A stretch of DNA of 47,110 nucleotides from an uncultured Lachnospiraceae bacterium. GTDB taxonomy: Bacteria; Bacillota; Clostridia; Lachnospirales; Lachnospiraceae. Location of the stretch: positions 1 through 47,110 of the forward strand of contig CANDAG010000030.1 of the NCBI GenBank assembly GCA_947382625.1. The letters run 5' to 3'. Shown here piece after piece: positions 1 to 47,110 of the stretch. The position numbers were made by a program, and so were the translations under genes. The notes below the pieces were generated by a model. It was not told the DNA's origin, ran no database searches, and saw nothing but the letters and a program-made list of their open reading frames with translations. Numbering within the stretch: position 1 is the stretch's first letter; each line of letters begins with the position of its first letter.

Positions 1-46
1 AGATAACCTGTTGTGACTGGAGTTCAGACGTGTGCTCTTCCGATCT
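1..46. other. Untrimmed Illumina TruSeq adapter at contig end
   Basis: Bases 13-46 match the Illumina TruSeq index-side (read 2) adapter and end in the familiar GCTCTTCCGATCT. Bases 1-4 (AGAT) match the end of the flow-cell part of that primer, so bases 5-12 would be the 8-base sample index. This is library sequence, not genome. Genomic DNA starts at about base 47, inside a coding region. It shows that position 1 is a true contig end and that reads were not fully trimmed before assembly. Confidence 0.96.
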
Positions 47-136
47 ACCGGAAGTCTGGTCTGCATTTCCGCCGCAGGCCACAAGAGCCAGTGTCATGCA
101 GGATGCCAACAATAAAGCCATTACTTTTTTCTTCAT
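47..136 (-). CDS. N-terminus of a lipoprotein, probably ABC-type sugar-binding protein (partial)
   Basis: Thirty codons are visible before the adapter junction. They begin MKKKVMALLLASCMTLALVA and continue C-G-G, a signal peptide with lipobox LVAC for lipid attachment. A strong ribosome site (GGGAGGAAAGAAC) precedes the ATG. Small lipoproteins with this leader directly after a YesMN/MglB-like sensor cluster are usually the solute-binding subunit of a sugar ABC importer, so that role is inferred from context only; no mature domain is visible. It has its own promoter, and the rest of the gene lies off the contig. Confidence 0.75.
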
Positions 137-170
137 GTTCTTTCCTCCCTGTTAAAATATGATATTGGAT

Positions 171-200
171 TATCGGTTTCGCCAATCTGTAGCACCGATA
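171..200 (-). promoter_or_regulatory. Inverted repeat in the leader of the partial lipoprotein gene
   Basis: The arms TATCGGT (171-177) and ACCGATA (194-200) are perfectly complementary across 16 bases. They start about where transcription should begin, downstream of the -10 box at 206-211. It could be an operator or a leader hairpin. Function is not shown by the sequence. Confidence 0.35.
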
Positions 201-205
201 AGCAT

Positions 206-234
206 ATTATACCGTCTCTATATGGCATTTTCTA
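206..234 (-). promoter_or_regulatory. Promoter of the partial lipoprotein gene
   Basis: On the minus strand a TAGAAA -35 box (229-234), a 17-base spacer and a perfect TATAAT -10 box (206-211) lie about 70 bases upstream of the start codon at 136. The rest of 137-282 is AT-rich and shows no other feature I can support. Confidence 0.65.
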
Positions 235-282
235 TAGGTTTTTTTTCTTTTGTTATTGATTTTTTTCATTCTTTTATAAGTT

Positions 283-1305
283 TTAACGATTTCTTATGAC
301 AATCTGCTGTGGACAGTAATAATATTTGCCCTCATCCAGCTCGATCTCCGGCGGGATTTCCTCTCCCACAGCCCGGCTCACAGCCATCGTAAAGATCGCC
401 CCCGCATACCGCTCCTTATCACAGGAGACGGTACCCAGCAGCTTTCCGTTCTCCACTGCCTCCAATCCCGGTGTGGTCCCGTCGATCCCTACCACGCTGA
501 TCCCGGAAATCCCTGCCCGTTCCATGGCATCAATGGCACCCAGGGCCATATCATCGTTATTACAGATGATCAGCTCGATCATTCCCGGATACTTTTCCAG
601 CCACTGCTCCATGAGGGCGGAAGCCTGACTCCGCTCCCAATTGGCAATGCCTCCCGTGATTTTTTCGATGGGGACGCCGCCATCTTTTAAGGTCTGAACA
701 GACCATTCTGTCCGGATCAGGGAATCCTGGTGACTGCTCTCTCCCTCCAGGAGTACATAGCTCACCACCCCGTCCCCATTCAGATCCAGACTCTCCGGAT
801 GCTCCTGATACTGTTTAACCACGATATTCCCCTGTAATACCGCCGATTCCTTCGCCACCGCTTCCACATAATAGAGCTGATCCCAGCGGTTCATGTCCTC
901 CTCCACCGGCTCTCTGTTAAAAAACACCACCGGGATCTGTGCCTCCATTGCCTTGTCGATCACTACGGAAGCGGCCGTCCTGTCCACCAGATTGATGCAC
1001 AGCACATCACACCCCAGGGAAATGAACCGGTCGACCTGATCGTTCTGGGTATTCTGGCTTCCCTTGGCATCCTGGATATCCAGATTGATCTTCATGGAGT
1101 TTTCCTGCTCATAGGTCTTGGCGCACTTCTCAAGCTCGCCCCGGATATTGTTGATAAAGGTATCGTCTCCCCGGTAAAGGCTTACACCGATACGGATCGA
1201 ACCCTTCTCAGTCTCCCTTTCTGTTCCTTTGCAGCCTGTAAGGAGAAGCATCATGGAAAGCCAGAGACTACTCAATAGGATACAGCATCTTTTCGTATTC
1301 TTCAT
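283..1305 (-). CDS. Galactose/glucose-binding lipoprotein, MglB-like
   Basis: 340 residues of a type-1 periplasmic sugar-binding protein. A signal peptide ends at the lipobox LLTGC (Cys25), so it is tethered outside the membrane. The loop DLNGDGVVS near residue 174 matches the calcium-binding loop of E. coli MglB, and the flanking text (VLLEGE, then the hinge and ICNNDDMALGAIDAM) follows the same family order. It binds galactose, glucose or a methyl-galactoside by homology. The gene overlaps the preceding one by 38 bases and ends the kinase operon. Here it may feed the sensor kinase rather than, or as well as, a transporter. Ribosome site GGGAGG supports this start. Confidence 0.85.
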   Translation of the reverse strand: MKNTKRCCILLSSLWLSMMLLLTGCKGTERETEKGSIRIGVSLYRGDDTFINNIRGELEKCAKTYEQENSMKINLDIQDAKGSQNTQNDQVDRFISLGCDVLCINLVDRTAASVVIDKAMEAQIPVVFFNREPVEEDMNRWDQLYYVEAVAKESAVLQGNIVVKQYQEHPESLDLNGDGVVSYVLLEGESSHQDSLIRTEWSVQTLKDGGVPIEKITGGIANWERSQASALMEQWLEKYPGMIELIICNNDDMALGAIDAMERAGISGISVVGIDGTTPGLEAVENGKLLGTVSCDKERYAGAIFTMAVSRAVGEEIPPEIELDEGKYYYCPQQIVIRNR

Positions 1306-2251
1306 TTCTCAAATCCTCCCGCCGTATATAATAGCTTTTCAGATATCCCATGTCATCTGCTGACCGGCTTTTTGAAAGGTCCACAGCTGCTTTTATACTC
1401 AAATACCCGGCGCTGAACTCATCGGTGACACATAGTCCCTGTATAATGCCCTTATCCAGGTAATTTAAAAGCGGGACTGCATTTCCCCGTCCATAAAGCC
1501 CGTCCACCCATGCTGCGGCCTCCTCATTTTCTGCCAGATACTGTGCCATCCTTGCAAGCAGTCCCGGATCTGCTGCTGCCAGAACCACTTTTCTGGACCA
1601 CCCTTCCGTCATTCCCAAAAGCCCCTGTCCCAGCCCGCCTTCCTCCGTAAATGTAAAAGGCAGAGGGCTGCATCCCGCATCTCTCAGGGCATCACACAGT
1701 CCCCTGAAAAAGAGTCCTCCTGCCCCATCAGACCCCGATGCGTCCGTCACATAAATCTTAACCTCTGTGGAATGCTCCCTAAGGATCTCCTCCCCCAGCT
1801 CATGTCCCATCTCGTAATAGTCAAAGGTAAAAACTGCCGCTTTATCTGCCCCGTTTACGGCCTCCCGTCCTGTATTGATGCATATGACCGGAACCGAAAG
1901 CAGATTTTCCTGATACATTCCTGCAAGCATCCCTTCCTCCACAGGAGCCACGATCAAGGCCCTGCTTCCGTCCTCCTGTTCCCGAAGCATCAGCTCCTTC
2001 TGCTGCACCGTATTCCCTTTTTCATAAAGCGTGATAAAGCTTACGTCCGCGTTGAACTCCATGGCGGCCTGTTCCATCCCCTTCCGGAAGCTTACATAGT
2101 TTTCATCGGAGGTATCCTCTATGATCACAGAGACCGGATAGATTTCCGCCTCTTCCTCTTTAATGATCAGATCCGTGGAGGAGAGCAAAAACAGCATTAC
2201 CAACACCAACCCATAAAATATCCAGAAAAAATTAATTTTTCGCATTCTCAT
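1268..2251 (-). CDS. Membrane-anchored type-1 binding protein, likely co-sensor for the kinase
   Basis: 327 residues. A single N-terminal hydrophobic helix (about residues 7-25) has no lipobox cysteine, so the protein is probably anchored by an uncleaved helix. The rest (from PVSVIIEDTSDENYVSF) has the fold pattern of periplasmic sugar-binding proteins of the LacI/RbsB type, but is diverged. It starts inside the end of the histidine kinase gene (20-base overlap) and overlaps the MglB-like gene, which implies translational coupling. A binding protein between a YesM-type kinase and MglB suggests sugar sensing; direct contact with the kinase is inferred. The start could also be the ATG two codons later. 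Confidence 0.7.
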   Translation of the reverse strand: MRMRKINFFWIFYGLVLVMLFLLSSTDLIIKEEEAEIYPVSVIIEDTSDENYVSFRKGMEQAAMEFNADVSFITLYEKGNTVQQKELMLREQEDGSRALIVAPVEEGMLAGMYQENLLSVPVICINTGREAVNGADKAAVFTFDYYEMGHELGEEILREHSTEVKIYVTDASGSDGAGGLFFRGLCDALRDAGCSPLPFTFTEEGGLGQGLLGMTEGWSRKVVLAAADPGLLARMAQYLAENEEAAAWVDGLYGRGNAVPLLNYLDKGIIQGLCVTDEFSAGYLSIKAAVDLSKSRSADDMGYLKSYYIRREDLRNEEYEKMLYPIE

Positions 2252-4034
2252 TCTCCATCAGCTCCTGATACAAAACCGCCGGCAGCCGTATCTTCACAGT
2301 GGTTCCCACATCCGGTTCAGAAATGATGGTAAGTCCGTAGTCCTCTCCGAAATACAGCCGGATCCTTTCATTGACATTTTTCACTCCAATGCCTGACCCC
2401 TTCCCCGAAGTAGATTTCGTTTCTCCGGTAAGAAGCCCTGCTGCCTGCTCCGACGTCATGCCAAAGCCGTTGTCCTCTATGGAAAAGCACAGATCATCCC
2501 CCTCTGTTTCTGCCTTCACCAGGATTTCCCCGTCTCCGTCCATAAACTCCATACCATGATAGATGGCATTCTCTACCAGGGGCTGCAGCATCAGCTTTAA
2601 GGAGGCAAGAGGAAAGACTTCTTCTCCGGCTTCTATCCGGTAAGTAAACTTGTTCTTGAACCGTTTTTCCTGGATCGTAAGGTAATTGCGTACATGCTCC
2701 AATTCGTCCCGCACCGTTATGATGCTCTTTCCCTTGCTCAGGCTGATACGGAAAAACCGTGCAAGAGCAGTCACCACCTTTACCGCCTCCTGCTTCTGCT
2801 CGTTCTCTATCATCCACACGATAATATCAAGCGTATTGTATAAAAAGTGAGGGTTGATCTGAGACTGCAGGGTATCAAACTCGCTTTTTCTTTTGGATTC
2901 ATGCTCCGCCACAATATCCTTCATCAGCATCTGGATACGTCTGGCCATATCTCCCAGAGAGCGGCCCAGGTGCTGGATCTCATAAGATCCTCCCACATAG
3001 ATCTGGGTATCCAGCTCCCCTTCCTCTAAGGCATTCACTGATTTTTCGAGCTCCTGGATGGGCGCAGTGATCTTTGAGGAAATGTAGGCGTTGATCACTG
3101 CCAGCAAAAACACGAAAAAAGCCGCCACGAACACCATAAAAAGCCTGGTTTTCACCTCATTTAATGTAAAGCCCTGCTCTGGTACCACCCCGATGATCTT
3201 CCAGCCGGTATAGCCTACCGTCTTGACAATGATATCCCTTTCCTTTCCCTGCCAGCTCTCCCTGTGATTACCGTCCCGGTAGGTACTGGCGGCGGCAATA
3301 TTTTCCTCCTCCAGCCCGGCATCGATGAGCTGCATTTTGGGATGGTAGATCAACTCGCCATCGCTGCTGATCAGGTACAGATAGCCCTGATCTCCCAGAA
3401 GAATATTATCCAGCATATACTGCAGGCTGGAATAGGTCATATCGATCAATAACACCCCCTGGGCCGTGGAGGTACCTTCCGTAATTTCCACCGCCCTGGA
3501 AAGGGTAATGACCCAGCGGTACTGATTTTCGCTGTTGTCGAAGATATACTGCACATGAGGCATGGAAAACTGAAGGTTTTCCGGATGCGCCAGAGTATCC
3601 TTAAACCATTCCTCCCCGGTCACATCCATATCTGTCTTCAGCCGGGCCGCCGGCACAGCCGAAAGCAGCTCCCCGTCCTTGGAGAGCAGTGCGATATTGG
3701 AAACGTAATCCTTATTATTATCATAAAGCAGGGTGATCTCGTCGCTTACCGTCTCCCCCTCCGTCAGCAGGTTCACATTTTTGATCACCCCGTAATATAA
3801 GGAATCAGACAGCTTCATAATGGTGCGCAGATAGGTGTCCATGGACAGATTCACCTGGCCGATCACGGTCTGGTTTTCTTTTTGGATGGTGGCTGACACC
3901 TGCCCCATCAGCCGTCCGTATATCGATACTCCTATGAGCAGGAACATCACCAGCGCACTCACTGTAAAGTAGATGAAGATCGTATTGCGGATACTCACCC
4001 GCTGAAAAAAATCAGATTTTTTGGGTTCTGCCAT
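2232..4034 (-). CDS. YesM-type sensor histidine kinase (dCache-HAMP-HisKA-HATPase)
   Basis: 600 residues from this start. Helix 1 spans about 18-40, followed by an external Cache-like sensor domain of about 255 residues, helix 2 at about 298-319, HAMP, then the phosphoacceptor His396 in INPHFLYNTLD, an N-box (LVENAIYHG) and DNGFGM in the ATPase domain. This is the LytS/YesM histidine kinase class that phosphorylates YesN-type regulators. The ATG at 4034 is preceded by AGGAGG at the ideal distance. A longer reading from 4148 would translate through a hairpin repeat and overlap the regulator gene, so I reject it. It is second in the operon, 61 bases after the regulator. Confidence 0.9.
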   Translation of the reverse strand: MAEPKKSDFFQRVSIRNTIFIYFTVSALVMFLLIGVSIYGRLMGQVSATIQKENQTVIGQVNLSMDTYLRTIMKLSDSLYYGVIKNVNLLTEGETVSDEITLLYDNNKDYVSNIALLSKDGELLSAVPAARLKTDMDVTGEEWFKDTLAHPENLQFSMPHVQYIFDNSENQYRWVITLSRAVEITEGTSTAQGVLLIDMTYSSLQYMLDNILLGDQGYLYLISSDGELIYHPKMQLIDAGLEEENIAAASTYRDGNHRESWQGKERDIIVKTVGYTGWKIIGVVPEQGFTLNEVKTRLFMVFVAAFFVFLLAVINAYISSKITAPIQELEKSVNALEEGELDTQIYVGGSYEIQHLGRSLGDMARRIQMLMKDIVAEHESKRKSEFDTLQSQINPHFLYNTLDIIVWMIENEQKQEAVKVVTALARFFRISLSKGKSIITVRDELEHVRNYLTIQEKRFKNKFTYRIEAGEEVFPLASLKLMLQPLVENAIYHGMEFMDGDGEILVKAETEGDDLCFSIEDNGFGMTSEQAAGLLTGETKSTSGKGSGIGVKNVNERIRLYFGEDYGLTIISEPDVGTTVKIRLPAVLYQELMENENAKN

Positions 4035-4049
4035 GTATTCCTCCTGCGG

Positions 4050-4096
4050 CCGTTGTTTGACATAAGGATGGCTGGCGGAGCCTGTCATCCGTTGTT
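4050..4096 (-). repeat. Hairpin repeat A (minus orientation) with truncated second copy
   Basis: One full copy of the dispersed ~38-base repeat lies at 4058-4096 on the minus strand, with the start of a second copy (AAACAACGG) at 4050-4057. Its arms GGATG/CATCC and GGC/GCC form an imperfect hairpin. It begins on the last base of the response-regulator stop codon and fills most of the space before the kinase ribosome site. Over this stretch it is almost identical to copy B1. Confidence 0.85.
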
Positions 4097-5712
4097 TATA
4101 GTCCCCGGAATCTGGTGGGGGATACTCCGAATTTCTTTTTGAAAACATAGCTGAAATAGTTCTGCTCCAGATATCCCACCTTCTGTGCGATCACATAAGT
4201 CTTGTCGTTTGTCTCATTCAAAAGCTCCACCGCCCTGTTTAGTCTCACATCTGTCAGATACGCCACACAGGTCTTGCCGGTTTCCTTTCGGAACATGGTA
4301 GAAAAATATGCCGGACTCATATGGAGCTTGCGGCAGATCATATCCACAGAAAGCTCCGGCTCCTGATAATGCTCCTGGATATACTGCTTTGCCTCCTCGA
4401 TCACCTGCCGTGCAGTATTATCCCGGCGGTGGTTGACAGCCTCATTCATCCGGCCTGCCGCCTGCGCCAGCCATCCGGCAAATTCCTCCTGCTCCTTACT
4501 GCTGCCCAAAAGCTTCATCAATCCCCCGTCCGTATCGAAAACCTGCCGCAGATCCATATCATACTGCTGCATCAGCCGGGTAATGCAATTGACAATAGAA
4601 AGCATATAAACCTGATACTGGCTGGCATGGACTCTGGTATCATCCATCCTTCCGGCCAGCATCCTGACCTCCGCTTCAACAGTTTCGGGCGTCCCGAATT
4701 TGATCTGTGCCTCCAGCTGCGCCTCATCCTTCTGGCTGAGCTGGAGTTTTCCGCGGCTTACAGGCTCCATATCGCCAATATAAATGGTTCCGCCCGTCCC
4801 CACGATCGCCTTATAGCCCAGTGCATCCACCGCCGACTGGTAGGAGTCACTGATCAGCTCCGGGCTCTGGCTGCTGTGCCCCACTCCGATGGTTATGGTT
4901 ACCCCCAAAATCCTTCGGGTTTCCTTACAGATATCCGCAAGAAGGTCAATGAATCCTGTCTGGGTATTCTCCCGGTCGATGGCGGCAATAATGGCAATAC
5001 CACCGGAGGAGTCAAAGCTGATAAACCGGAAATATTCTCTGAGCTGATCCTCCACCAGTCCCCGGACCGACAAGGGGATCAGATTTTTTTGCTCCTGCAG
5101 GGACATGGAGGGCTGCTCCTGTCCCCGGTCCTCTTTTTCCACATTGACCACCGCCGCTATCAGCTTACGGGCATTTAAAATATCCACCCCATATTCCTCC
5201 AGCTGGGGACGCACCTCCTCCTCCGGCACATTTCCCTGCACCAGCTTATTGAGAAAAAGCTCCCGAAGCATGGGCAGACTGCTGTGATACCGCTTCCTGA
5301 GCAGGCTCACATCCCTGCGCTGGGCGATCTCCTCATCCAGGCTTTCCCGTATCCGGCTCAATATCCCCGTCAGCTCCTCCACATTCACAGGCTTAAGGAT
5401 ATACTCGGTAACCCCAAGCTTGATGGCCTGCTGGGCATACTCAAAATCATCGTAGCCTGAGAAGATCAGAACCCTTGTGGACGGGTATTTCTGCCGGATC
5501 CTGCCCGTAAGCGTAAGCCCGTCCATATAGGGCATGCGGATATCGGTCATCACCACATCCGGCTTTAGCTGTTCGATCTTTTCGAGGGCATCCTCCCCGT
5601 TTTCGGCGTCCCCCGCCACCTGGAAGCCCAATCGCTCCCAGTCGATCTGGCGGATGATCCCCTTGCGCACCTCTTCTTCGTCATCTGCCAGAAGAATTTT
5701 ATACAGGCTCAT
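4096..5712 (-). CDS. YesN-type response regulator (receiver plus AraC DNA-binding domain)
   Basis: 538 residues. The N-terminal receiver has the acidic pair at residues 10-12, phospho-acceptor Asp57 in VVMTDIRMP and the conserved Lys in ILKPVN. A long central region follows, and the last ~100 residues form an AraC-type double helix-turn-helix. By family this is the DNA-binding partner of the adjacent YesM-type kinase and activates sugar uptake genes. It is the first gene of the operon, with ribosome site AAGGGA before the ATG. The stop codon abuts hairpin repeat A. Confidence 0.92.
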   Translation of the reverse strand: MSLYKILLADDEEEVRKGIIRQIDWERLGFQVAGDAENGEDALEKIEQLKPDVVMTDIRMPYMDGLTLTGRIRQKYPSTRVLIFSGYDDFEYAQQAIKLGVTEYILKPVNVEELTGILSRIRESLDEEIAQRRDVSLLRKRYHSSLPMLRELFLNKLVQGNVPEEEVRPQLEEYGVDILNARKLIAAVVNVEKEDRGQEQPSMSLQEQKNLIPLSVRGLVEDQLREYFRFISFDSSGGIAIIAAIDRENTQTGFIDLLADICKETRRILGVTITIGVGHSSQSPELISDSYQSAVDALGYKAIVGTGGTIYIGDMEPVSRGKLQLSQKDEAQLEAQIKFGTPETVEAEVRMLAGRMDDTRVHASQYQVYMLSIVNCITRLMQQYDMDLRQVFDTDGGLMKLLGSSKEQEEFAGWLAQAAGRMNEAVNHRRDNTARQVIEEAKQYIQEHYQEPELSVDMICRKLHMSPAYFSTMFRKETGKTCVAYLTDVRLNRAVELLNETNDKTYVIAQKVGYLEQNYFSYVFKKKFGVSPTRFRGL

Positions 5713-5784
5713 GGCACTATTCCCTTCTTAAATCAATAAATTGGGGAAGCTTATGCTGCTCCCTTTCTGTGCTTCGTTTGTATT

Positions 5785-6786
5785 TCATTCTCCGCTCTTT
5801 AGTGAGATCTCATCGATCCTTCTAAGCTCTTCCCGGGTAAACTCTACGCTTCCAAGTACCTTCAGGTTATCCAGGATCTGCCAGGGCTTGGAGGCTCCTA
5901 TAAGAACGCTTGTCACCACCCCGTCCTTAAGGATCCATTTCAGAGCCATCTGGGCCAGGCTCTCTCCCCGTCCCGCCGCGATCTCATTCAACGCCCGGAT
6001 CTGAGCGAGCTTTTCGCTGCTGATCTGGTTTTCCTTCAGGAATCGCCCGTCTGTTTTTACCCGGCTGTCCTCAGGGATCCCGTTCAGATAACGGTCTGTC
6101 AAAAGACCCTGGGCTAAGGGACTAAAGGCAATGATCCCTTTTTTCTTTAAAGCCGCCATATCCTTCAGACCATTATTCTCAATGGTACGGTCAAAAATAC
6201 TATAGCGGTTCTGATTGATCACAAAAGGACATTTTAAATCCTCCAGGATTTCGCAGGCTTTTTCAAGTGCAGGTCCATCATAATTGGACAGCCCTGCGTA
6301 AAGGGCCTTCCCGCTCTTTACTGCCTGATCCAGCGCGCCCATGGTCTCCTCGAGAGGCGTCTCCGGATCCATCCTGTGATGATAAAAAATATCCACATAG
6401 TCAAGGGAAAGTCTCCTTAAGCTCTGGTCAAGGCTTGCCAGCAAGTATTTTCTGCTTCCCCAGTTTCCGTAAGGGCCGTCCCACATCTCATAACCGGCCT
6501 TTGTGCTGATGAGCAGCTCATCCCGATAGCCGGAGAACTCTTCCTTCAGGATCCGCCCAAAATTGGTCTCTGCGCTGCCGGGCTCCGGTCCGTAATTATT
6601 TGCCAGGTCAAAATGGGTGATCCCATGATCAAAGGCAGTAAAGCACAGCTGCTTCATATTATCATAGACCGCCGTGTCCCCAAAATTATGCCACAGCCCC
6701 AGGGATATTTCCGGGAGCTTAAGCCCACTGTCACCGCAACGATGATATTTCATAATTCCGTATCTGTTTCCATCTGCACAATACAT
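5785..6786 (-). CDS. Aldo/keto reductase, YghZ/Gpr-like
   Basis: 333 residues of the aldo-keto reductase superfamily. The catalytic tetrad is visible: Asp60 and Tyr65 (FDLANNYGP), Lys96 (STKAG) and His137 (YHHRMD). GNWGSRKYLLASLDQSL and the ASKPWQI region near the C-terminus match the YghZ (L-glyceraldehyde 3-phosphate reductase) branch, which uses NADPH. It is cytosolic. It lies 33 bases after an AraC regulator on the same strand, so the two are probably co-transcribed and the regulator may control it. The true substrate cannot be told from sequence. Confidence 0.88.
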   Translation of the reverse strand: MYCADGNRYGIMKYHRCGDSGLKLPEISLGLWHNFGDTAVYDNMKQLCFTAFDHGITHFDLANNYGPEPGSAETNFGRILKEEFSGYRDELLISTKAGYEMWDGPYGNWGSRKYLLASLDQSLRRLSLDYVDIFYHHRMDPETPLEETMGALDQAVKSGKALYAGLSNYDGPALEKACEILEDLKCPFVINQNRYSIFDRTIENNGLKDMAALKKKGIIAFSPLAQGLLTDRYLNGIPEDSRVKTDGRFLKENQISSEKLAQIRALNEIAAGRGESLAQMALKWILKDGVVTSVLIGASKPWQILDNLKVLGSVEFTREELRRIDEISLKSGE

Positions 6787-6819
6787 AATTTTACCTCTTT
6801 TCTCTTGATGATTATTGTT

Positions 6820-7635
6820 TTACAGGCTCTCTTTCCCCGCCTTCCCGATGGCCCTTCGGGCATACTCTCCCGGTGTACACCCACAGCAGGCCTTGAAATA
6901 TCTGGTAAAATGAGCCTGATTACGGAAACCGCAAAGCTGCGCAGTCTCCTTTACCTGCAGAGCCTCATTGCTCAACAGATTTTTTGCCTTTTCCAGCCGG
7001 GCATGGAGCAGGTCATTTTTGGGGGACGAGGAAAAGAATTTCCGATAATAAGTATAAAACTGGCTCTTTTCCAGATTCACCCGCCGACAGAGGCTCTCAA
7101 TCTCCCAATTCTTGTGGCAGTCTGTAAGCATTTCCAGACGAAGCTTTTGGAAGGCCGGATAAAAGCTCCCCCCTTCCTCCTCCTGTCTTTCGGTCCTCTG
7201 CATGCTCCGGGCAATCTCAAGGAACATCAGATTGATCAGAGCATCGATAGACTCCTCCCGAAAAGGCAGACGGGAGAAATATTCCTTCTGAAGCCGTGAA
7301 ATATAGGAATCGATCATGACCGGCTCCTCCGGATAAAAAACCTGGTTTTCCGGCAGTCCGAAGAATCCATCCAAAGCTCTGCCATCACCGGGGTTTTCCA
7401 AGCTGAAATGGATATAACTGTTGCAGAATCTGCGCACCGCCTGATAATTCTGAGCATTTCCCGGCGTATAAAGAATACAGGCATTTTCTCTGGTGATCAC
7501 CAGCTGCTTTTCCAGATAAACCTTCATAGGCGTCTTCAGCAAAAGAAACAGATGATCTCCGCTCCCTGCCGGACGATAAATCGTATCATAATCTTGATTG
7601 GAACGGTTGTATTCACAAAAGTTCAAACGGTACAT
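6820..7635 (-). CDS. AraC-family transcriptional regulator with cupin sensor
   Basis: 271 residues. The N-terminal half has the beta-rich, cupin-like pattern of AraC sensor domains (ACILYTPGN, then SYIHFSL), and the last ~100 residues carry two helix-turn-helix motifs ending in QAHFTRYFKACCGCTPGEY. It is divergent from the arabinofuranosidase gene and followed by the aldo-keto reductase, so arabinose or an arabinan sugar is a reasonable ligand, by inference. A GGAGA ribosome site precedes the ATG. Confidence 0.88.
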   Translation of the reverse strand: MYRLNFCEYNRSNQDYDTIYRPAGSGDHLFLLLKTPMKVYLEKQLVITRENACILYTPGNAQNYQAVRRFCNSYIHFSLENPGDGRALDGFFGLPENQVFYPEEPVMIDSYISRLQKEYFSRLPFREESIDALINLMFLEIARSMQRTERQEEEGGSFYPAFQKLRLEMLTDCHKNWEIESLCRRVNLEKSQFYTYYRKFFSSSPKNDLLHARLEKAKNLLSNEALQVKETAQLCGFRNQAHFTRYFKACCGCTPGEYARRAIGKAGKESL

Positions 7636-7695
7636 AAACAGGTCTCCGAAAATCTCTTTAAATATCGGGTAAAAGCAACATGCTATCTATTATCT

Positions 7696-7724
7696 ACCAT
7701 ACAAATAATCGGAAGAAAAGTCAA
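7696..7724 (-). promoter_or_regulatory. Promoter of the AraC regulator gene
   Basis: Minus-strand TTGACT (7719-7724), 17-base spacer and TATGGT (7696-7701), about 60 bases before the AraC start codon. Confidence 0.55.
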
Positions 7725-7744
7725 TCACATCGGAGAAAAAGAGA

Positions 7745-7772
7745 TAGATAAAATCTTCCTGTATCTTATAAT
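7745..7772 (+). promoter_or_regulatory. Possible promoter of the arabinofuranosidase gene
   Basis: A perfect TATAAT (7767-7772) has only a weak -35 candidate, TAGATA (7745-7750), with a 16-base spacer. A poor -35 box would fit an activator-dependent promoter served by the divergent AraC protein. The leader of about 80 bases contains no other recognised element. Confidence 0.4.
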
Positions 7773-7850
7773 ATAAAGCAGACATTAACAGCAGACTGCA
7801 TGTTCGGCGCACAGGCTTTTGCAAAAAGAGCGCCACATTGACAGTAGTAA

Positions 7851-9359
<1,509 letters not shown>

Positions 9360-9371
9360 TACTCTTATACA

Positions 9372-9408
9372 GACAACGGACAGCACGCTTCGCAAGCTGT
9401 CTGTTGTC
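9372..9408 (+). repeat. Hairpin repeat C
   Basis: A 37-base near-perfect palindrome, outer arms GACAAC/GTTGTC and inner arms GACAGC/GCTGTC with a CGCTTCG-type centre. It shares ACAACGGACAGCAC with copy D1 and starts 12 bases after the abfA stop codon. It ends in GTTGTC instead of the usual TTATGT tail. Confidence 0.75.
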
Positions 9409-9453
9409 AGGAAACGCCGTTGCACAGTGAAAAGTACAACGGCGTTTCCTTTT
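9409..9453 (+). terminator. Rho-independent terminator after abfA
   Basis: Perfect 14-base arms AGGAAACGCCGTTG (409-422 of the kilobase) and its complement at 9437-9450 enclose a 14-base loop, followed by a short T tract. It directly follows repeat C. Confidence 0.8.
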
Positions 9454-9503
9454 ACTGACGGGCCCCTTCCAGGGCATAACGGCAATTGCCTCAATGCAGA
9501 TCA

Positions 9504-10568
9504 TCAGACATTCTTTTGTCTTCTGAAATCCATCACCCTATGCCAGTCATCCCTTCCCAGAAAATGAGTCCCCTCTCTTAAATAAAAACCAATATTTCCC
9601 TCCGGATAGGCAGTATCCTCCTTTGGCACTTCCGGACAGACCAGCCCTTTTTGGCCCAGCAATTCATACACAGGACTTGCCGCGATCCCTGCCAAAACCT
9701 GAGAATGAGCATCCGTCCACAAATCCCGGGTTGCGCCTGTCAGATAGACACAGCGAGGCGCCGCCAGTGCAAGCAGAAAATGCATGTCAAAGGGCAGATC
9801 CTCCGCATCCCTGTCATCCCGGAACAGATCAGGGCAAAACCAGTGCCGGGTATAATCCCGGGCCAGATCCCGGAAGCTCTCTGCAGCAGACCTCCGGTAA
9901 AAGCTTCCGGAATTCACTCCCACAGAAAGAGAAAATCTCTCATCCATGGCACCGCACCACAAGGCGGTCAGCCCTAAACGGGAATGTCCGATCACGGCGA
10001 TCCGGGAATGATCAAGCTCCGGCATCTCCTGCAAGCAGTCCATGATCCTGCCGGCTCCATAGGCCCACACCCCGATCTTTCCCCATCTGTCTCCCCGGCA
10101 TTCTCTGTCAAAGCCGCACACTCCCGCAAATAACTCTTCGCTGTTATCCGGGGCAATATCCTGATAACAGACATGGGCTAATGCGAAGCCGTTGTCAATG
10201 ATCTCTTCCCCAAGACCGCCTCCCGGCTGTTCGTTAAAATGAAGATGCAGAAAAACAGGAAAGGGATCTTCTCCCGCTTTCGGAATGATCACCCGAAAGG
10301 GAAACTCACAGGAAATCTCCTCTTTCTTAAGCGTGATCAGATAGCTTCTCCCCACAGCCTTTCCCCCATAGGCGTCCTTATCCTCTCCTGTGAGCCTGTA
10401 AGTCATGGAAATATTTTCAGGCTCACTCCCCATATATTCCCTCCGCAAAAGCTGCCTGATCTCTTCCCGGCGTCTGCTCCAGTCCTTTGCATCCTTCACA
10501 GGAGCAGAATCCGCAAAGCGCAGAAGCTCCGGGAGCTTACGCAGATCTATCTCTTCTTTTAAAGTCAT
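9504..10568 (-). CDS. CE15-like glucuronoyl esterase / alpha-beta hydrolase
   Basis: 354 residues from the ATG at 10568. The nucleophile motif IGHSRLG (Ser196), the following ALWCGAMDERF, the LAAPRCVYLTGATRDLWTD segment and the late His335 in REGTHFL match carbohydrate esterase family 15, whose members split the ester between lignin alcohols and glucuronic acid on xylan. No signal peptide is seen, which is unusual for acting on polymer and suggests small imported esters. A longer TTG start (10598) would run through the ribosome site. With the GH51 enzyme it points to xylan side-chain processing. Confidence 0.75.
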   Translation of the reverse strand: MTLKEEIDLRKLPELLRFADSAPVKDAKDWSRRREEIRQLLRREYMGSEPENISMTYRLTGEDKDAYGGKAVGRSYLITLKKEEISCEFPFRVIIPKAGEDPFPVFLHLHFNEQPGGGLGEEIIDNGFALAHVCYQDIAPDNSEELFAGVCGFDRECRGDRWGKIGVWAYGAGRIMDCLQEMPELDHSRIAVIGHSRLGLTALWCGAMDERFSLSVGVNSGSFYRRSAAESFRDLARDYTRHWFCPDLFRDDRDAEDLPFDMHFLLALAAPRCVYLTGATRDLWTDAHSQVLAGIAASPVYELLGQKGLVCPEVPKEDTAYPEGNIGFYLREGTHFLGRDDWHRVMDFRRQKNV

Positions 10569-10598
10569 GTTTTTACCGCCCTTTCTCCTTTTGCTCAA

Positions 10599-10627
10599 AG
10601 TATAGCTTGTTTTATTGTTAAATGCAA
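10599..10627 (-). promoter_or_regulatory. Promoter of the CE15-like gene
   Basis: Minus-strand TTGCAT (10622-10627), 17-base spacer, TATACT (10599-10604), about 30 bases before the ATG at 10568. Confidence 0.7.
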
Positions 10628-10696
10628 TCTTCCGCTTGTGGTAATAATTATCTGGTTTTAAATACTACGTGTAATAGATTTTAATATTTTCATATA

Positions 10697-10725
10697 TTGA
10701 CTTTTAAACCTCGAAGCATTATAAT
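10697..10725 (+). promoter_or_regulatory. Promoter of the nitronate monooxygenase-like gene
   Basis: TTGACT (10697-10702), 17-base spacer, perfect TATAAT (10720-10725). Transcription should start near 10732, so the hairpin repeats at 10756-10812 are inside the mRNA leader. Confidence 0.8.
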
Positions 10726-10755
10726 GTCAACTATATCTATTGGGGAATGTGCCTA

Positions 10756-10812
10756 AACAACGGACAGCACACTTCGCGAACTGTCCTTATGTCAACAACG
10801 GATGTCAGGCTT
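10756..10812 (+). repeat. Hairpin repeat doublet D1 plus truncated D2
   Basis: D1 (10756-10793) is a full copy with CTTCGCGA centre. D2 starts exactly 38 bases later and keeps only its first 19 bases. The D1/D2 junction, 10784-10811, is identical over 28 bases to the B1/B2 junction at 30214-30241. The doublet sits in the 5' leader of the next gene. Confidence 0.85.
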
Positions 10813-10844
10813 CCCCATTTACCAGGCACAGAAAGGAGCTTCTC

Positions 10845-11903
10845 TTGGAATTTCAACCATTAAATATAAGAAACAAAACTGCCCGCATCCCTATCGTACA
10901 GGGCGGAATGGGCGTGGGCGTCAGCAGGAGCCGCTTAGCTGGCGCTGTGGCGAAGGCCGGCGGCGTAGGGATCATTTCCAGCGCACAGATCGGATACGAC
11001 GAACCTGATTTTGAAAAGGACGTCCGGGGCTGCAATCTCCGTGCCATCGAAAAGCACGTAAAGCTTGCAAAGCAACAGGCAAAAGGCGGTCTTGTAGGGG
11101 TCAACGTCATGGTGGCCTTACAGCATTATGAGGATCATGTGCGGGCTGCCGTCAGAGCCGGTGCCGACCTTGTGGTGTGTGGCGCCGGACTTCCCACTAC
11201 TCTGCCGGAGCTTGTGGGGGACTCCGATACCGCCATCGTCCCTATTGTATCCAGCAGAAAGGCAGCATCCCTGCTTCTTCGTATGTGGGACAAAAAATAT
11301 CAGAGAACCGCAGATATGATCGTAGTGGAAGGCCCCTTAGCCGGCGGCCATCTGGGATTTTCACCGGAGCAGCTTGCAGATATTCCGGCACTTAAGTATG
11401 ACCGGGAGATCAAAGAAATCATAGAAGAAAAGAAGTTTTTTGAAAATAAATACGGGACTTATATCCCTGTGGTGGCAGGCGGCGGTATCTCGGATCACTC
11501 TAAAGTCCGCCATATCATGGAGCTGGGCGCCGACGGGGTACAGGTGGCCACCCGCTTTGTGGCAACGGAAGAATGCGACGCCTCCCCTGCCTACAAGCAG
11601 GCTTACATAGAGGCCTCTGCCGAGGATGTGACCATCATCAAAAGTCCGGTGGGTATGCCGGGACGGGCCATCAGAAACAAATTCATCCGCCGCGCCGGGC
11701 AGGGACAGATTCCTGTCAGCCGGTGCTTTGGATGCATTAAGAAATGTGATCCCGCAAAGATCCCCTACTGCATCACTCAGGCGCTGGTCAATGCGGTTAA
11801 GGGAGATCTGGACAATGGCCTGATCTTCTGCGGAGCCAATGTGGGTTCGATCCGTGAAATCACTACGGTAGATCAACTGATCAGAGAGTTGATGGGGAGC
11901 TGA
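10845..11903 (+). CDS. FMN-dependent nitronate monooxygenase / FabK-like enoyl reductase
   Basis: 352 residues of the NPD/2-nitropropane dioxygenase TIM-barrel family. Visible marks are IVQGGMGVGVS near the N-terminus, GLPTTLPEL, VVAGGGISD and GADGVQVATRFVATEE (FMN phosphate site), and a C-terminal KKCDPAKIPYC cysteine segment typical of clostridial members. The reaction is either oxidation of nitronates or reduction of enoyl-ACP; the two cannot be separated here. I chose the TTG at 10845, six bases after AAAGGAG. A longer ORF from 10740 would translate the hairpin repeats and is rejected. Single-gene transcript. Confidence 0.85.
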   Translation: MEFQPLNIRNKTARIPIVQGGMGVGVSRSRLAGAVAKAGGVGIISSAQIGYDEPDFEKDVRGCNLRAIEKHVKLAKQQAKGGLVGVNVMVALQHYEDHVRAAVRAGADLVVCGAGLPTTLPELVGDSDTAIVPIVSSRKAASLLLRMWDKKYQRTADMIVVEGPLAGGHLGFSPEQLADIPALKYDREIKEIIEEKKFFENKYGTYIPVVAGGGISDHSKVRHIMELGADGVQVATRFVATEECDASPAYKQAYIEASAEDVTIIKSPVGMPGRAIRNKFIRRAGQGQIPVSRCFGCIKKCDPAKIPYCITQALVNAVKGDLDNGLIFCGANVGSIREITTVDQLIRELMGS

Positions 11904-11910
11904 TTGAATC

Positions 11911-11944
11911 CAACGCGGTCACGCTACGTGAGCCAGCTGATTGA
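11911..11944 (+). repeat. Hairpin repeat E (CTACGTGAG centre)
   Basis: A diverged copy of the second repeat subtype (compare H2): CAACGCGGTCACGCTACGTG, then AGCCAGCTGATTGA. It starts eight bases after the stop codon of the preceding gene and directly precedes the terminator. Confidence 0.65.
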
Positions 11945-11950
11945 TTGAAA

Positions 11951-11980
11951 AGAGTCCCGCACAGATTCCCGGGACTCTTA
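11951..11980. terminator. Bidirectional terminator between convergent genes
   Basis: Arms AGAGTCCC (11951-11958) and GGGACTCT (11971-11978) with a 12-base loop. The minus-strand reading ends in TTTTC; the plus-strand tail is shorter. It serves the convergent ends of the 10845 and 11994 genes. Confidence 0.75.
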
Positions 11981-11993
11981 AATATTAACTGAT

Positions 11994-12905
11994 TCAGATC
12001 CACCACCGGGGTGTAAGTTCTCCTAAAGTAACCACGCTTTCGCTCTCATAGTCCAGCATGATCCTGATGTCCTTATAAGTTTCCGGCATCAGCTGAACCA
12101 TCAGCTCCCGGCACGCACCGCAGGGCGGGCCGCTCTTTCCATCCGGCATGATGGCGATCACCCTGTCGATCTCCTGTTCACCATTGGTAAGCATATTGAA
12201 GATCGCGTTCCGTTCCGCACAGATCCCAAGGGTCGAGCAGGTATCCACACATACTCCCGTGTAGATATGCCCTGATCCTGAAAGGATCGCTGCCGCCACT
12301 CCTCCTGCGTCCACATAATCGGAAATCTTCCGTCCGTTCTGAACCTTCTTTGCGGCACGATACATTTTCTCCCAGATCCATTCCTCCCTGGTCATACCGT
12401 TTACATGACCGGTCCGTGTTTCATGCATCAGCGGCACATCCAGATCCCTGGTTGTCCACTGATAACGGAAGCCCAGCTTTTCCTGGACGCGTTTGGACTT
12501 CTCATTTCCGTCATAATATCCGCACCAGATTTTTGACATATTCAGATCTTCAAACCCCCGCCGGAGCAGCTCCGCTGCCGCCTCCGGCATGATCCCCTGT
12601 CCCCAGAAGGGGCGTCCAAGCCAATACCCCAGCTCACACTCATCATCCCGCTTGGTCATATCTGTATGGCCGTTTAATTTTAACTCTACGGCGCCGATGG
12701 GCGTCTTGTCCGATTTCAGGCATATGGCATAACACTCCTGTCCGCTGAATACATCCCGGATCACATTCCGGCTCTCCTCCACACTTTGATGGGGAGGCCA
12801 TCCGGCTATGGGTCCCACCTCCGGGTTGCTTGCATATTTGTATAAATCCTCTGCGTCCGCATCCTGCCAGGGACGCAAAAGGAGTCTTTCTGTTTCTATG
12901 GTCAT
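11994..12905 (-). CDS. Fusion: GNAT acetyltransferase plus cytidine deaminase-like domain
   Basis: 303 residues in two domains. Residues 1-170 are a RimJ/RimL-type N-acetyltransferase (ETERLLLRPW at the start, CoA loop RPFWGQGIM, YDGNEKSKRVQEKLGF). Residues about 180-303 are a cytidine deaminase-like domain with the zinc set Cys229-Ala-Glu231 (GICAERNA) and Cys262/Cys265 (PPCGACRE). All catalytic residues seen in each family are present. The deaminase part is the length of small CDA or blasticidin-deaminase proteins. Substrates are unknown. Cytosolic. The reading frame is open through the joint with no sign of a frameshift. Confidence 0.88.
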   Translation of the reverse strand: MTIETERLLLRPWQDADAEDLYKYASNPEVGPIAGWPPHQSVEESRNVIRDVFSGQECYAICLKSDKTPIGAVELKLNGHTDMTKRDDECELGYWLGRPFWGQGIMPEAAAELLRRGFEDLNMSKIWCGYYDGNEKSKRVQEKLGFRYQWTTRDLDVPLMHETRTGHVNGMTREEWIWEKMYRAAKKVQNGRKISDYVDAGGVAAAILSGSGHIYTGVCVDTCSTLGICAERNAIFNMLTNGEQEIDRVIAIMPDGKSGPPCGACRELMVQLMPETYKDIRIMLDYESESVVTLGELTPRWWI

Positions 12906-12924
12906 AGTGTTACTGCCTCCTTAT

Positions 12925-13530
12925 TCACTCCTCCGGCTCAGAGGTCATGGTCCGGAACACATAAGAAGCCGTCCCGTAAAACCCGTCCTTATCATAATCG
13001 TCCTGGCTCCAGCCAAGAACGATCTCATACACCATTCCCGGACGGAAATACAGTACAAAATTTTCTGCCTCAATGTCTTCTCGGGTATAGGCTGCCGTTT
13101 CCACAGCCTCCGCCTCTGCAGCGCCGATATCCGTTTCGCTGTAGGCGCTTACCAGAAGCTCATCCGGCCAGTTGATCTCATCGGTCTTATCCTCTAGTTC
13201 CTTCACGATCCACTCAAATGAGAACTTGTATTGCTCCTCTCCTGACGCACTGGCAGGCAGTACCAATATCTCCCACGGATAAGTTTCATCTAATGGGGAT
13301 GGCGCGTCAGCAACGCCTCCGGATCCCTCTTCCTTGGATATCCTGTAATTCCAGTTATAGCTCCCTGCATTTATGGTAATCTCCCCTGCCTCCTTGATCA
13401 AAGAGGTCAGGGTGATCTCCGGCGGGCGGGTAAGGCTGTCCTTGGGGATCGTGCTTCCGCAGCCTGCTGCCAAAAGAACCATTGCAACTATGAGAGGAAG
13501 GATTTTCCATCTATTATAAATCGTTTTCAT
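12925..13530 (-). CDS. Lipoprotein of unknown function
   Basis: 201 residues. A signal peptide ends in the lipobox LLAAGC (Cys24), so the protein is on the outer membrane face. The mature part is acidic (many Glu/Asp) and ends with a beta-rich stretch, FRPGMVYEIVLGWSQDD to YVFRTM. I do not recognise a family. It begins 27 bases after carB on the same strand, so it may be read through from carAB, though a functional link is not obvious. Confidence 0.75.
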   Translation of the reverse strand: MKTIYNRWKILPLIVAMVLLAAGCGSTIPKDSLTRPPEITLTSLIKEAGEITINAGSYNWNYRISKEEGSGGVADAPSPLDETYPWEILVLPASASGEEQYKFSFEWIVKELEDKTDEINWPDELLVSAYSETDIGAAEAEAVETAAYTREDIEAENFVLYFRPGMVYEIVLGWSQDDYDKDGFYGTASYVFRTMTSEPEE

Positions 13531-13557
13531 ATTGTCGTTTTCCTTTCCTGATCGCTT

Positions 13558-16500
13558 TTAGAGCGAAGCAATATCGATCAGAGTAAACTGATCGTTGGCA
13601 TTTTCCAGACTGGTCACCAGAGCCCTTGCCGTGTCTAAAGAAGTCAGACAGTTCACCCCTGTCTCAATGGCCGTCCGCCGGATCAAAAAGCCGTCTCTGG
13701 ATTTATCCCGCCCCTGGGTAGGGGTATCGATCACCAGATCGATCCTGTGGCCTAAGATCAGATCCATCACCGTAGGGGATTCCTGGGAGATCTTGTTTAC
13801 CTTTCTGGCCCTGATCCCTGCCTCCTTAAGGGCGGCTGCCGTGCTCCTGGTGGCATAAATGGTGTAGCCAAGCTTTTCAAACCTTCGGCCGATCTCCACT
13901 GCCTCACCCTTATCCGCATCCTTTACCGTGATGATCATCTGCTTATGTCTGGGAAGATCCACACCTGCTCCTAAGAATGCTTTGTAGAGGGCTTCGTTAA
14001 AGGTTTTGGCAATCCCAAGGCACTCTCCCGTGGACTTCATCTCCGGGCCAAGGCTGATCTCCGCGCCCCGGATCTTTTCAAAGGAAAATACCGGCATTTT
14101 GACGGCAAAATAGTCCGCTTCCGGCTGAAGGCCCGGCTCATAGCCAAGCTCCCGGATGGTTTTGCCCAGGATCACCTCCGTGGCCAGATCCACAATAGGG
14201 ATCCCTGTCACCTTGCTGATATAGGGCACGGTACGGGAGGAACGGGGATTGACCTCGATCACGTACACCTCCTCATTGATGGCAATAAACTGGATATTGA
14301 TCAGACCTTTTACATGGAGAGCCTTCGCCAGCCTCCTGGTGTACTCGCCGATCTTTTCCTTTACCGTTTTTGAGATGGTATTGGCAGGGTAAACAGAGAT
14401 ACTGTCTCCGGAGTGAACGCCGGTCCGCTCAATATGCTCCATGATCCCCGGGATAAGGATATCCTGTCCGTCACAGACTGCATCCACCTCGATCTCCTTG
14501 CCCTGCAGATATTTATCCACCAGGATCGGATGATCCTGGGCAATACGGTTGATGATATCCATAAACTCTTCGATCTCTTCGTCAGAAATGGCGATCTGCA
14601 TGCCCTGGCCTCCCAATACATAGGAGGGACGCACCAGCACCGGATACCCCAGCCTGTTTGCCACCGCTTTGGCCTCCTCGGCGGTAAAGACCGTGCCTCC
14701 TGCCGCCCTGGGGATCTGTGTTTCCTCCAGGATCTTATCGAACAATTCCCTGTCCTCTGCGGCATCCACATCCTCCGCCTTAGTACCCAGGATGGGCACG
14801 CCCATTTTCATCAGACTTTCCGTAAGCTTGATGGCAGTCTGCCCGCCGAACTGCACCACTGCACCGTCCGGCTTTTCCAGGTTTACGATGCTCTCCACAT
14901 CCTCCGGGGTAAGGGGCTCAAAATACAATTTATCCGCGATATCAAAGTCTGTGCTGACAGTCTCCGGATTGTTATTGATGATAATGGTCTCATAGCCTGC
15001 CTTTGCAAAGGCCCAGGTGGCGTGGACAGAGCAATAGTCAAACTCGATCCCCTGACCGATACGGATAGGACCGGAGCCAAGCACCAACACCTTTTTGGGC
15101 GGATTCGTAAGGGCCGCCTCATTCTCACTGCCATATACGGAATAATAATAGGGGGTACTGGCCTCAAATTCCGCCGCACAGGTATCCACCATCTTGTAGG
15201 CAGCTACGATCCCGTTGTCATAGCGGAGCCTTTTGATCTCCTCTTCTCCGATGCCGGTCAGCCTTGCGATCACATTATCCGGGAATTCCAGCCGCTTGGC
15301 TTCCTTCAAAAGCTCTATACTGATGGTTCCGGTTGCATGGGCCTGCTCTATGAGAGCGTTTTCCATTTCCACCAGAATTGCGATCTTATCAATAAACCAG
15401 TGGTCGATCATGGTGATCTCATGGATGGTGTCATAGTCAAGGCCCTTGCGAAGAGCCTCAGCGATCACGTAGATCCTCTGGTCATCTACTCTCCTTAGCC
15501 GCTCCTTTAATTCTTCTCCGGAAAGACTGCTGAAATCATAGCTTCGCAGACAGTCCACATGCTGCTCTAAGGAACGGATGGCTTTCATGAGAGCGCCCTC
15601 GAAATTATCACAGATGCTCATCACCTCTCCAGTGGCCTTCATCTGGGTGGTAAGGGTTCTCTTGGCTGTGATAAATTTGTCAAATGGGAGCCTGGGAAGC
15701 TTGACCACACAGTAGTCCAGGGCAGGTTCAAAGCTCGCGAAGGTTTTGCCTGTAATGGCGTTTTTGATCTCGTCTAAGGTATAGCCCAAGGCAATCTTGG
15801 CCGCCACCTTGGCAATGGGGTAGCCGGTGGCCTTACTTGCCAGCGCAGAGGAACGGCTTACCCTTGGATTCACCTCGATGACACAGTACTCAAAGCTTTC
15901 AGGATGCAGGGCAAACTGTACATTGCAGCCGCCGGTGATCTTCAGTTCATCTATGATGTTCAGGGCCGCGCTGCGCAGCATCTGATATTCCTTATCCCCC
16001 AGAGTCTGGGAAGGCGCCACTACAATACTGTCTCCGGTATGGACGCCTACCGGGTCGATATTTTCCATGTTGCAGACGGTAATGCAGTTTCCTGCACCAT
16101 CCCGCATGACCTCGTATTCGATCTCCTTCCAGCCTGCGATACATCGCTCTACCAGCACCTGTCCCACACGGGATAAGCGCAGGCCGTTTTCCAGGATGCT
16201 CTCAAGCTCCGCCTGGTTATGGGCGATCCCTCCGCCGGAGCCGCCTAAGGTGTAAGCCGGACGCAACACCACCGGATAACCGATGGTATTTGTAAAGGCC
16301 ACGCCGTCCTCCACCGTCTCCACCACCTTAGAGGCGGCGCAGGGCTCTCCAATCTTTTCCATGGTATCCTTAAATTCCTGCCGGTCCTCCGCCTTCCGGA
16401 TCGTCTGTGCCGTAGTTCCCAGAAGCTTTACCTTATGGGATGCCAGAAAACCGGATTCCTCCAGCTCCATTCCCAGATTCAGTCCTGCCTGGCCTCCTAA

Positions 16501-16767
16501 GGTGGGAAGGATGCTGTCAGGCTTTTCCTTTTCGATGATCTGCTCTAATACCCTGGCGGTCAAAGGCTCAATATAAACCTTATCCGCAATATTTTTGTCT
16601 GTCATAATGGTAGCCGGATTGGAGTTTACCAGAATAACCTCCACGCCCTCTTCCTTCAGGGAACGGCAGGCCTGCGTGCCTGCATAGTCAAACTCCGCCG
16701 CCTGACCGATCACGATCGGACCGGAACCGATCACCATTACTCTTTTTACATTCGGATTCTTAGGCAT
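13558..16767 (-). CDS. carB: Carbamoyl-phosphate synthase large subunit
   Basis: 1069 residues, the full family length. Two homologous ATP-grasp halves are seen: the first begins [20 protein letters not shown], the second [20 protein letters not shown] at about residue 556, each followed by a carboxyphosphate or carbamate-forming grasp domain. The C-terminal ~130 residues are the MGS-like allosteric domain. With CarA it makes carbamoyl phosphate from glutamine, bicarbonate and two ATP for pyrimidine and arginine synthesis. It overlaps carA by 8 bases. Confidence 0.98.
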
Positions 16768-17857
16768 TTTTTTGTCCCTCCATCATCTCGATAAAACGGT
16801 CAAACAGGTAACCGGAATCCTGGGGACCCGGGCAGGCCTCCGGGTGATACTGAACGGTAAAGATATTTTTTCCTGTGTAGGAAAGTCCCTCGTTGGTGCC
16901 GTCGTTCACATTGATAAAGGCAGGCACCGCCACCTGAGGATCCAATTGCTCCGTATCCACCACATAGCCGTGATTCTGGGAGGATATGTAAACCCGGCCT
17001 GTCCTTAAGTCCTTCACGGGATGGTTGCCGCCCCGATGTCCGTATTTTAATTTGTAGGTATCCGCCCCTGTGGCAAGAGCCATAAGCTGATGCCCTAAGC
17101 AAATGGCAAAAATGGGAATATCCGTGTCATAGAGCTTTTTGATCTCCCTGATGATCTCTCCGCATTCCTTGGGATCGCCGGGGCCGTTGCTTAACATGAT
17201 ACCGTCCGGCCCATCCGCCAGGATCTCCTCCGCCTTCGTGAAGGCGGGGTAGACCGTCACGTCACAGCCTCTCTGTGCCAGAGAACGGGCAATATTGTCT
17301 TTTGTACCGAAATCAAGGAGCGCTACCTTCTTACCAACGCGATTCGAAGTTTTTGCTCCTTCTATTTTGTATTTATGAGAACAGGTTACTTTTTCTACCA
17401 CGTTTCCGGTAGTATATTCTTTTAGTCTGGGGAGGATAATTGACAGGTCGTAGGCTTCATTGGTGGTGATCATTCCGTTCATGGTGCCCTTTTCCCGAAG
17501 GATCTTGGTAAGAGCCCGTGTGTCGATCCCTGCAATGCCCGGGATCTTCTGCTCCGCAAGGAACTCCTGTATGGTCACATCCTTGCGGAAATTGCTGGCC
17601 ATGCGGGACAGCTCTCTCACAATAAAGCCATCCGGCCAGGCCCTTTTCGACTCCATATCTTCCCTGCACACACCATAATTTCCGATCAGCGGGTAGGTCA
17701 TGCACACCGCCTGTCCGGCATAGGAAGGATCTGTAAGTACCTCCAGATAGCCTGCCATGGAAGTGTTGAACACGATCTCACTGATGATTTCCTTCTCGAA
17801 CCCTATGTGGGTACCTGTAAAAACAGTACCGTCTTCCAGAATTAAAAATGCTTTCAT
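16760..17857 (-). CDS. carA: Carbamoyl-phosphate synthase small subunit (glutaminase)
   Basis: 365 residues. The N-terminal CPSase small-chain domain ([27 protein letters not shown]) is followed by a class I glutamine amidotransferase domain with nucleophile Cys in FAICLGHQL and the His-Glu pair in [12 protein letters not shown]. It hydrolyses glutamine and passes ammonia to CarB. The start has a GGGAGC-type ribosome site. Only about 40 bases of leader are available, too short for a PyrR-type attenuator. Confidence 0.98.
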
Positions 17858-17902
17858 CTTGTCCCTGCTCCCTTTCTTTATGAATTTACCTTAAATCTCC
17901 TA

Positions 17903-17931
17903 ATTATAGCACAGGACTTTTGGGTGTTCAA
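17903..17931 (-). promoter_or_regulatory. carAB promoter
   Basis: Minus-strand TTGAAC (17926-17931), 17-base spacer, perfect TATAAT (17903-17908), about 46 bases before the carA ATG. Confidence 0.8.
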
Positions 17932-17976
17932 TTGTAGGAAAAATCATTTTTGTGCCGCTTTTCTTCTATTCTTTGT

Positions 17977-19761
17977 CTAAACTGCCGCCATCCAATCCTT
18001 CATATGATCCTCAATGATATAGAAGGGCGCCGGTCCGGTCTCTAAGAGAAACCGATGAAACTCCTTGACGTCAAAGGCATCTCCTAATTCTTTTTCGGCA
18101 GTCCGCCTCAGATCCAGAAATTCCAGATAGCCGATAAAATAATTAAGATAATTGGCCGGCTCCTCCACCACTAATTTGAAGATCTCCCCGGCAGCATTTG
18201 TATCCGAGATTCCATAAGCTGCAAGGAAATCCGTTACATCCTCCTGATCCCAGCCCTCGTAATGGACTCCCATATCGATATAAGCGTGAAGGGCAAGGAT
18301 AGCGGCGCTGTTCCCTGCAAAAAGCTGTGCCAGCTCATCACTCATGCCGGAAAGCTGAAAGGAATAGCCATGCTCCACATAGGTCGCCCATCCTTCCGAA
18401 TAACCGGAGTAAGAAAGCAGATTACGGACCAGAGGCAGATTACTGGAACCGGTATAAATATTCTGGTACAAATGTCCCGGATAGCCCTCATGGGCCAGTG
18501 TGGCATAAAGCTCAATATCTGCCTCCTCCCTGCTGCCTGCCTGCTTGTTGTTGATATAGATCAGGTTGTTCTGAAGATCGTCCACCGGCGTTGTCAGGTA
18601 AAAGGCCGGGCTGCTGCTCTCTTCCATGGAAGGATGCACATATTTAATGGTATAGTTCACCTGGGGCGGCTCCGGAAAATAATCTGCAGATTTTTCCCGC
18701 AGATCCTCCAAGATCTCCTCCGGCTCCATGGGTACGAACTGATAATCCAGAAATTCCTCGTAAACCTCCGGATTCTCCCGGACTACCGTCTGCAGGTTAT
18801 AAATAAATTCCTCCAGAAAGTATTCTGTCTTTCTCATCAGCTGCCGGACGGAGGTATCTGAGCCCGTACCCGATCTGACCAGATACTCATAGTACCTTGT
18901 GCCGTCCTCGTAATAGCACAGTCCCAGGTCGTTGGCACCGCTTCCTTTTAAGCCCTTCAGTCCCTCGATCAGAGTTTCATAGCCTTCCACTACTTCAGTG
19001 GTGATGATGGTACGGTTTCTTTCACAGTACTCTTCCCTATCCTGCTCAGAGATCCCTTCAAAGTCTGCCAGCTTATCATCAAAAACCTCTATCATATAGT
19101 TTTCTTCCGGACTGGCTATAAAATCCTCACACTGGGATATGATCGTATCCACCGCATAGTCAGGCATAAAAAGCCCTGCCCTGGCCTTTTCCTTTTCAAA
19201 TGCGATGATTTCCTCCGCCATCTCATCGATACCGGAAACCAGTGTCAGATAATCCTCAATATCTCTTTCTCTGCGAAAGGTATATTCAGCCAGGATCACC
19301 GGAAGCTGGGACTGGTAGCCGCTGATAGGGCCAAGAACCTCTGTATAAAGCGCAAGATCCTTCACCGAAAGCTCTGTCTCCACATAGTCCAGCAAAATAT
19401 CGTAGGTAAGCTGCTGCTCCTTCGTCAGAGAGGATCGCCGAAAGCCCTTCAGGCTTTTCCTCATCTCCTCAAGCTCTCCATAACCCTCCTCCATGTCCGC
19501 TAAGGACACGGAGCCTAAGGTAACCTCATAGTCCGTGATCCCGTAGTCCTGCGGATTGGCAAGGGTATAATGAAGATTTATGGTATTTGCCGCCACATCC
19601 TCCTTAAAAAGCGCCTCGGTGTAGGCATCAAATTTTTCCGAAGCAGAAGCGCTCCATGTCCTGTAAAAAGCCAGCCCGCCAAGGATCAGGACACATAGCA
19701 ATAGCCCTGCTCCGGCGATCCATATTTTTTTGCGGTTCTGCCGTGTTTCGTTATCTTTCAT
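17977..19761 (-). CDS. DUF885 family membrane-anchored putative metallopeptidase
   Basis: 594 residues from the ATG at 19761, which has AGGAGG upstream. A basic N-terminus and one hydrophobic helix (about residues 13-32) anchor it; the rest is extracellular. The family hallmark HEGYPGH lies at residues 424-430, followed by a GYSEGWATYVE segment, the expected pair of metal-binding motifs of DUF885. The family is widespread and thought to be zinc peptidases; the substrate is unknown. A longer reading to 19845 would overlap the ATPase gene and lacks a better ribosome site. Confidence 0.88.
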   Translation of the reverse strand: MKDNETRQNRKKIWIAGAGLLLCVLILGGLAFYRTWSASASEKFDAYTEALFKEDVAANTINLHYTLANPQDYGITDYEVTLGSVSLADMEEGYGELEEMRKSLKGFRRSSLTKEQQLTYDILLDYVETELSVKDLALYTEVLGPISGYQSQLPVILAEYTFRRERDIEDYLTLVSGIDEMAEEIIAFEKEKARAGLFMPDYAVDTIISQCEDFIASPEENYMIEVFDDKLADFEGISEQDREEYCERNRTIITTEVVEGYETLIEGLKGLKGSGANDLGLCYYEDGTRYYEYLVRSGTGSDTSVRQLMRKTEYFLEEFIYNLQTVVRENPEVYEEFLDYQFVPMEPEEILEDLREKSADYFPEPPQVNYTIKYVHPSMEESSSPAFYLTTPVDDLQNNLIYINNKQAGSREEADIELYATLAHEGYPGHLYQNIYTGSSNLPLVRNLLSYSGYSEGWATYVEHGYSFQLSGMSDELAQLFAGNSAAILALHAYIDMGVHYEGWDQEDVTDFLAAYGISDTNAAGEIFKLVVEEPANYLNYFIGYLEFLDLRRTAEKELGDAFDVKEFHRFLLETGPAPFYIIEDHMKDWMAAV

Positions 19762-19789
19762 GGTCTTAAGTCCTCCTGCTTTTGGGGTT

Positions 19790-21088
19790 TTACAGACAAA
19801 ATGCTGCATATAAAGGAACTGCCTGAATCGTACCATCTGTACCAAAATTTTTACGGGAGAGCCGGATCATTTTTTCCGGCTGCGTAAGCTTTTGGAAATG
19901 CTTCAGACTTCTGGAATTTACATTTTCTCCTGATTTTACTTCTATCGGCACCACTTTTCCTTCTTTTTGTATCACAAAATCCACTTCGGCAACAGGCGCA
20001 TCACAAGTCCAGTAATAAAGCTCGTATCCGCCTGCTTTTAAGGTCTGTGCCACATAATTTTCGGTCAATGCCCCTCTGTAAAGCTCTGAAAGCTCATTTC
20101 TTATTATGTTATCCGGCATTATTCCGGTAAAGGCCGACAAAAGCCCCACATCCGACAAATAAAGCTTAAAGGCAGAAATATCCCTGAATGCAATCAGCGG
20201 AGCTTCCGCCCTGGTAATCCTGTCTGAAGAAAGCACTACTCCTGAAAAGATAAGCCAGGCAATGGAATCTCCAAATAAACCTGCCGTAGCGCCCTTCCGG
20301 ATCAATTTATATTGAAATTTTTTATTTTCTTTTGCTAATTGCACAGGTATTGACAGAAAGGCACTTCTGATCTTGGTACTCTCCCCATTACTGGTGTACT
20401 TCGCCATATCTGCCGTATATGCATTCAAAATCAGATTCTGCACCTCCGGTACATTGATCAGCGATTTTCTTGTCCTGTACTCATTAATTGCTGCCGGCAT
20501 CCCGCCAATAAATAAATACCTGTCATACCAATACAGTATTTCCCGATGCAACGCCTCCGGCATTTCTTCCATTCTATCATAATGCTCCCATATCAGACTG
20601 ATAAGATGCTTCTGATCCAATGCCTGCAGAAATTCGTCAAACCCCAGCGGATACAGGGTCTTCGTGATCACTTTTCCAACCGGATAGGAATAGGCTTCTC
20701 TATTGATCGCAACCCCCAAAAGACTCCCGGCAGCCGCCACATGATATTCCGGTGCTTCCTCACAAAAATATTTCAAAGAAGTAAGGGCTCTCTCGCAAGC
20801 CTGTATCTCATCAAAAATCAGAAGTGTTTCTCCCGGAACTACTTTCTGCCCAAAATACTCTTCCAACAAACGCACGATCCGGTCAGGGGAAAGCTCACCT
20901 TTAAAAAAATCTGCCGCTACCGGCATACGTTCAAAATTAATATAAACACTATTTTTATAATAGAGGTCACCAAATTCCCTTAAAATATAAGTCTTTCCGA
21001 CCTGCCTTACTCCATATAAAAGCAAAGGCATTCTGTCCTTCCCCATATCTTTCCATGCTCTCAGCTCCCGCATCATATTTCTTTCCAT
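19790..21088 (-). CDS. AAA ATPase with DUF4143 domain
   Basis: 432 residues. Walker A is GVRQVGKT (residues 26-33), Walker B is LLIFDEIQ near residue 100, and the C-terminal DUF4143 part ends with the nuclease-like stretch EVDFVIQKEGKVVPIEVKSG. The family is common, often in variable copy number, and its role is unknown; the D...E-K pattern resembles Holliday-junction resolvase-type nucleases. It has its own promoter. Its end lies 28 bases before the DUF885 start, so the two could share a transcript. Confidence 0.9.
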   Translation of the reverse strand: MERNMMRELRAWKDMGKDRMPLLLYGVRQVGKTYILREFGDLYYKNSVYINFERMPVAADFFKGELSPDRIVRLLEEYFGQKVVPGETLLIFDEIQACERALTSLKYFCEEAPEYHVAAAGSLLGVAINREAYSYPVGKVITKTLYPLGFDEFLQALDQKHLISLIWEHYDRMEEMPEALHREILYWYDRYLFIGGMPAAINEYRTRKSLINVPEVQNLILNAYTADMAKYTSNGESTKIRSAFLSIPVQLAKENKKFQYKLIRKGATAGLFGDSIAWLIFSGVVLSSDRITRAEAPLIAFRDISAFKLYLSDVGLLSAFTGIMPDNIIRNELSELYRGALTENYVAQTLKAGGYELYYWTCDAPVAEVDFVIQKEGKVVPIEVKSGENVNSRSLKHFQKLTQPEKMIRLSRKNFGTDGTIQAVPLYAAFCL

Positions 21089-21142
21089 CTGATTTTCTAC
21101 TCCTGTCCCGCTGATCTGTTTTGCCTTTTCATATTTGTAGAA

Positions 21143-21171
21143 ATTATAATACAGGAATGACTTTTTCTCAA
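21143..21171 (-). promoter_or_regulatory. Promoter of the DUF4143 ATPase gene
   Basis: Minus-strand TTGAGA (21166-21171), 17-base spacer, perfect TATAAT (21143-21148). The -35 box abuts the AT-rich terminator at 21172-21200. Confidence 0.7.
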
Positions 21172-21200
21172 GAAAAAATCATTTTGAAATGACTTTTTTG
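21172..21200. terminator. AT-rich terminator after the GHKL/LytTR genes
   Basis: An inverted repeat centred near 21186 (AAAAAATCATT / AATGACTTTTTT) with T tracts on both strands. It lies just past the stop codon of the GHKL kinase gene at 21223. Confidence 0.6.
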
Positions 21201-21222
21201 TTTTTAAGATTAAAGCCTCCAG

Positions 21223-21891
21223 TCACTCTGCATCAAAAAACAGCATCGCCACCGCCACAAACCGCCCCTCTTCCGCTTCCAGAGACAGGGATCCGTTATA
21301 TTTCTGCACTGTCCGCCGCACACTTTTTAATCCCCAGCCGTGAAGGAGCCTGTCCTTTTTAGCGGTCGGGAAAAAGCTCTGCCTCTCTGGCCCTTTCCCG
21401 CTGCAGGGGTTGGAGACGCGGATCACAAGAAAATGGTGGATATGCCGCAGGGAAACCTCAATTGTCTGTCCCTTCACAGACGCCGCCTTTTCCCTGTCCA
21501 TGGATTCCATGGCGTTGTCCAGAAGGTTGGTTAAAATGGTACAGAAATCATTTTCCCTGATCCCTGTGTTGGCAGGTAGCTGGGCATTGATATCCATCCT
21601 GTACCCCTTTTCTTCGGCAAGCTGCTTTTTGGCGTTTAACACCGCATCCACGATCCCCACATTGGTCCAGCAAATACCGGTAAGCTGTTCTACCGGCTTG
21701 CTGATGCGGGAAATATACTGACAGATCTCCTCATGTTCTGCCGCCTCCGCCATGTGATAGATGGTTTGTAAGTGGTTTTCCATATCATGAAAAAGCATGG
21801 CGTTTTCTGACCATGCCTGCTGAAGCAGCCCATACTGATGACTGAGCATCTTTACCTTTTCTTCTTCTCTTTTCAGGGCCTTTCGTTTCAC
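21223..21891 (-). CDS. GHKL-family histidine kinase without membrane domain
   Basis: 222 residues, containing only a short coiled-coil start, the phosphoacceptor region (His35 in LFHDMENHLQ) and a GHKL ATPase (NLLDNAMESMD N-box; HGWGLKSV G-box). The sensory membrane half found in AgrC-like kinases is absent, and no hydrophobic segment is present. By family it phosphorylates the adjacent LytTR regulator; what it senses is unknown. It follows the regulator by 21 bases. I see no upstream reading-frame remnant, so it looks natively short rather than truncated. Confidence 0.82.
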   Translation of the reverse strand: MKRKALKREEEKVKMLSHQYGLLQQAWSENAMLFHDMENHLQTIYHMAEAAEHEEICQYISRISKPVEQLTGICWTNVGIVDAVLNAKKQLAEEKGYRMDINAQLPANTGIRENDFCTILTNLLDNAMESMDREKAASVKGQTIEVSLRHIHHFLVIRVSNPCSGKGPERQSFFPTAKKDRLLHGWGLKSVRRTVQKYNGSLSLEAEEGRFVAVAMLFFDAE

Positions 21892-21912
21892 TTATGCTCC
21901 TCCTGCCATTTC

Positions 21913-22743
21913 TCAGATATGCTGTTTCCAGAATTTCAAAAGCCTTTCCTTCAGCCCCGGCAGACGGGCCTGGCTTACGGCAAGCCGGGTGCCGTCCTTT
22001 AAGATACAGCAGTCCTCCCTGACACTCATGATCCGGGACAGGTTCACAATGCAGCCTCTGTCGATAAAAAGAAACTCCTTTTCATCCAGCTCTGCGTATA
22101 CCTGCCCAAGAGTCTTCCGCACCCGGTAGCAGGTCTTTTCTTTGGGATCCGGAAGGCCAGAAGCTCCCTTCCCGGATCGCCCTTCCTTTCCGGAACTGCC
22201 TTCCTTCCCCAAAAAACGCTTCTCCTCCGGATAAGCCTCGCCTCCGGGGAGGTCCGTGATCAGCAGGGCATTTTTTCCTTCATGGATAATATAAAGAAGG
22301 TTCTGCAGCGGAATCCTCTCCAGGCGGTTCTGATTCTGGATAATATAGCTTCCCCGCTGCTGTACCTCCACCATAGCTGCCGCATCCAGCAACGCATGGG
22401 AAAGCCGCCCGCCCAAATCCGCCTTGGGGACATAACGAAATACCGACAGTTCATAGGCATCCAGCACATATTCCATGTGGGAAGTGATGAAAATGATCAG
22501 CACCTCCGGCAGCAATCTCCTGGCCCGGTCTGCAAGCTCCATTCCGCCCATCCCGGGCATTTCTATATCCAGCAGCAAAAGGTCAAACTGCGCACCGTCC
22601 TCAATCTCATAAAGCAGTGACCTTGCCTTCTCAAAGGCGGATACCCTGGCAAAAATCTGATTTGACCCGTAGCAGTCTGTCACAAAGTTATTTAATTTTT
22701 CCAGCAAAGCCGGTTCATCATCACACAGACCTACTCTGATCAT
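21913..22743 (-). CDS. LytTR-family response regulator with a Gly/Lys-rich insert
   Basis: 276 residues. The receiver domain has Asp59 in LLLLDIEMPGMGG; the C-terminal LytTR DNA-binding domain includes CYRVRKTLGQVYAEL and FLFIDRGCIVNLSRI. Residues about 165-203 are a low-complexity insert (GKEGSSGKEGRSGKG) in the early part of the LytTR domain. The ATG at 22743 is chosen because the TTG at 22758 would sit only ~10 bases from the predicted transcription start. It pairs with the GHKL kinase and is divergent from the ABC exporter genes, its likely targets. Confidence 0.87.
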   Translation of the reverse strand: MIRVGLCDDEPALLEKLNNFVTDCYGSNQIFARVSAFEKARSLLYEIEDGAQFDLLLLDIEMPGMGGMELADRARRLLPEVLIIFITSHMEYVLDAYELSVFRYVPKADLGGRLSHALLDAAAMVEVQQRGSYIIQNQNRLERIPLQNLLYIIHEGKNALLITDLPGGEAYPEEKRFLGKEGSSGKEGRSGKGASGLPDPKEKTCYRVRKTLGQVYAELDEKEFLFIDRGCIVNLSRIMSVREDCCILKDGTRLAVSQARLPGLKERLLKFWKQHI

Positions 22744-22774
22744 AGCCTCTCCCGTCAATGTTACTCTTTCCTTA

Positions 22775-22803
22775 ATTATAAACAGTATCCCCTATTGCCA
22801 CAA
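22775..22803 (-). promoter_or_regulatory. Promoter of the LytTR/GHKL operon
   Basis: Minus-strand TTGTGG (22798-22803), 17-base spacer, perfect TATAAT (22775-22780). Confidence 0.65.
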
Positions 22804-22842
22804 TCTTTTTTCAGAGACAAAAAGCAGGAATTGAAGGACAGA

Positions 22843-22872
22843 TTGGATTTTATCCCTCCGTCACAATATAAT
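22843..22872 (+). promoter_or_regulatory. Promoter of the ABC exporter operon
   Basis: TTGGAT (22843-22848), 18-base spacer, perfect TATAAT (22867-22872), about 55 bases before the ATG at 22927. I found no clear pair of LytTR direct repeats upstream. Confidence 0.6.
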
Positions 22873-22926
22873 ATATATGTTGATACAAAATCCCTCATAA
22901 ACATACAATTGCCAAGGAGGATTTCA

Positions 22927-24816
22927 ATGAAAAAGATACCCAAAAAATCCGGAGCTGCCGGACGGACCATCCGAAACAACCTGTACATTATGGGATTTGC
23001 CTGGCGCATCTGCCCGGAGCGGGTGTTATGCTGCGGCGTCTATTTCGGTCTGGATCACTTTGAATATCTGTTTTTTTCGGGCTTTTTTATGAAAAAGGTA
23101 CTCTCCCTGATCGAAACAGGAGGAAGTCTGAAAGAGATTTTTACCTTTATCGGGCTTACTGCGGCACTGTTTTTGCTCATATTTCTCTTTAACGGGTGGT
23201 ATCAGAATCTTCTGGTGCCAGTCACTGACGTGAAGGTTTATCAGGGACTTTATCGCACCTTATATGAAAAAGCCGGGAATGACGATCTGGCCTGCTTTGA
23301 AAACAGCGATTTTTATAATAAATATATGCTTGCCATGGCGGACAGCAACGAAAGGCTGATCCGGACCATCGATAATATCTGGAGTATCCTCATCGGAACT
23401 GCGGCAGTGGCAATCTCCTGGATGATGCTGATCCGCATTGACCGATGGGTGCTGCTTTTTGTGGCAGGTCCCATTATCGGGAATTTTGTCTTTGCCCGTG
23501 CCCTGAACAAGCTTGCCTACCGGATCTATGAGGAGTCCATGGTTTTTCGCCGGATCGCCGATTATGTGAACCGGGTCATCCATCTGTCCGACTATGCCAA
23601 AGAGCTTCGCATGACCAATATTTTTCATGTGATGGAAAAAAAGCAAAAGGACGCCGAGGCCGGTGTCACCGGAACTATGGATAAATACATGGCCAAAAAT
23701 ATCCTGCTGGGATGGGGATATCTTTATTTTACCTTTGTGGTGATCTTTGAGGGCGTGATCTTTTACGGAGCCTACCGGACTCTGGTATCTCACGCCATGC
23801 CATTATCTGACTTTGCAGTCCTCACCACCTTAATGACCTCTGTGTCATGGATCCTGATCGGTTACACAAAAGCCCTGCTGGAGAGCATGAAAAACAGTCT
23901 GTTTATCCAGAATCTGAAGGATTTCCTCTCCTATGAGCCCACTATTCCCGAAGACTGGGAGGGCGTCATGCCAGAAAAGGAGGTGCGCAGCATAGAATTC
24001 CGCAATGTAAGCTTTGCCTACCAGCCGGAAAGGATGACGCTGAAAAACATCAGCTTTACCTTAAAGGAGGGAGAGGCCTGTGCCCTGGTAGGTTACAATG
24101 GCGCCGGAAAATCCACGCTGATCAAGCTCCTGCTCCGTCTCTACGACCCCACAGAGGGAGAAATCCTCCTAAACGGCGTTAACATCAGGGATTATAACCT
24201 GAAGGCCTACCGGAGCCTTTTCGCCACAGCCTTTCAGGACGGAAAGATCTTCGCCCGCAGCGTCAGAGAGAACCTGCTCATGGGACAAGATAACCCCCAA
24301 ACGGGGACGGAGCTCTGGAAGGCCCTTTCCATGGCCGGGATTGATTCTGTCATCAAAGCTTCCGCAAACGGCATGGACCAGATCCTGACCCGGGAATTTG
24401 ACCCGGAGGGCGTCATCCTCTCCGGCGGCCAGACACAGAAGCTGGTGTCCGCAAGAGCCTTTGCAAAGGATGCTCCCGTACAGATCTTTGACGAGCCCTC
24501 CAGCGCCCTGGATCCTATTGCAGAGCATGAATTGATGGAAAACATCAAACGTTGCCACGCTTCGCGAGCCGGCTTATTGACCAGGCGCTGCCACACGCCT
24601 CAGGACGATTCGGGGCGGATCCTTCTGCTGATCTCCCACAGGCTTTCCTCCGTGCAGGATATGGAAAAGATCATTGTCCTTAAAAACGGACGGATCACGG
24701 AGCAGGGAACCCATGCCGCTCTTATGGAAGCGGACGGGGAATACGCCGCTCTTTACCGGATGCAGGCAGAGCAATATAAAATCGACAGACTGATGAAAGG
24801 AGAACCGGCCTTATGA
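22927..24816 (+). CDS. ABC exporter half-transporter with in-frame repeat insertion
   Basis: 629 residues from the ATG preceded by AAGGAGG. An N-terminal six-helix exporter domain is followed by an ATPase: Walker A GYNGAGKS near 389, signature LSGGQ near 498, Walker B IFDEPSSALD near 520, H-loop His571 (ISHRL). Between the D-loop helix and the H-loop strand, residues 543-561 form an extra loop encoded by hairpin repeat F; the sister subunit has only about five residues there. No C39 peptidase domain. It pairs with the next gene (4-base overlap) as a heterodimer; the cargo is unknown. Confidence 0.9.
   Translation: MKKIPKKSGAAGRTIRNNLYIMGFAWRICPERVLCCGVYFGLDHFEYLFFSGFFMKKVLSLIETGGSLKEIFTFIGLTAALFLLIFLFNGWYQNLLVPVTDVKVYQGLYRTLYEKAGNDDLACFENSDFYNKYMLAMADSNERLIRTIDNIWSILIGTAAVAISWMMLIRIDRWVLLFVAGPIIGNFVFARALNKLAYRIYEESMVFRRIADYVNRVIHLSDYAKELRMTNIFHVMEKKQKDAEAGVTGTMDKYMAKNILLGWGYLYFTFVVIFEGVIFYGAYRTLVSHAMPLSDFAVLTTLMTSVSWILIGYTKALLESMKNSLFIQNLKDFLSYEPTIPEDWEGVMPEKEVRSIEFRNVSFAYQPERMTLKNISFTLKEGEACALVGYNGAGKSTLIKLLLRLYDPTEGEILLNGVNIRDYNLKAYRSLFATAFQDGKIFARSVRENLLMGQDNPQTGTELWKALSMAGIDSVIKASANGMDQILTREFDPEGVILSGGQTQKLVSARAFAKDAPVQIFDEPSSALDPIAEHELMENIKRCHASRAGLLTRRCHTPQDDSGRILLLISHRLSSVQDMEKIIVLKNGRITEQGTHAALMEADGEYAALYRMQAEQYKIDRLMKGEPAL
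24547..24602 (+). repeat. Hairpin repeat F inside an ABC transporter gene
   Basis: Bases 24556-24580 are identical over 25 positions to copy H2 at 42384-42408, including the CTTCGCGAG centre and the TTATTGA tail. A partial second copy (GCTGCCACACGCC) may follow at 24586-24598. The insert keeps the reading frame and adds about 17-19 codons without a stop. Confidence 0.85.
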
Positions 24817-26612
24817 AAAAACAGCTTTCCCAGCAGCTATGGCTGCTCGGCTTCTGCATCAGAACCTCTCCTAAGCTGCTCTTTTTTAATATGTTTGCCG
24901 CTGTGGAACAGAGCGTTTTTGTATTTTTTGAATATACGATCTGGATCGGCTATAACCTGAATGCCGCGGAGAACGGGGCGCCCTTTTCCCGGGTGGCTCT
25001 CCTTACGCTGGGGGTCTTTGCTCTGTATGCGGTACACCAGCTTGTGGACAGTGTCTATTTTCACTGGTCCTTTGACCGCATCAAGCCCGTCCTTAGCTTT
25101 AAGCTTCGCAGAGAGATTTACCAAAAAGCCCGGACCATGGACTTATCCTGCTATGATGATCCGGAATTCTATAATGAGTTTGTGCTCTCCACTACCCAGG
25201 CAGACCAGTGTATCGAACGGTTTATGGATGAGGGCAGGGGCTTTCTCTCTGACCTTACTACTGCCGTTTTATACTTTTCCTATCTGCTTGCCATGGATAA
25301 AGCCGGGCTTTTGCTTGCCATGACCGGCTGCACGATCAGCCTTTTCTCCACCAGGGCTTATTACCGCCTGCAGGAGAAGATGAAGCTTGAAAAGCTTCCC
25401 ACAGAACGGGAGCGGGATTACCAGCGCAGAGTTTTTTATCTTCACGACTATGCCAAGGAGCTTCGGCTTCATCCGGAAATGAAGGAGAGGCTGCTTGCAG
25501 ATTTCGATACAAACAATGAAAAGCTGAATATCATTAACCGAAAATACGGCATCCGGCTATGGGTTTTGGGCCTGCTGCGCACGTACATTTCCAAACACCT
25601 TATGCTCTACGCCCTCTACCTTCCCTATCTGCTCTATCAGGCCATGGTGAAGCAGAGCATCTCCTTAAGCGCCCTTGTGGTTCTTCTGGCCGCCGTCCGC
25701 CGGATGATCGGCCGCTCCAGCGAGCTGGTGGAGCATTTCCCGGGCTTTGCCTACAACGGAGCCTTTATCGAAAAGATCCGCCGGTTCCTGGCCTATGAGC
25801 CTAAGATCACAAACGGTGGAAAAGAGGTGACAGGAGGCTTTGAAACCCTCGCTCTTTCCCATGTGTATTTTTCTTATCAGGATAAAACGGAAATCCTCCA
25901 CGATATCAATCTGGAGATCAAAAAAGGCCAGAAGATCGCCCTGGTAGGCTACAACGGCGCCGGCAAAACCACTCTGGTCAAGCTCCTGATGCGGCTCTAT
26001 GATCCTTCAGGTGGAGCTATCCTTCTAAATGGGGAAGACATACGCACCCTCAAGCTCTCTGACTACCGGGAACAGATCGGGGCGGTATTCCAGGACTTTA
26101 AGCTCTACGCCGCCTCCCTTCGGGAAAATGTGGTGATGGACTTGTGTACGATGGACAAAAGAGAAACCTTCGAGGTGGAGAAAGCCCTTTCCAGGGCCGG
26201 ATTTGATCTCTCGGAGCGTAAGCTGAAATACCAGATTGAAACGCCTCTTACCACAGAGTTTGAAAAGGACGGGGTCAATCTTTCCGGAGGGGAAAGCCAG
26301 AAGGCAGCCATCGCCAGAACCCTTTACCGGAACCATGATCTGATCATCATGGACGAGCCCTCCAGCGCCTTAGATCCCGCCTCGGAATATCAGCTTAACC
26401 AGGAGCTTCGCCGGATCGCACAGGACAAGACCGTGATATTTATCTCCCACCGCCTTGCCGCCGCCCGGGATGCCGACTGTATTTATATGATGAAAAAGGG
26501 ACGCATTGTGGAACAGGGGACACATCATGAGCTTCTTAAGCTAAGAGGGGAATACTGTAAGATGTGGGAGCTGCAGGCCCAGGCGTATCAATCAGACGCA
26601 TCACTTGCATAA
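24813..26612 (+). CDS. ABC exporter half-transporter, partner subunit
   Basis: 599 residues. Six-helix membrane domain, then an ATPase with Walker A GYNGAGKT near 379, signature NLSGGESQ, Walker B IIMDEPSSALD and ISHRLAAARD with the H-loop. All nucleotide-site residues look canonical. It overlaps the first subunit gene by 4 bases (ATGA), as expected for an equimolar heterodimer. The short linker before the H-loop (RRIAQDKTV) shows what the partner would look like without its repeat insertion. Transcription probably stops at the hairpin at 26684. Confidence 0.92.
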   Translation: MKKQLSQQLWLLGFCIRTSPKLLFFNMFAAVEQSVFVFFEYTIWIGYNLNAAENGAPFSRVALLTLGVFALYAVHQLVDSVYFHWSFDRIKPVLSFKLRREIYQKARTMDLSCYDDPEFYNEFVLSTTQADQCIERFMDEGRGFLSDLTTAVLYFSYLLAMDKAGLLLAMTGCTISLFSTRAYYRLQEKMKLEKLPTERERDYQRRVFYLHDYAKELRLHPEMKERLLADFDTNNEKLNIINRKYGIRLWVLGLLRTYISKHLMLYALYLPYLLYQAMVKQSISLSALVVLLAAVRRMIGRSSELVEHFPGFAYNGAFIEKIRRFLAYEPKITNGGKEVTGGFETLALSHVYFSYQDKTEILHDINLEIKKGQKIALVGYNGAGKTTLVKLLMRLYDPSGGAILLNGEDIRTLKLSDYREQIGAVFQDFKLYAASLRENVVMDLCTMDKRETFEVEKALSRAGFDLSERKLKYQIETPLTTEFEKDGVNLSGGESQKAAIARTLYRNHDLIIMDEPSSALDPASEYQLNQELRRIAQDKTVIFISHRLAAARDADCIYMMKKGRIVEQGTHHELLKLRGEYCKMWELQAQAYQSDASLA

Positions 26613-26683
26613 CCGTAAAAAACTGCAGATTGTGGATCCGTCCTCATCGTAAGAAAAAGCTGCTCCACATTCCCTGACAAAAA

Positions 26684-26713
26684 CGGCGGACTCCGAAGAG
26701 TCCGCCGCTTTTT
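26684..26713. terminator. Strong bidirectional terminator
   Basis: Perfect 10-base arms CGGCGGACTC (26684-26693) and its complement (26698-26707) with a CGAA loop, flanked by CTTTTT on the plus strand and TTTTTG on the minus strand. It ends both the ABC exporter operon and the small minus-strand gene. Confidence 0.93.
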
Positions 26714-26722
26714 GATGTATCC

Positions 26723-26854
26723 TTACTTTTTCAGCAGAAGGTAATTCTCATAGGCATTGGAATTATCATCCATCATTGCCAGAGAGCACATGATCTCTGC
26801 TCCATGCTTCTCAAAATATTTTGCTATGTTTCTCTTTAATACAACGATACTCAT
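26723..26854 (-). CDS. Small protein, 43 residues, unknown function
   Basis: An ATG at 26854 with AAGGAGA eight bases upstream opens a 43-codon frame that ends in TAA ten bases before a strong terminator. The product starts MSIVVLKRNIAKYFEKHGAE and ends YENYLLLKK. It has no signal peptide, no double-glycine leader and one cysteine; the first half could form a basic amphipathic helix. The combination of ribosome site, ATG, stop and terminator makes a real gene likely. I do not recognise a family. It is convergent with the ABC exporter operon and divergent from the AraC gene. Confidence 0.65.
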   Translation of the reverse strand: MSIVVLKRNIAKYFEKHGAEIMCSLAMMDDNSNAYENYLLLKK

Positions 26855-26973
26855 AATAAACATCTCCTTTTCTCATTGTCTGTTGTTCCCATATATTTCC
26901 TTGTTACGAGTATCATTCTATCCGAAAATCCCTGTTCAAAAAAGTACCGCCCTTGACTTGATTTAAGTCGATA

Positions 26974-27002
26974 TTGACTTTTGAACCTCTGTATTATATG
27001 AT
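26974..27002 (+). promoter_or_regulatory. Promoter of AraC gene, with upstream inverted repeat
   Basis: TTGACT (26974-26979), 17-base spacer, TATGAT (26997-27002). Just upstream, GACTT/AAGTC arms with a 5-base centre (26955-26969) could be an operator. Confidence 0.6.
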
Positions 27003-27068
27003 TATCCCTACAAAAACGCCCCATAGCACAATTTGTGAAGCACTTTATTGACAAGAAAGGAGTCCCTT

Positions 27069-27944
27069 ATGGAGCAGCCCTATTACAAAGCCGTACAATC
27101 TGCCAGTCCCATGGGAATCCGCATCCGCTTTATCACCACTCCCGGAGGCTACCATCCCCTGCACTGGCATGAGGAGCTGGAGATCCTTTATCCCTTAAAC
27201 GGTGAGATCGATCTGCGGATCGACGGAAGTCTTCATCTGCTGAACAAAAAGAACCTGGCGGTCATCGAATCCTCCCGGGTCCACAGTACCTATGCCCATG
27301 ATAAAACCTCCATGTTTCTCAACATCCATCTGTCCAAAAAGCTGCTTGAGAGCTATCTCCCCGATATCGAGCTGCATCAGATCTGCTGCACTCCCGATAC
27401 CATAGCGGATGAGCAATTTCCCGCATATCGGCAGATCTGCGAGCTGGTGGAGCAACTGACACGGCTTTATATTATGGATACGCCCGTCTACTCCTTAGAA
27501 GCGGAAGGACTTGTGCTGCAGATCCTTGCCCGTCTGCTTCGGGAGTTCTCTACAGCAGGGACATCTATGTCCTCCAGTATGGATAAGCTGACCATGGACC
27601 GGATCCGCTCCATCATCACCTACACGGAACAGCATTTCAGAGAACCTGTCTCTCTCGGCGATGCCGCCGGGCATTTAGGGTTGGGAAAGGAGTACTTCTG
27701 CCGCTTCTTCAAAAAGAATATGGGCATGTCCTTTTTAAACTACCTGGGCGAAGTACGCCTTTCCCATGTATATCAGGATCTGCTAAATACGGATGCCCCC
27801 ATTGGAGAAATCATGGAGAACAACGGATTCACCAATCAAAAGCTCTTTAACCGGGCATTTAAAGGTCTGTACGGTCTCACACCCTCCTCTGTCAGGCGCC
27901 TGGCCAGACCTCAAATCCCTATGCATTTTTTCCTGCCCTCTTAA
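27069..27944 (+). CDS. AraC-family transcriptional regulator
   Basis: 291 residues from the ATG that follows GAAAGGAG. An N-terminal cupin sensor (GGYHPLHWHEELEILYPLNG, the usual HWH-E metal/sugar pocket pattern) precedes a C-terminal double helix-turn-helix with MENNGFTNQKLFNRAFKGLYG. It is convergent with the DUF2264 gene (4-base overlap of the two stop codons). The effector is unknown; the neighbour suggests a sugar or oligosaccharide. Confidence 0.9.
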   Translation: MEQPYYKAVQSASPMGIRIRFITTPGGYHPLHWHEELEILYPLNGEIDLRIDGSLHLLNKKNLAVIESSRVHSTYAHDKTSMFLNIHLSKKLLESYLPDIELHQICCTPDTIADEQFPAYRQICELVEQLTRLYIMDTPVYSLEAEGLVLQILARLLREFSTAGTSMSSSMDKLTMDRIRSIITYTEQHFREPVSLGDAAGHLGLGKEYFCRFFKKNMGMSFLNYLGEVRLSHVYQDLLNTDAPIGEIMENNGFTNQKLFNRAFKGLYGLTPSSVRRLARPQIPMHFFLPS

Positions 27945-30109
27945 AAGGCAGCCTCTATCCCCTCAAAGTTCACCTTTTTGGTCTGCCCGTTTTTCAGACA
28001 GATGACCGTGGTGCCGTAGGCCCCTGTTTTACACGTATCCTCATAAATGATCTCCCTGATGGGGAACAGCTCTTCCTCTGAAAAGACGCATTCCGCACCT
28101 TCTCCCTCCGGCAGCTCTGCCGTGATCACCTGTGAGATCAAAAGGTAAGGCTCTGCACTGCCATATTGTTTACGGCTCCTCATGGAGGCGCAGATCACAA
28201 TGGAATCCGCCGAATCCGGATTCGTTCCGGTGCTGCGGATCAACTCCATCCCTTCCCATCCCCGATAACAGGTCATAGCCATCTGCCTTGCCAGGCCCGT
28301 ATGATCGCGGCCGATCAGGATCACTGCCTGTGCCAGGCTGCCATCCGGAAGAGCTTCTTCCTTTCTGATGATCCTTGTACCGCTGCCATCCGGCCCCGGA
28401 TTGTCCGGAAAACCATAGGAGCCAAGGGTCATGGTCACCGGCCTCCTGATCAGACGCAGCTTATCTACCCGCATGATCCCCCGCTCTACCGGGAAATCTG
28501 CCAGATTGATGGCCTGGATCCAATGCTGTTCTGTCTCAAGATTACCGTCAAAGAACTGCCTGCGGTAAAGCACACCTTCCTTCTCCCCGCACCATATAGT
28601 GATATTTCCACGGGATGGCTTCTCCGACTCCTGTTCAAATAAGAGATACTGCTGGGACTCGCAGAACGTCCTGTTTTGTGCGGATACTACGGTCTGCCCA
28701 CTCTGCTGCGCCGACTCTGCCCCACCGGACTTTGCAGCAGGTGTGGCTTCCCATGGATACTTCGTATTATAATTCAGCTTACTGTAATTCCACATGCCGT
28801 GGATATCCTTTGCTTCTTTATAAACCTTACCGGTACGCAGGATCGTTTCTCCGTTAGCCTCGTGATTGGTATAGCAAAGCGCCGGCCCGCGCAGAGCTGT
28901 CTCTTTCACTTCTCCGGCTCCCAGCTGTTCCCACGTGCCGTTATTTTCCTTTGCTGTCCAGAAAGGATGCTCCGGAGGCAACTCCAGACACAAAAACGCT
29001 TTTCCCAGCCACAAGGGAGACTCCGCACAGGAATATCCCTGTACCAGCGGCGTGAACTGGTCGTAAAAGCCAAGGGTGGGAACCCCTTTATAAAGGAAAT
29101 CGTCTCTTTGCAAAAACTGAAGAAGAGAGCCTGATGCGATCCTTCTTGCCCTGCCCGGATCACCGGCCGGATTCTGCAGAAAGTAATTGGCTGATAAAGG
29201 GCCTGTGGCTCCGTTCCGGTAAATGCAGCTTCTGCCCCACATATTGGTGAAGCCGTCCCGGTCAAAAAAGTCCGGATAGCTTTCCATCAGCTGGTTGGAG
29301 CACTCCTCAAACCGTCTGGCCAGATAAGGCTCATTTTCATATCCGTACCAGCTGTTCCAGATCGGTGCGTAAATATTAAAAGCCCAGCAGGAATAGTAGT
29401 CAAAGCTTTGGCCGTCCCGGTACCAGCCGTCACCTACCGTGTAGTTGAGCAGCGCCTGGGCATGATCCGTCATGATCTCTTTGTCAATGTCATACCCTTC
29501 CCTATACAGAAAAGCAAGATCCAGCATATTAAAAAAGCGCCAGTTCTGAGGAACCGTATTCCCGTGTCCGAAGCCGGACAAAAGTGAGGCAATGCGATCC
29601 TTTTCTTCCTTTGTATAGCTTGCCCAGATCTGGTCCCGGCAGGCCTGCAGGCCGATCACCAGCGCGCTGGTCTCCACCGTCTGCTGAAAGGTCTGAAAAG
29701 GATTCTCTCTCCCTCTGAGCTCCTGCATATCCTCATAGCTTCCCACATATACCGCATCCCCTCTGGTGCAGGCTCTTAAGATATGCTTTTTATAATAATC
29801 TCTGAGCCGTATCCCGCAGATCTCAATCTCCGGCTCATTCCTTATCATCACAGATGCAATAAAAAAGGAACGGGTAAGTCCCTCAAATATTTCCGCCTTT
29901 CTTTCTGCCTCCTGCTGCTCCTTCGGCGCAGTCAGGTGAGGATAGGTTACCTTTGTCTCCTTCCTTGGCATCACAATGGGGTCCTCGATACCGCCAAGAT
30001 TGCCGAAGATCCCCTCCAGCAGATAGCGGCCGGCCTCCAACCAGTGCTTCCTTGTCATCCCCGTATAAGGGCTTAATTCATAATCCGGATTTTGTACTTT
30101 AAATACCAT
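27941..30109 (-). CDS. DUF2264 family protein, putative polysaccharide-related
   Basis: 722 residues from the ATG at 30109, eight bases after AAAGGAG. The N-terminus (HWLEAGRYLLEGIFG) and the helical central part (NWRFFNMLDLAFLY, DGWYRDGQSFDYYSCWAFN) match DUF2264, an alpha/alpha-barrel family related to heparinase II/III-like proteins; the C-terminal third is beta-rich. No signal peptide, so cytosolic. Family members sit in sugar-utilisation loci, but the reaction is not established. A start at 30127 would translate the ribosome site. Confidence 0.78.
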   Translation of the reverse strand: MVFKVQNPDYELSPYTGMTRKHWLEAGRYLLEGIFGNLGGIEDPIVMPRKETKVTYPHLTAPKEQQEAERKAEIFEGLTRSFFIASVMIRNEPEIEICGIRLRDYYKKHILRACTRGDAVYVGSYEDMQELRGRENPFQTFQQTVETSALVIGLQACRDQIWASYTKEEKDRIASLLSGFGHGNTVPQNWRFFNMLDLAFLYREGYDIDKEIMTDHAQALLNYTVGDGWYRDGQSFDYYSCWAFNIYAPIWNSWYGYENEPYLARRFEECSNQLMESYPDFFDRDGFTNMWGRSCIYRNGATGPLSANYFLQNPAGDPGRARRIASGSLLQFLQRDDFLYKGVPTLGFYDQFTPLVQGYSCAESPLWLGKAFLCLELPPEHPFWTAKENNGTWEQLGAGEVKETALRGPALCYTNHEANGETILRTGKVYKEAKDIHGMWNYSKLNYNTKYPWEATPAAKSGGAESAQQSGQTVVSAQNRTFCESQQYLLFEQESEKPSRGNITIWCGEKEGVLYRRQFFDGNLETEQHWIQAINLADFPVERGIMRVDKLRLIRRPVTMTLGSYGFPDNPGPDGSGTRIIRKEEALPDGSLAQAVILIGRDHTGLARQMAMTCYRGWEGMELIRSTGTNPDSADSIVICASMRSRKQYGSAEPYLLISQVITAELPEGEGAECVFSEEELFPIREIIYEDTCKTGAYGTTVICLKNGQTKKVNFEGIEAAF

Positions 30110-30185
30110 TCCCACTGCTCCTTTCAAAACTCTGCAGCAGTCCCGGACGGACTATTGCAGATATGCCTCACATTACAGCTTCCCT

Positions 30186-30261
30186 AACAACGGATGACAG
30201 GCTCCGCCAGCCATCCTTATGTCAACAACGGATGTCAGGCTCCGCCAGCCATCCTTATGTT
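30186..30261 (+). repeat. Hairpin repeat doublet B1-B2
   Basis: Two full copies in direct tandem, 38 bases each (30186-30223 and 30224-30261), differing at a few positions. Each has GGATG/CATCC and GGC/GCC arms and a TTATGT tail. They are the best-preserved doublet in the window. The 314 bases from 30110 to 30423 hold nothing else certain apart from copy B3. Confidence 0.92.
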
Positions 30262-30361
30262 AATAATAGTACTCCAGGCCGGCATAAATTTCAACTTAAC
30301 CCAACTACAAACTGGTATTTCCCTCCAAGATATGATAAGCTTTTAGTATTCGCGTTTTTAT

Positions 30362-30400
30362 TAACATAAGGATAACTCGCGGAGCATGTTATCCGTTGTT
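30362..30400 (-). repeat. Hairpin repeat B3, inverted relative to B1-B2
   Basis: A full copy on the minus strand (AACAACGGATAACATGCTCC, then GCGAGTTATCC and TTATGTTAA). Both arms carry matching changes (GGATAAC/GTTATCC), so the hairpin is kept although the sequence differs. It ends 23 bases before the ABC transporter start. Confidence 0.88.
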
Positions 30401-30423
30401 TTTGAAAGGAGCAGAAATTTCAT

Positions 30424-32274
30424 ATGAACTCTTTCCAATTTATATGGCAGTACATACGGCGTTATAAATTCCGGTACATCGCCGGTATCATCACTCTTTT
30501 TTTTGTGGACTTTTTTAACATCTTTATCCCCAAGGTGACCGGCGCCATTACCGATGGTCTTACGGCCTCCGCCCTGGATATGGCAGGGGTCAAAAGGCTC
30601 TTGCTCACCCTCTTCCTGTTGGGGTCTGCCCTGGCTCTGGGCCGCTTTTTCTGGCGCTTCTTCCTTTTCGGCGCTTCCAGGCGGATTGAGCGGAATTTAA
30701 GGGACGATATGTTCGCCCATCTGGAAACACTGGATGTGGAATATTATAATGAACACAAAACAGGGGATCTGATGACACGCTTTACCAGTGACCTGAATAT
30801 GATCCGCATGGCCATCGGTCCTGCCGTGATCAGTGTCTTTGATGCCACTGTAATGACTGTCATGGTGATCGTGCAGATGATGTTCTACGTCAATATCCGT
30901 TTAACGCTCCTGGCCCTGATCCCCATGATCTTTATCTGTGTCGGAGAGATTTATTACGGAAAGGTCATGCATCCAAAATATAAAGAGCGTCAGGAGGCAG
31001 TTTCCGACCTTACCGATTATGTACAGGAGAGCTTTTCGGGCGTGCGGGTGATCAAAGCCTTCGTGCAGGAGCGTGCTCAGATGTACGGTTTCTTAAAGGC
31101 CAACCAGAACACCATGGACAAAAACTTAAATGTCGTGCGGCTGCAGTCTATTGTCATGCCTCTCCTTGATGTGATCATCGGCTGCAGCAGCCTGATCACC
31201 CTGATCTACGGCGGTTACCTTGCTCTGATCGGCGAGATCACCTTAGGACGTTTCGTAGCCTTTAACCAATATATCAATATGCTGGTATGGCCTATGCTGG
31301 CCTGCGGGGATTCCATCAATATGTTTTCCCAGGGTAGCGCCTCCATCCGCCGGGTCCAGGAGGTCTTCGAAGAAAAGCCTGCGGTCCGGGATACCGAAAA
31401 GGCTGTTTCCCCCTCTGATATCAAAGGGGATATCACACTCTCCCATTTAACCTTTATCCACAGAGGACACAGCGAGCCTACTCTGAAGGATATCAGCCTG
31501 GAAATAAAGGCCGGAACCACCCTTGCCATCATCGGACGCACCGGTAACGGAAAATCTACCATGGTCAATCTGCTGCTGCATCTGTACAACACCAAACCGG
31601 GCATGATCCTCATCGATGGACGGGATATCAATACCATTCCCCTGAAGGATCTGCGGGAGCATATTGCCTATGTGCCTCAGGATAATTTCCTGTTTTCGGA
31701 CACCCTGAAGTCCAACATTTCCTTCGGTGCCCAGGAGTCAGATATGGATGCCATCGTCCAGGCCGCCAGAGCCTCCTGCATCCACGAGAACATCATCTCC
31801 TTCCCGGACGGCTATGAAACCATGGTAGGTGAGAGAGGCGTAACTCTCTCCGGCGGACAAAAACAGCGCAGCTCCATTGCCCGGGCCCTGATCAAGGATG
31901 CTCCCATCCTGATCCTGGATGACGCTCTCTCCGCCGTGGACACCGACACCGAAGAGCAGATCTTAAAGAACCTGAAGGAAAACCGCCGAGGAAAGACCAC
32001 TATTTTGATCGCCCACCGTATTTCCACCATTCAGAATGCAGATATCATCATGGTCCTGGAGAACGGCGAGGCAAAGGAAGTTGGAAACCACGATTCCCTG
32101 ATGGCGTTAAACGGCATCTATAAAAGTATGTTTGAAAAACAACAGTTAGAAGCCGCCATTGGCGAAAAACGGGCGGCTCTCCACACCGATTTTCCGGAAA
32201 ATGATACAAATCCTCCGGGAGATAACACACCTTCGCCCAAAAACAACGTTGCCGAAGGAGGTAACCGCTCATGA
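30424..32274 (+). CDS. Multidrug-type ABC exporter subunit, BmrC-like (degenerate site)
   Basis: 616 residues: six-helix exporter domain (residues 1-320) and ATPase with Walker A GRTGNGKST near 372, signature TLSGGQKQR and Walker B LILDDALSAVD. The Asp after the Walker B Asp replaces the catalytic Glu, the mark of the degenerate nucleotide site in heterodimers such as BmrCD and TM287/288. The C-terminal ~40 residues are polar, low-complexity and extra. It pairs with the next gene by a 4-base overlap. Ribosome site AAAGGAG lies about ten bases from the ATG. Confidence 0.92.
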   Translation: MNSFQFIWQYIRRYKFRYIAGIITLFFVDFFNIFIPKVTGAITDGLTASALDMAGVKRLLLTLFLLGSALALGRFFWRFFLFGASRRIERNLRDDMFAHLETLDVEYYNEHKTGDLMTRFTSDLNMIRMAIGPAVISVFDATVMTVMVIVQMMFYVNIRLTLLALIPMIFICVGEIYYGKVMHPKYKERQEAVSDLTDYVQESFSGVRVIKAFVQERAQMYGFLKANQNTMDKNLNVVRLQSIVMPLLDVIIGCSSLITLIYGGYLALIGEITLGRFVAFNQYINMLVWPMLACGDSINMFSQGSASIRRVQEVFEEKPAVRDTEKAVSPSDIKGDITLSHLTFIHRGHSEPTLKDISLEIKAGTTLAIIGRTGNGKSTMVNLLLHLYNTKPGMILIDGRDINTIPLKDLREHIAYVPQDNFLFSDTLKSNISFGAQESDMDAIVQAARASCIHENIISFPDGYETMVGERGVTLSGGQKQRSSIARALIKDAPILILDDALSAVDTDTEEQILKNLKENRRGKTTILIAHRISTIQNADIIMVLENGEAKEVGNHDSLMALNGIYKSMFEKQQLEAAIGEKRAALHTDFPENDTNPPGDNTPSPKNNVAEGGNRS

Positions 32275-34253
32275 AACGACTGCTCGCCTATCTGAAACCT
32301 CACAAAAAAGTGATGACCATTGCCACCTTACTGGTGCTCTTTATCATCGTGGTGGAGCTTTACCGCCCCATCATCATCGGCAATGCCATCGACAACTATA
32401 TTAACGGATACTATCATCCCTACACAGTGACAGCTGCGGGAAGTCCCGGTGCTGTACCTTACAGGGATCTGTGGCTCACACGGGAATTTGAGGCGGATTC
32501 GCCCGAACGCTTTTATCAGATCTTTCTCTGGCAGGACCGGTATTACATGGCAGAGGATCTAAATGCCGAAGAGTGCGCCCTGCTGGCAAACGCCTCCCCC
32601 GAAATCCTCTCCGGTTATGTGGATCGGGGCGCTGCCCGGCTGGAAAAGGAAGACCTGGCATCGCTGCGCCGTTATGATTTTAGAGGCATCCTCACTGCTG
32701 CCCTTTTCTATCTGTGCATGCTCCTTCTGGGATTTGCCCTGAATGCATTAGATACCTGGATGCTGCAGAAAATGGGACAGAACATCATTTTCGATATGAG
32801 AAAAGAGGTGTTCGGCCATATCCACAGCCTTTCCTTAAGCTTTTTTAACACGACTCCGGTGGGCAAGCTGGTAACCAGGGTCTCCAACGACACAGAAGCG
32901 GTAAACGAGCTTTTTTCCTCTATTCTGGTGAGGCTCTTTAAAAATGTGGTAAAGATCATCGGCTATGCGGTAGTCATGCTCTCCATCAATGTGACCATGG
33001 CTCTGGTGTCCTTCGCCCTGCTGCCGGTGGTGACGGTTCTGACCTTCGTGTTCCGTTATCTTTCCCGCAAAGCCTACCAGCTTACCCGGAACAAGATCAC
33101 CGAGATCAATACCTTTTTGTCCGAGCATATCTCCGGCATGCGGCTGATCCAGATCTTCGCCCGGGAACAGGAAAAATATGAGGCCTTTTCCCAAAAATCC
33201 CAGGAGCTTTTCAAGGCCAACTGGCGTGAGGTCATGACCTTCGCCATTTTCCGTCCCTCCATTTATCTGGTTTCCATCCTTGCCATGGTGCTGGTGATCG
33301 GAGCAGGAAGCTCCTCTGTATTAAACGGCACCCTCTCTCTGGGAACACTGTTTATCTTTATCACCTATATCGGAAGCTTTTTTGAACCGATCCAGGAGCT
33401 GGCAGAGCAGTTCGGTACGCTCCAGTCCTCCCTGGCTTCCGCCCAGAAGGTCTTCTCCATCCTGGATGAAAAGCCCGAGGTCACAAACTCTGACCACCCG
33501 GTTACCGTGCAGATCCGGGGGCAGATCGAGTTCCGCCATGTATGGTTTGCCTATGAGAAGGAGGATTACATATTAAAAGACGTCAGCTTCCTGATCCGGC
33601 CCGGAGAAAAGGTAGCCTTTGTGGGCGCTACCGGCGCAGGAAAAACCTCTATCCTGAATCTGATCGGGCGTTATTATGACATCCAGAAGGGGGAGATCCT
33701 CATTGACGGTGTCAATATCCGGGAGATTGACACCGATGTGCTGCGCAGAGCCATCGGTCAGGTACAGCAGGATGTATTTCTCTTTACAGGAGATATCAAA
33801 AGCAATATTTCCCTGGGGAACGCCTCCATCACCGATGAGGAGATCCGCCATGCCGCTCAGACAGTCCACGCGGATACCTTTATCGAAAAGCTGCCCGGCG
33901 GCTACGACGCCCCTGTCACGGAACGGGGCAGTACCCTCTCTGCCGGTCAGCGCCAGCTTCTCTCCTTTGCCAGGACCCTGGCCTACAAGCCTTCTATCCT
34001 GGTGCTGGATGAGGCCACCGCAAATATTGATACGGAAACAGAAGCCCTGATCACCCATGCACTGGAAAACCTGATGAAGGACCGCACCACCATCATGGTG
34101 GCCCACCGTCTCTCCACCATACAGCACGCGGATAAGATCATCGTCATGCATAAGGGGCAGATCCATGAATCAGGCTCCCACCAGGAGCTGTTGGCACAGA
34201 AAGGGCTTTATAAGAGATTGTATGAATTGCAGTTAGTAGAACAATCATCGTAA
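32271..34253 (+). CDS. Multidrug-type ABC exporter subunit, BmrD-like (catalytic site)
   Basis: 660 residues. Between helices 1 and 2 there is an extra external segment of roughly 80 residues (about 50-130), as in BmrD. The ATPase has Walker A GATGAGKTS, signature LSAGQRQ and Walker B LVLDEATANID with the catalytic Glu. It supplies the active ATP site in trans to the degenerate partner. Substrates are probably lipophilic drugs or cell-envelope compounds, by family. No regulator sits directly beside it. Confidence 0.92.
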   Translation: MKRLLAYLKPHKKVMTIATLLVLFIIVVELYRPIIIGNAIDNYINGYYHPYTVTAAGSPGAVPYRDLWLTREFEADSPERFYQIFLWQDRYYMAEDLNAEECALLANASPEILSGYVDRGAARLEKEDLASLRRYDFRGILTAALFYLCMLLLGFALNALDTWMLQKMGQNIIFDMRKEVFGHIHSLSLSFFNTTPVGKLVTRVSNDTEAVNELFSSILVRLFKNVVKIIGYAVVMLSINVTMALVSFALLPVVTVLTFVFRYLSRKAYQLTRNKITEINTFLSEHISGMRLIQIFAREQEKYEAFSQKSQELFKANWREVMTFAIFRPSIYLVSILAMVLVIGAGSSSVLNGTLSLGTLFIFITYIGSFFEPIQELAEQFGTLQSSLASAQKVFSILDEKPEVTNSDHPVTVQIRGQIEFRHVWFAYEKEDYILKDVSFLIRPGEKVAFVGATGAGKTSILNLIGRYYDIQKGEILIDGVNIREIDTDVLRRAIGQVQQDVFLFTGDIKSNISLGNASITDEEIRHAAQTVHADTFIEKLPGGYDAPVTERGSTLSAGQRQLLSFARTLAYKPSILVLDEATANIDTETEALITHALENLMKDRTTIMVAHRLSTIQHADKIIVMHKGQIHESGSHQELLAQKGLYKRLYELQLVEQSS

Positions 34254-34325
34254 CTGTGAAGGCACGGAACAATTACCAACCATCATAAGAAGGGAATCGC
34301 AGGCGGGGGCTTCCCTGCTGTCAGG

Positions 34326-34373
34326 CTAAACCACCGCCTCCACGATCTCTGCGTACCACTTGTGTCTGTGCAT
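34326..34373 (-). pseudogene. Possible C-terminal fragment of a lost gene
   Basis: Directly after the GNAT_C stop codon a 15-codon frame reads MHRHKWYAEIVEAVV then TAG, overlapping the stop as TGATG. Its base composition is like the GC-richer flank, not like the cassette next to it. It may be the tail of a host gene cut at the cassette edge, or chance. I do not recognise it. The rest of 34254-34372 shows nothing further. Confidence 0.3.
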
Positions 34374-35248
34374 CAAAGCTTAACGCCAAAACCACAGCCA
34401 ACTCTGCCTCCGTTCTTCAGATGTTTAATATAGCAGCGTCGCATAGTACTGTTGGCAGGAAGTCTGTCTGGATTCTTTTCCTCAGTATCGAACAATCTCC
34501 ACAGATCATCTCCATTGTTGACCTCCCAGCTGATAATGTCATATTCGGACATAAATCGATATGTATTTGTATTAGTTGGTAAAATATCTTTGTTTTCGGG
34601 ATACAAAAGCCACGAATAGCAAACGAATGGACAATTTTCCCCTACCTGCTCCTTAAAAAAATCTCTTGCCTGTGCATATGCCTTGTCGCAGCTTTCCTTA
34701 TCCAAAGGCGTGCCTGTTCTGGGAATGTGGACGTTGATAACTCTACTCTTGTCCCGCTCAAGCACTATACCGTTTTTTTTGTAATCCTGCCATATGGTAA
34801 TTATCTCAAACTGCAGCCTTTCAAATGCAAATCTGGTCAGGTCAAAAAATCCGCAGAACCATGTGGAAACAAAGGAACCACAAATGCCCTTGACCGCCTT
34901 GCACTCCTCAAGTTTCCACTTAAGGTCAAGGACACTGTTCCTGTATATCCGCATATCCAAACCCCTTTCTGAATAAACCGCTTTCAGATGTCTTGTCATA
35001 CATATAAATACGAGTAGCTCCACTGCATAATCATGTACCCTTGTTATTTCAGAAATGCCTTTCGTCCTATTAAATACTTCTACTTGATAATCCATTGCAA
35101 TATTCACTTCATATGCTGATAGAACATCGCTTAGAAGCTTATTTGCCGCCTTGTTTGCGGTTATTTTATCATATGCACGCAGCAACTGCTGTGCGTCCTT
35201 ATCTTCGTACTCAAATTCCTCAAAAAAATTTATTAGATATTCTCTCAT
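34373..35248 (-). CDS. GNAT_C-domain (acyltransferase-like) protein
   Basis: 291 residues from the ATG at 35248. The C-terminal half (VINVHIPRTGTPLD, then ARDFFKEQ, FVCYSWLLYPE, TNTYRFMSEYD, and the end MRRCYIKHLKNGGRVGCGFG) matches the GNAT-like C-terminal domain family (PF18164 as I recall it), which is paired with a degenerate acetyltransferase-like N-terminal half. Family function is unknown. It follows the AraC gene by 34 bases, as last gene of the minus-strand half of the AT-richer cassette. Confidence 0.7.
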   Translation of the reverse strand: MREYLINFFEEFEYEDKDAQQLLRAYDKITANKAANKLLSDVLSAYEVNIAMDYQVEVFNRTKGISEITRVHDYAVELLVFICMTRHLKAVYSERGLDMRIYRNSVLDLKWKLEECKAVKGICGSFVSTWFCGFFDLTRFAFERLQFEIITIWQDYKKNGIVLERDKSRVINVHIPRTGTPLDKESCDKAYAQARDFFKEQVGENCPFVCYSWLLYPENKDILPTNTNTYRFMSEYDIISWEVNNGDDLWRLFDTEEKNPDRLPANSTMRRCYIKHLKNGGRVGCGFGVKL

Positions 35249-35282
35249 ATCACCGAATCCCCTTGTATTTTTTATTGATATT

Positions 35283-36122
35283 TCAGCCCTCCATTCCGTA
35301 AATCTCTGATGGACGGAAACCAAAATGGTACTTAAAACAATTTGAAAAGTAGCTTACGTCCCTATAGCCGCATTTCCATGCAATATAGCGTATCTCTTCC
35401 TTTCCTGCTTTCAGTAACTTTATTGCCATTTCCATTCGCAGTGCCTGGACATATTTTGTAAAGGTGAGCCCTGTTACCTCCTTAAATCTTCTGCAAAAAT
35501 ATGTCTCGTTGTAACCAAATTTAAGACTTATATCCTTTGAGGTTATCTTTTCTGAAAAATGATCGTTAACATACTTTATAATCGCATAAAATTTTTTATC
35601 CATCTTGACAGCATCCTTCGTCGGTATGGTGCCGCAACCACTTAATATCCCCAGTATCTCATAAACCTTGCCCTCAGCCTGAAGTGGGTGATATGCCGTG
35701 CGGTCTTCTACAATTTGTATAAGCTGGCTAAATGTATTTTTTAAATTTATGTCTTCAATAACTCTCGGAAAAATAATCTCACCTTTTAATATCGGCGTAA
35801 GATATTTGCCGGACGCAGGCGTTGAATTGCAGAATTTTTCCACATCAAACATGATAGTATGATATTCTACGCCTCTGCTCCCTGAAAATCCGCCGTGCAT
35901 TTTGCGGGGAGCGCTTACAGCCACCTGTCCGGGCATTATTTCATAATGCCCATCGTCCGAACGGAGCATCATGCTGCCTGATATCACCAGATTTATTTCC
36001 ATTCTGTCATGCCAGTGCATACCAAAGCAAATTCTGTCTGCTCTGTCTGTATTCTCATATAAATGCTTGATAGAGCTTTCGCCGTACACTATAGGTACCA
36101 ATTCTTTATACGCATCCAACAT
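35283..36122 (-). CDS. AraC-family transcriptional regulator
   Basis: 279 residues. N-terminal cupin sensor (MHWHDRMEINLVISGS) and C-terminal helix-turn-helix pair (ETYFCRRFKEVTGLTF; DVSYFSNCFKYHFGFRPSE). It overlaps the end of the Gfo/Idh gene by 17 bases, implying coupled translation, and likely controls this divergent sugar cassette. Confidence 0.9.
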   Translation of the reverse strand: MLDAYKELVPIVYGESSIKHLYENTDRADRICFGMHWHDRMEINLVISGSMMLRSDDGHYEIMPGQVAVSAPRKMHGGFSGSRGVEYHTIMFDVEKFCNSTPASGKYLTPILKGEIIFPRVIEDINLKNTFSQLIQIVEDRTAYHPLQAEGKVYEILGILSGCGTIPTKDAVKMDKKFYAIIKYVNDHFSEKITSKDISLKFGYNETYFCRRFKEVTGLTFTKYVQALRMEMAIKLLKAGKEEIRYIAWKCGYRDVSYFSNCFKYHFGFRPSEIYGMEG

Positions 36123-37137
36123 ACCTATCCCTCACATCGTTATTATTGTAGATATCACAGATGATTTTTTGTATTTTCAAGGCTTCTCTGCCGCTGATCT
36201 GAAGCGGCTCAAGTCCTGCTACAGCCTGATAGAATTGATTTATCTGCACAGCGTGTTGTGTTCCCCAGTAGGACTTTCCACCACTGTATGATACAATTTT
36301 CTGAGGGCTGTTAGTTACCGTTTCAACCGTGCCGTCGTTATAATTTATCACAGCCTCATCATAGGAAAGCCGCACAGTTCCGTTTTCACAAACAAGACGT
36401 ATCTCGATAGGCTCGTCCACCGAATAATTGTTCATGGCATAAAACCCGAAGATACACCCGTTTTCGTATTCTATCAGACCCTCCGCGCTATCTTCCACTG
36501 TCATTATCTTATGTTTTCTGTTATGCAGAGAAGACTGCACCTTTACGGGCGTACTGTCAATAAACCAATTGGCAAGGTCGAGGGAGTGTATTGCCTGATC
36601 GATGATAACACCGCCGCCCTCCTTGTCCCATGTGCCTTTCCAATCGGAGCTGCTGTAGTAATTATCGGAACGGCACCATGTCAGCACACTTCTGCCGCAC
36701 CTGACAGCTCCCAGCCTGCCGTCGGTTATTCTTTCTTTTACCAGCATGGAAGGCGTATTATACCGGCACTGGAAAATAACTCCGTACAGTACACCGAGCT
36801 GTTCCGCCAGTTCCACCGCTTCCACAGCCTCATCATAACGTATGCTCATTGGCTTTTCACTCAGCACGTGTATACCTGCACGAAATGCATCACAGGCGAC
36901 GGCCGTATGAAGATAGTGCGGCAGACAAAGGTGCACTGCGTCAGGCTTTTCCTTTTTAAACATTTCCCTGTAATCCGTATACGCTGATGTGCTATAGCTT
37001 TCTGCCACAGCCTGCACTTTGTCTTTCTTGATGTCACAAACTCCCACAAGCCGTACTTCGTCCAGCGCATTGACAGAATCCAGATGCATTACCGAAATAT
37101 TTCCACAACCGATAACAGCCGCTCTGATTTTTTTCAT
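36106..37137 (-). CDS. Gfo/Idh/MocA family oxidoreductase (first of two)
   Basis: 343 residues. The Rossmann start RAAVIGCGNISVMHLDSV binds NAD(P); VLSEKPMS carries the conserved Glu-Lys-Pro, and GVIIDQAIHSLDLANWF is the substrate-side motif with the catalytic His. It oxidises or reduces a sugar or cyclitol; the substrate is unknown. A GAGGAGG ribosome site precedes the ATG. It is the first gene of the minus-strand half, divergent from the isomerase. Confidence 0.9.
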   Translation of the reverse strand: MKKIRAAVIGCGNISVMHLDSVNALDEVRLVGVCDIKKDKVQAVAESYSTSAYTDYREMFKKEKPDAVHLCLPHYLHTAVACDAFRAGIHVLSEKPMSIRYDEAVEAVELAEQLGVLYGVIFQCRYNTPSMLVKERITDGRLGAVRCGRSVLTWCRSDNYYSSSDWKGTWDKEGGGVIIDQAIHSLDLANWFIDSTPVKVQSSLHNRKHKIMTVEDSAEGLIEYENGCIFGFYAMNNYSVDEPIEIRLVCENGTVRLSYDEAVINYNDGTVETVTNSPQKIVSYSGGKSYWGTQHAVQINQFYQAVAGLEPLQISGREALKIQKIICDIYNNNDVRDRYVGCV

Positions 37138-37365
37138 TAACTTGTGTTCCTCCTCACTTACAGGACTGAAAGGACTGTATTTTTATGAATTTATTGTACC
37201 ATATCTTAATTATTATACAGTTATATTATTTTGCTTTCCTTTTGTAAAATATTATCTTTTGCAAAACGTAAATATTCTACAATGAAGAGTTTAATTTTTC
37301 TATTTCACGCCAACATTTTTGTTTTAATATATTATCAATAAAACTTATATAGGGAGGTATTTTTA

Positions 37366-38202
37366 ATGAAAATAGGAACTTGCGTTTCCTTTTCCTCAAT
37401 GGATGGAATGGATGAAAAACTGGCAGTTCTACGCGAAAACCATTTCTTTTCTTGTCAACTTATATCTTGGAATCCCAATGCATGGACAGATGAAAACGCA
37501 ACTACATTAAAACTGCTGTTTGAAAAATATGGTATTACTGTTTCAGCATTCTGGTGTGGCTGGGAGGGTCCCTGTGAGTGGAACTTTTATACGGGACAGC
37601 TAACTTTGGGGCTTGTACCGCCTTGTTACCGCACCGTGCGAATAAAAAATCTCTGCGATGGCGCTGACTTTGCCCTGAAGCTCGGGGTCGTCGATGTAAT
37701 AACTCATATGGGCTTTATTCCCGAAAATCCGTACGACCCCAATTTCAGCAGCTTTTGTGTTGCAGTAAAGCAGGTGGCACAGCATTTAAAGACAAACGGT
37801 CAGTATCTGCTGTTTGAAACAGGTCAGGAGACCCCTGTAACTATGCTGCGATGCTTTGAAACTGTAGGCTGCGATAATCTCGGTATCAATTTAGATACTG
37901 CAAACCTTATCCTTTATGGCAAGGCAAATCCTGTAGACGCGCTTGATGTGTTTGGGAAATATGTCAGAAACCTTCATGCCAAGGACGGCTGTTACCCTGT
38001 CAACGGCCATGATCTGGGCTGTGAAACCTGCATTGGTGACGGCAAGGTGGATTTTAGGGGGGTATTCAAAAAGCTGCACGAACTGGGCTACAATTCGCAT
38101 GTGACGATAGAACGTGAGATAAAGGGTGGCCAACAGATAGCCGATATACTGGAATCAAGAGAGTACCTTCAAAAAATTATTGATGAAATTTATGGCAAAT
38201 AA
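37366..38202 (+). CDS. Sugar phosphate isomerase/epimerase-like TIM barrel
   Basis: 278 residues of the xylose-isomerase-like/AP endonuclease 2 superfamily. Metal-ligand positions are visible in YLLFETGQE (Glu), NLGINLDTANL (Asp), VRNLHAKD (His) and VTIEREIKG (Glu). Members isomerise or epimerise keto-sugars or inositol derivatives. GGGAGG precedes the ATG. It is followed after 21 bases by a second Gfo/Idh enzyme. Codon use is AT-richer than in the genes outside the cassette. Confidence 0.85.
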   Translation: MKIGTCVSFSSMDGMDEKLAVLRENHFFSCQLISWNPNAWTDENATTLKLLFEKYGITVSAFWCGWEGPCEWNFYTGQLTLGLVPPCYRTVRIKNLCDGADFALKLGVVDVITHMGFIPENPYDPNFSSFCVAVKQVAQHLKTNGQYLLFETGQETPVTMLRCFETVGCDNLGINLDTANLILYGKANPVDALDVFGKYVRNLHAKDGCYPVNGHDLGCETCIGDGKVDFRGVFKKLHELGYNSHVTIEREIKGGQQIADILESREYLQKIIDEIYGK

Positions 38203-38223
38203 AAATGCCGGAAAGGATAAAAA

Positions 38224-39168
38224 ATGTTAAAGATTGGTTTGGTAGGCGTCGGCGGTATAAGCGGCGAGCATATCCCTGTATGGGAAGCTATGGAGAACGT
38301 GGAGTTATCAGCAATATGTGATATTCGTACTGAGCGTATGGAGCGTTATCCCGAAAAACACAGATATACAGACTTCAATGAAATGTTGGAAAAAGAGGAT
38401 ATTGATATTTTGGACATCTGCCTGCCTACTTATTTGCACGCGGATTTTGCTGTCAACGCTATGGAAAAGGGTATACATGTAATATGCGAGAAGCCCGTTT
38501 CTTTAAAGAAAGAAGATGTGGATCGTGTTTATTCAGTTGCACAGAAGATGAACGTTAAATTTATGGTTGCTCAGGTACTGCGGTTCTGGCCTGAATATGA
38601 ATTAATAAAAGAAATTTACGATACGGGAAAATATGGAATGCTTCTATCAGGCTATATGAACCGTCTTGGAACGTGTCCGAAATGGAGCTGGGATAACTGG
38701 ATGAAAGATCCTCTCCGCAGCGGCCTTGTTCCTTACGACCTGCACGTACATGACCTGGATTTTATGATATATGCGTTCGGTCAACCTATAAGTATGCAAA
38801 GCCACCGTTCAAAAAGACCCGAACAGGACTATATCAGTGCAATATACAATTACGAGGATTTTTTTATTACTGCCGAAGCCGCCTGGTATGCTGCTCCGAT
38901 GCCATTCAACGCAGGTTTCCGTTTTCAATTTGAAGAGGCTCTTATCACCTATGTTGACGGCAAATGCATTGCCTATCAAAATGACAACACGATACTTGAT
39001 CTATCATTGGGAGAAGTTGGCGGATCAGGTTCTCTCAATCTGCCAAGGACAAATGCTTACGCCAATGAAATACACTATTTTACAGACTGCGTTCTAACAG
39101 GAAAATTCCCCGATAAGATAAGGCCTGCGGAGCTTGAAACAGTGATTGGTATATTAAACGAGATATAA
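38224..39168 (+). CDS. Gfo/Idh/MocA family oxidoreductase (second of two)
   Basis: 314 residues, slightly short for the family. It begins LKIGLVGVGGISGEHIPVW (NAD site), has ICEKPVSL, and the catalytic segment GLVPYDLHVHDLDFMIYAFG. Downstream of the isomerase, it may carry out the second redox step of an oxidise-isomerise-reduce route on a sugar. The annotated end is close to where the IS256 remnant begins, so a lost C-terminal tail is possible. Confidence 0.87.
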   Translation: MLKIGLVGVGGISGEHIPVWEAMENVELSAICDIRTERMERYPEKHRYTDFNEMLEKEDIDILDICLPTYLHADFAVNAMEKGIHVICEKPVSLKKEDVDRVYSVAQKMNVKFMVAQVLRFWPEYELIKEIYDTGKYGMLLSGYMNRLGTCPKWSWDNWMKDPLRSGLVPYDLHVHDLDFMIYAFGQPISMQSHRSKRPEQDYISAIYNYEDFFITAEAAWYAAPMPFNAGFRFQFEEALITYVDGKCIAYQNDNTILDLSLGEVGGSGSLNLPRTNAYANEIHYFTDCVLTGKFPDKIRPAELETVIGILNEI

Positions 39169-39243
39169 GTGCGCAAAACAATTCTCTGCTAAATTCTTTC
39201 GGTTTCGAAAAAAAATGCGCAGGATTTTCAAATTTGTAATGAT

Positions 39244-39412
39244 TCACTTGCAAATGGGCAGGTAGAGCCGTCTTTTCTGGTTCTGCCCTGTCCATTTTTT
39301 TGATATCCATCATCGCCGGGTACAGTATCTTTAACAGCTTCTTGTCCATAGAAAATACACTCTTTGATTTCGTTACCTTCCTCTGCCTGCATTTTACTTT
39401 CCCTACCGTCAC
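39244..39412 (-). pseudogene. Remnant of IS256/Mutator-type transposase C-terminus
   Basis: On the minus strand the frame reads QRKVTKSKSVFSMDKKLLKI then LYPAMMDIKK; after a one-base shift it continues KWTGQNQ and soon hits TGA. This matches the C-terminal segment of IS256-family transposases (LLK-LYLA-MDITKKWTG). Only about 55 codons remain, with a frameshift and no upstream part, so it is dead. It lies at the right edge of the AT-richer cassette and directly against the YolD-like gene. Confidence 0.6.
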
Positions 39413-39843
39413 ACCTCCTCTATCTCCACAATCTTATCCATACCAATCCTCTCCCCGCCCTTAAAAATCAGCATCCGCTCACATACATCCACTCTTTTGA
39501 GCTGCCCTGTAACCGTAACATAAGCGCCTCCATCCTTCCTCTCATCCGGCTGAAAATAGGTAACCGCAACCTCCGGCGTCTCTCCGCCCGGCATCTGAAG
39601 CATCTGCAGCCTTTCCAGTTTTTCATCCAGAAATACTCTGGCATCCTCCTCCAGCTCCGCTCTGCTGTCGGTGAGACGGCCGGTTTCCCGGATGGCATCC
39701 TCAAACCCTGTAAGAGCGGCAAAAGGAGAAAACTGCGCTGCTCTCTCAGCCACCGGCATTGGCGCATGAACGGTGGATACATGGTGGGGAAGATGGATAA
39801 TATCATCATAGCGGTGTTTGTCCTGAGTATTGCTTTTTTTCAT
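39409..39843 (-). CDS. YolD-like protein, partner of the Y-family polymerase
   Basis: 144 residues from the ATG at 39843, preceded by AGGAGG. The segment AERAAQFSPFAALTGFEDAI is the hallmark of clostridial YolD-like proteins that sit behind UvrX-type polymerases; the C-terminal half is a beta-rich YolD domain. It is thought to assist or regulate the polymerase, but the mechanism is not established. It begins 97 bases after the polymerase stop, so it is probably on the same SOS transcript. Confidence 0.82.
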   Translation of the reverse strand: MKKSNTQDKHRYDDIIHLPHHVSTVHAPMPVAERAAQFSPFAALTGFEDAIRETGRLTDSRAELEEDARVFLDEKLERLQMLQMPGGETPEVAVTYFQPDERKDGGAYVTVTGQLKRVDVCERMLIFKGGERIGMDKIVEIEEV

Positions 39844-39940
39844 ATTCAACCTCCTCGTATAGGATAGGAAGCACATTGATGCGTGATCGATCATAAGAAA
39901 TCCAACATCTTCGATGAGTCCCTCCTTGCGACATATGCGG

Positions 39941-41521
39941 TTACGCCTTATGTCCGCCAATCTGCCGGTTCCTCTCTAAGGTCATCGCTCCCTTCTCAAG
40001 ATTCATGCCCTTCAGGATGGCATTTTTGCCATATTTCTTTTTGATGTCCAGCATGGCCTTCTGCACCCTTTTCTCCTTCTCCCGTTCTGCCGCTTCCTCT
40101 TCCTTTTGCCTCTGCAACGCTTCATAATCAGTAAAGAGATCCAACTGTTCAAAAGTAACGCTCTCGGAGACCTCACCTTCTGCCGCCACATGATTGGCAG
40201 TGACATAAACCCGTCTGACGAAAAGCGTGGAATCTACAATCCGCTCATAAAGTGCTGTGACGGCATCTAAAATTTCCTTCGTGGAAGATGTCGGCCTTCC
40301 AAGATTGGCGGTTCCATGGGCATGCTTCGGAATCCTTCTGCCATAAGGGTCTGTAGTGACAGGCCCTTTATAGCTTTTTCTGATCTTCGGGTCGGAAAGG
40401 CTTTCCCTGTCGTAACCTACGGTCAGCACCATCTGGTCTGTCACCAGGCCTTTGTCAACCAGATCCAGTACCAACAGATCCGTCATCTCCCGCACAATCA
40501 GCTTTGCCTTTTCAAAGCTGTAGGGGCAATGCAGTACCTGTCCGGAGCCCACACTGCTGCTCTCAGGCTTATAGGCCTTCACATCTGCAATGGTACATGG
40601 CTCCCATCCCCATGCATGGTCGATGAGAAGCTGGGCATTTATGCCAAACAGCCTATAAAGGAGGTCTTCATTATAATAATCTCTATTTTTCCCAAGAGAA
40701 CACCTTGCCACATCCCCCATAGTAAAGAGCCCGTTTTCTTCCAGCTTCCTGGCATAGCCTCTGCCAATCCGCCAGAAATCGGTAAGAGGACGATGGTCCC
40801 ACAAAAGCCTGCGGTACGTCATCTCATCCAGCTCTGCAATCCTCACCTCGCCCTCATCCGTGGTCACATGCTTCGCCACAATATCCATGGCAACCTTACA
40901 AAGATACAGATTAGTACCGATCCCTGCCGTGGCCGTAATTCTGGTCTCTTCAAAAACCTCTCCTATGATCTTCCGGGCCAGCTCCCGGGCACTTAGCCGG
41001 TAAGCTCCCAGATAGGCTGTAACATCCATAAACACCTCGTCGATAGAATAAACATGGATATCCTCCGGTGCCACATATTTCAAATAAATATGATAGATTC
41101 TGGTGCTGTAGTCCATATATAGAGCCATTCTCGGAGTTGCCGTAATATAGGAAACGGAAAGCTCCGGCTGATGCTTTAGCTCTTCGCTGTCACAGGAATC
41201 TCCTGCGAAGGTATATCCCGGCACAGTTTGTCTGCGCAGGGCATTCACCTCCCTGATCTTCTGCACCACTTCAAAAAGCCTTGCCCTGCCAGAAATACCA
41301 TAGGCTTTCAGGGAAGGTGACACCGCAAGGCAGATGGTCTTTTCCGTGCGGCTTTTATCCGCAACCACAAGGTTAGTGGTAAGCGGATCCAACCCCCGCT
41401 CCACACACTCTACGGAAGCGTAGAAGGATTTCAGATCTATTGCGATATAAACATGCTGCTTCTGGGGTACAGTCTTATTGTTCTCTGATAAATCGGAAGC
41501 CGTTGCCTTTGACGAGCCCAT
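39941..41521 (-). CDS. Y-family translesion DNA polymerase, UvrX/DinB-like
   Basis: 526 residues from the ATG at 41521, preceded by AAGGAGAGG. Palm-domain catalytic motifs are YIAIDLKSFYASVECVE (first Asp) and YSIDEVFMDV (Asp-Glu pair); a helix-hairpin-helix and little-finger domain follow, and the C-terminal ~60 residues are a charged coiled coil. It copies past DNA lesions at low fidelity. The upstream ATG at 41572 overlaps the -10 box, so it cannot be the start. Expression should be under LexA. Confidence 0.92.
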   Translation of the reverse strand: MGSSKATASDLSENNKTVPQKQHVYIAIDLKSFYASVECVERGLDPLTTNLVVADKSRTEKTICLAVSPSLKAYGISGRARLFEVVQKIREVNALRRQTVPGYTFAGDSCDSEELKHQPELSVSYITATPRMALYMDYSTRIYHIYLKYVAPEDIHVYSIDEVFMDVTAYLGAYRLSARELARKIIGEVFEETRITATAGIGTNLYLCKVAMDIVAKHVTTDEGEVRIAELDEMTYRRLLWDHRPLTDFWRIGRGYARKLEENGLFTMGDVARCSLGKNRDYYNEDLLYRLFGINAQLLIDHAWGWEPCTIADVKAYKPESSSVGSGQVLHCPYSFEKAKLIVREMTDLLVLDLVDKGLVTDQMVLTVGYDRESLSDPKIRKSYKGPVTTDPYGRRIPKHAHGTANLGRPTSSTKEILDAVTALYERIVDSTLFVRRVYVTANHVAAEGEVSESVTFEQLDLFTDYEALQRQKEEEAAEREKEKRVQKAMLDIKKKYGKNAILKGMNLEKGAMTLERNRQIGGHKA

Positions 41522-41570
41522 ACCTGTCCTCTCCTTCCCCGGTCTGATAATCTTTTCTTCTGCGAAATTC

Positions 41571-41599
41571 ATTATATCAGAACTTATGTTCGATTTCAA
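41571..41599 (-). promoter_or_regulatory. SOS promoter with LexA box for the polymerase operon
   Basis: Minus-strand TTGAAA (41594-41599), exactly 17 bases, TATAAT (41571-41576). Inside the spacer lies CGAACATAAGTTCT (41579-41592), a 1-mismatch match to the Gram-positive LexA site CGAAC-N4-GTTCG. LexA bound there would block polymerase directly. Confidence 0.88.
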
Positions 41600-41654
41600 T
41601 ATCAAAGAATAAATTTCGCCCTTTTCAGCAGAGTACGGTTATCAAACAAAATAT

Positions 41655-41683
41655 TTGCCCATTCCCCCGCCCCGTTATATAAT
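41655..41683 (+). promoter_or_regulatory. Promoter of the nitroreductase gene
   Basis: TTGCCC (41655-41660), 17-base spacer, TATAAT (41678-41683). The start point near 41690 puts repeats G1 and G2 in the mRNA leader. Confidence 0.65.
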
Positions 41684-41693
41684 TATTATGGAA

Positions 41694-41769
41694 AACAACG
41701 TACTGCACGCTTTGCGAACAGCCTTTATGTTAAACAAGGAGCGGCACGCTTCGCGGGCTCTCTTCATGC
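41694..41769 (+). repeat. Hairpin repeat doublet G1-G2 in the nitroreductase leader
   Basis: G1 (41694-41731) and G2 (41732-41769) are two direct copies at 38-base spacing, of the CTTCGCG-centre subtype and more diverged than B1-B2. They fill most of the leader between the promoter and the ribosome site. Confidence 0.8.
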
Positions 41770-41799
41770 AAAGCAAATCATAACAGGAGGAAAACACCC

Positions 41800-42330
41800 A
41801 TGAACAACATAATTGAAGCAATCCAAAAACGCAGTTCCACCAGAGGCTACACAGCCGAGCCTCTGACAGATGCGGAATTGAATACCCTGATCCAGTCCGG
41901 CCTGCAGGCGCCTACCGCCGCCAACCGCCAGGAGATCCATTTCACCGTATTAAAGGGCGACAATTCCCTTTTAAAGGAGCTCGAGGACGAAAAGAACCGC
42001 CTGCGGGAAATCGTAAACCCGCCCCACAATTTTTACTATGAAGCTCCCACGGTAGTCATCATCAGCGCCGACAGTACCTACAAATGGGGCTCCTTAGACG
42101 CCGGCATCGCCGTGGAAAATATGGCTCTTGCGGCGGAAGGACTTGGACTGGGAAACCTGATCATCGGCTGTATTGACGATGCCATCAAGGGCGAAAAACA
42201 GGAATATTTCTCAAATGCCCTGCATTTTCCTGAAAATTATGAATATAAGATCGCCATTGCCTTCGGACACAAGGCCGTAACCAAAGAGCCCCATACCTAC
42301 AGCGAGGAGGTACAGGTTACCCGTCTGTAA
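41800..42330 (+). CDS. Nitroreductase-family FMN protein
   Basis: 176 residues, the short form of the family. The FMN-binding start IQKRSSTRGYTAEPL has the family's R-S-x-R motif, followed by GLQAPTAANRQEIHF; the C-terminal half has DAGIAVENMALAAEGLGLG. It reduces nitro compounds, quinones or flavin; the native substrate is unknown. Acts as a cytosolic homodimer in this family. AGGAGG precedes the ATG. The gene is flanked on both sides by repeat doublets (G1-G2 and H1-H2). Confidence 0.9.
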   Translation: MNNIIEAIQKRSSTRGYTAEPLTDAELNTLIQSGLQAPTAANRQEIHFTVLKGDNSLLKELEDEKNRLREIVNPPHNFYYEAPTVVIISADSTYKWGSLDAGIAVENMALAAEGLGLGNLIIGCIDDAIKGEKQEYFSNALHFPENYEYKIAIAFGHKAVTKEPHTYSEEVQVTRL

Positions 42331-42332
42331 AA

Positions 42333-42408
42333 AACAACGGGTGACAGGCTTTGCCAGTCACCCTTATGTTAATCAAACGCCGTCACGCTTCGCGAGCCGG
42401 CTTATTGA
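42333..42408 (+). repeat. Hairpin repeat doublet H1-H2
   Basis: H1 (42333-42370) starts two bases after the nitroreductase stop codon and is the GGCTTTGCC-centre subtype with a TTATGTT tail. H2 (42375-42408) is the CTTCGCGAG subtype and shares 25 identical bases with copy F inside the ABC transporter gene. The two subtypes thus occur side by side. Confidence 0.88.
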
Positions 42409-42414
42409 TGAAAA

Positions 42415-42446
42415 CAGGGGACGGATCTGTCTCCGTCCCCTGCTTT
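42415..42446. terminator. Bidirectional terminator between nitroreductase and blaR1-like genes
   Basis: Perfect 11-base arms CAGGGGACGGA (42415-42425) and its complement (42432-42442), 6-base loop, CTTTC after it on the plus strand and TTTTC on the minus strand. Confidence 0.88.
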
Positions 42447-42499
42447 CATCAGGTCATCGTCTCTGAAAAGGAATCCTGTCAAACCAGCCGGCCACGCAT

Positions 42500-44710
42500 C
42501 TAATGCTGAGGCAATTCCGGATAAGGCCCGACCACGTCAGAAATCTCCCGCAATTCCTTATTATAAAACACCTCGTACCATTGCCCCGACTCCGTCTGGA
42601 GGGTCCAGGTATCATCCATATCCGGATAACGCTGCTCCATGGTCTTTATTCCTTCTGTCTCCCCTATGGGCAGCCGCTCAAAATACCAGCGGATCACTTC
42701 CTCATCCGTCATGTTTTCCATATCCTCCGGAAAGACTCTCCACAACACCGGCGAAAACCAGACGTCTCGTCCCGACACCACGCCAATCGAAGAAATGCTC
42801 TTGTCATAACCGCTTATGTTATATCGGGTGTCCACACCAAAGGACCGGCTGAAAAATATTCTGGAATGGGCCATATCCTCCGGCGTCCGGGAAAAGACGA
42901 TGTTTCCCATATTCGACACCTGGAAACAGGCCGTTCCCACCTTTTCCCCTGTCCACTGATAAAGCTCCCAAAGAGCCTGCCTGGCCATATCCACCATTGT
43001 CACGTTGAAGCGTTCCTCATCTACGATGGCGGAAAGTGTGTACATGTCATCCTGCTCCACATAGGTCAGATCCAGATGCTCCGGCCCTTCCCCGTTTTTG
43101 TTATCCTCCACATATCTTATCATGTGCAGGATATTATCCTCATCGTAACGGCAATAGGTAACAAATGATTCCCCGGCTGTTCCTGCAACCTGGCTGATGA
43201 TCCATTGCCCCTCCGGGTCTGTTTCTACATTGCACAGGGTAACGCTGTACTCGAACTTTTGCTTCCGGGGATTCCAGAGCATACAGTAATAGGGGATATT
43301 AAGGCCATCTGTGCTGCGCCCCCGGATACACAGATCCTTCCATCCGTCGAAGTTCAAATCTGCTGCCAGCACATCGTCTGCCCTGATGGGCTCCCCGGAG
43401 GGATAAGGCTCATCCCCCTTCAGGATCCTCTGGTAGGCCGGCAGCTGCTCCTCATCATAGGCCTCGCTTCCCTGCCCCGGCTTAAGGACTGTCTGCAAAA
43501 TATCCTGCCCATCCTCCGGTGCCGGGGACGCCTTTGCATCCTCCTCTCCATGGCCCAAAGTAACGGCGGGTTGCTCCGCCTGCTGCTCTTCATCTGTCAC
43601 AGGATCTGCCTGCACTTCCCTCACCTGGTCATTTTTTCCTGTAAAAGTGATCACTAAGACCACTACCGCCAGCGCAGACAAAACCAACTGCATCCCTGTA
43701 CTTTTCTCCGGAGTATTTACGATCATTTTCAGCCGTTCCTTAAGCTGCCTTTTGCCCCCGCCCATGGCGGTGGAGATCCGCCATCTGTCCATGCCAAAAG
43801 CCTCTCCCGTACTAAGTGCCAGCAAGGCCCTTCCATACTCGTTGCGTTCTCTTCCGTCAAGCCCTTCCAGTACCTTTTCGTCGCATGCCAGCTCCCCGTC
43901 CCGGCCTGACAGATAAACCGCTGCCCACACCAATGGATTATACCAATGCAGGCAAAGACAAAAAGTCCTGACTAAAGCCCACCAGTTGTCATGATGTCTG
44001 TAATGCATACCTTCATGACTGAGAACAAAGCCTAAAAGCTTATGGTCAGCAAGTACCTGCTCCGTCACATAAATACCGGGATGAAACAAACCGGACAGAC
44101 AGGGGATTTCTATGATATCGGCAGTATAAACGGGTAACCGGCACCGGCGGCTCTCCGGCAGCCTCTCCTCTGTCACCTTCTGCCTGCCGGACTTCAGCCG
44201 CCTGCCATAGGCCAGATTGGTCAGCAATATCATGGTGCCCAAAAGCGCTGCCCCCAAAAGCCAGCCCCACCGCAGAACACTCTGCCAGCTTATCTTCCTC
44301 CCTTCGGCAGAAGCCTCCGGCAGAGCAGCCGGTATCCCGTCTACCGTCTGATGGACTTTAAGTCCCGTCTCTTCTTTTTCTTCGGCTTCCTTTCCGGACA
44401 TTGTCAGGAACGTATCTGCCTGGTCTGCCTGGCCTGCCTTCTCTGCCTGCCTTTGTCCTTCCTCCGCAAATGCATCCTCCCGGTCCATGATCTCCTGCTC
44501 CGCTTCCACCAATGGCCCCGGACGCTCCGGCAAAAGATTCAACACGCTGATGGCTGTTCCCCAAAAAGAAAAGGGCAGCAAAAGCCGCAGAGCAACTGCC
44601 AGCCACAAAGCATACCTCACACAGGGACGGATCCTCCTGCGGAAAATAAATCTGATCAGTATCACAAGCACGATCACCGCACAGGACGATAAAATCCATT
44701 CAACGCTCAT
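42500..44710 (-). CDS. BlaR1/MecR1-like membrane metallopeptidase with novel sensor region
   Basis: 736 residues from the ATG at 44710. The M56 peptidase domain holds helices near the N-terminus, the zinc motif HEGMH at 232-236 (followed by YRHHDNW) and a last helix at about 340-358. The external C-terminal ~375 residues are not the penicillin-binding sensor of true BlaR1: no SxxK/STYK-type motif is seen, and the region starts with an acidic linker and includes DVLAADLNFDGWKDL, which resembles a calcium-binding FG-GAP/VCBS turn. On signal it should cleave the BlaI-type repressor. It overlaps the repressor gene by 11 bases. Confidence 0.85.
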   Translation of the reverse strand: MSVEWILSSCAVIVLVILIRFIFRRRIRPCVRYALWLAVALRLLLPFSFWGTAISVLNLLPERPGPLVEAEQEIMDREDAFAEEGQRQAEKAGQADQADTFLTMSGKEAEEKEETGLKVHQTVDGIPAALPEASAEGRKISWQSVLRWGWLLGAALLGTMILLTNLAYGRRLKSGRQKVTEERLPESRRCRLPVYTADIIEIPCLSGLFHPGIYVTEQVLADHKLLGFVLSHEGMHYRHHDNWWALVRTFCLCLHWYNPLVWAAVYLSGRDGELACDEKVLEGLDGRERNEYGRALLALSTGEAFGMDRWRISTAMGGGKRQLKERLKMIVNTPEKSTGMQLVLSALAVVVLVITFTGKNDQVREVQADPVTDEEQQAEQPAVTLGHGEEDAKASPAPEDGQDILQTVLKPGQGSEAYDEEQLPAYQRILKGDEPYPSGEPIRADDVLAADLNFDGWKDLCIRGRSTDGLNIPYYCMLWNPRKQKFEYSVTLCNVETDPEGQWIISQVAGTAGESFVTYCRYDEDNILHMIRYVEDNKNGEGPEHLDLTYVEQDDMYTLSAIVDEERFNVTMVDMARQALWELYQWTGEKVGTACFQVSNMGNIVFSRTPEDMAHSRIFFSRSFGVDTRYNISGYDKSISSIGVVSGRDVWFSPVLWRVFPEDMENMTDEEVIRWYFERLPIGETEGIKTMEQRYPDMDDTWTLQTESGQWYEVFYNKELREISDVVGPYPELPQH

Positions 44711-45083
44711 GTTCCTTCTCCACCTCCGCATTATCCAGAATCTGTTTCAGTTCCTCGATCTCCTCTGCAGTCAGCTTCTGCTTTTCTACAAACCTGTTGA
44801 CCAGCATGCTGACGCTGCCCTGATAAACTCTCCCTAAAAAGCTCTCTGTCTCTTTTCCCACTGCGTCCTCTCTGCCTACCAGAGGAGAATAGGTTTTCAT
44901 CTTTCCGCTGTCATCGCAAAGAATCAATCCCTTATCCGTCATCCTGCGCAGCATAGTCAGAGTGGTGCTTCTGCTCCAGCCCTTCCGCTCCTCCATATCC
45001 GCTACGATCCGGCTCCCCACCTTGGGGGAAGCCTCCCAGAGGCTTTCCAGTACATGCCACTCTGCTCCGCTTAGCTCTTTCAT
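44700..45083 (-). CDS. BlaI/MecI-family transcriptional repressor
   Basis: 127 residues from the ATG at 45083. The winged helix (LSGAEWHVLESLWEASPKVG; WSRSTTLTMLRRMTDKGL) and the C-terminal dimer region (SVSMLVNRFVEKQKLTAEEI) match BlaI/MecI/CopY regulators, which are inactivated by the paired M56 protease. The longer reading to 45128 would translate operator DNA and is rejected. Two matching palindromes lie just upstream, so it should repress its own operon. Confidence 0.92.
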   Translation of the reverse strand: MKELSGAEWHVLESLWEASPKVGSRIVADMEERKGWSRSTTLTMLRRMTDKGLILCDDSGKMKTYSPLVGREDAVGKETESFLGRVYQGSVSMLVNRFVEKQKLTAEEIEELKQILDNAEVEKEHER

Positions 45084-45097
45084 AAATACCGCCCTTC

Positions 45098-45157
45098 TGT
45101 CTACATTGTAAACATTATACAAACTCATTCTAGCATGATCTGTTTACATTGTAAACA
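45098..45157 (-). promoter_or_regulatory. Autoregulated promoter with two BlaI-type operators
   Basis: Operator 2 (45141-45157, TGTTTACATTGTAAACA) is a perfect 17-base palindrome; operator 1 (45098-45114, TGTCTACATTGTAAACA) differs by one base. Both contain the TACA/TGTA core of BlaI-family sites; their centres are 43 bases apart. The promoter is between them: minus-strand TTTACA (45150-45155, inside operator 2), 17-base spacer, TAGAAT (45127-45132). Binding at both would cover the -35 box and the start region. Confidence 0.9.
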
Positions 45158-45191
45158 CATTTAGAAAAACTTTTCAGATCGCTTTTGTATA

Positions 45192-45220
45192 TTGACTTCT
45201 CTGTCCATATACCTTATACT
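45192..45220 (+). promoter_or_regulatory. Promoter of the lrgAB-gntR operon
   Basis: TTGACT (45192-45197), 17-base spacer, TATACT (45215-45220). Confidence 0.85.
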
Positions 45221-45224
45221 TTCC

Positions 45225-45241
45225 AACTGGTACTACCAGTT
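45225..45241 (+). promoter_or_regulatory. FadR/GntR-type operator
   Basis: AACTGGTACTACCAGTT is a perfect palindrome with the TGGT-N3-ACCA core of FadR-subfamily sites. It covers the predicted transcription start, so binding would repress. The GntR/FadR-type regulator at 46330, third gene of the operon, is the obvious ligand-responsive partner. Confidence 0.85.
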
Positions 45242-45266
45242 AGAAGATATAATTAAGGAGATCACT

Positions 45267-45620
45267 ATGAAATTTTTACGTCAATTCGGCATTATCCTCT
45301 TTTTCTCATTTCTGGGAGAGCTGCTGCATATCCTGCTGCCCCTCCCCGTCCCTGCAAGCGTCTATGGTCTGGTCCTTATGCTCATTGCTCTGTGCACAGG
45401 GATCTTAAAGCTGACACAGGTTAAGGAAACTGCCGGCTTTCTGATCGAGATCATGCCTGTCATGTTCATTCCTGCGGCGGCCGGACTTTTGGATGCATGG
45501 CCCGCTCTTGCACCGATCTGGCTCCCCATACTCCTGATCACAGTCATCACCACTGTTATTGTCATGGCGGTAACCGGCCGGGTGACACAGTTCATGATTC
45601 GAAAGGATAAGAAAAGATGA
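45267..45620 (+). CDS. lrgA: CidA/LrgA family membrane protein
   Basis: 117 residues with four predicted helices, starting KFLRQFGIILFFSFLGELLH and the family motif region LPLPVPASVYGLVLML. It begins at the ATG after AAGGAG; a longer frame to 45192 would translate the promoter. CidA/LrgA proteins are holin-like and act with LrgB, with reported roles in lysis control and in transport of small organic acids such as pyruvate. First gene of the operon; overlaps lrgB by 4 bases. Confidence 0.9.
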   Translation: MKFLRQFGIILFFSFLGELLHILLPLPVPASVYGLVLMLIALCTGILKLTQVKETAGFLIEIMPVMFIPAAAGLLDAWPALAPIWLPILLITVITTVIVMAVTGRVTQFMIRKDKKR

Positions 45621-46309
45621 AAGAATTTATAATAAACTCTCTGTTTTTTGGAACAACGATCAGCCTGGCCGCCTATGAGATCGGGCTGCTTCTTAAGAAA
45701 AAGTTCCGGCTGGCGATCCTGAACCCTCTGCTAATCGGAACAGTCTGCGTTATGGCTCTGCTGGTACTCTTCAAGGTGGAATACCGGCATTATAATGAAA
45801 GCGCAAAATACCTGAGCTATCTTCTCACCCCTGCCACTGTATGCCTGGCAGTTCCTCTCTATCAGCAGATAGAGCTTCTGAAGAAAAATCTGAAGGCCGT
45901 ACTCGGCGGCATTGCTGCAGGAGTATTTACGAGCCTTCTTGGTATCCTTCTTCTGTCCAGGCTGTTTGCATTAAGCCATGAGCAATATGTGACCCTGCTC
46001 CCCAAATCCATTACCACCGCTATCGGAATGGGGATTTCTGAGGAATTAGGCGGCATCCAGACCATCACTGTGGCAGTCGTCATCATTACAGGAATCCTTG
46101 GAAATGTCATTGCGGAGTTTGTCTGCAAGGTATTTCGCATCCAGGAGCCTGTTGCCAAAGGACTGGCTCTCGGCACGGCATCCCATGCCATCGGCACGGC
46201 AAAGGCTATGGAAATGGGCGAGATCGAAGGCGCCATGAGCAGCCTTGCCATAGCTGTAGCCGGACTCCTTACGGTTTTTGGAGCTTCTGTATTTGCACGG
46301 CTGATGTAA
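45617..46309 (+). CDS. lrgB: LrgB family membrane protein
   Basis: 230 residues, standard length, with about eight hydrophobic segments. Family marks are [32 protein letters not shown] and [20 protein letters not shown]. Partner of LrgA in the membrane; together proposed to export or import small acids or to modulate murein hydrolases. Followed 20 bases later by the regulator gene. Confidence 0.93.
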
Positions 46310-46329
46310 GAATTCTGAAAGGAACGTAT

Positions 46330-47110
46330 ATGAATAAGACAATAGACCACAACACCAGCTCCGCTCCTCCCGGTAAGGCCTATACTCTGGTAATTGAACA
46401 TATCAAAGAGCTGTTCCGGAAGGGGGATATCCATTTCGGTGAAAAGCTCCCCTCTGAAAGAGCTCTGATGAGTGCTCTCGGCCTTGGAAGGAATTCCGTC
46501 CGTGAAGCTTTAAGAAGTCTGGAAAATATGGGTATCATTGAAAGCCGCCACGGACAGGGTAACTTTCTTGTAAACAACATGGATAAAAGCCTGGGAGGTA
46601 TGCTCTCCTTACTCCTTTTTGTGAATGAATGCAGCTATGAGGAAATCAGCCAGTTCCGAAAGAGCCTTGAGATCGGTGCATGCCTGTTTATACTGAATCA
46701 CGATCAGGAAACTGGATTGCATTCACTTGGGACAATCCTTTCCCGGCTCAAAACCGGATCCTTGGAGGAGCGGATCCGTCTGGATAAGGACTTTCATGAT
46801 ACCCTGATCTCCCTTTCCGGGAATCGTCTGATGATCCTGATCAATGAAGCCTTGTCCGAACTGTTTGCAGACAATATCCGAGAAATACTGTTTCGGATAT
46901 CTCCTGCAGAATGGGACCTGCTTCTGACCTGTCATACCCGGATCTATGAAGCGCTGTCTGAACGGATGGAAGCAGACTGTATCGCTGCTGTTATGGAGCA
47001 TTATGATTCTTATGACGGCTTCGTAATCCTGCACGGAACGGATACGATGGCATATACTGCCGCTGCCCTTTCCTATCTGATTCAGGACAGCCGCAAGCCC
47101 ATTGTTCTTA
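46330..47110 (+). CDS. GntR/FadR-type regulator, reading into asparaginase at 3' end (partial, chimeric)
   Basis: 260 codons to the window end, no stop. Residues 17-80 are a GntR winged helix ([20 protein letters not shown], then [21 protein letters not shown]). Residues about 95-222 are an FCD ligand domain ([29 protein letters not shown]). From residue 223 the frame continues as the middle of a type I L-asparaginase. The regulator part is nearly full length, lacking only the last few residues. The ribosome site is AAAGGAACG. It likely binds the operator at 45225. The chimera is probably an assembly or deletion artefact. Confidence 0.85.
46996..47110 (+). other. Internal fragment of type I L-asparaginase fused to the regulator
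   Basis: [20 protein letters not shown] and the following [10 protein letters not shown] to RKPIVL match residues ~80-115 of cytoplasmic type I asparaginases (E. coli AnsA has [20 protein letters not shown]). The HGTDTMAYT motif carries substrate and catalytic residues, but the N-terminal TGGTIG nucleophile segment is absent. A normal asparaginase gene downstream of gntR in the genome would explain it. The junction falls between about 46990 and 47015. Confidence 0.85.

Follow-up and report, generated by a model that had tools for sequence, protein, structure and literature searches.

What are the short hairpin repeats that recur along 47,110 nucleotides of a contig from an uncultured Lachnospiraceae bacterium, and how did they come to be there? 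In this whole stretch of DNA (the window), the original prediction had listed 13 copies of one dispersed hairpin family. All 13 (13/13) are present, each at its listed place or at most 3 nt away, and 11 of the 13 are full-length. In order of position, they are:

4057..4096, minus strand: copy A, family I (58.8 bits)
9372..9410, plus strand: copy C, variant unit after the ORF at 7860-9359 (34.0 bits)
10756..10792, plus strand: copy D1, family I, CAG/CTG stem subtype (54.0 bits)
10794..10817, plus strand: copy D2, family I, 3'-truncated, head-to-tail with D1
11908..11944, plus strand: copy E, family II (38.1 bits)
24544..24580, plus strand: copy F, family II, in frame within the ABC-transporter ORF 22795-24816
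30186..30222, plus strand: copy B1, family I
30224..30260, plus strand: copy B2, family I, head-to-tail with B1 (61.6 bits)
30364..30400, minus strand, opposite to B1 and B2: copy B3, family I, ATAAC/GTTAT stem subtype (58.4 bits)
41694..41730, plus strand: copy G1, family I, upstream of the nitroreductase-family ORF 41800-42330 (46.9 bits)
41733..41772, plus strand: copy G2, strongly decayed, head-to-tail with G1 (11 mismatches; partial 11.4-bit match)
42333..42369, plus strand: copy H1, family I, 2 nt past the end of ORF 41800-42330 (59.4 bits)
42372..42408, plus strand: copy H2, family II, head-to-tail with H1

Copy A lies between a gene for an AraC-type response regulator (4096-5712, minus strand), whose TAA stop codon overlaps the first base of the copy, and a histidine kinase gene, which probably starts downstream of it. 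Copy C ends in TTGTC instead of TTATGT, copy E begins 4 nt past the end of a nitronate monooxygenase-like ORF (10740-11903), and copy H2 is followed by A-rich sequence and then, as judged by eye, a terminator-like hairpin. The copies are not all extragenic, as copy F is in frame in the ABC-transporter gene, where it encodes IKRCHASRAGLLT.

Each unit is one imperfect hairpin of 38-40 nt (family I) or 36 nt (family II). One strand of it reads AACAACGG...CCTTATGTT, and the complementary strand reads AACATAAGG...CCGTTGTT. Pairing in copy B3 was predicted to be kept through matching changes in both arms, and ATAAC/GTTAT indeed replaces ATGNC/GNCAT there. Covariation extends to the family as a whole: for 18 units hand-picked for diversity, the covariation score is 0.327, compared to a mean of 0.126 for shuffled units (0/500 shuffles reach 0.327) and at most 0.124 when the partners are slid. 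The number of pairs with a two-sided change in this sample (6 vs. 5.2) is, as a count alone, not unusual. Of the 14 pairs in the model, 12 are formed by 72% or more of the 292 distinct units, and pairing persists as far as the loop; 209 of the 292 retain an A.A mismatch. TTAT adjoins the stem in 269/292 units (where the ACATAAGG strand has ATAA), and the outer pairs covary as AACA/TGTT, ATCA/TGAT and ACCA/TGG. As DNA, the ACATAAGG strand folds better than its complement in 251/292 units (random control: 136/300). Strand-specific C-to-T change may explain part of this fold asymmetry.

Neighbouring units at most 60 nt apart are invariably head-to-tail (29/29), and those 60-150 nt apart comprise two inverted pairs and one direct pair. 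One possibility is that the units are attC-like folded sites worked by an integron-type tyrosine recombinase, as their anatomy is presumably attC-like: head-to-tail arrays, a single strand that folds, an outer stem with AAC/GTT and a strand bias (see below). TTATGTTAA may also resemble a XerD arm. The core of attC sites is fixed, however, whereas the GTT of the units changes to GAT or GGA jointly with its partner, and the sites are dispersed, which makes this explanation highly improbable. Integron recombinase as a candidate was judged, and set aside, from the anatomy of the units only.

The repeat is not a product of chance, since reversed controls yield almost nothing: 1 match vs. 149 in the host genome (4.18 Mb), 0 vs. 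92 units in a 412-kb sample and 0 vs. 101 matches in a further comparison. The 149 pattern matches exceed 20 copies genome-wide, and the copies form one family spread far past the window. Its home is one Parablautia-like Lachnospiraceae genus, in which 27 of 37 genomes contain units; outside this genus units are rare (2/297 in a sample of the family Lachnospiraceae). The hosts are mouse-gut Lachnospiraceae and include a named strain, Parablautia intestinalis D8-82. A search of viral contigs with one exact pattern gave no match. Rfam returned no match at the gathering score within the window; for a 351-base array stretch it gave one match below threshold. The original prediction knew no described name for the family, and the literature searches turned up neither a name nor a description of it under another one. 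In one genome (G004), eight of 20 places picked from the top matches share one 40-mer, and one of these eight is also present in the related genome G003.

Comparison of close species indicates that the units are mobile and have moved between sites since these species split. Seven loci carry single or double units that are absent at the matching sites in relatives:

42-nt insertion, G002 vs. G001
40-nt insertion, L283 vs. L257
39-nt insertion, G004 vs. G003
76-nt double insertion, G004 vs. G003
39-nt insertion, in frame in a CorC_HlyC-family gene, G006 vs. G001 and G002
72-nt insertion (two 36-nt units), in frame in a glycosyltransferase-like gene, host vs. G010
51-nt insertion, in frame in the ABC transporter (overlapping copy F), host vs. 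G036 and G030

The G034 orthologue of the ABC transporter holds a stretch partly similar to the 51-nt insertion. Elsewhere in the window, G036 has a matching intergenic stretch without a unit at the copy B1 site and a matching stretch without a unit at the copy G1 site, where none is seen in the aligned stretch of G033 either; at site H, G036 carries different units. The G004/G003 comparison spans approximately 362 kb and 389 kb and 22 G004 units: G003 cleanly lacks three of them, at two sites, and has an array that is one unit short; the remaining units are common to both, untidy or without paired flanks. A methionine synthase unit yields no clean empty site because the linker is hypervariable among 30 aligned orthologues. 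The edges of some insertions are blurred by A-runs, and several comparisons are untidy. No target duplication is evident at the compared insertion loci, and a TA duplication is not seen at L283/L257. These observations bear on the idea that the units are MITEs of a DDE insertion sequence, i.e., two short terminal inverted repeats that have fused, to which the near-inverted-repeat ends (TTAACATAAGG/TTAAACAACGG) lend some credit. Neither terminal inverted repeats common to an autonomous insertion sequence nor a target duplication was found among the half-units or the compared insertion loci. Full units (n = 350) far outnumber half-units (n = 29), none of the latter was recognised by eye as one end of a longer, split-ended parent element, and pairing is not confined to the ends; an origin as MITEs is thus very unlikely.

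The reading that we favour, at a probability of roughly 50%, is that a putative HUH-like enzyme moves a REP-like hairpin, in single-stranded form, into T-tracts of the lagging-strand template; that the units are REP-like miniature mobile DNA we likewise regard as an even chance. The ACATAAGG strand, the better folder of the two, would be active as single-stranded DNA and would lie mostly on the lagging-strand template. The guide words of REPs and of IS200/IS605 ends offer a comparison for ATAA at its hairpin foot. Cleavage at the covarying outer pairs would be carried out in trans by a putative enzyme that reads hairpins, HUH-like or of another type, which would then attach the unit 3' of a T-tract. 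Consequences for the host, such as new stop codons, UTR hairpins and 13, 17 or 24 extra residues, would be side effects. The insertion sites are consistent with this course of events. The CCTTATGT side carries an A-run at 68% of 272 sites, compared to 21% for the other side, and a fold of -10 kcal/mol or lower occurs on the CCTTATGT side of 60% of the sites (19% on the other side and 27% further away). Less favourable to it, family I has no fixed word in its left flanks apart from an A, and ATAA is only mildly enriched in the target flank (24% vs. 15% in shuffled sequence), so that any guide-target pairing is putative.

The orientation of the units may point to replication, albeit with a confounder: the AACAACGG strand is the C-rich strand (and the ACATAAGG strand the G-rich one) at 85 of 122 sites (p 1.6e-5), yet GC skew and gene direction agree at 116 of these 122, making replication and transcription hard to separate. 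The bias persists at sites with convergent or divergent neighbours (33/48, p 0.013); it is not significant for the host alone (22/38), family II alone (20/34) or convergent sites alone (21/33). Transcription matters for a rival explanation, in which the units are chiefly RNA elements under selection, protecting 3' ends or partnering terminators, and spread is rare and accidental. Many units do lie directly after stop codons, the CCTTATGT side often carries a terminator-like hairpin, and both G003 and G004 have a unit that separates the genes for ribosomal proteins S11 and S4. Where the neighbouring genes are co-directional, the sense strand is the one that folds better at 40 of 66 sites (17 vs. 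8 in the host sample), an excess that slightly favours RNA elements, as an RNA function would give the same. Nonetheless, 45 intergenic host sites are split over all four gene contexts (17, 11, 9 and 8), and at all seven sites flanked by two genes that oppose the skew, the units are oriented with the skew and not with the genes. Units that are in frame, a minority (13 of 227 sites with a frame open on both sides), place the poorer-folding strand in sense in 13/13 cases. Since unit presence also varies among close species, a primarily RNA-based role appears quite unlikely.

Which enzyme would move the units under the favoured single-strand reading? As the original prediction stated, the window holds no RAYT-type transposase gene; PF01797 matches the genome just once, on a different contig. 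The proposed Y1 or RAYT transposase flanked by the same hairpins did not materialise: the single Y1 gene of the host is of the IS200/IS605 type, and no unit was found in its 2.7-kb locus. A canonical REP family whose RAYT or IS200-type Y1 transposase was missed or lost would account for the irregular hairpin, the foot word, the strand bias and the lack of an evident target duplication, and Y1 genes do occur in 21 of the 37 genomes of the genus, with a weak unit match inside 2 of 30 Y1 loci. However, the distribution of PF01797 genes does not follow that of the units (such a gene is present in 9 of 15 genomes with 20 or more matches and in 12 of 22 with fewer), and PF01797 has no match in seven genomes that carry 18-91 unit matches and are 100, 98, 97, 94, 88, 78 and 59% complete, a test bounded by genome completeness and by genes detectable with PF01797. 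NCBIfam assigns all ten scanned Y1 domains to IS200/IS605; eight of them also match the RAYT model, with scores under its cut-off, and two do not match it. RAYT or Y1 as the mover is therefore not supported, and the tag and arrangement described below also speak against this explanation, which we consider unlikely. No linked Y1 transposase was found in the Y1 loci or neighbour-ORF clusters examined. Among printed fragments of the 25 largest clusters of 1230 ORFs near 330 element sites, no transposase was recognised, and the genes near some G003 units look ordinary on reading.

The predicted resemblance to REPs and REPINs stands for the hairpin and falls for the REPIN arrangement, the tag and the RAYT; the repeat is not a classical REP/REPIN. 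REPs and REPINs with a RAYT share with the units short hairpins in hundreds of mostly intergenic copies, a tetranucleotide at the hairpin foot and a likely single-strand movement (PMC3116915, PMC6006769). A GTAG/GTGG tetranucleotide 5' of the hairpin foot is a defining feature of REPs (PMC6006769). By contrast, the foot word of the units is ATAA on the ACATAAGG strand, and on either strand GTAG occurs in 0/292 and GTGG in 1/292 of them. Their close neighbours are not inverted, with no REPIN-type doublet within 60 nt and single units among the insertions; in addition, their outer stem pairs covary and no RAYT was found. Tagged REPs are described mainly from Proteobacteria, and the CGTC class, also present in Rickettsia and Wolbachia, is presented in PMC3733652 as having no known mover; the words Firmicutes and Clostridi- are absent from its main text. 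The units resemble this class in having no dedicated transposase known and some copies inside genes, but differ in their Lachnospiraceae host and in lacking the tag at one end (CGTC 0/292, TGTC 1/292, CCTC 0/292). Rickettsia palindromic elements likewise are palindromic repeats in frame in unrelated protein genes, yet they are approximately 150 bp long and occur in Rickettsia (PMC10969869), compared to mostly intergenic units of 36-40 nt in Lachnospiraceae. IS200/IS605 ends (PMC6006769) have an imperfect hairpin and a foot word, like the units, and target the lagging-strand template, as the units may do; unlike them, the units have no linked tnpA or tnpB, and a single hairpin is the entire element.

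It is possible, though we advance it tentatively, that the units represent a new mobile-DNA class whose members each consist of a single 36-40-nt hairpin, without a Y1 link. Such elements would enter T-tracts of the lagging-strand template, often past terminators, while single-stranded. Their movement would depend on some other enzyme or just on those of replication, and the lineage with units of 36 nt (12 codons) may have adapted to in-frame sites. With species pairs that offer clean empty sites, a named host strain and no Y1 link, the movement of transposase-less REPs becomes testable, and the in-frame copies provide natural short insertions within conserved proteins.

All 13 copies originally predicted in the window were recovered, D2 being truncated and G2 decayed. 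The host genome (4.18 Mb in 113 contigs, 88% complete, with the window as contig C30) contains 101 places that match a strict pattern with at most three mismatches and 149 that match a looser one, compared to 0 and 1, respectively, in reversed controls. The covariance-model search proposed with the prediction, based on a model of 18 units, matched at least 144 places, a lower bound with 150 candidates scored. Eight subfamily consensi with up to 10 mismatches identified 92 units (0 in the reversed sequence) in 412,053 host bases, mostly contigs already known to carry copies, window included. Scaled from 45 looser-pattern matches in this sample versus 149 genome-wide, the host total is estimated at about 300 units.

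Units occur in two size classes with a common plan. Family I (38–40 nt) is composed as AACAACGG-stem-CCTTATGTTAA with a repeat spacing of 38–39 nt, and family II (36 nt) as ATCAAACG-stem-GCTTATTGAT with a spacing of mostly 36 nt, i.e., 12 codons. The outer stem pairs covary (AACA/TGTT and ATCA/TGAT; ACCA/TGG in other species), and the kept pairing claimed from the window copies is borne out by a covariation score of 0.327 in 18 units hand-picked for diversity, versus a mean of 0.126 after shuffling and a maximum of 0.124 after sliding the partners. Column pairs 1-38 (66% paired) and 12-26 (32% paired) are weak. An A.A mismatch between the paired stem blocks is retained in 209 of 292 distinct units, which were chosen by likeness to the consensi and therefore lean towards the modelled structure. 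A near-perfect hairpin, AACGCTGTCACGC..GTGGCAGCGTT, adjoins a unit array at loci L102 and L165 (related genomes G003 and G004) and looks like a family II unit made symmetric; copy C of the window is a variant of a similar kind.

The 92 host units are distributed over 63 sites (41 single, 15 double and 7 triple). The inverted pairs implied by the initial likening to REPINs are not the rule, as the 29 host neighbours spaced by up to 60 nt all run head-to-tail; at 60–150 nt, two inverted pairs and one direct pair occur. Subtypes are mixed at 12 of the 22 multi-unit sites, which suggests that new units inserted beside older ones rather than arising by array copying.

Clean absences at matching sites were found for a 42-nt block (G002 versus G001), a 40-nt block (locus L283 versus L257), and a 39-nt block and a 76-nt double (both G004 versus G003). 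Insertions inside genes comprise 39 nt, or 13 codons, in a CorC_HlyC-family gene (G006 against G001 and G002), 72 nt, made up of two units of family II, in a glycosyltransferase-like gene (host against G010; the G030 stretch at this position is shorter and unrelated) and 51 nt surrounding copy F within the ABC-transporter gene of the window (against G036 and G030; the G034 orthologue has a partly similar stretch there). Target duplication is not evident at any of these insertions, with A-runs blurring some edges. Further in-frame units are present in MBOAT acyltransferase, DUF6512, FTSW_RODA, Penicillinase_R and DUF4832 proteins, among others, and in a methionine synthase-like protein for which the empty-site comparison is not clean. 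The frame is open on both sides at 13 of 227 sites with enough flank, all in sense; part of these may be chance frames, and the greater number of stops on the opposite strand biases open frames towards sense.

Units also adjoin gene ends. At window positions 4096–4098 and several host sites, the first base of the unit can double as the final A of the upstream gene's TAA stop, and in the 11 convergent host contexts the median distance from this gene's end to the unit is 2 nt. In locus L340, a unit common to G003 and G004 (16298–16337; G003:C1:1422298) separates the genes for ribosomal proteins S11 and S4, and another encodes the C-terminal tail of a 96-aa ORF that neighbours a Peptidase_M24 gene.

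Flanks were compared at 272 distinct sites drawn together from many genomes, in which orthologous sites may be represented twice. Beyond CCTTATGT, 68% carry an A-run, compared to 21% on the other side, and 60% fold to −10 kcal/mol or lower, compared to 19% on the other side and 27% further away. On the ACATAAGG strand, units therefore sit just 3′ of a T-tract, which often belongs to a terminator-like hairpin. DNA folding is better for this strand in 251 of 292 units, compared to 136 of 300 in a random control, and ATAA stands beside its stem in 269 of 292. A.C cells becoming G.T on it number 230 and those of the opposite kind 90; strand-specific mutation may contribute to this asymmetry in folding. 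Of 122 sites, 85 have the ACATAAGG strand on the G-rich strand (p = 1.6e-5); the same holds for 33 of 48 sites whose neighbours converge or diverge (p = 0.013) and for all 7 whose neighbours both run against the skew. The bias is not significant in the host alone (22/38), family II (20/34) or convergent sites (21/33). At the ribosomal-protein locus L340, the G-rich strand carries the genes, which would be expected of a strand that is leading in sequence and hence the lagging-strand template. An RNA function of the units would also put the better-folding strand in sense, as observed in 40 of 66 co-directional contexts. Taken together, the hairpin with its foot word, the T-rich target, the strand-specific folding, the orientation bias and the lack of evident duplication fit insertion as a single strand, as in IS200/IS605 elements or REPs (PMC6006769).

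A Y1 transposase gene (domain PF01797) with the hairpins in its flanks had been proposed as a lead; PF01797 genes exist in the genus, and 30 loci around them yielded two weak unit matches. The host has one PF01797 gene, of IS200/IS605 type, with no unit in its 2.7-kb locus. The host element is as follows:

L031 (G000:C99), 132–1304: IS605-type element, tnpA and a tnpB-like frame split over two ORFs, without a unit in the locus

PF01797 genes are present in 21 of the 37 genus genomes (9 of the 15 that have 20 or more unit matches versus 12 of the 22 that have fewer) and absent from seven with at least 18 (G003, G004, G021, G030, G031, G034 and G036), G003 being 100% complete. The ten Y1 domains that were scanned all belong to IS200/IS605, and eight of them additionally match the model of REP-associated Y1 transposases (RAYTs), below its cut-off. 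No split-ended parent element was recognised.

Within this Parablautia-like genus, matches with an E of 1e-3 or better occur in 27 of 37 genomes, the other 10 having none; the richest five have 137, 117, 108, 91 and 91 matches (150 candidates scored per genome). With about 20 candidates scored per genome and strict filters, so that low-copy relatives may escape, the family sample yielded matches in 2 of 297 genomes from outside the genus (1 and 3 units), and the class sample in 1 of 391, the host alone. The two from outside the genus are G212 (C9:171591, L372; one good match) and G220 (three; L373, L375 and L377), from two other Lachnospiraceae genera, possibly reflecting horizontal transfer. 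A pattern scan of named genomes matched at least 92 stretches, those listed including Parablautia intestinalis D8-82, Lachnospiraceae bacterium 10-1, UBA7199 and other Lachnospiraceae records; one exact pattern had no match in viral contigs. The repeat, otherwise one of Lachnospiraceae, also occurs several times in the MAG records JAMPGV01 and JAMPHU01 (L236, L289 and others), whose titles, Muribaculum sp. and Gastranaerophilales, are probably wrong.

No earlier description of the hairpin family was found in open-licence papers. Membership in REPs, REPINs, CGTC REPs or Rickettsia palindromic elements fails on tag, arrangement, transposase or size. CGTC REPs are reported (PMC3733652) without a dedicated transposase and with some copies inside genes. 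The present units share both traits and, by this analogy, look like a further, untagged class of REP.
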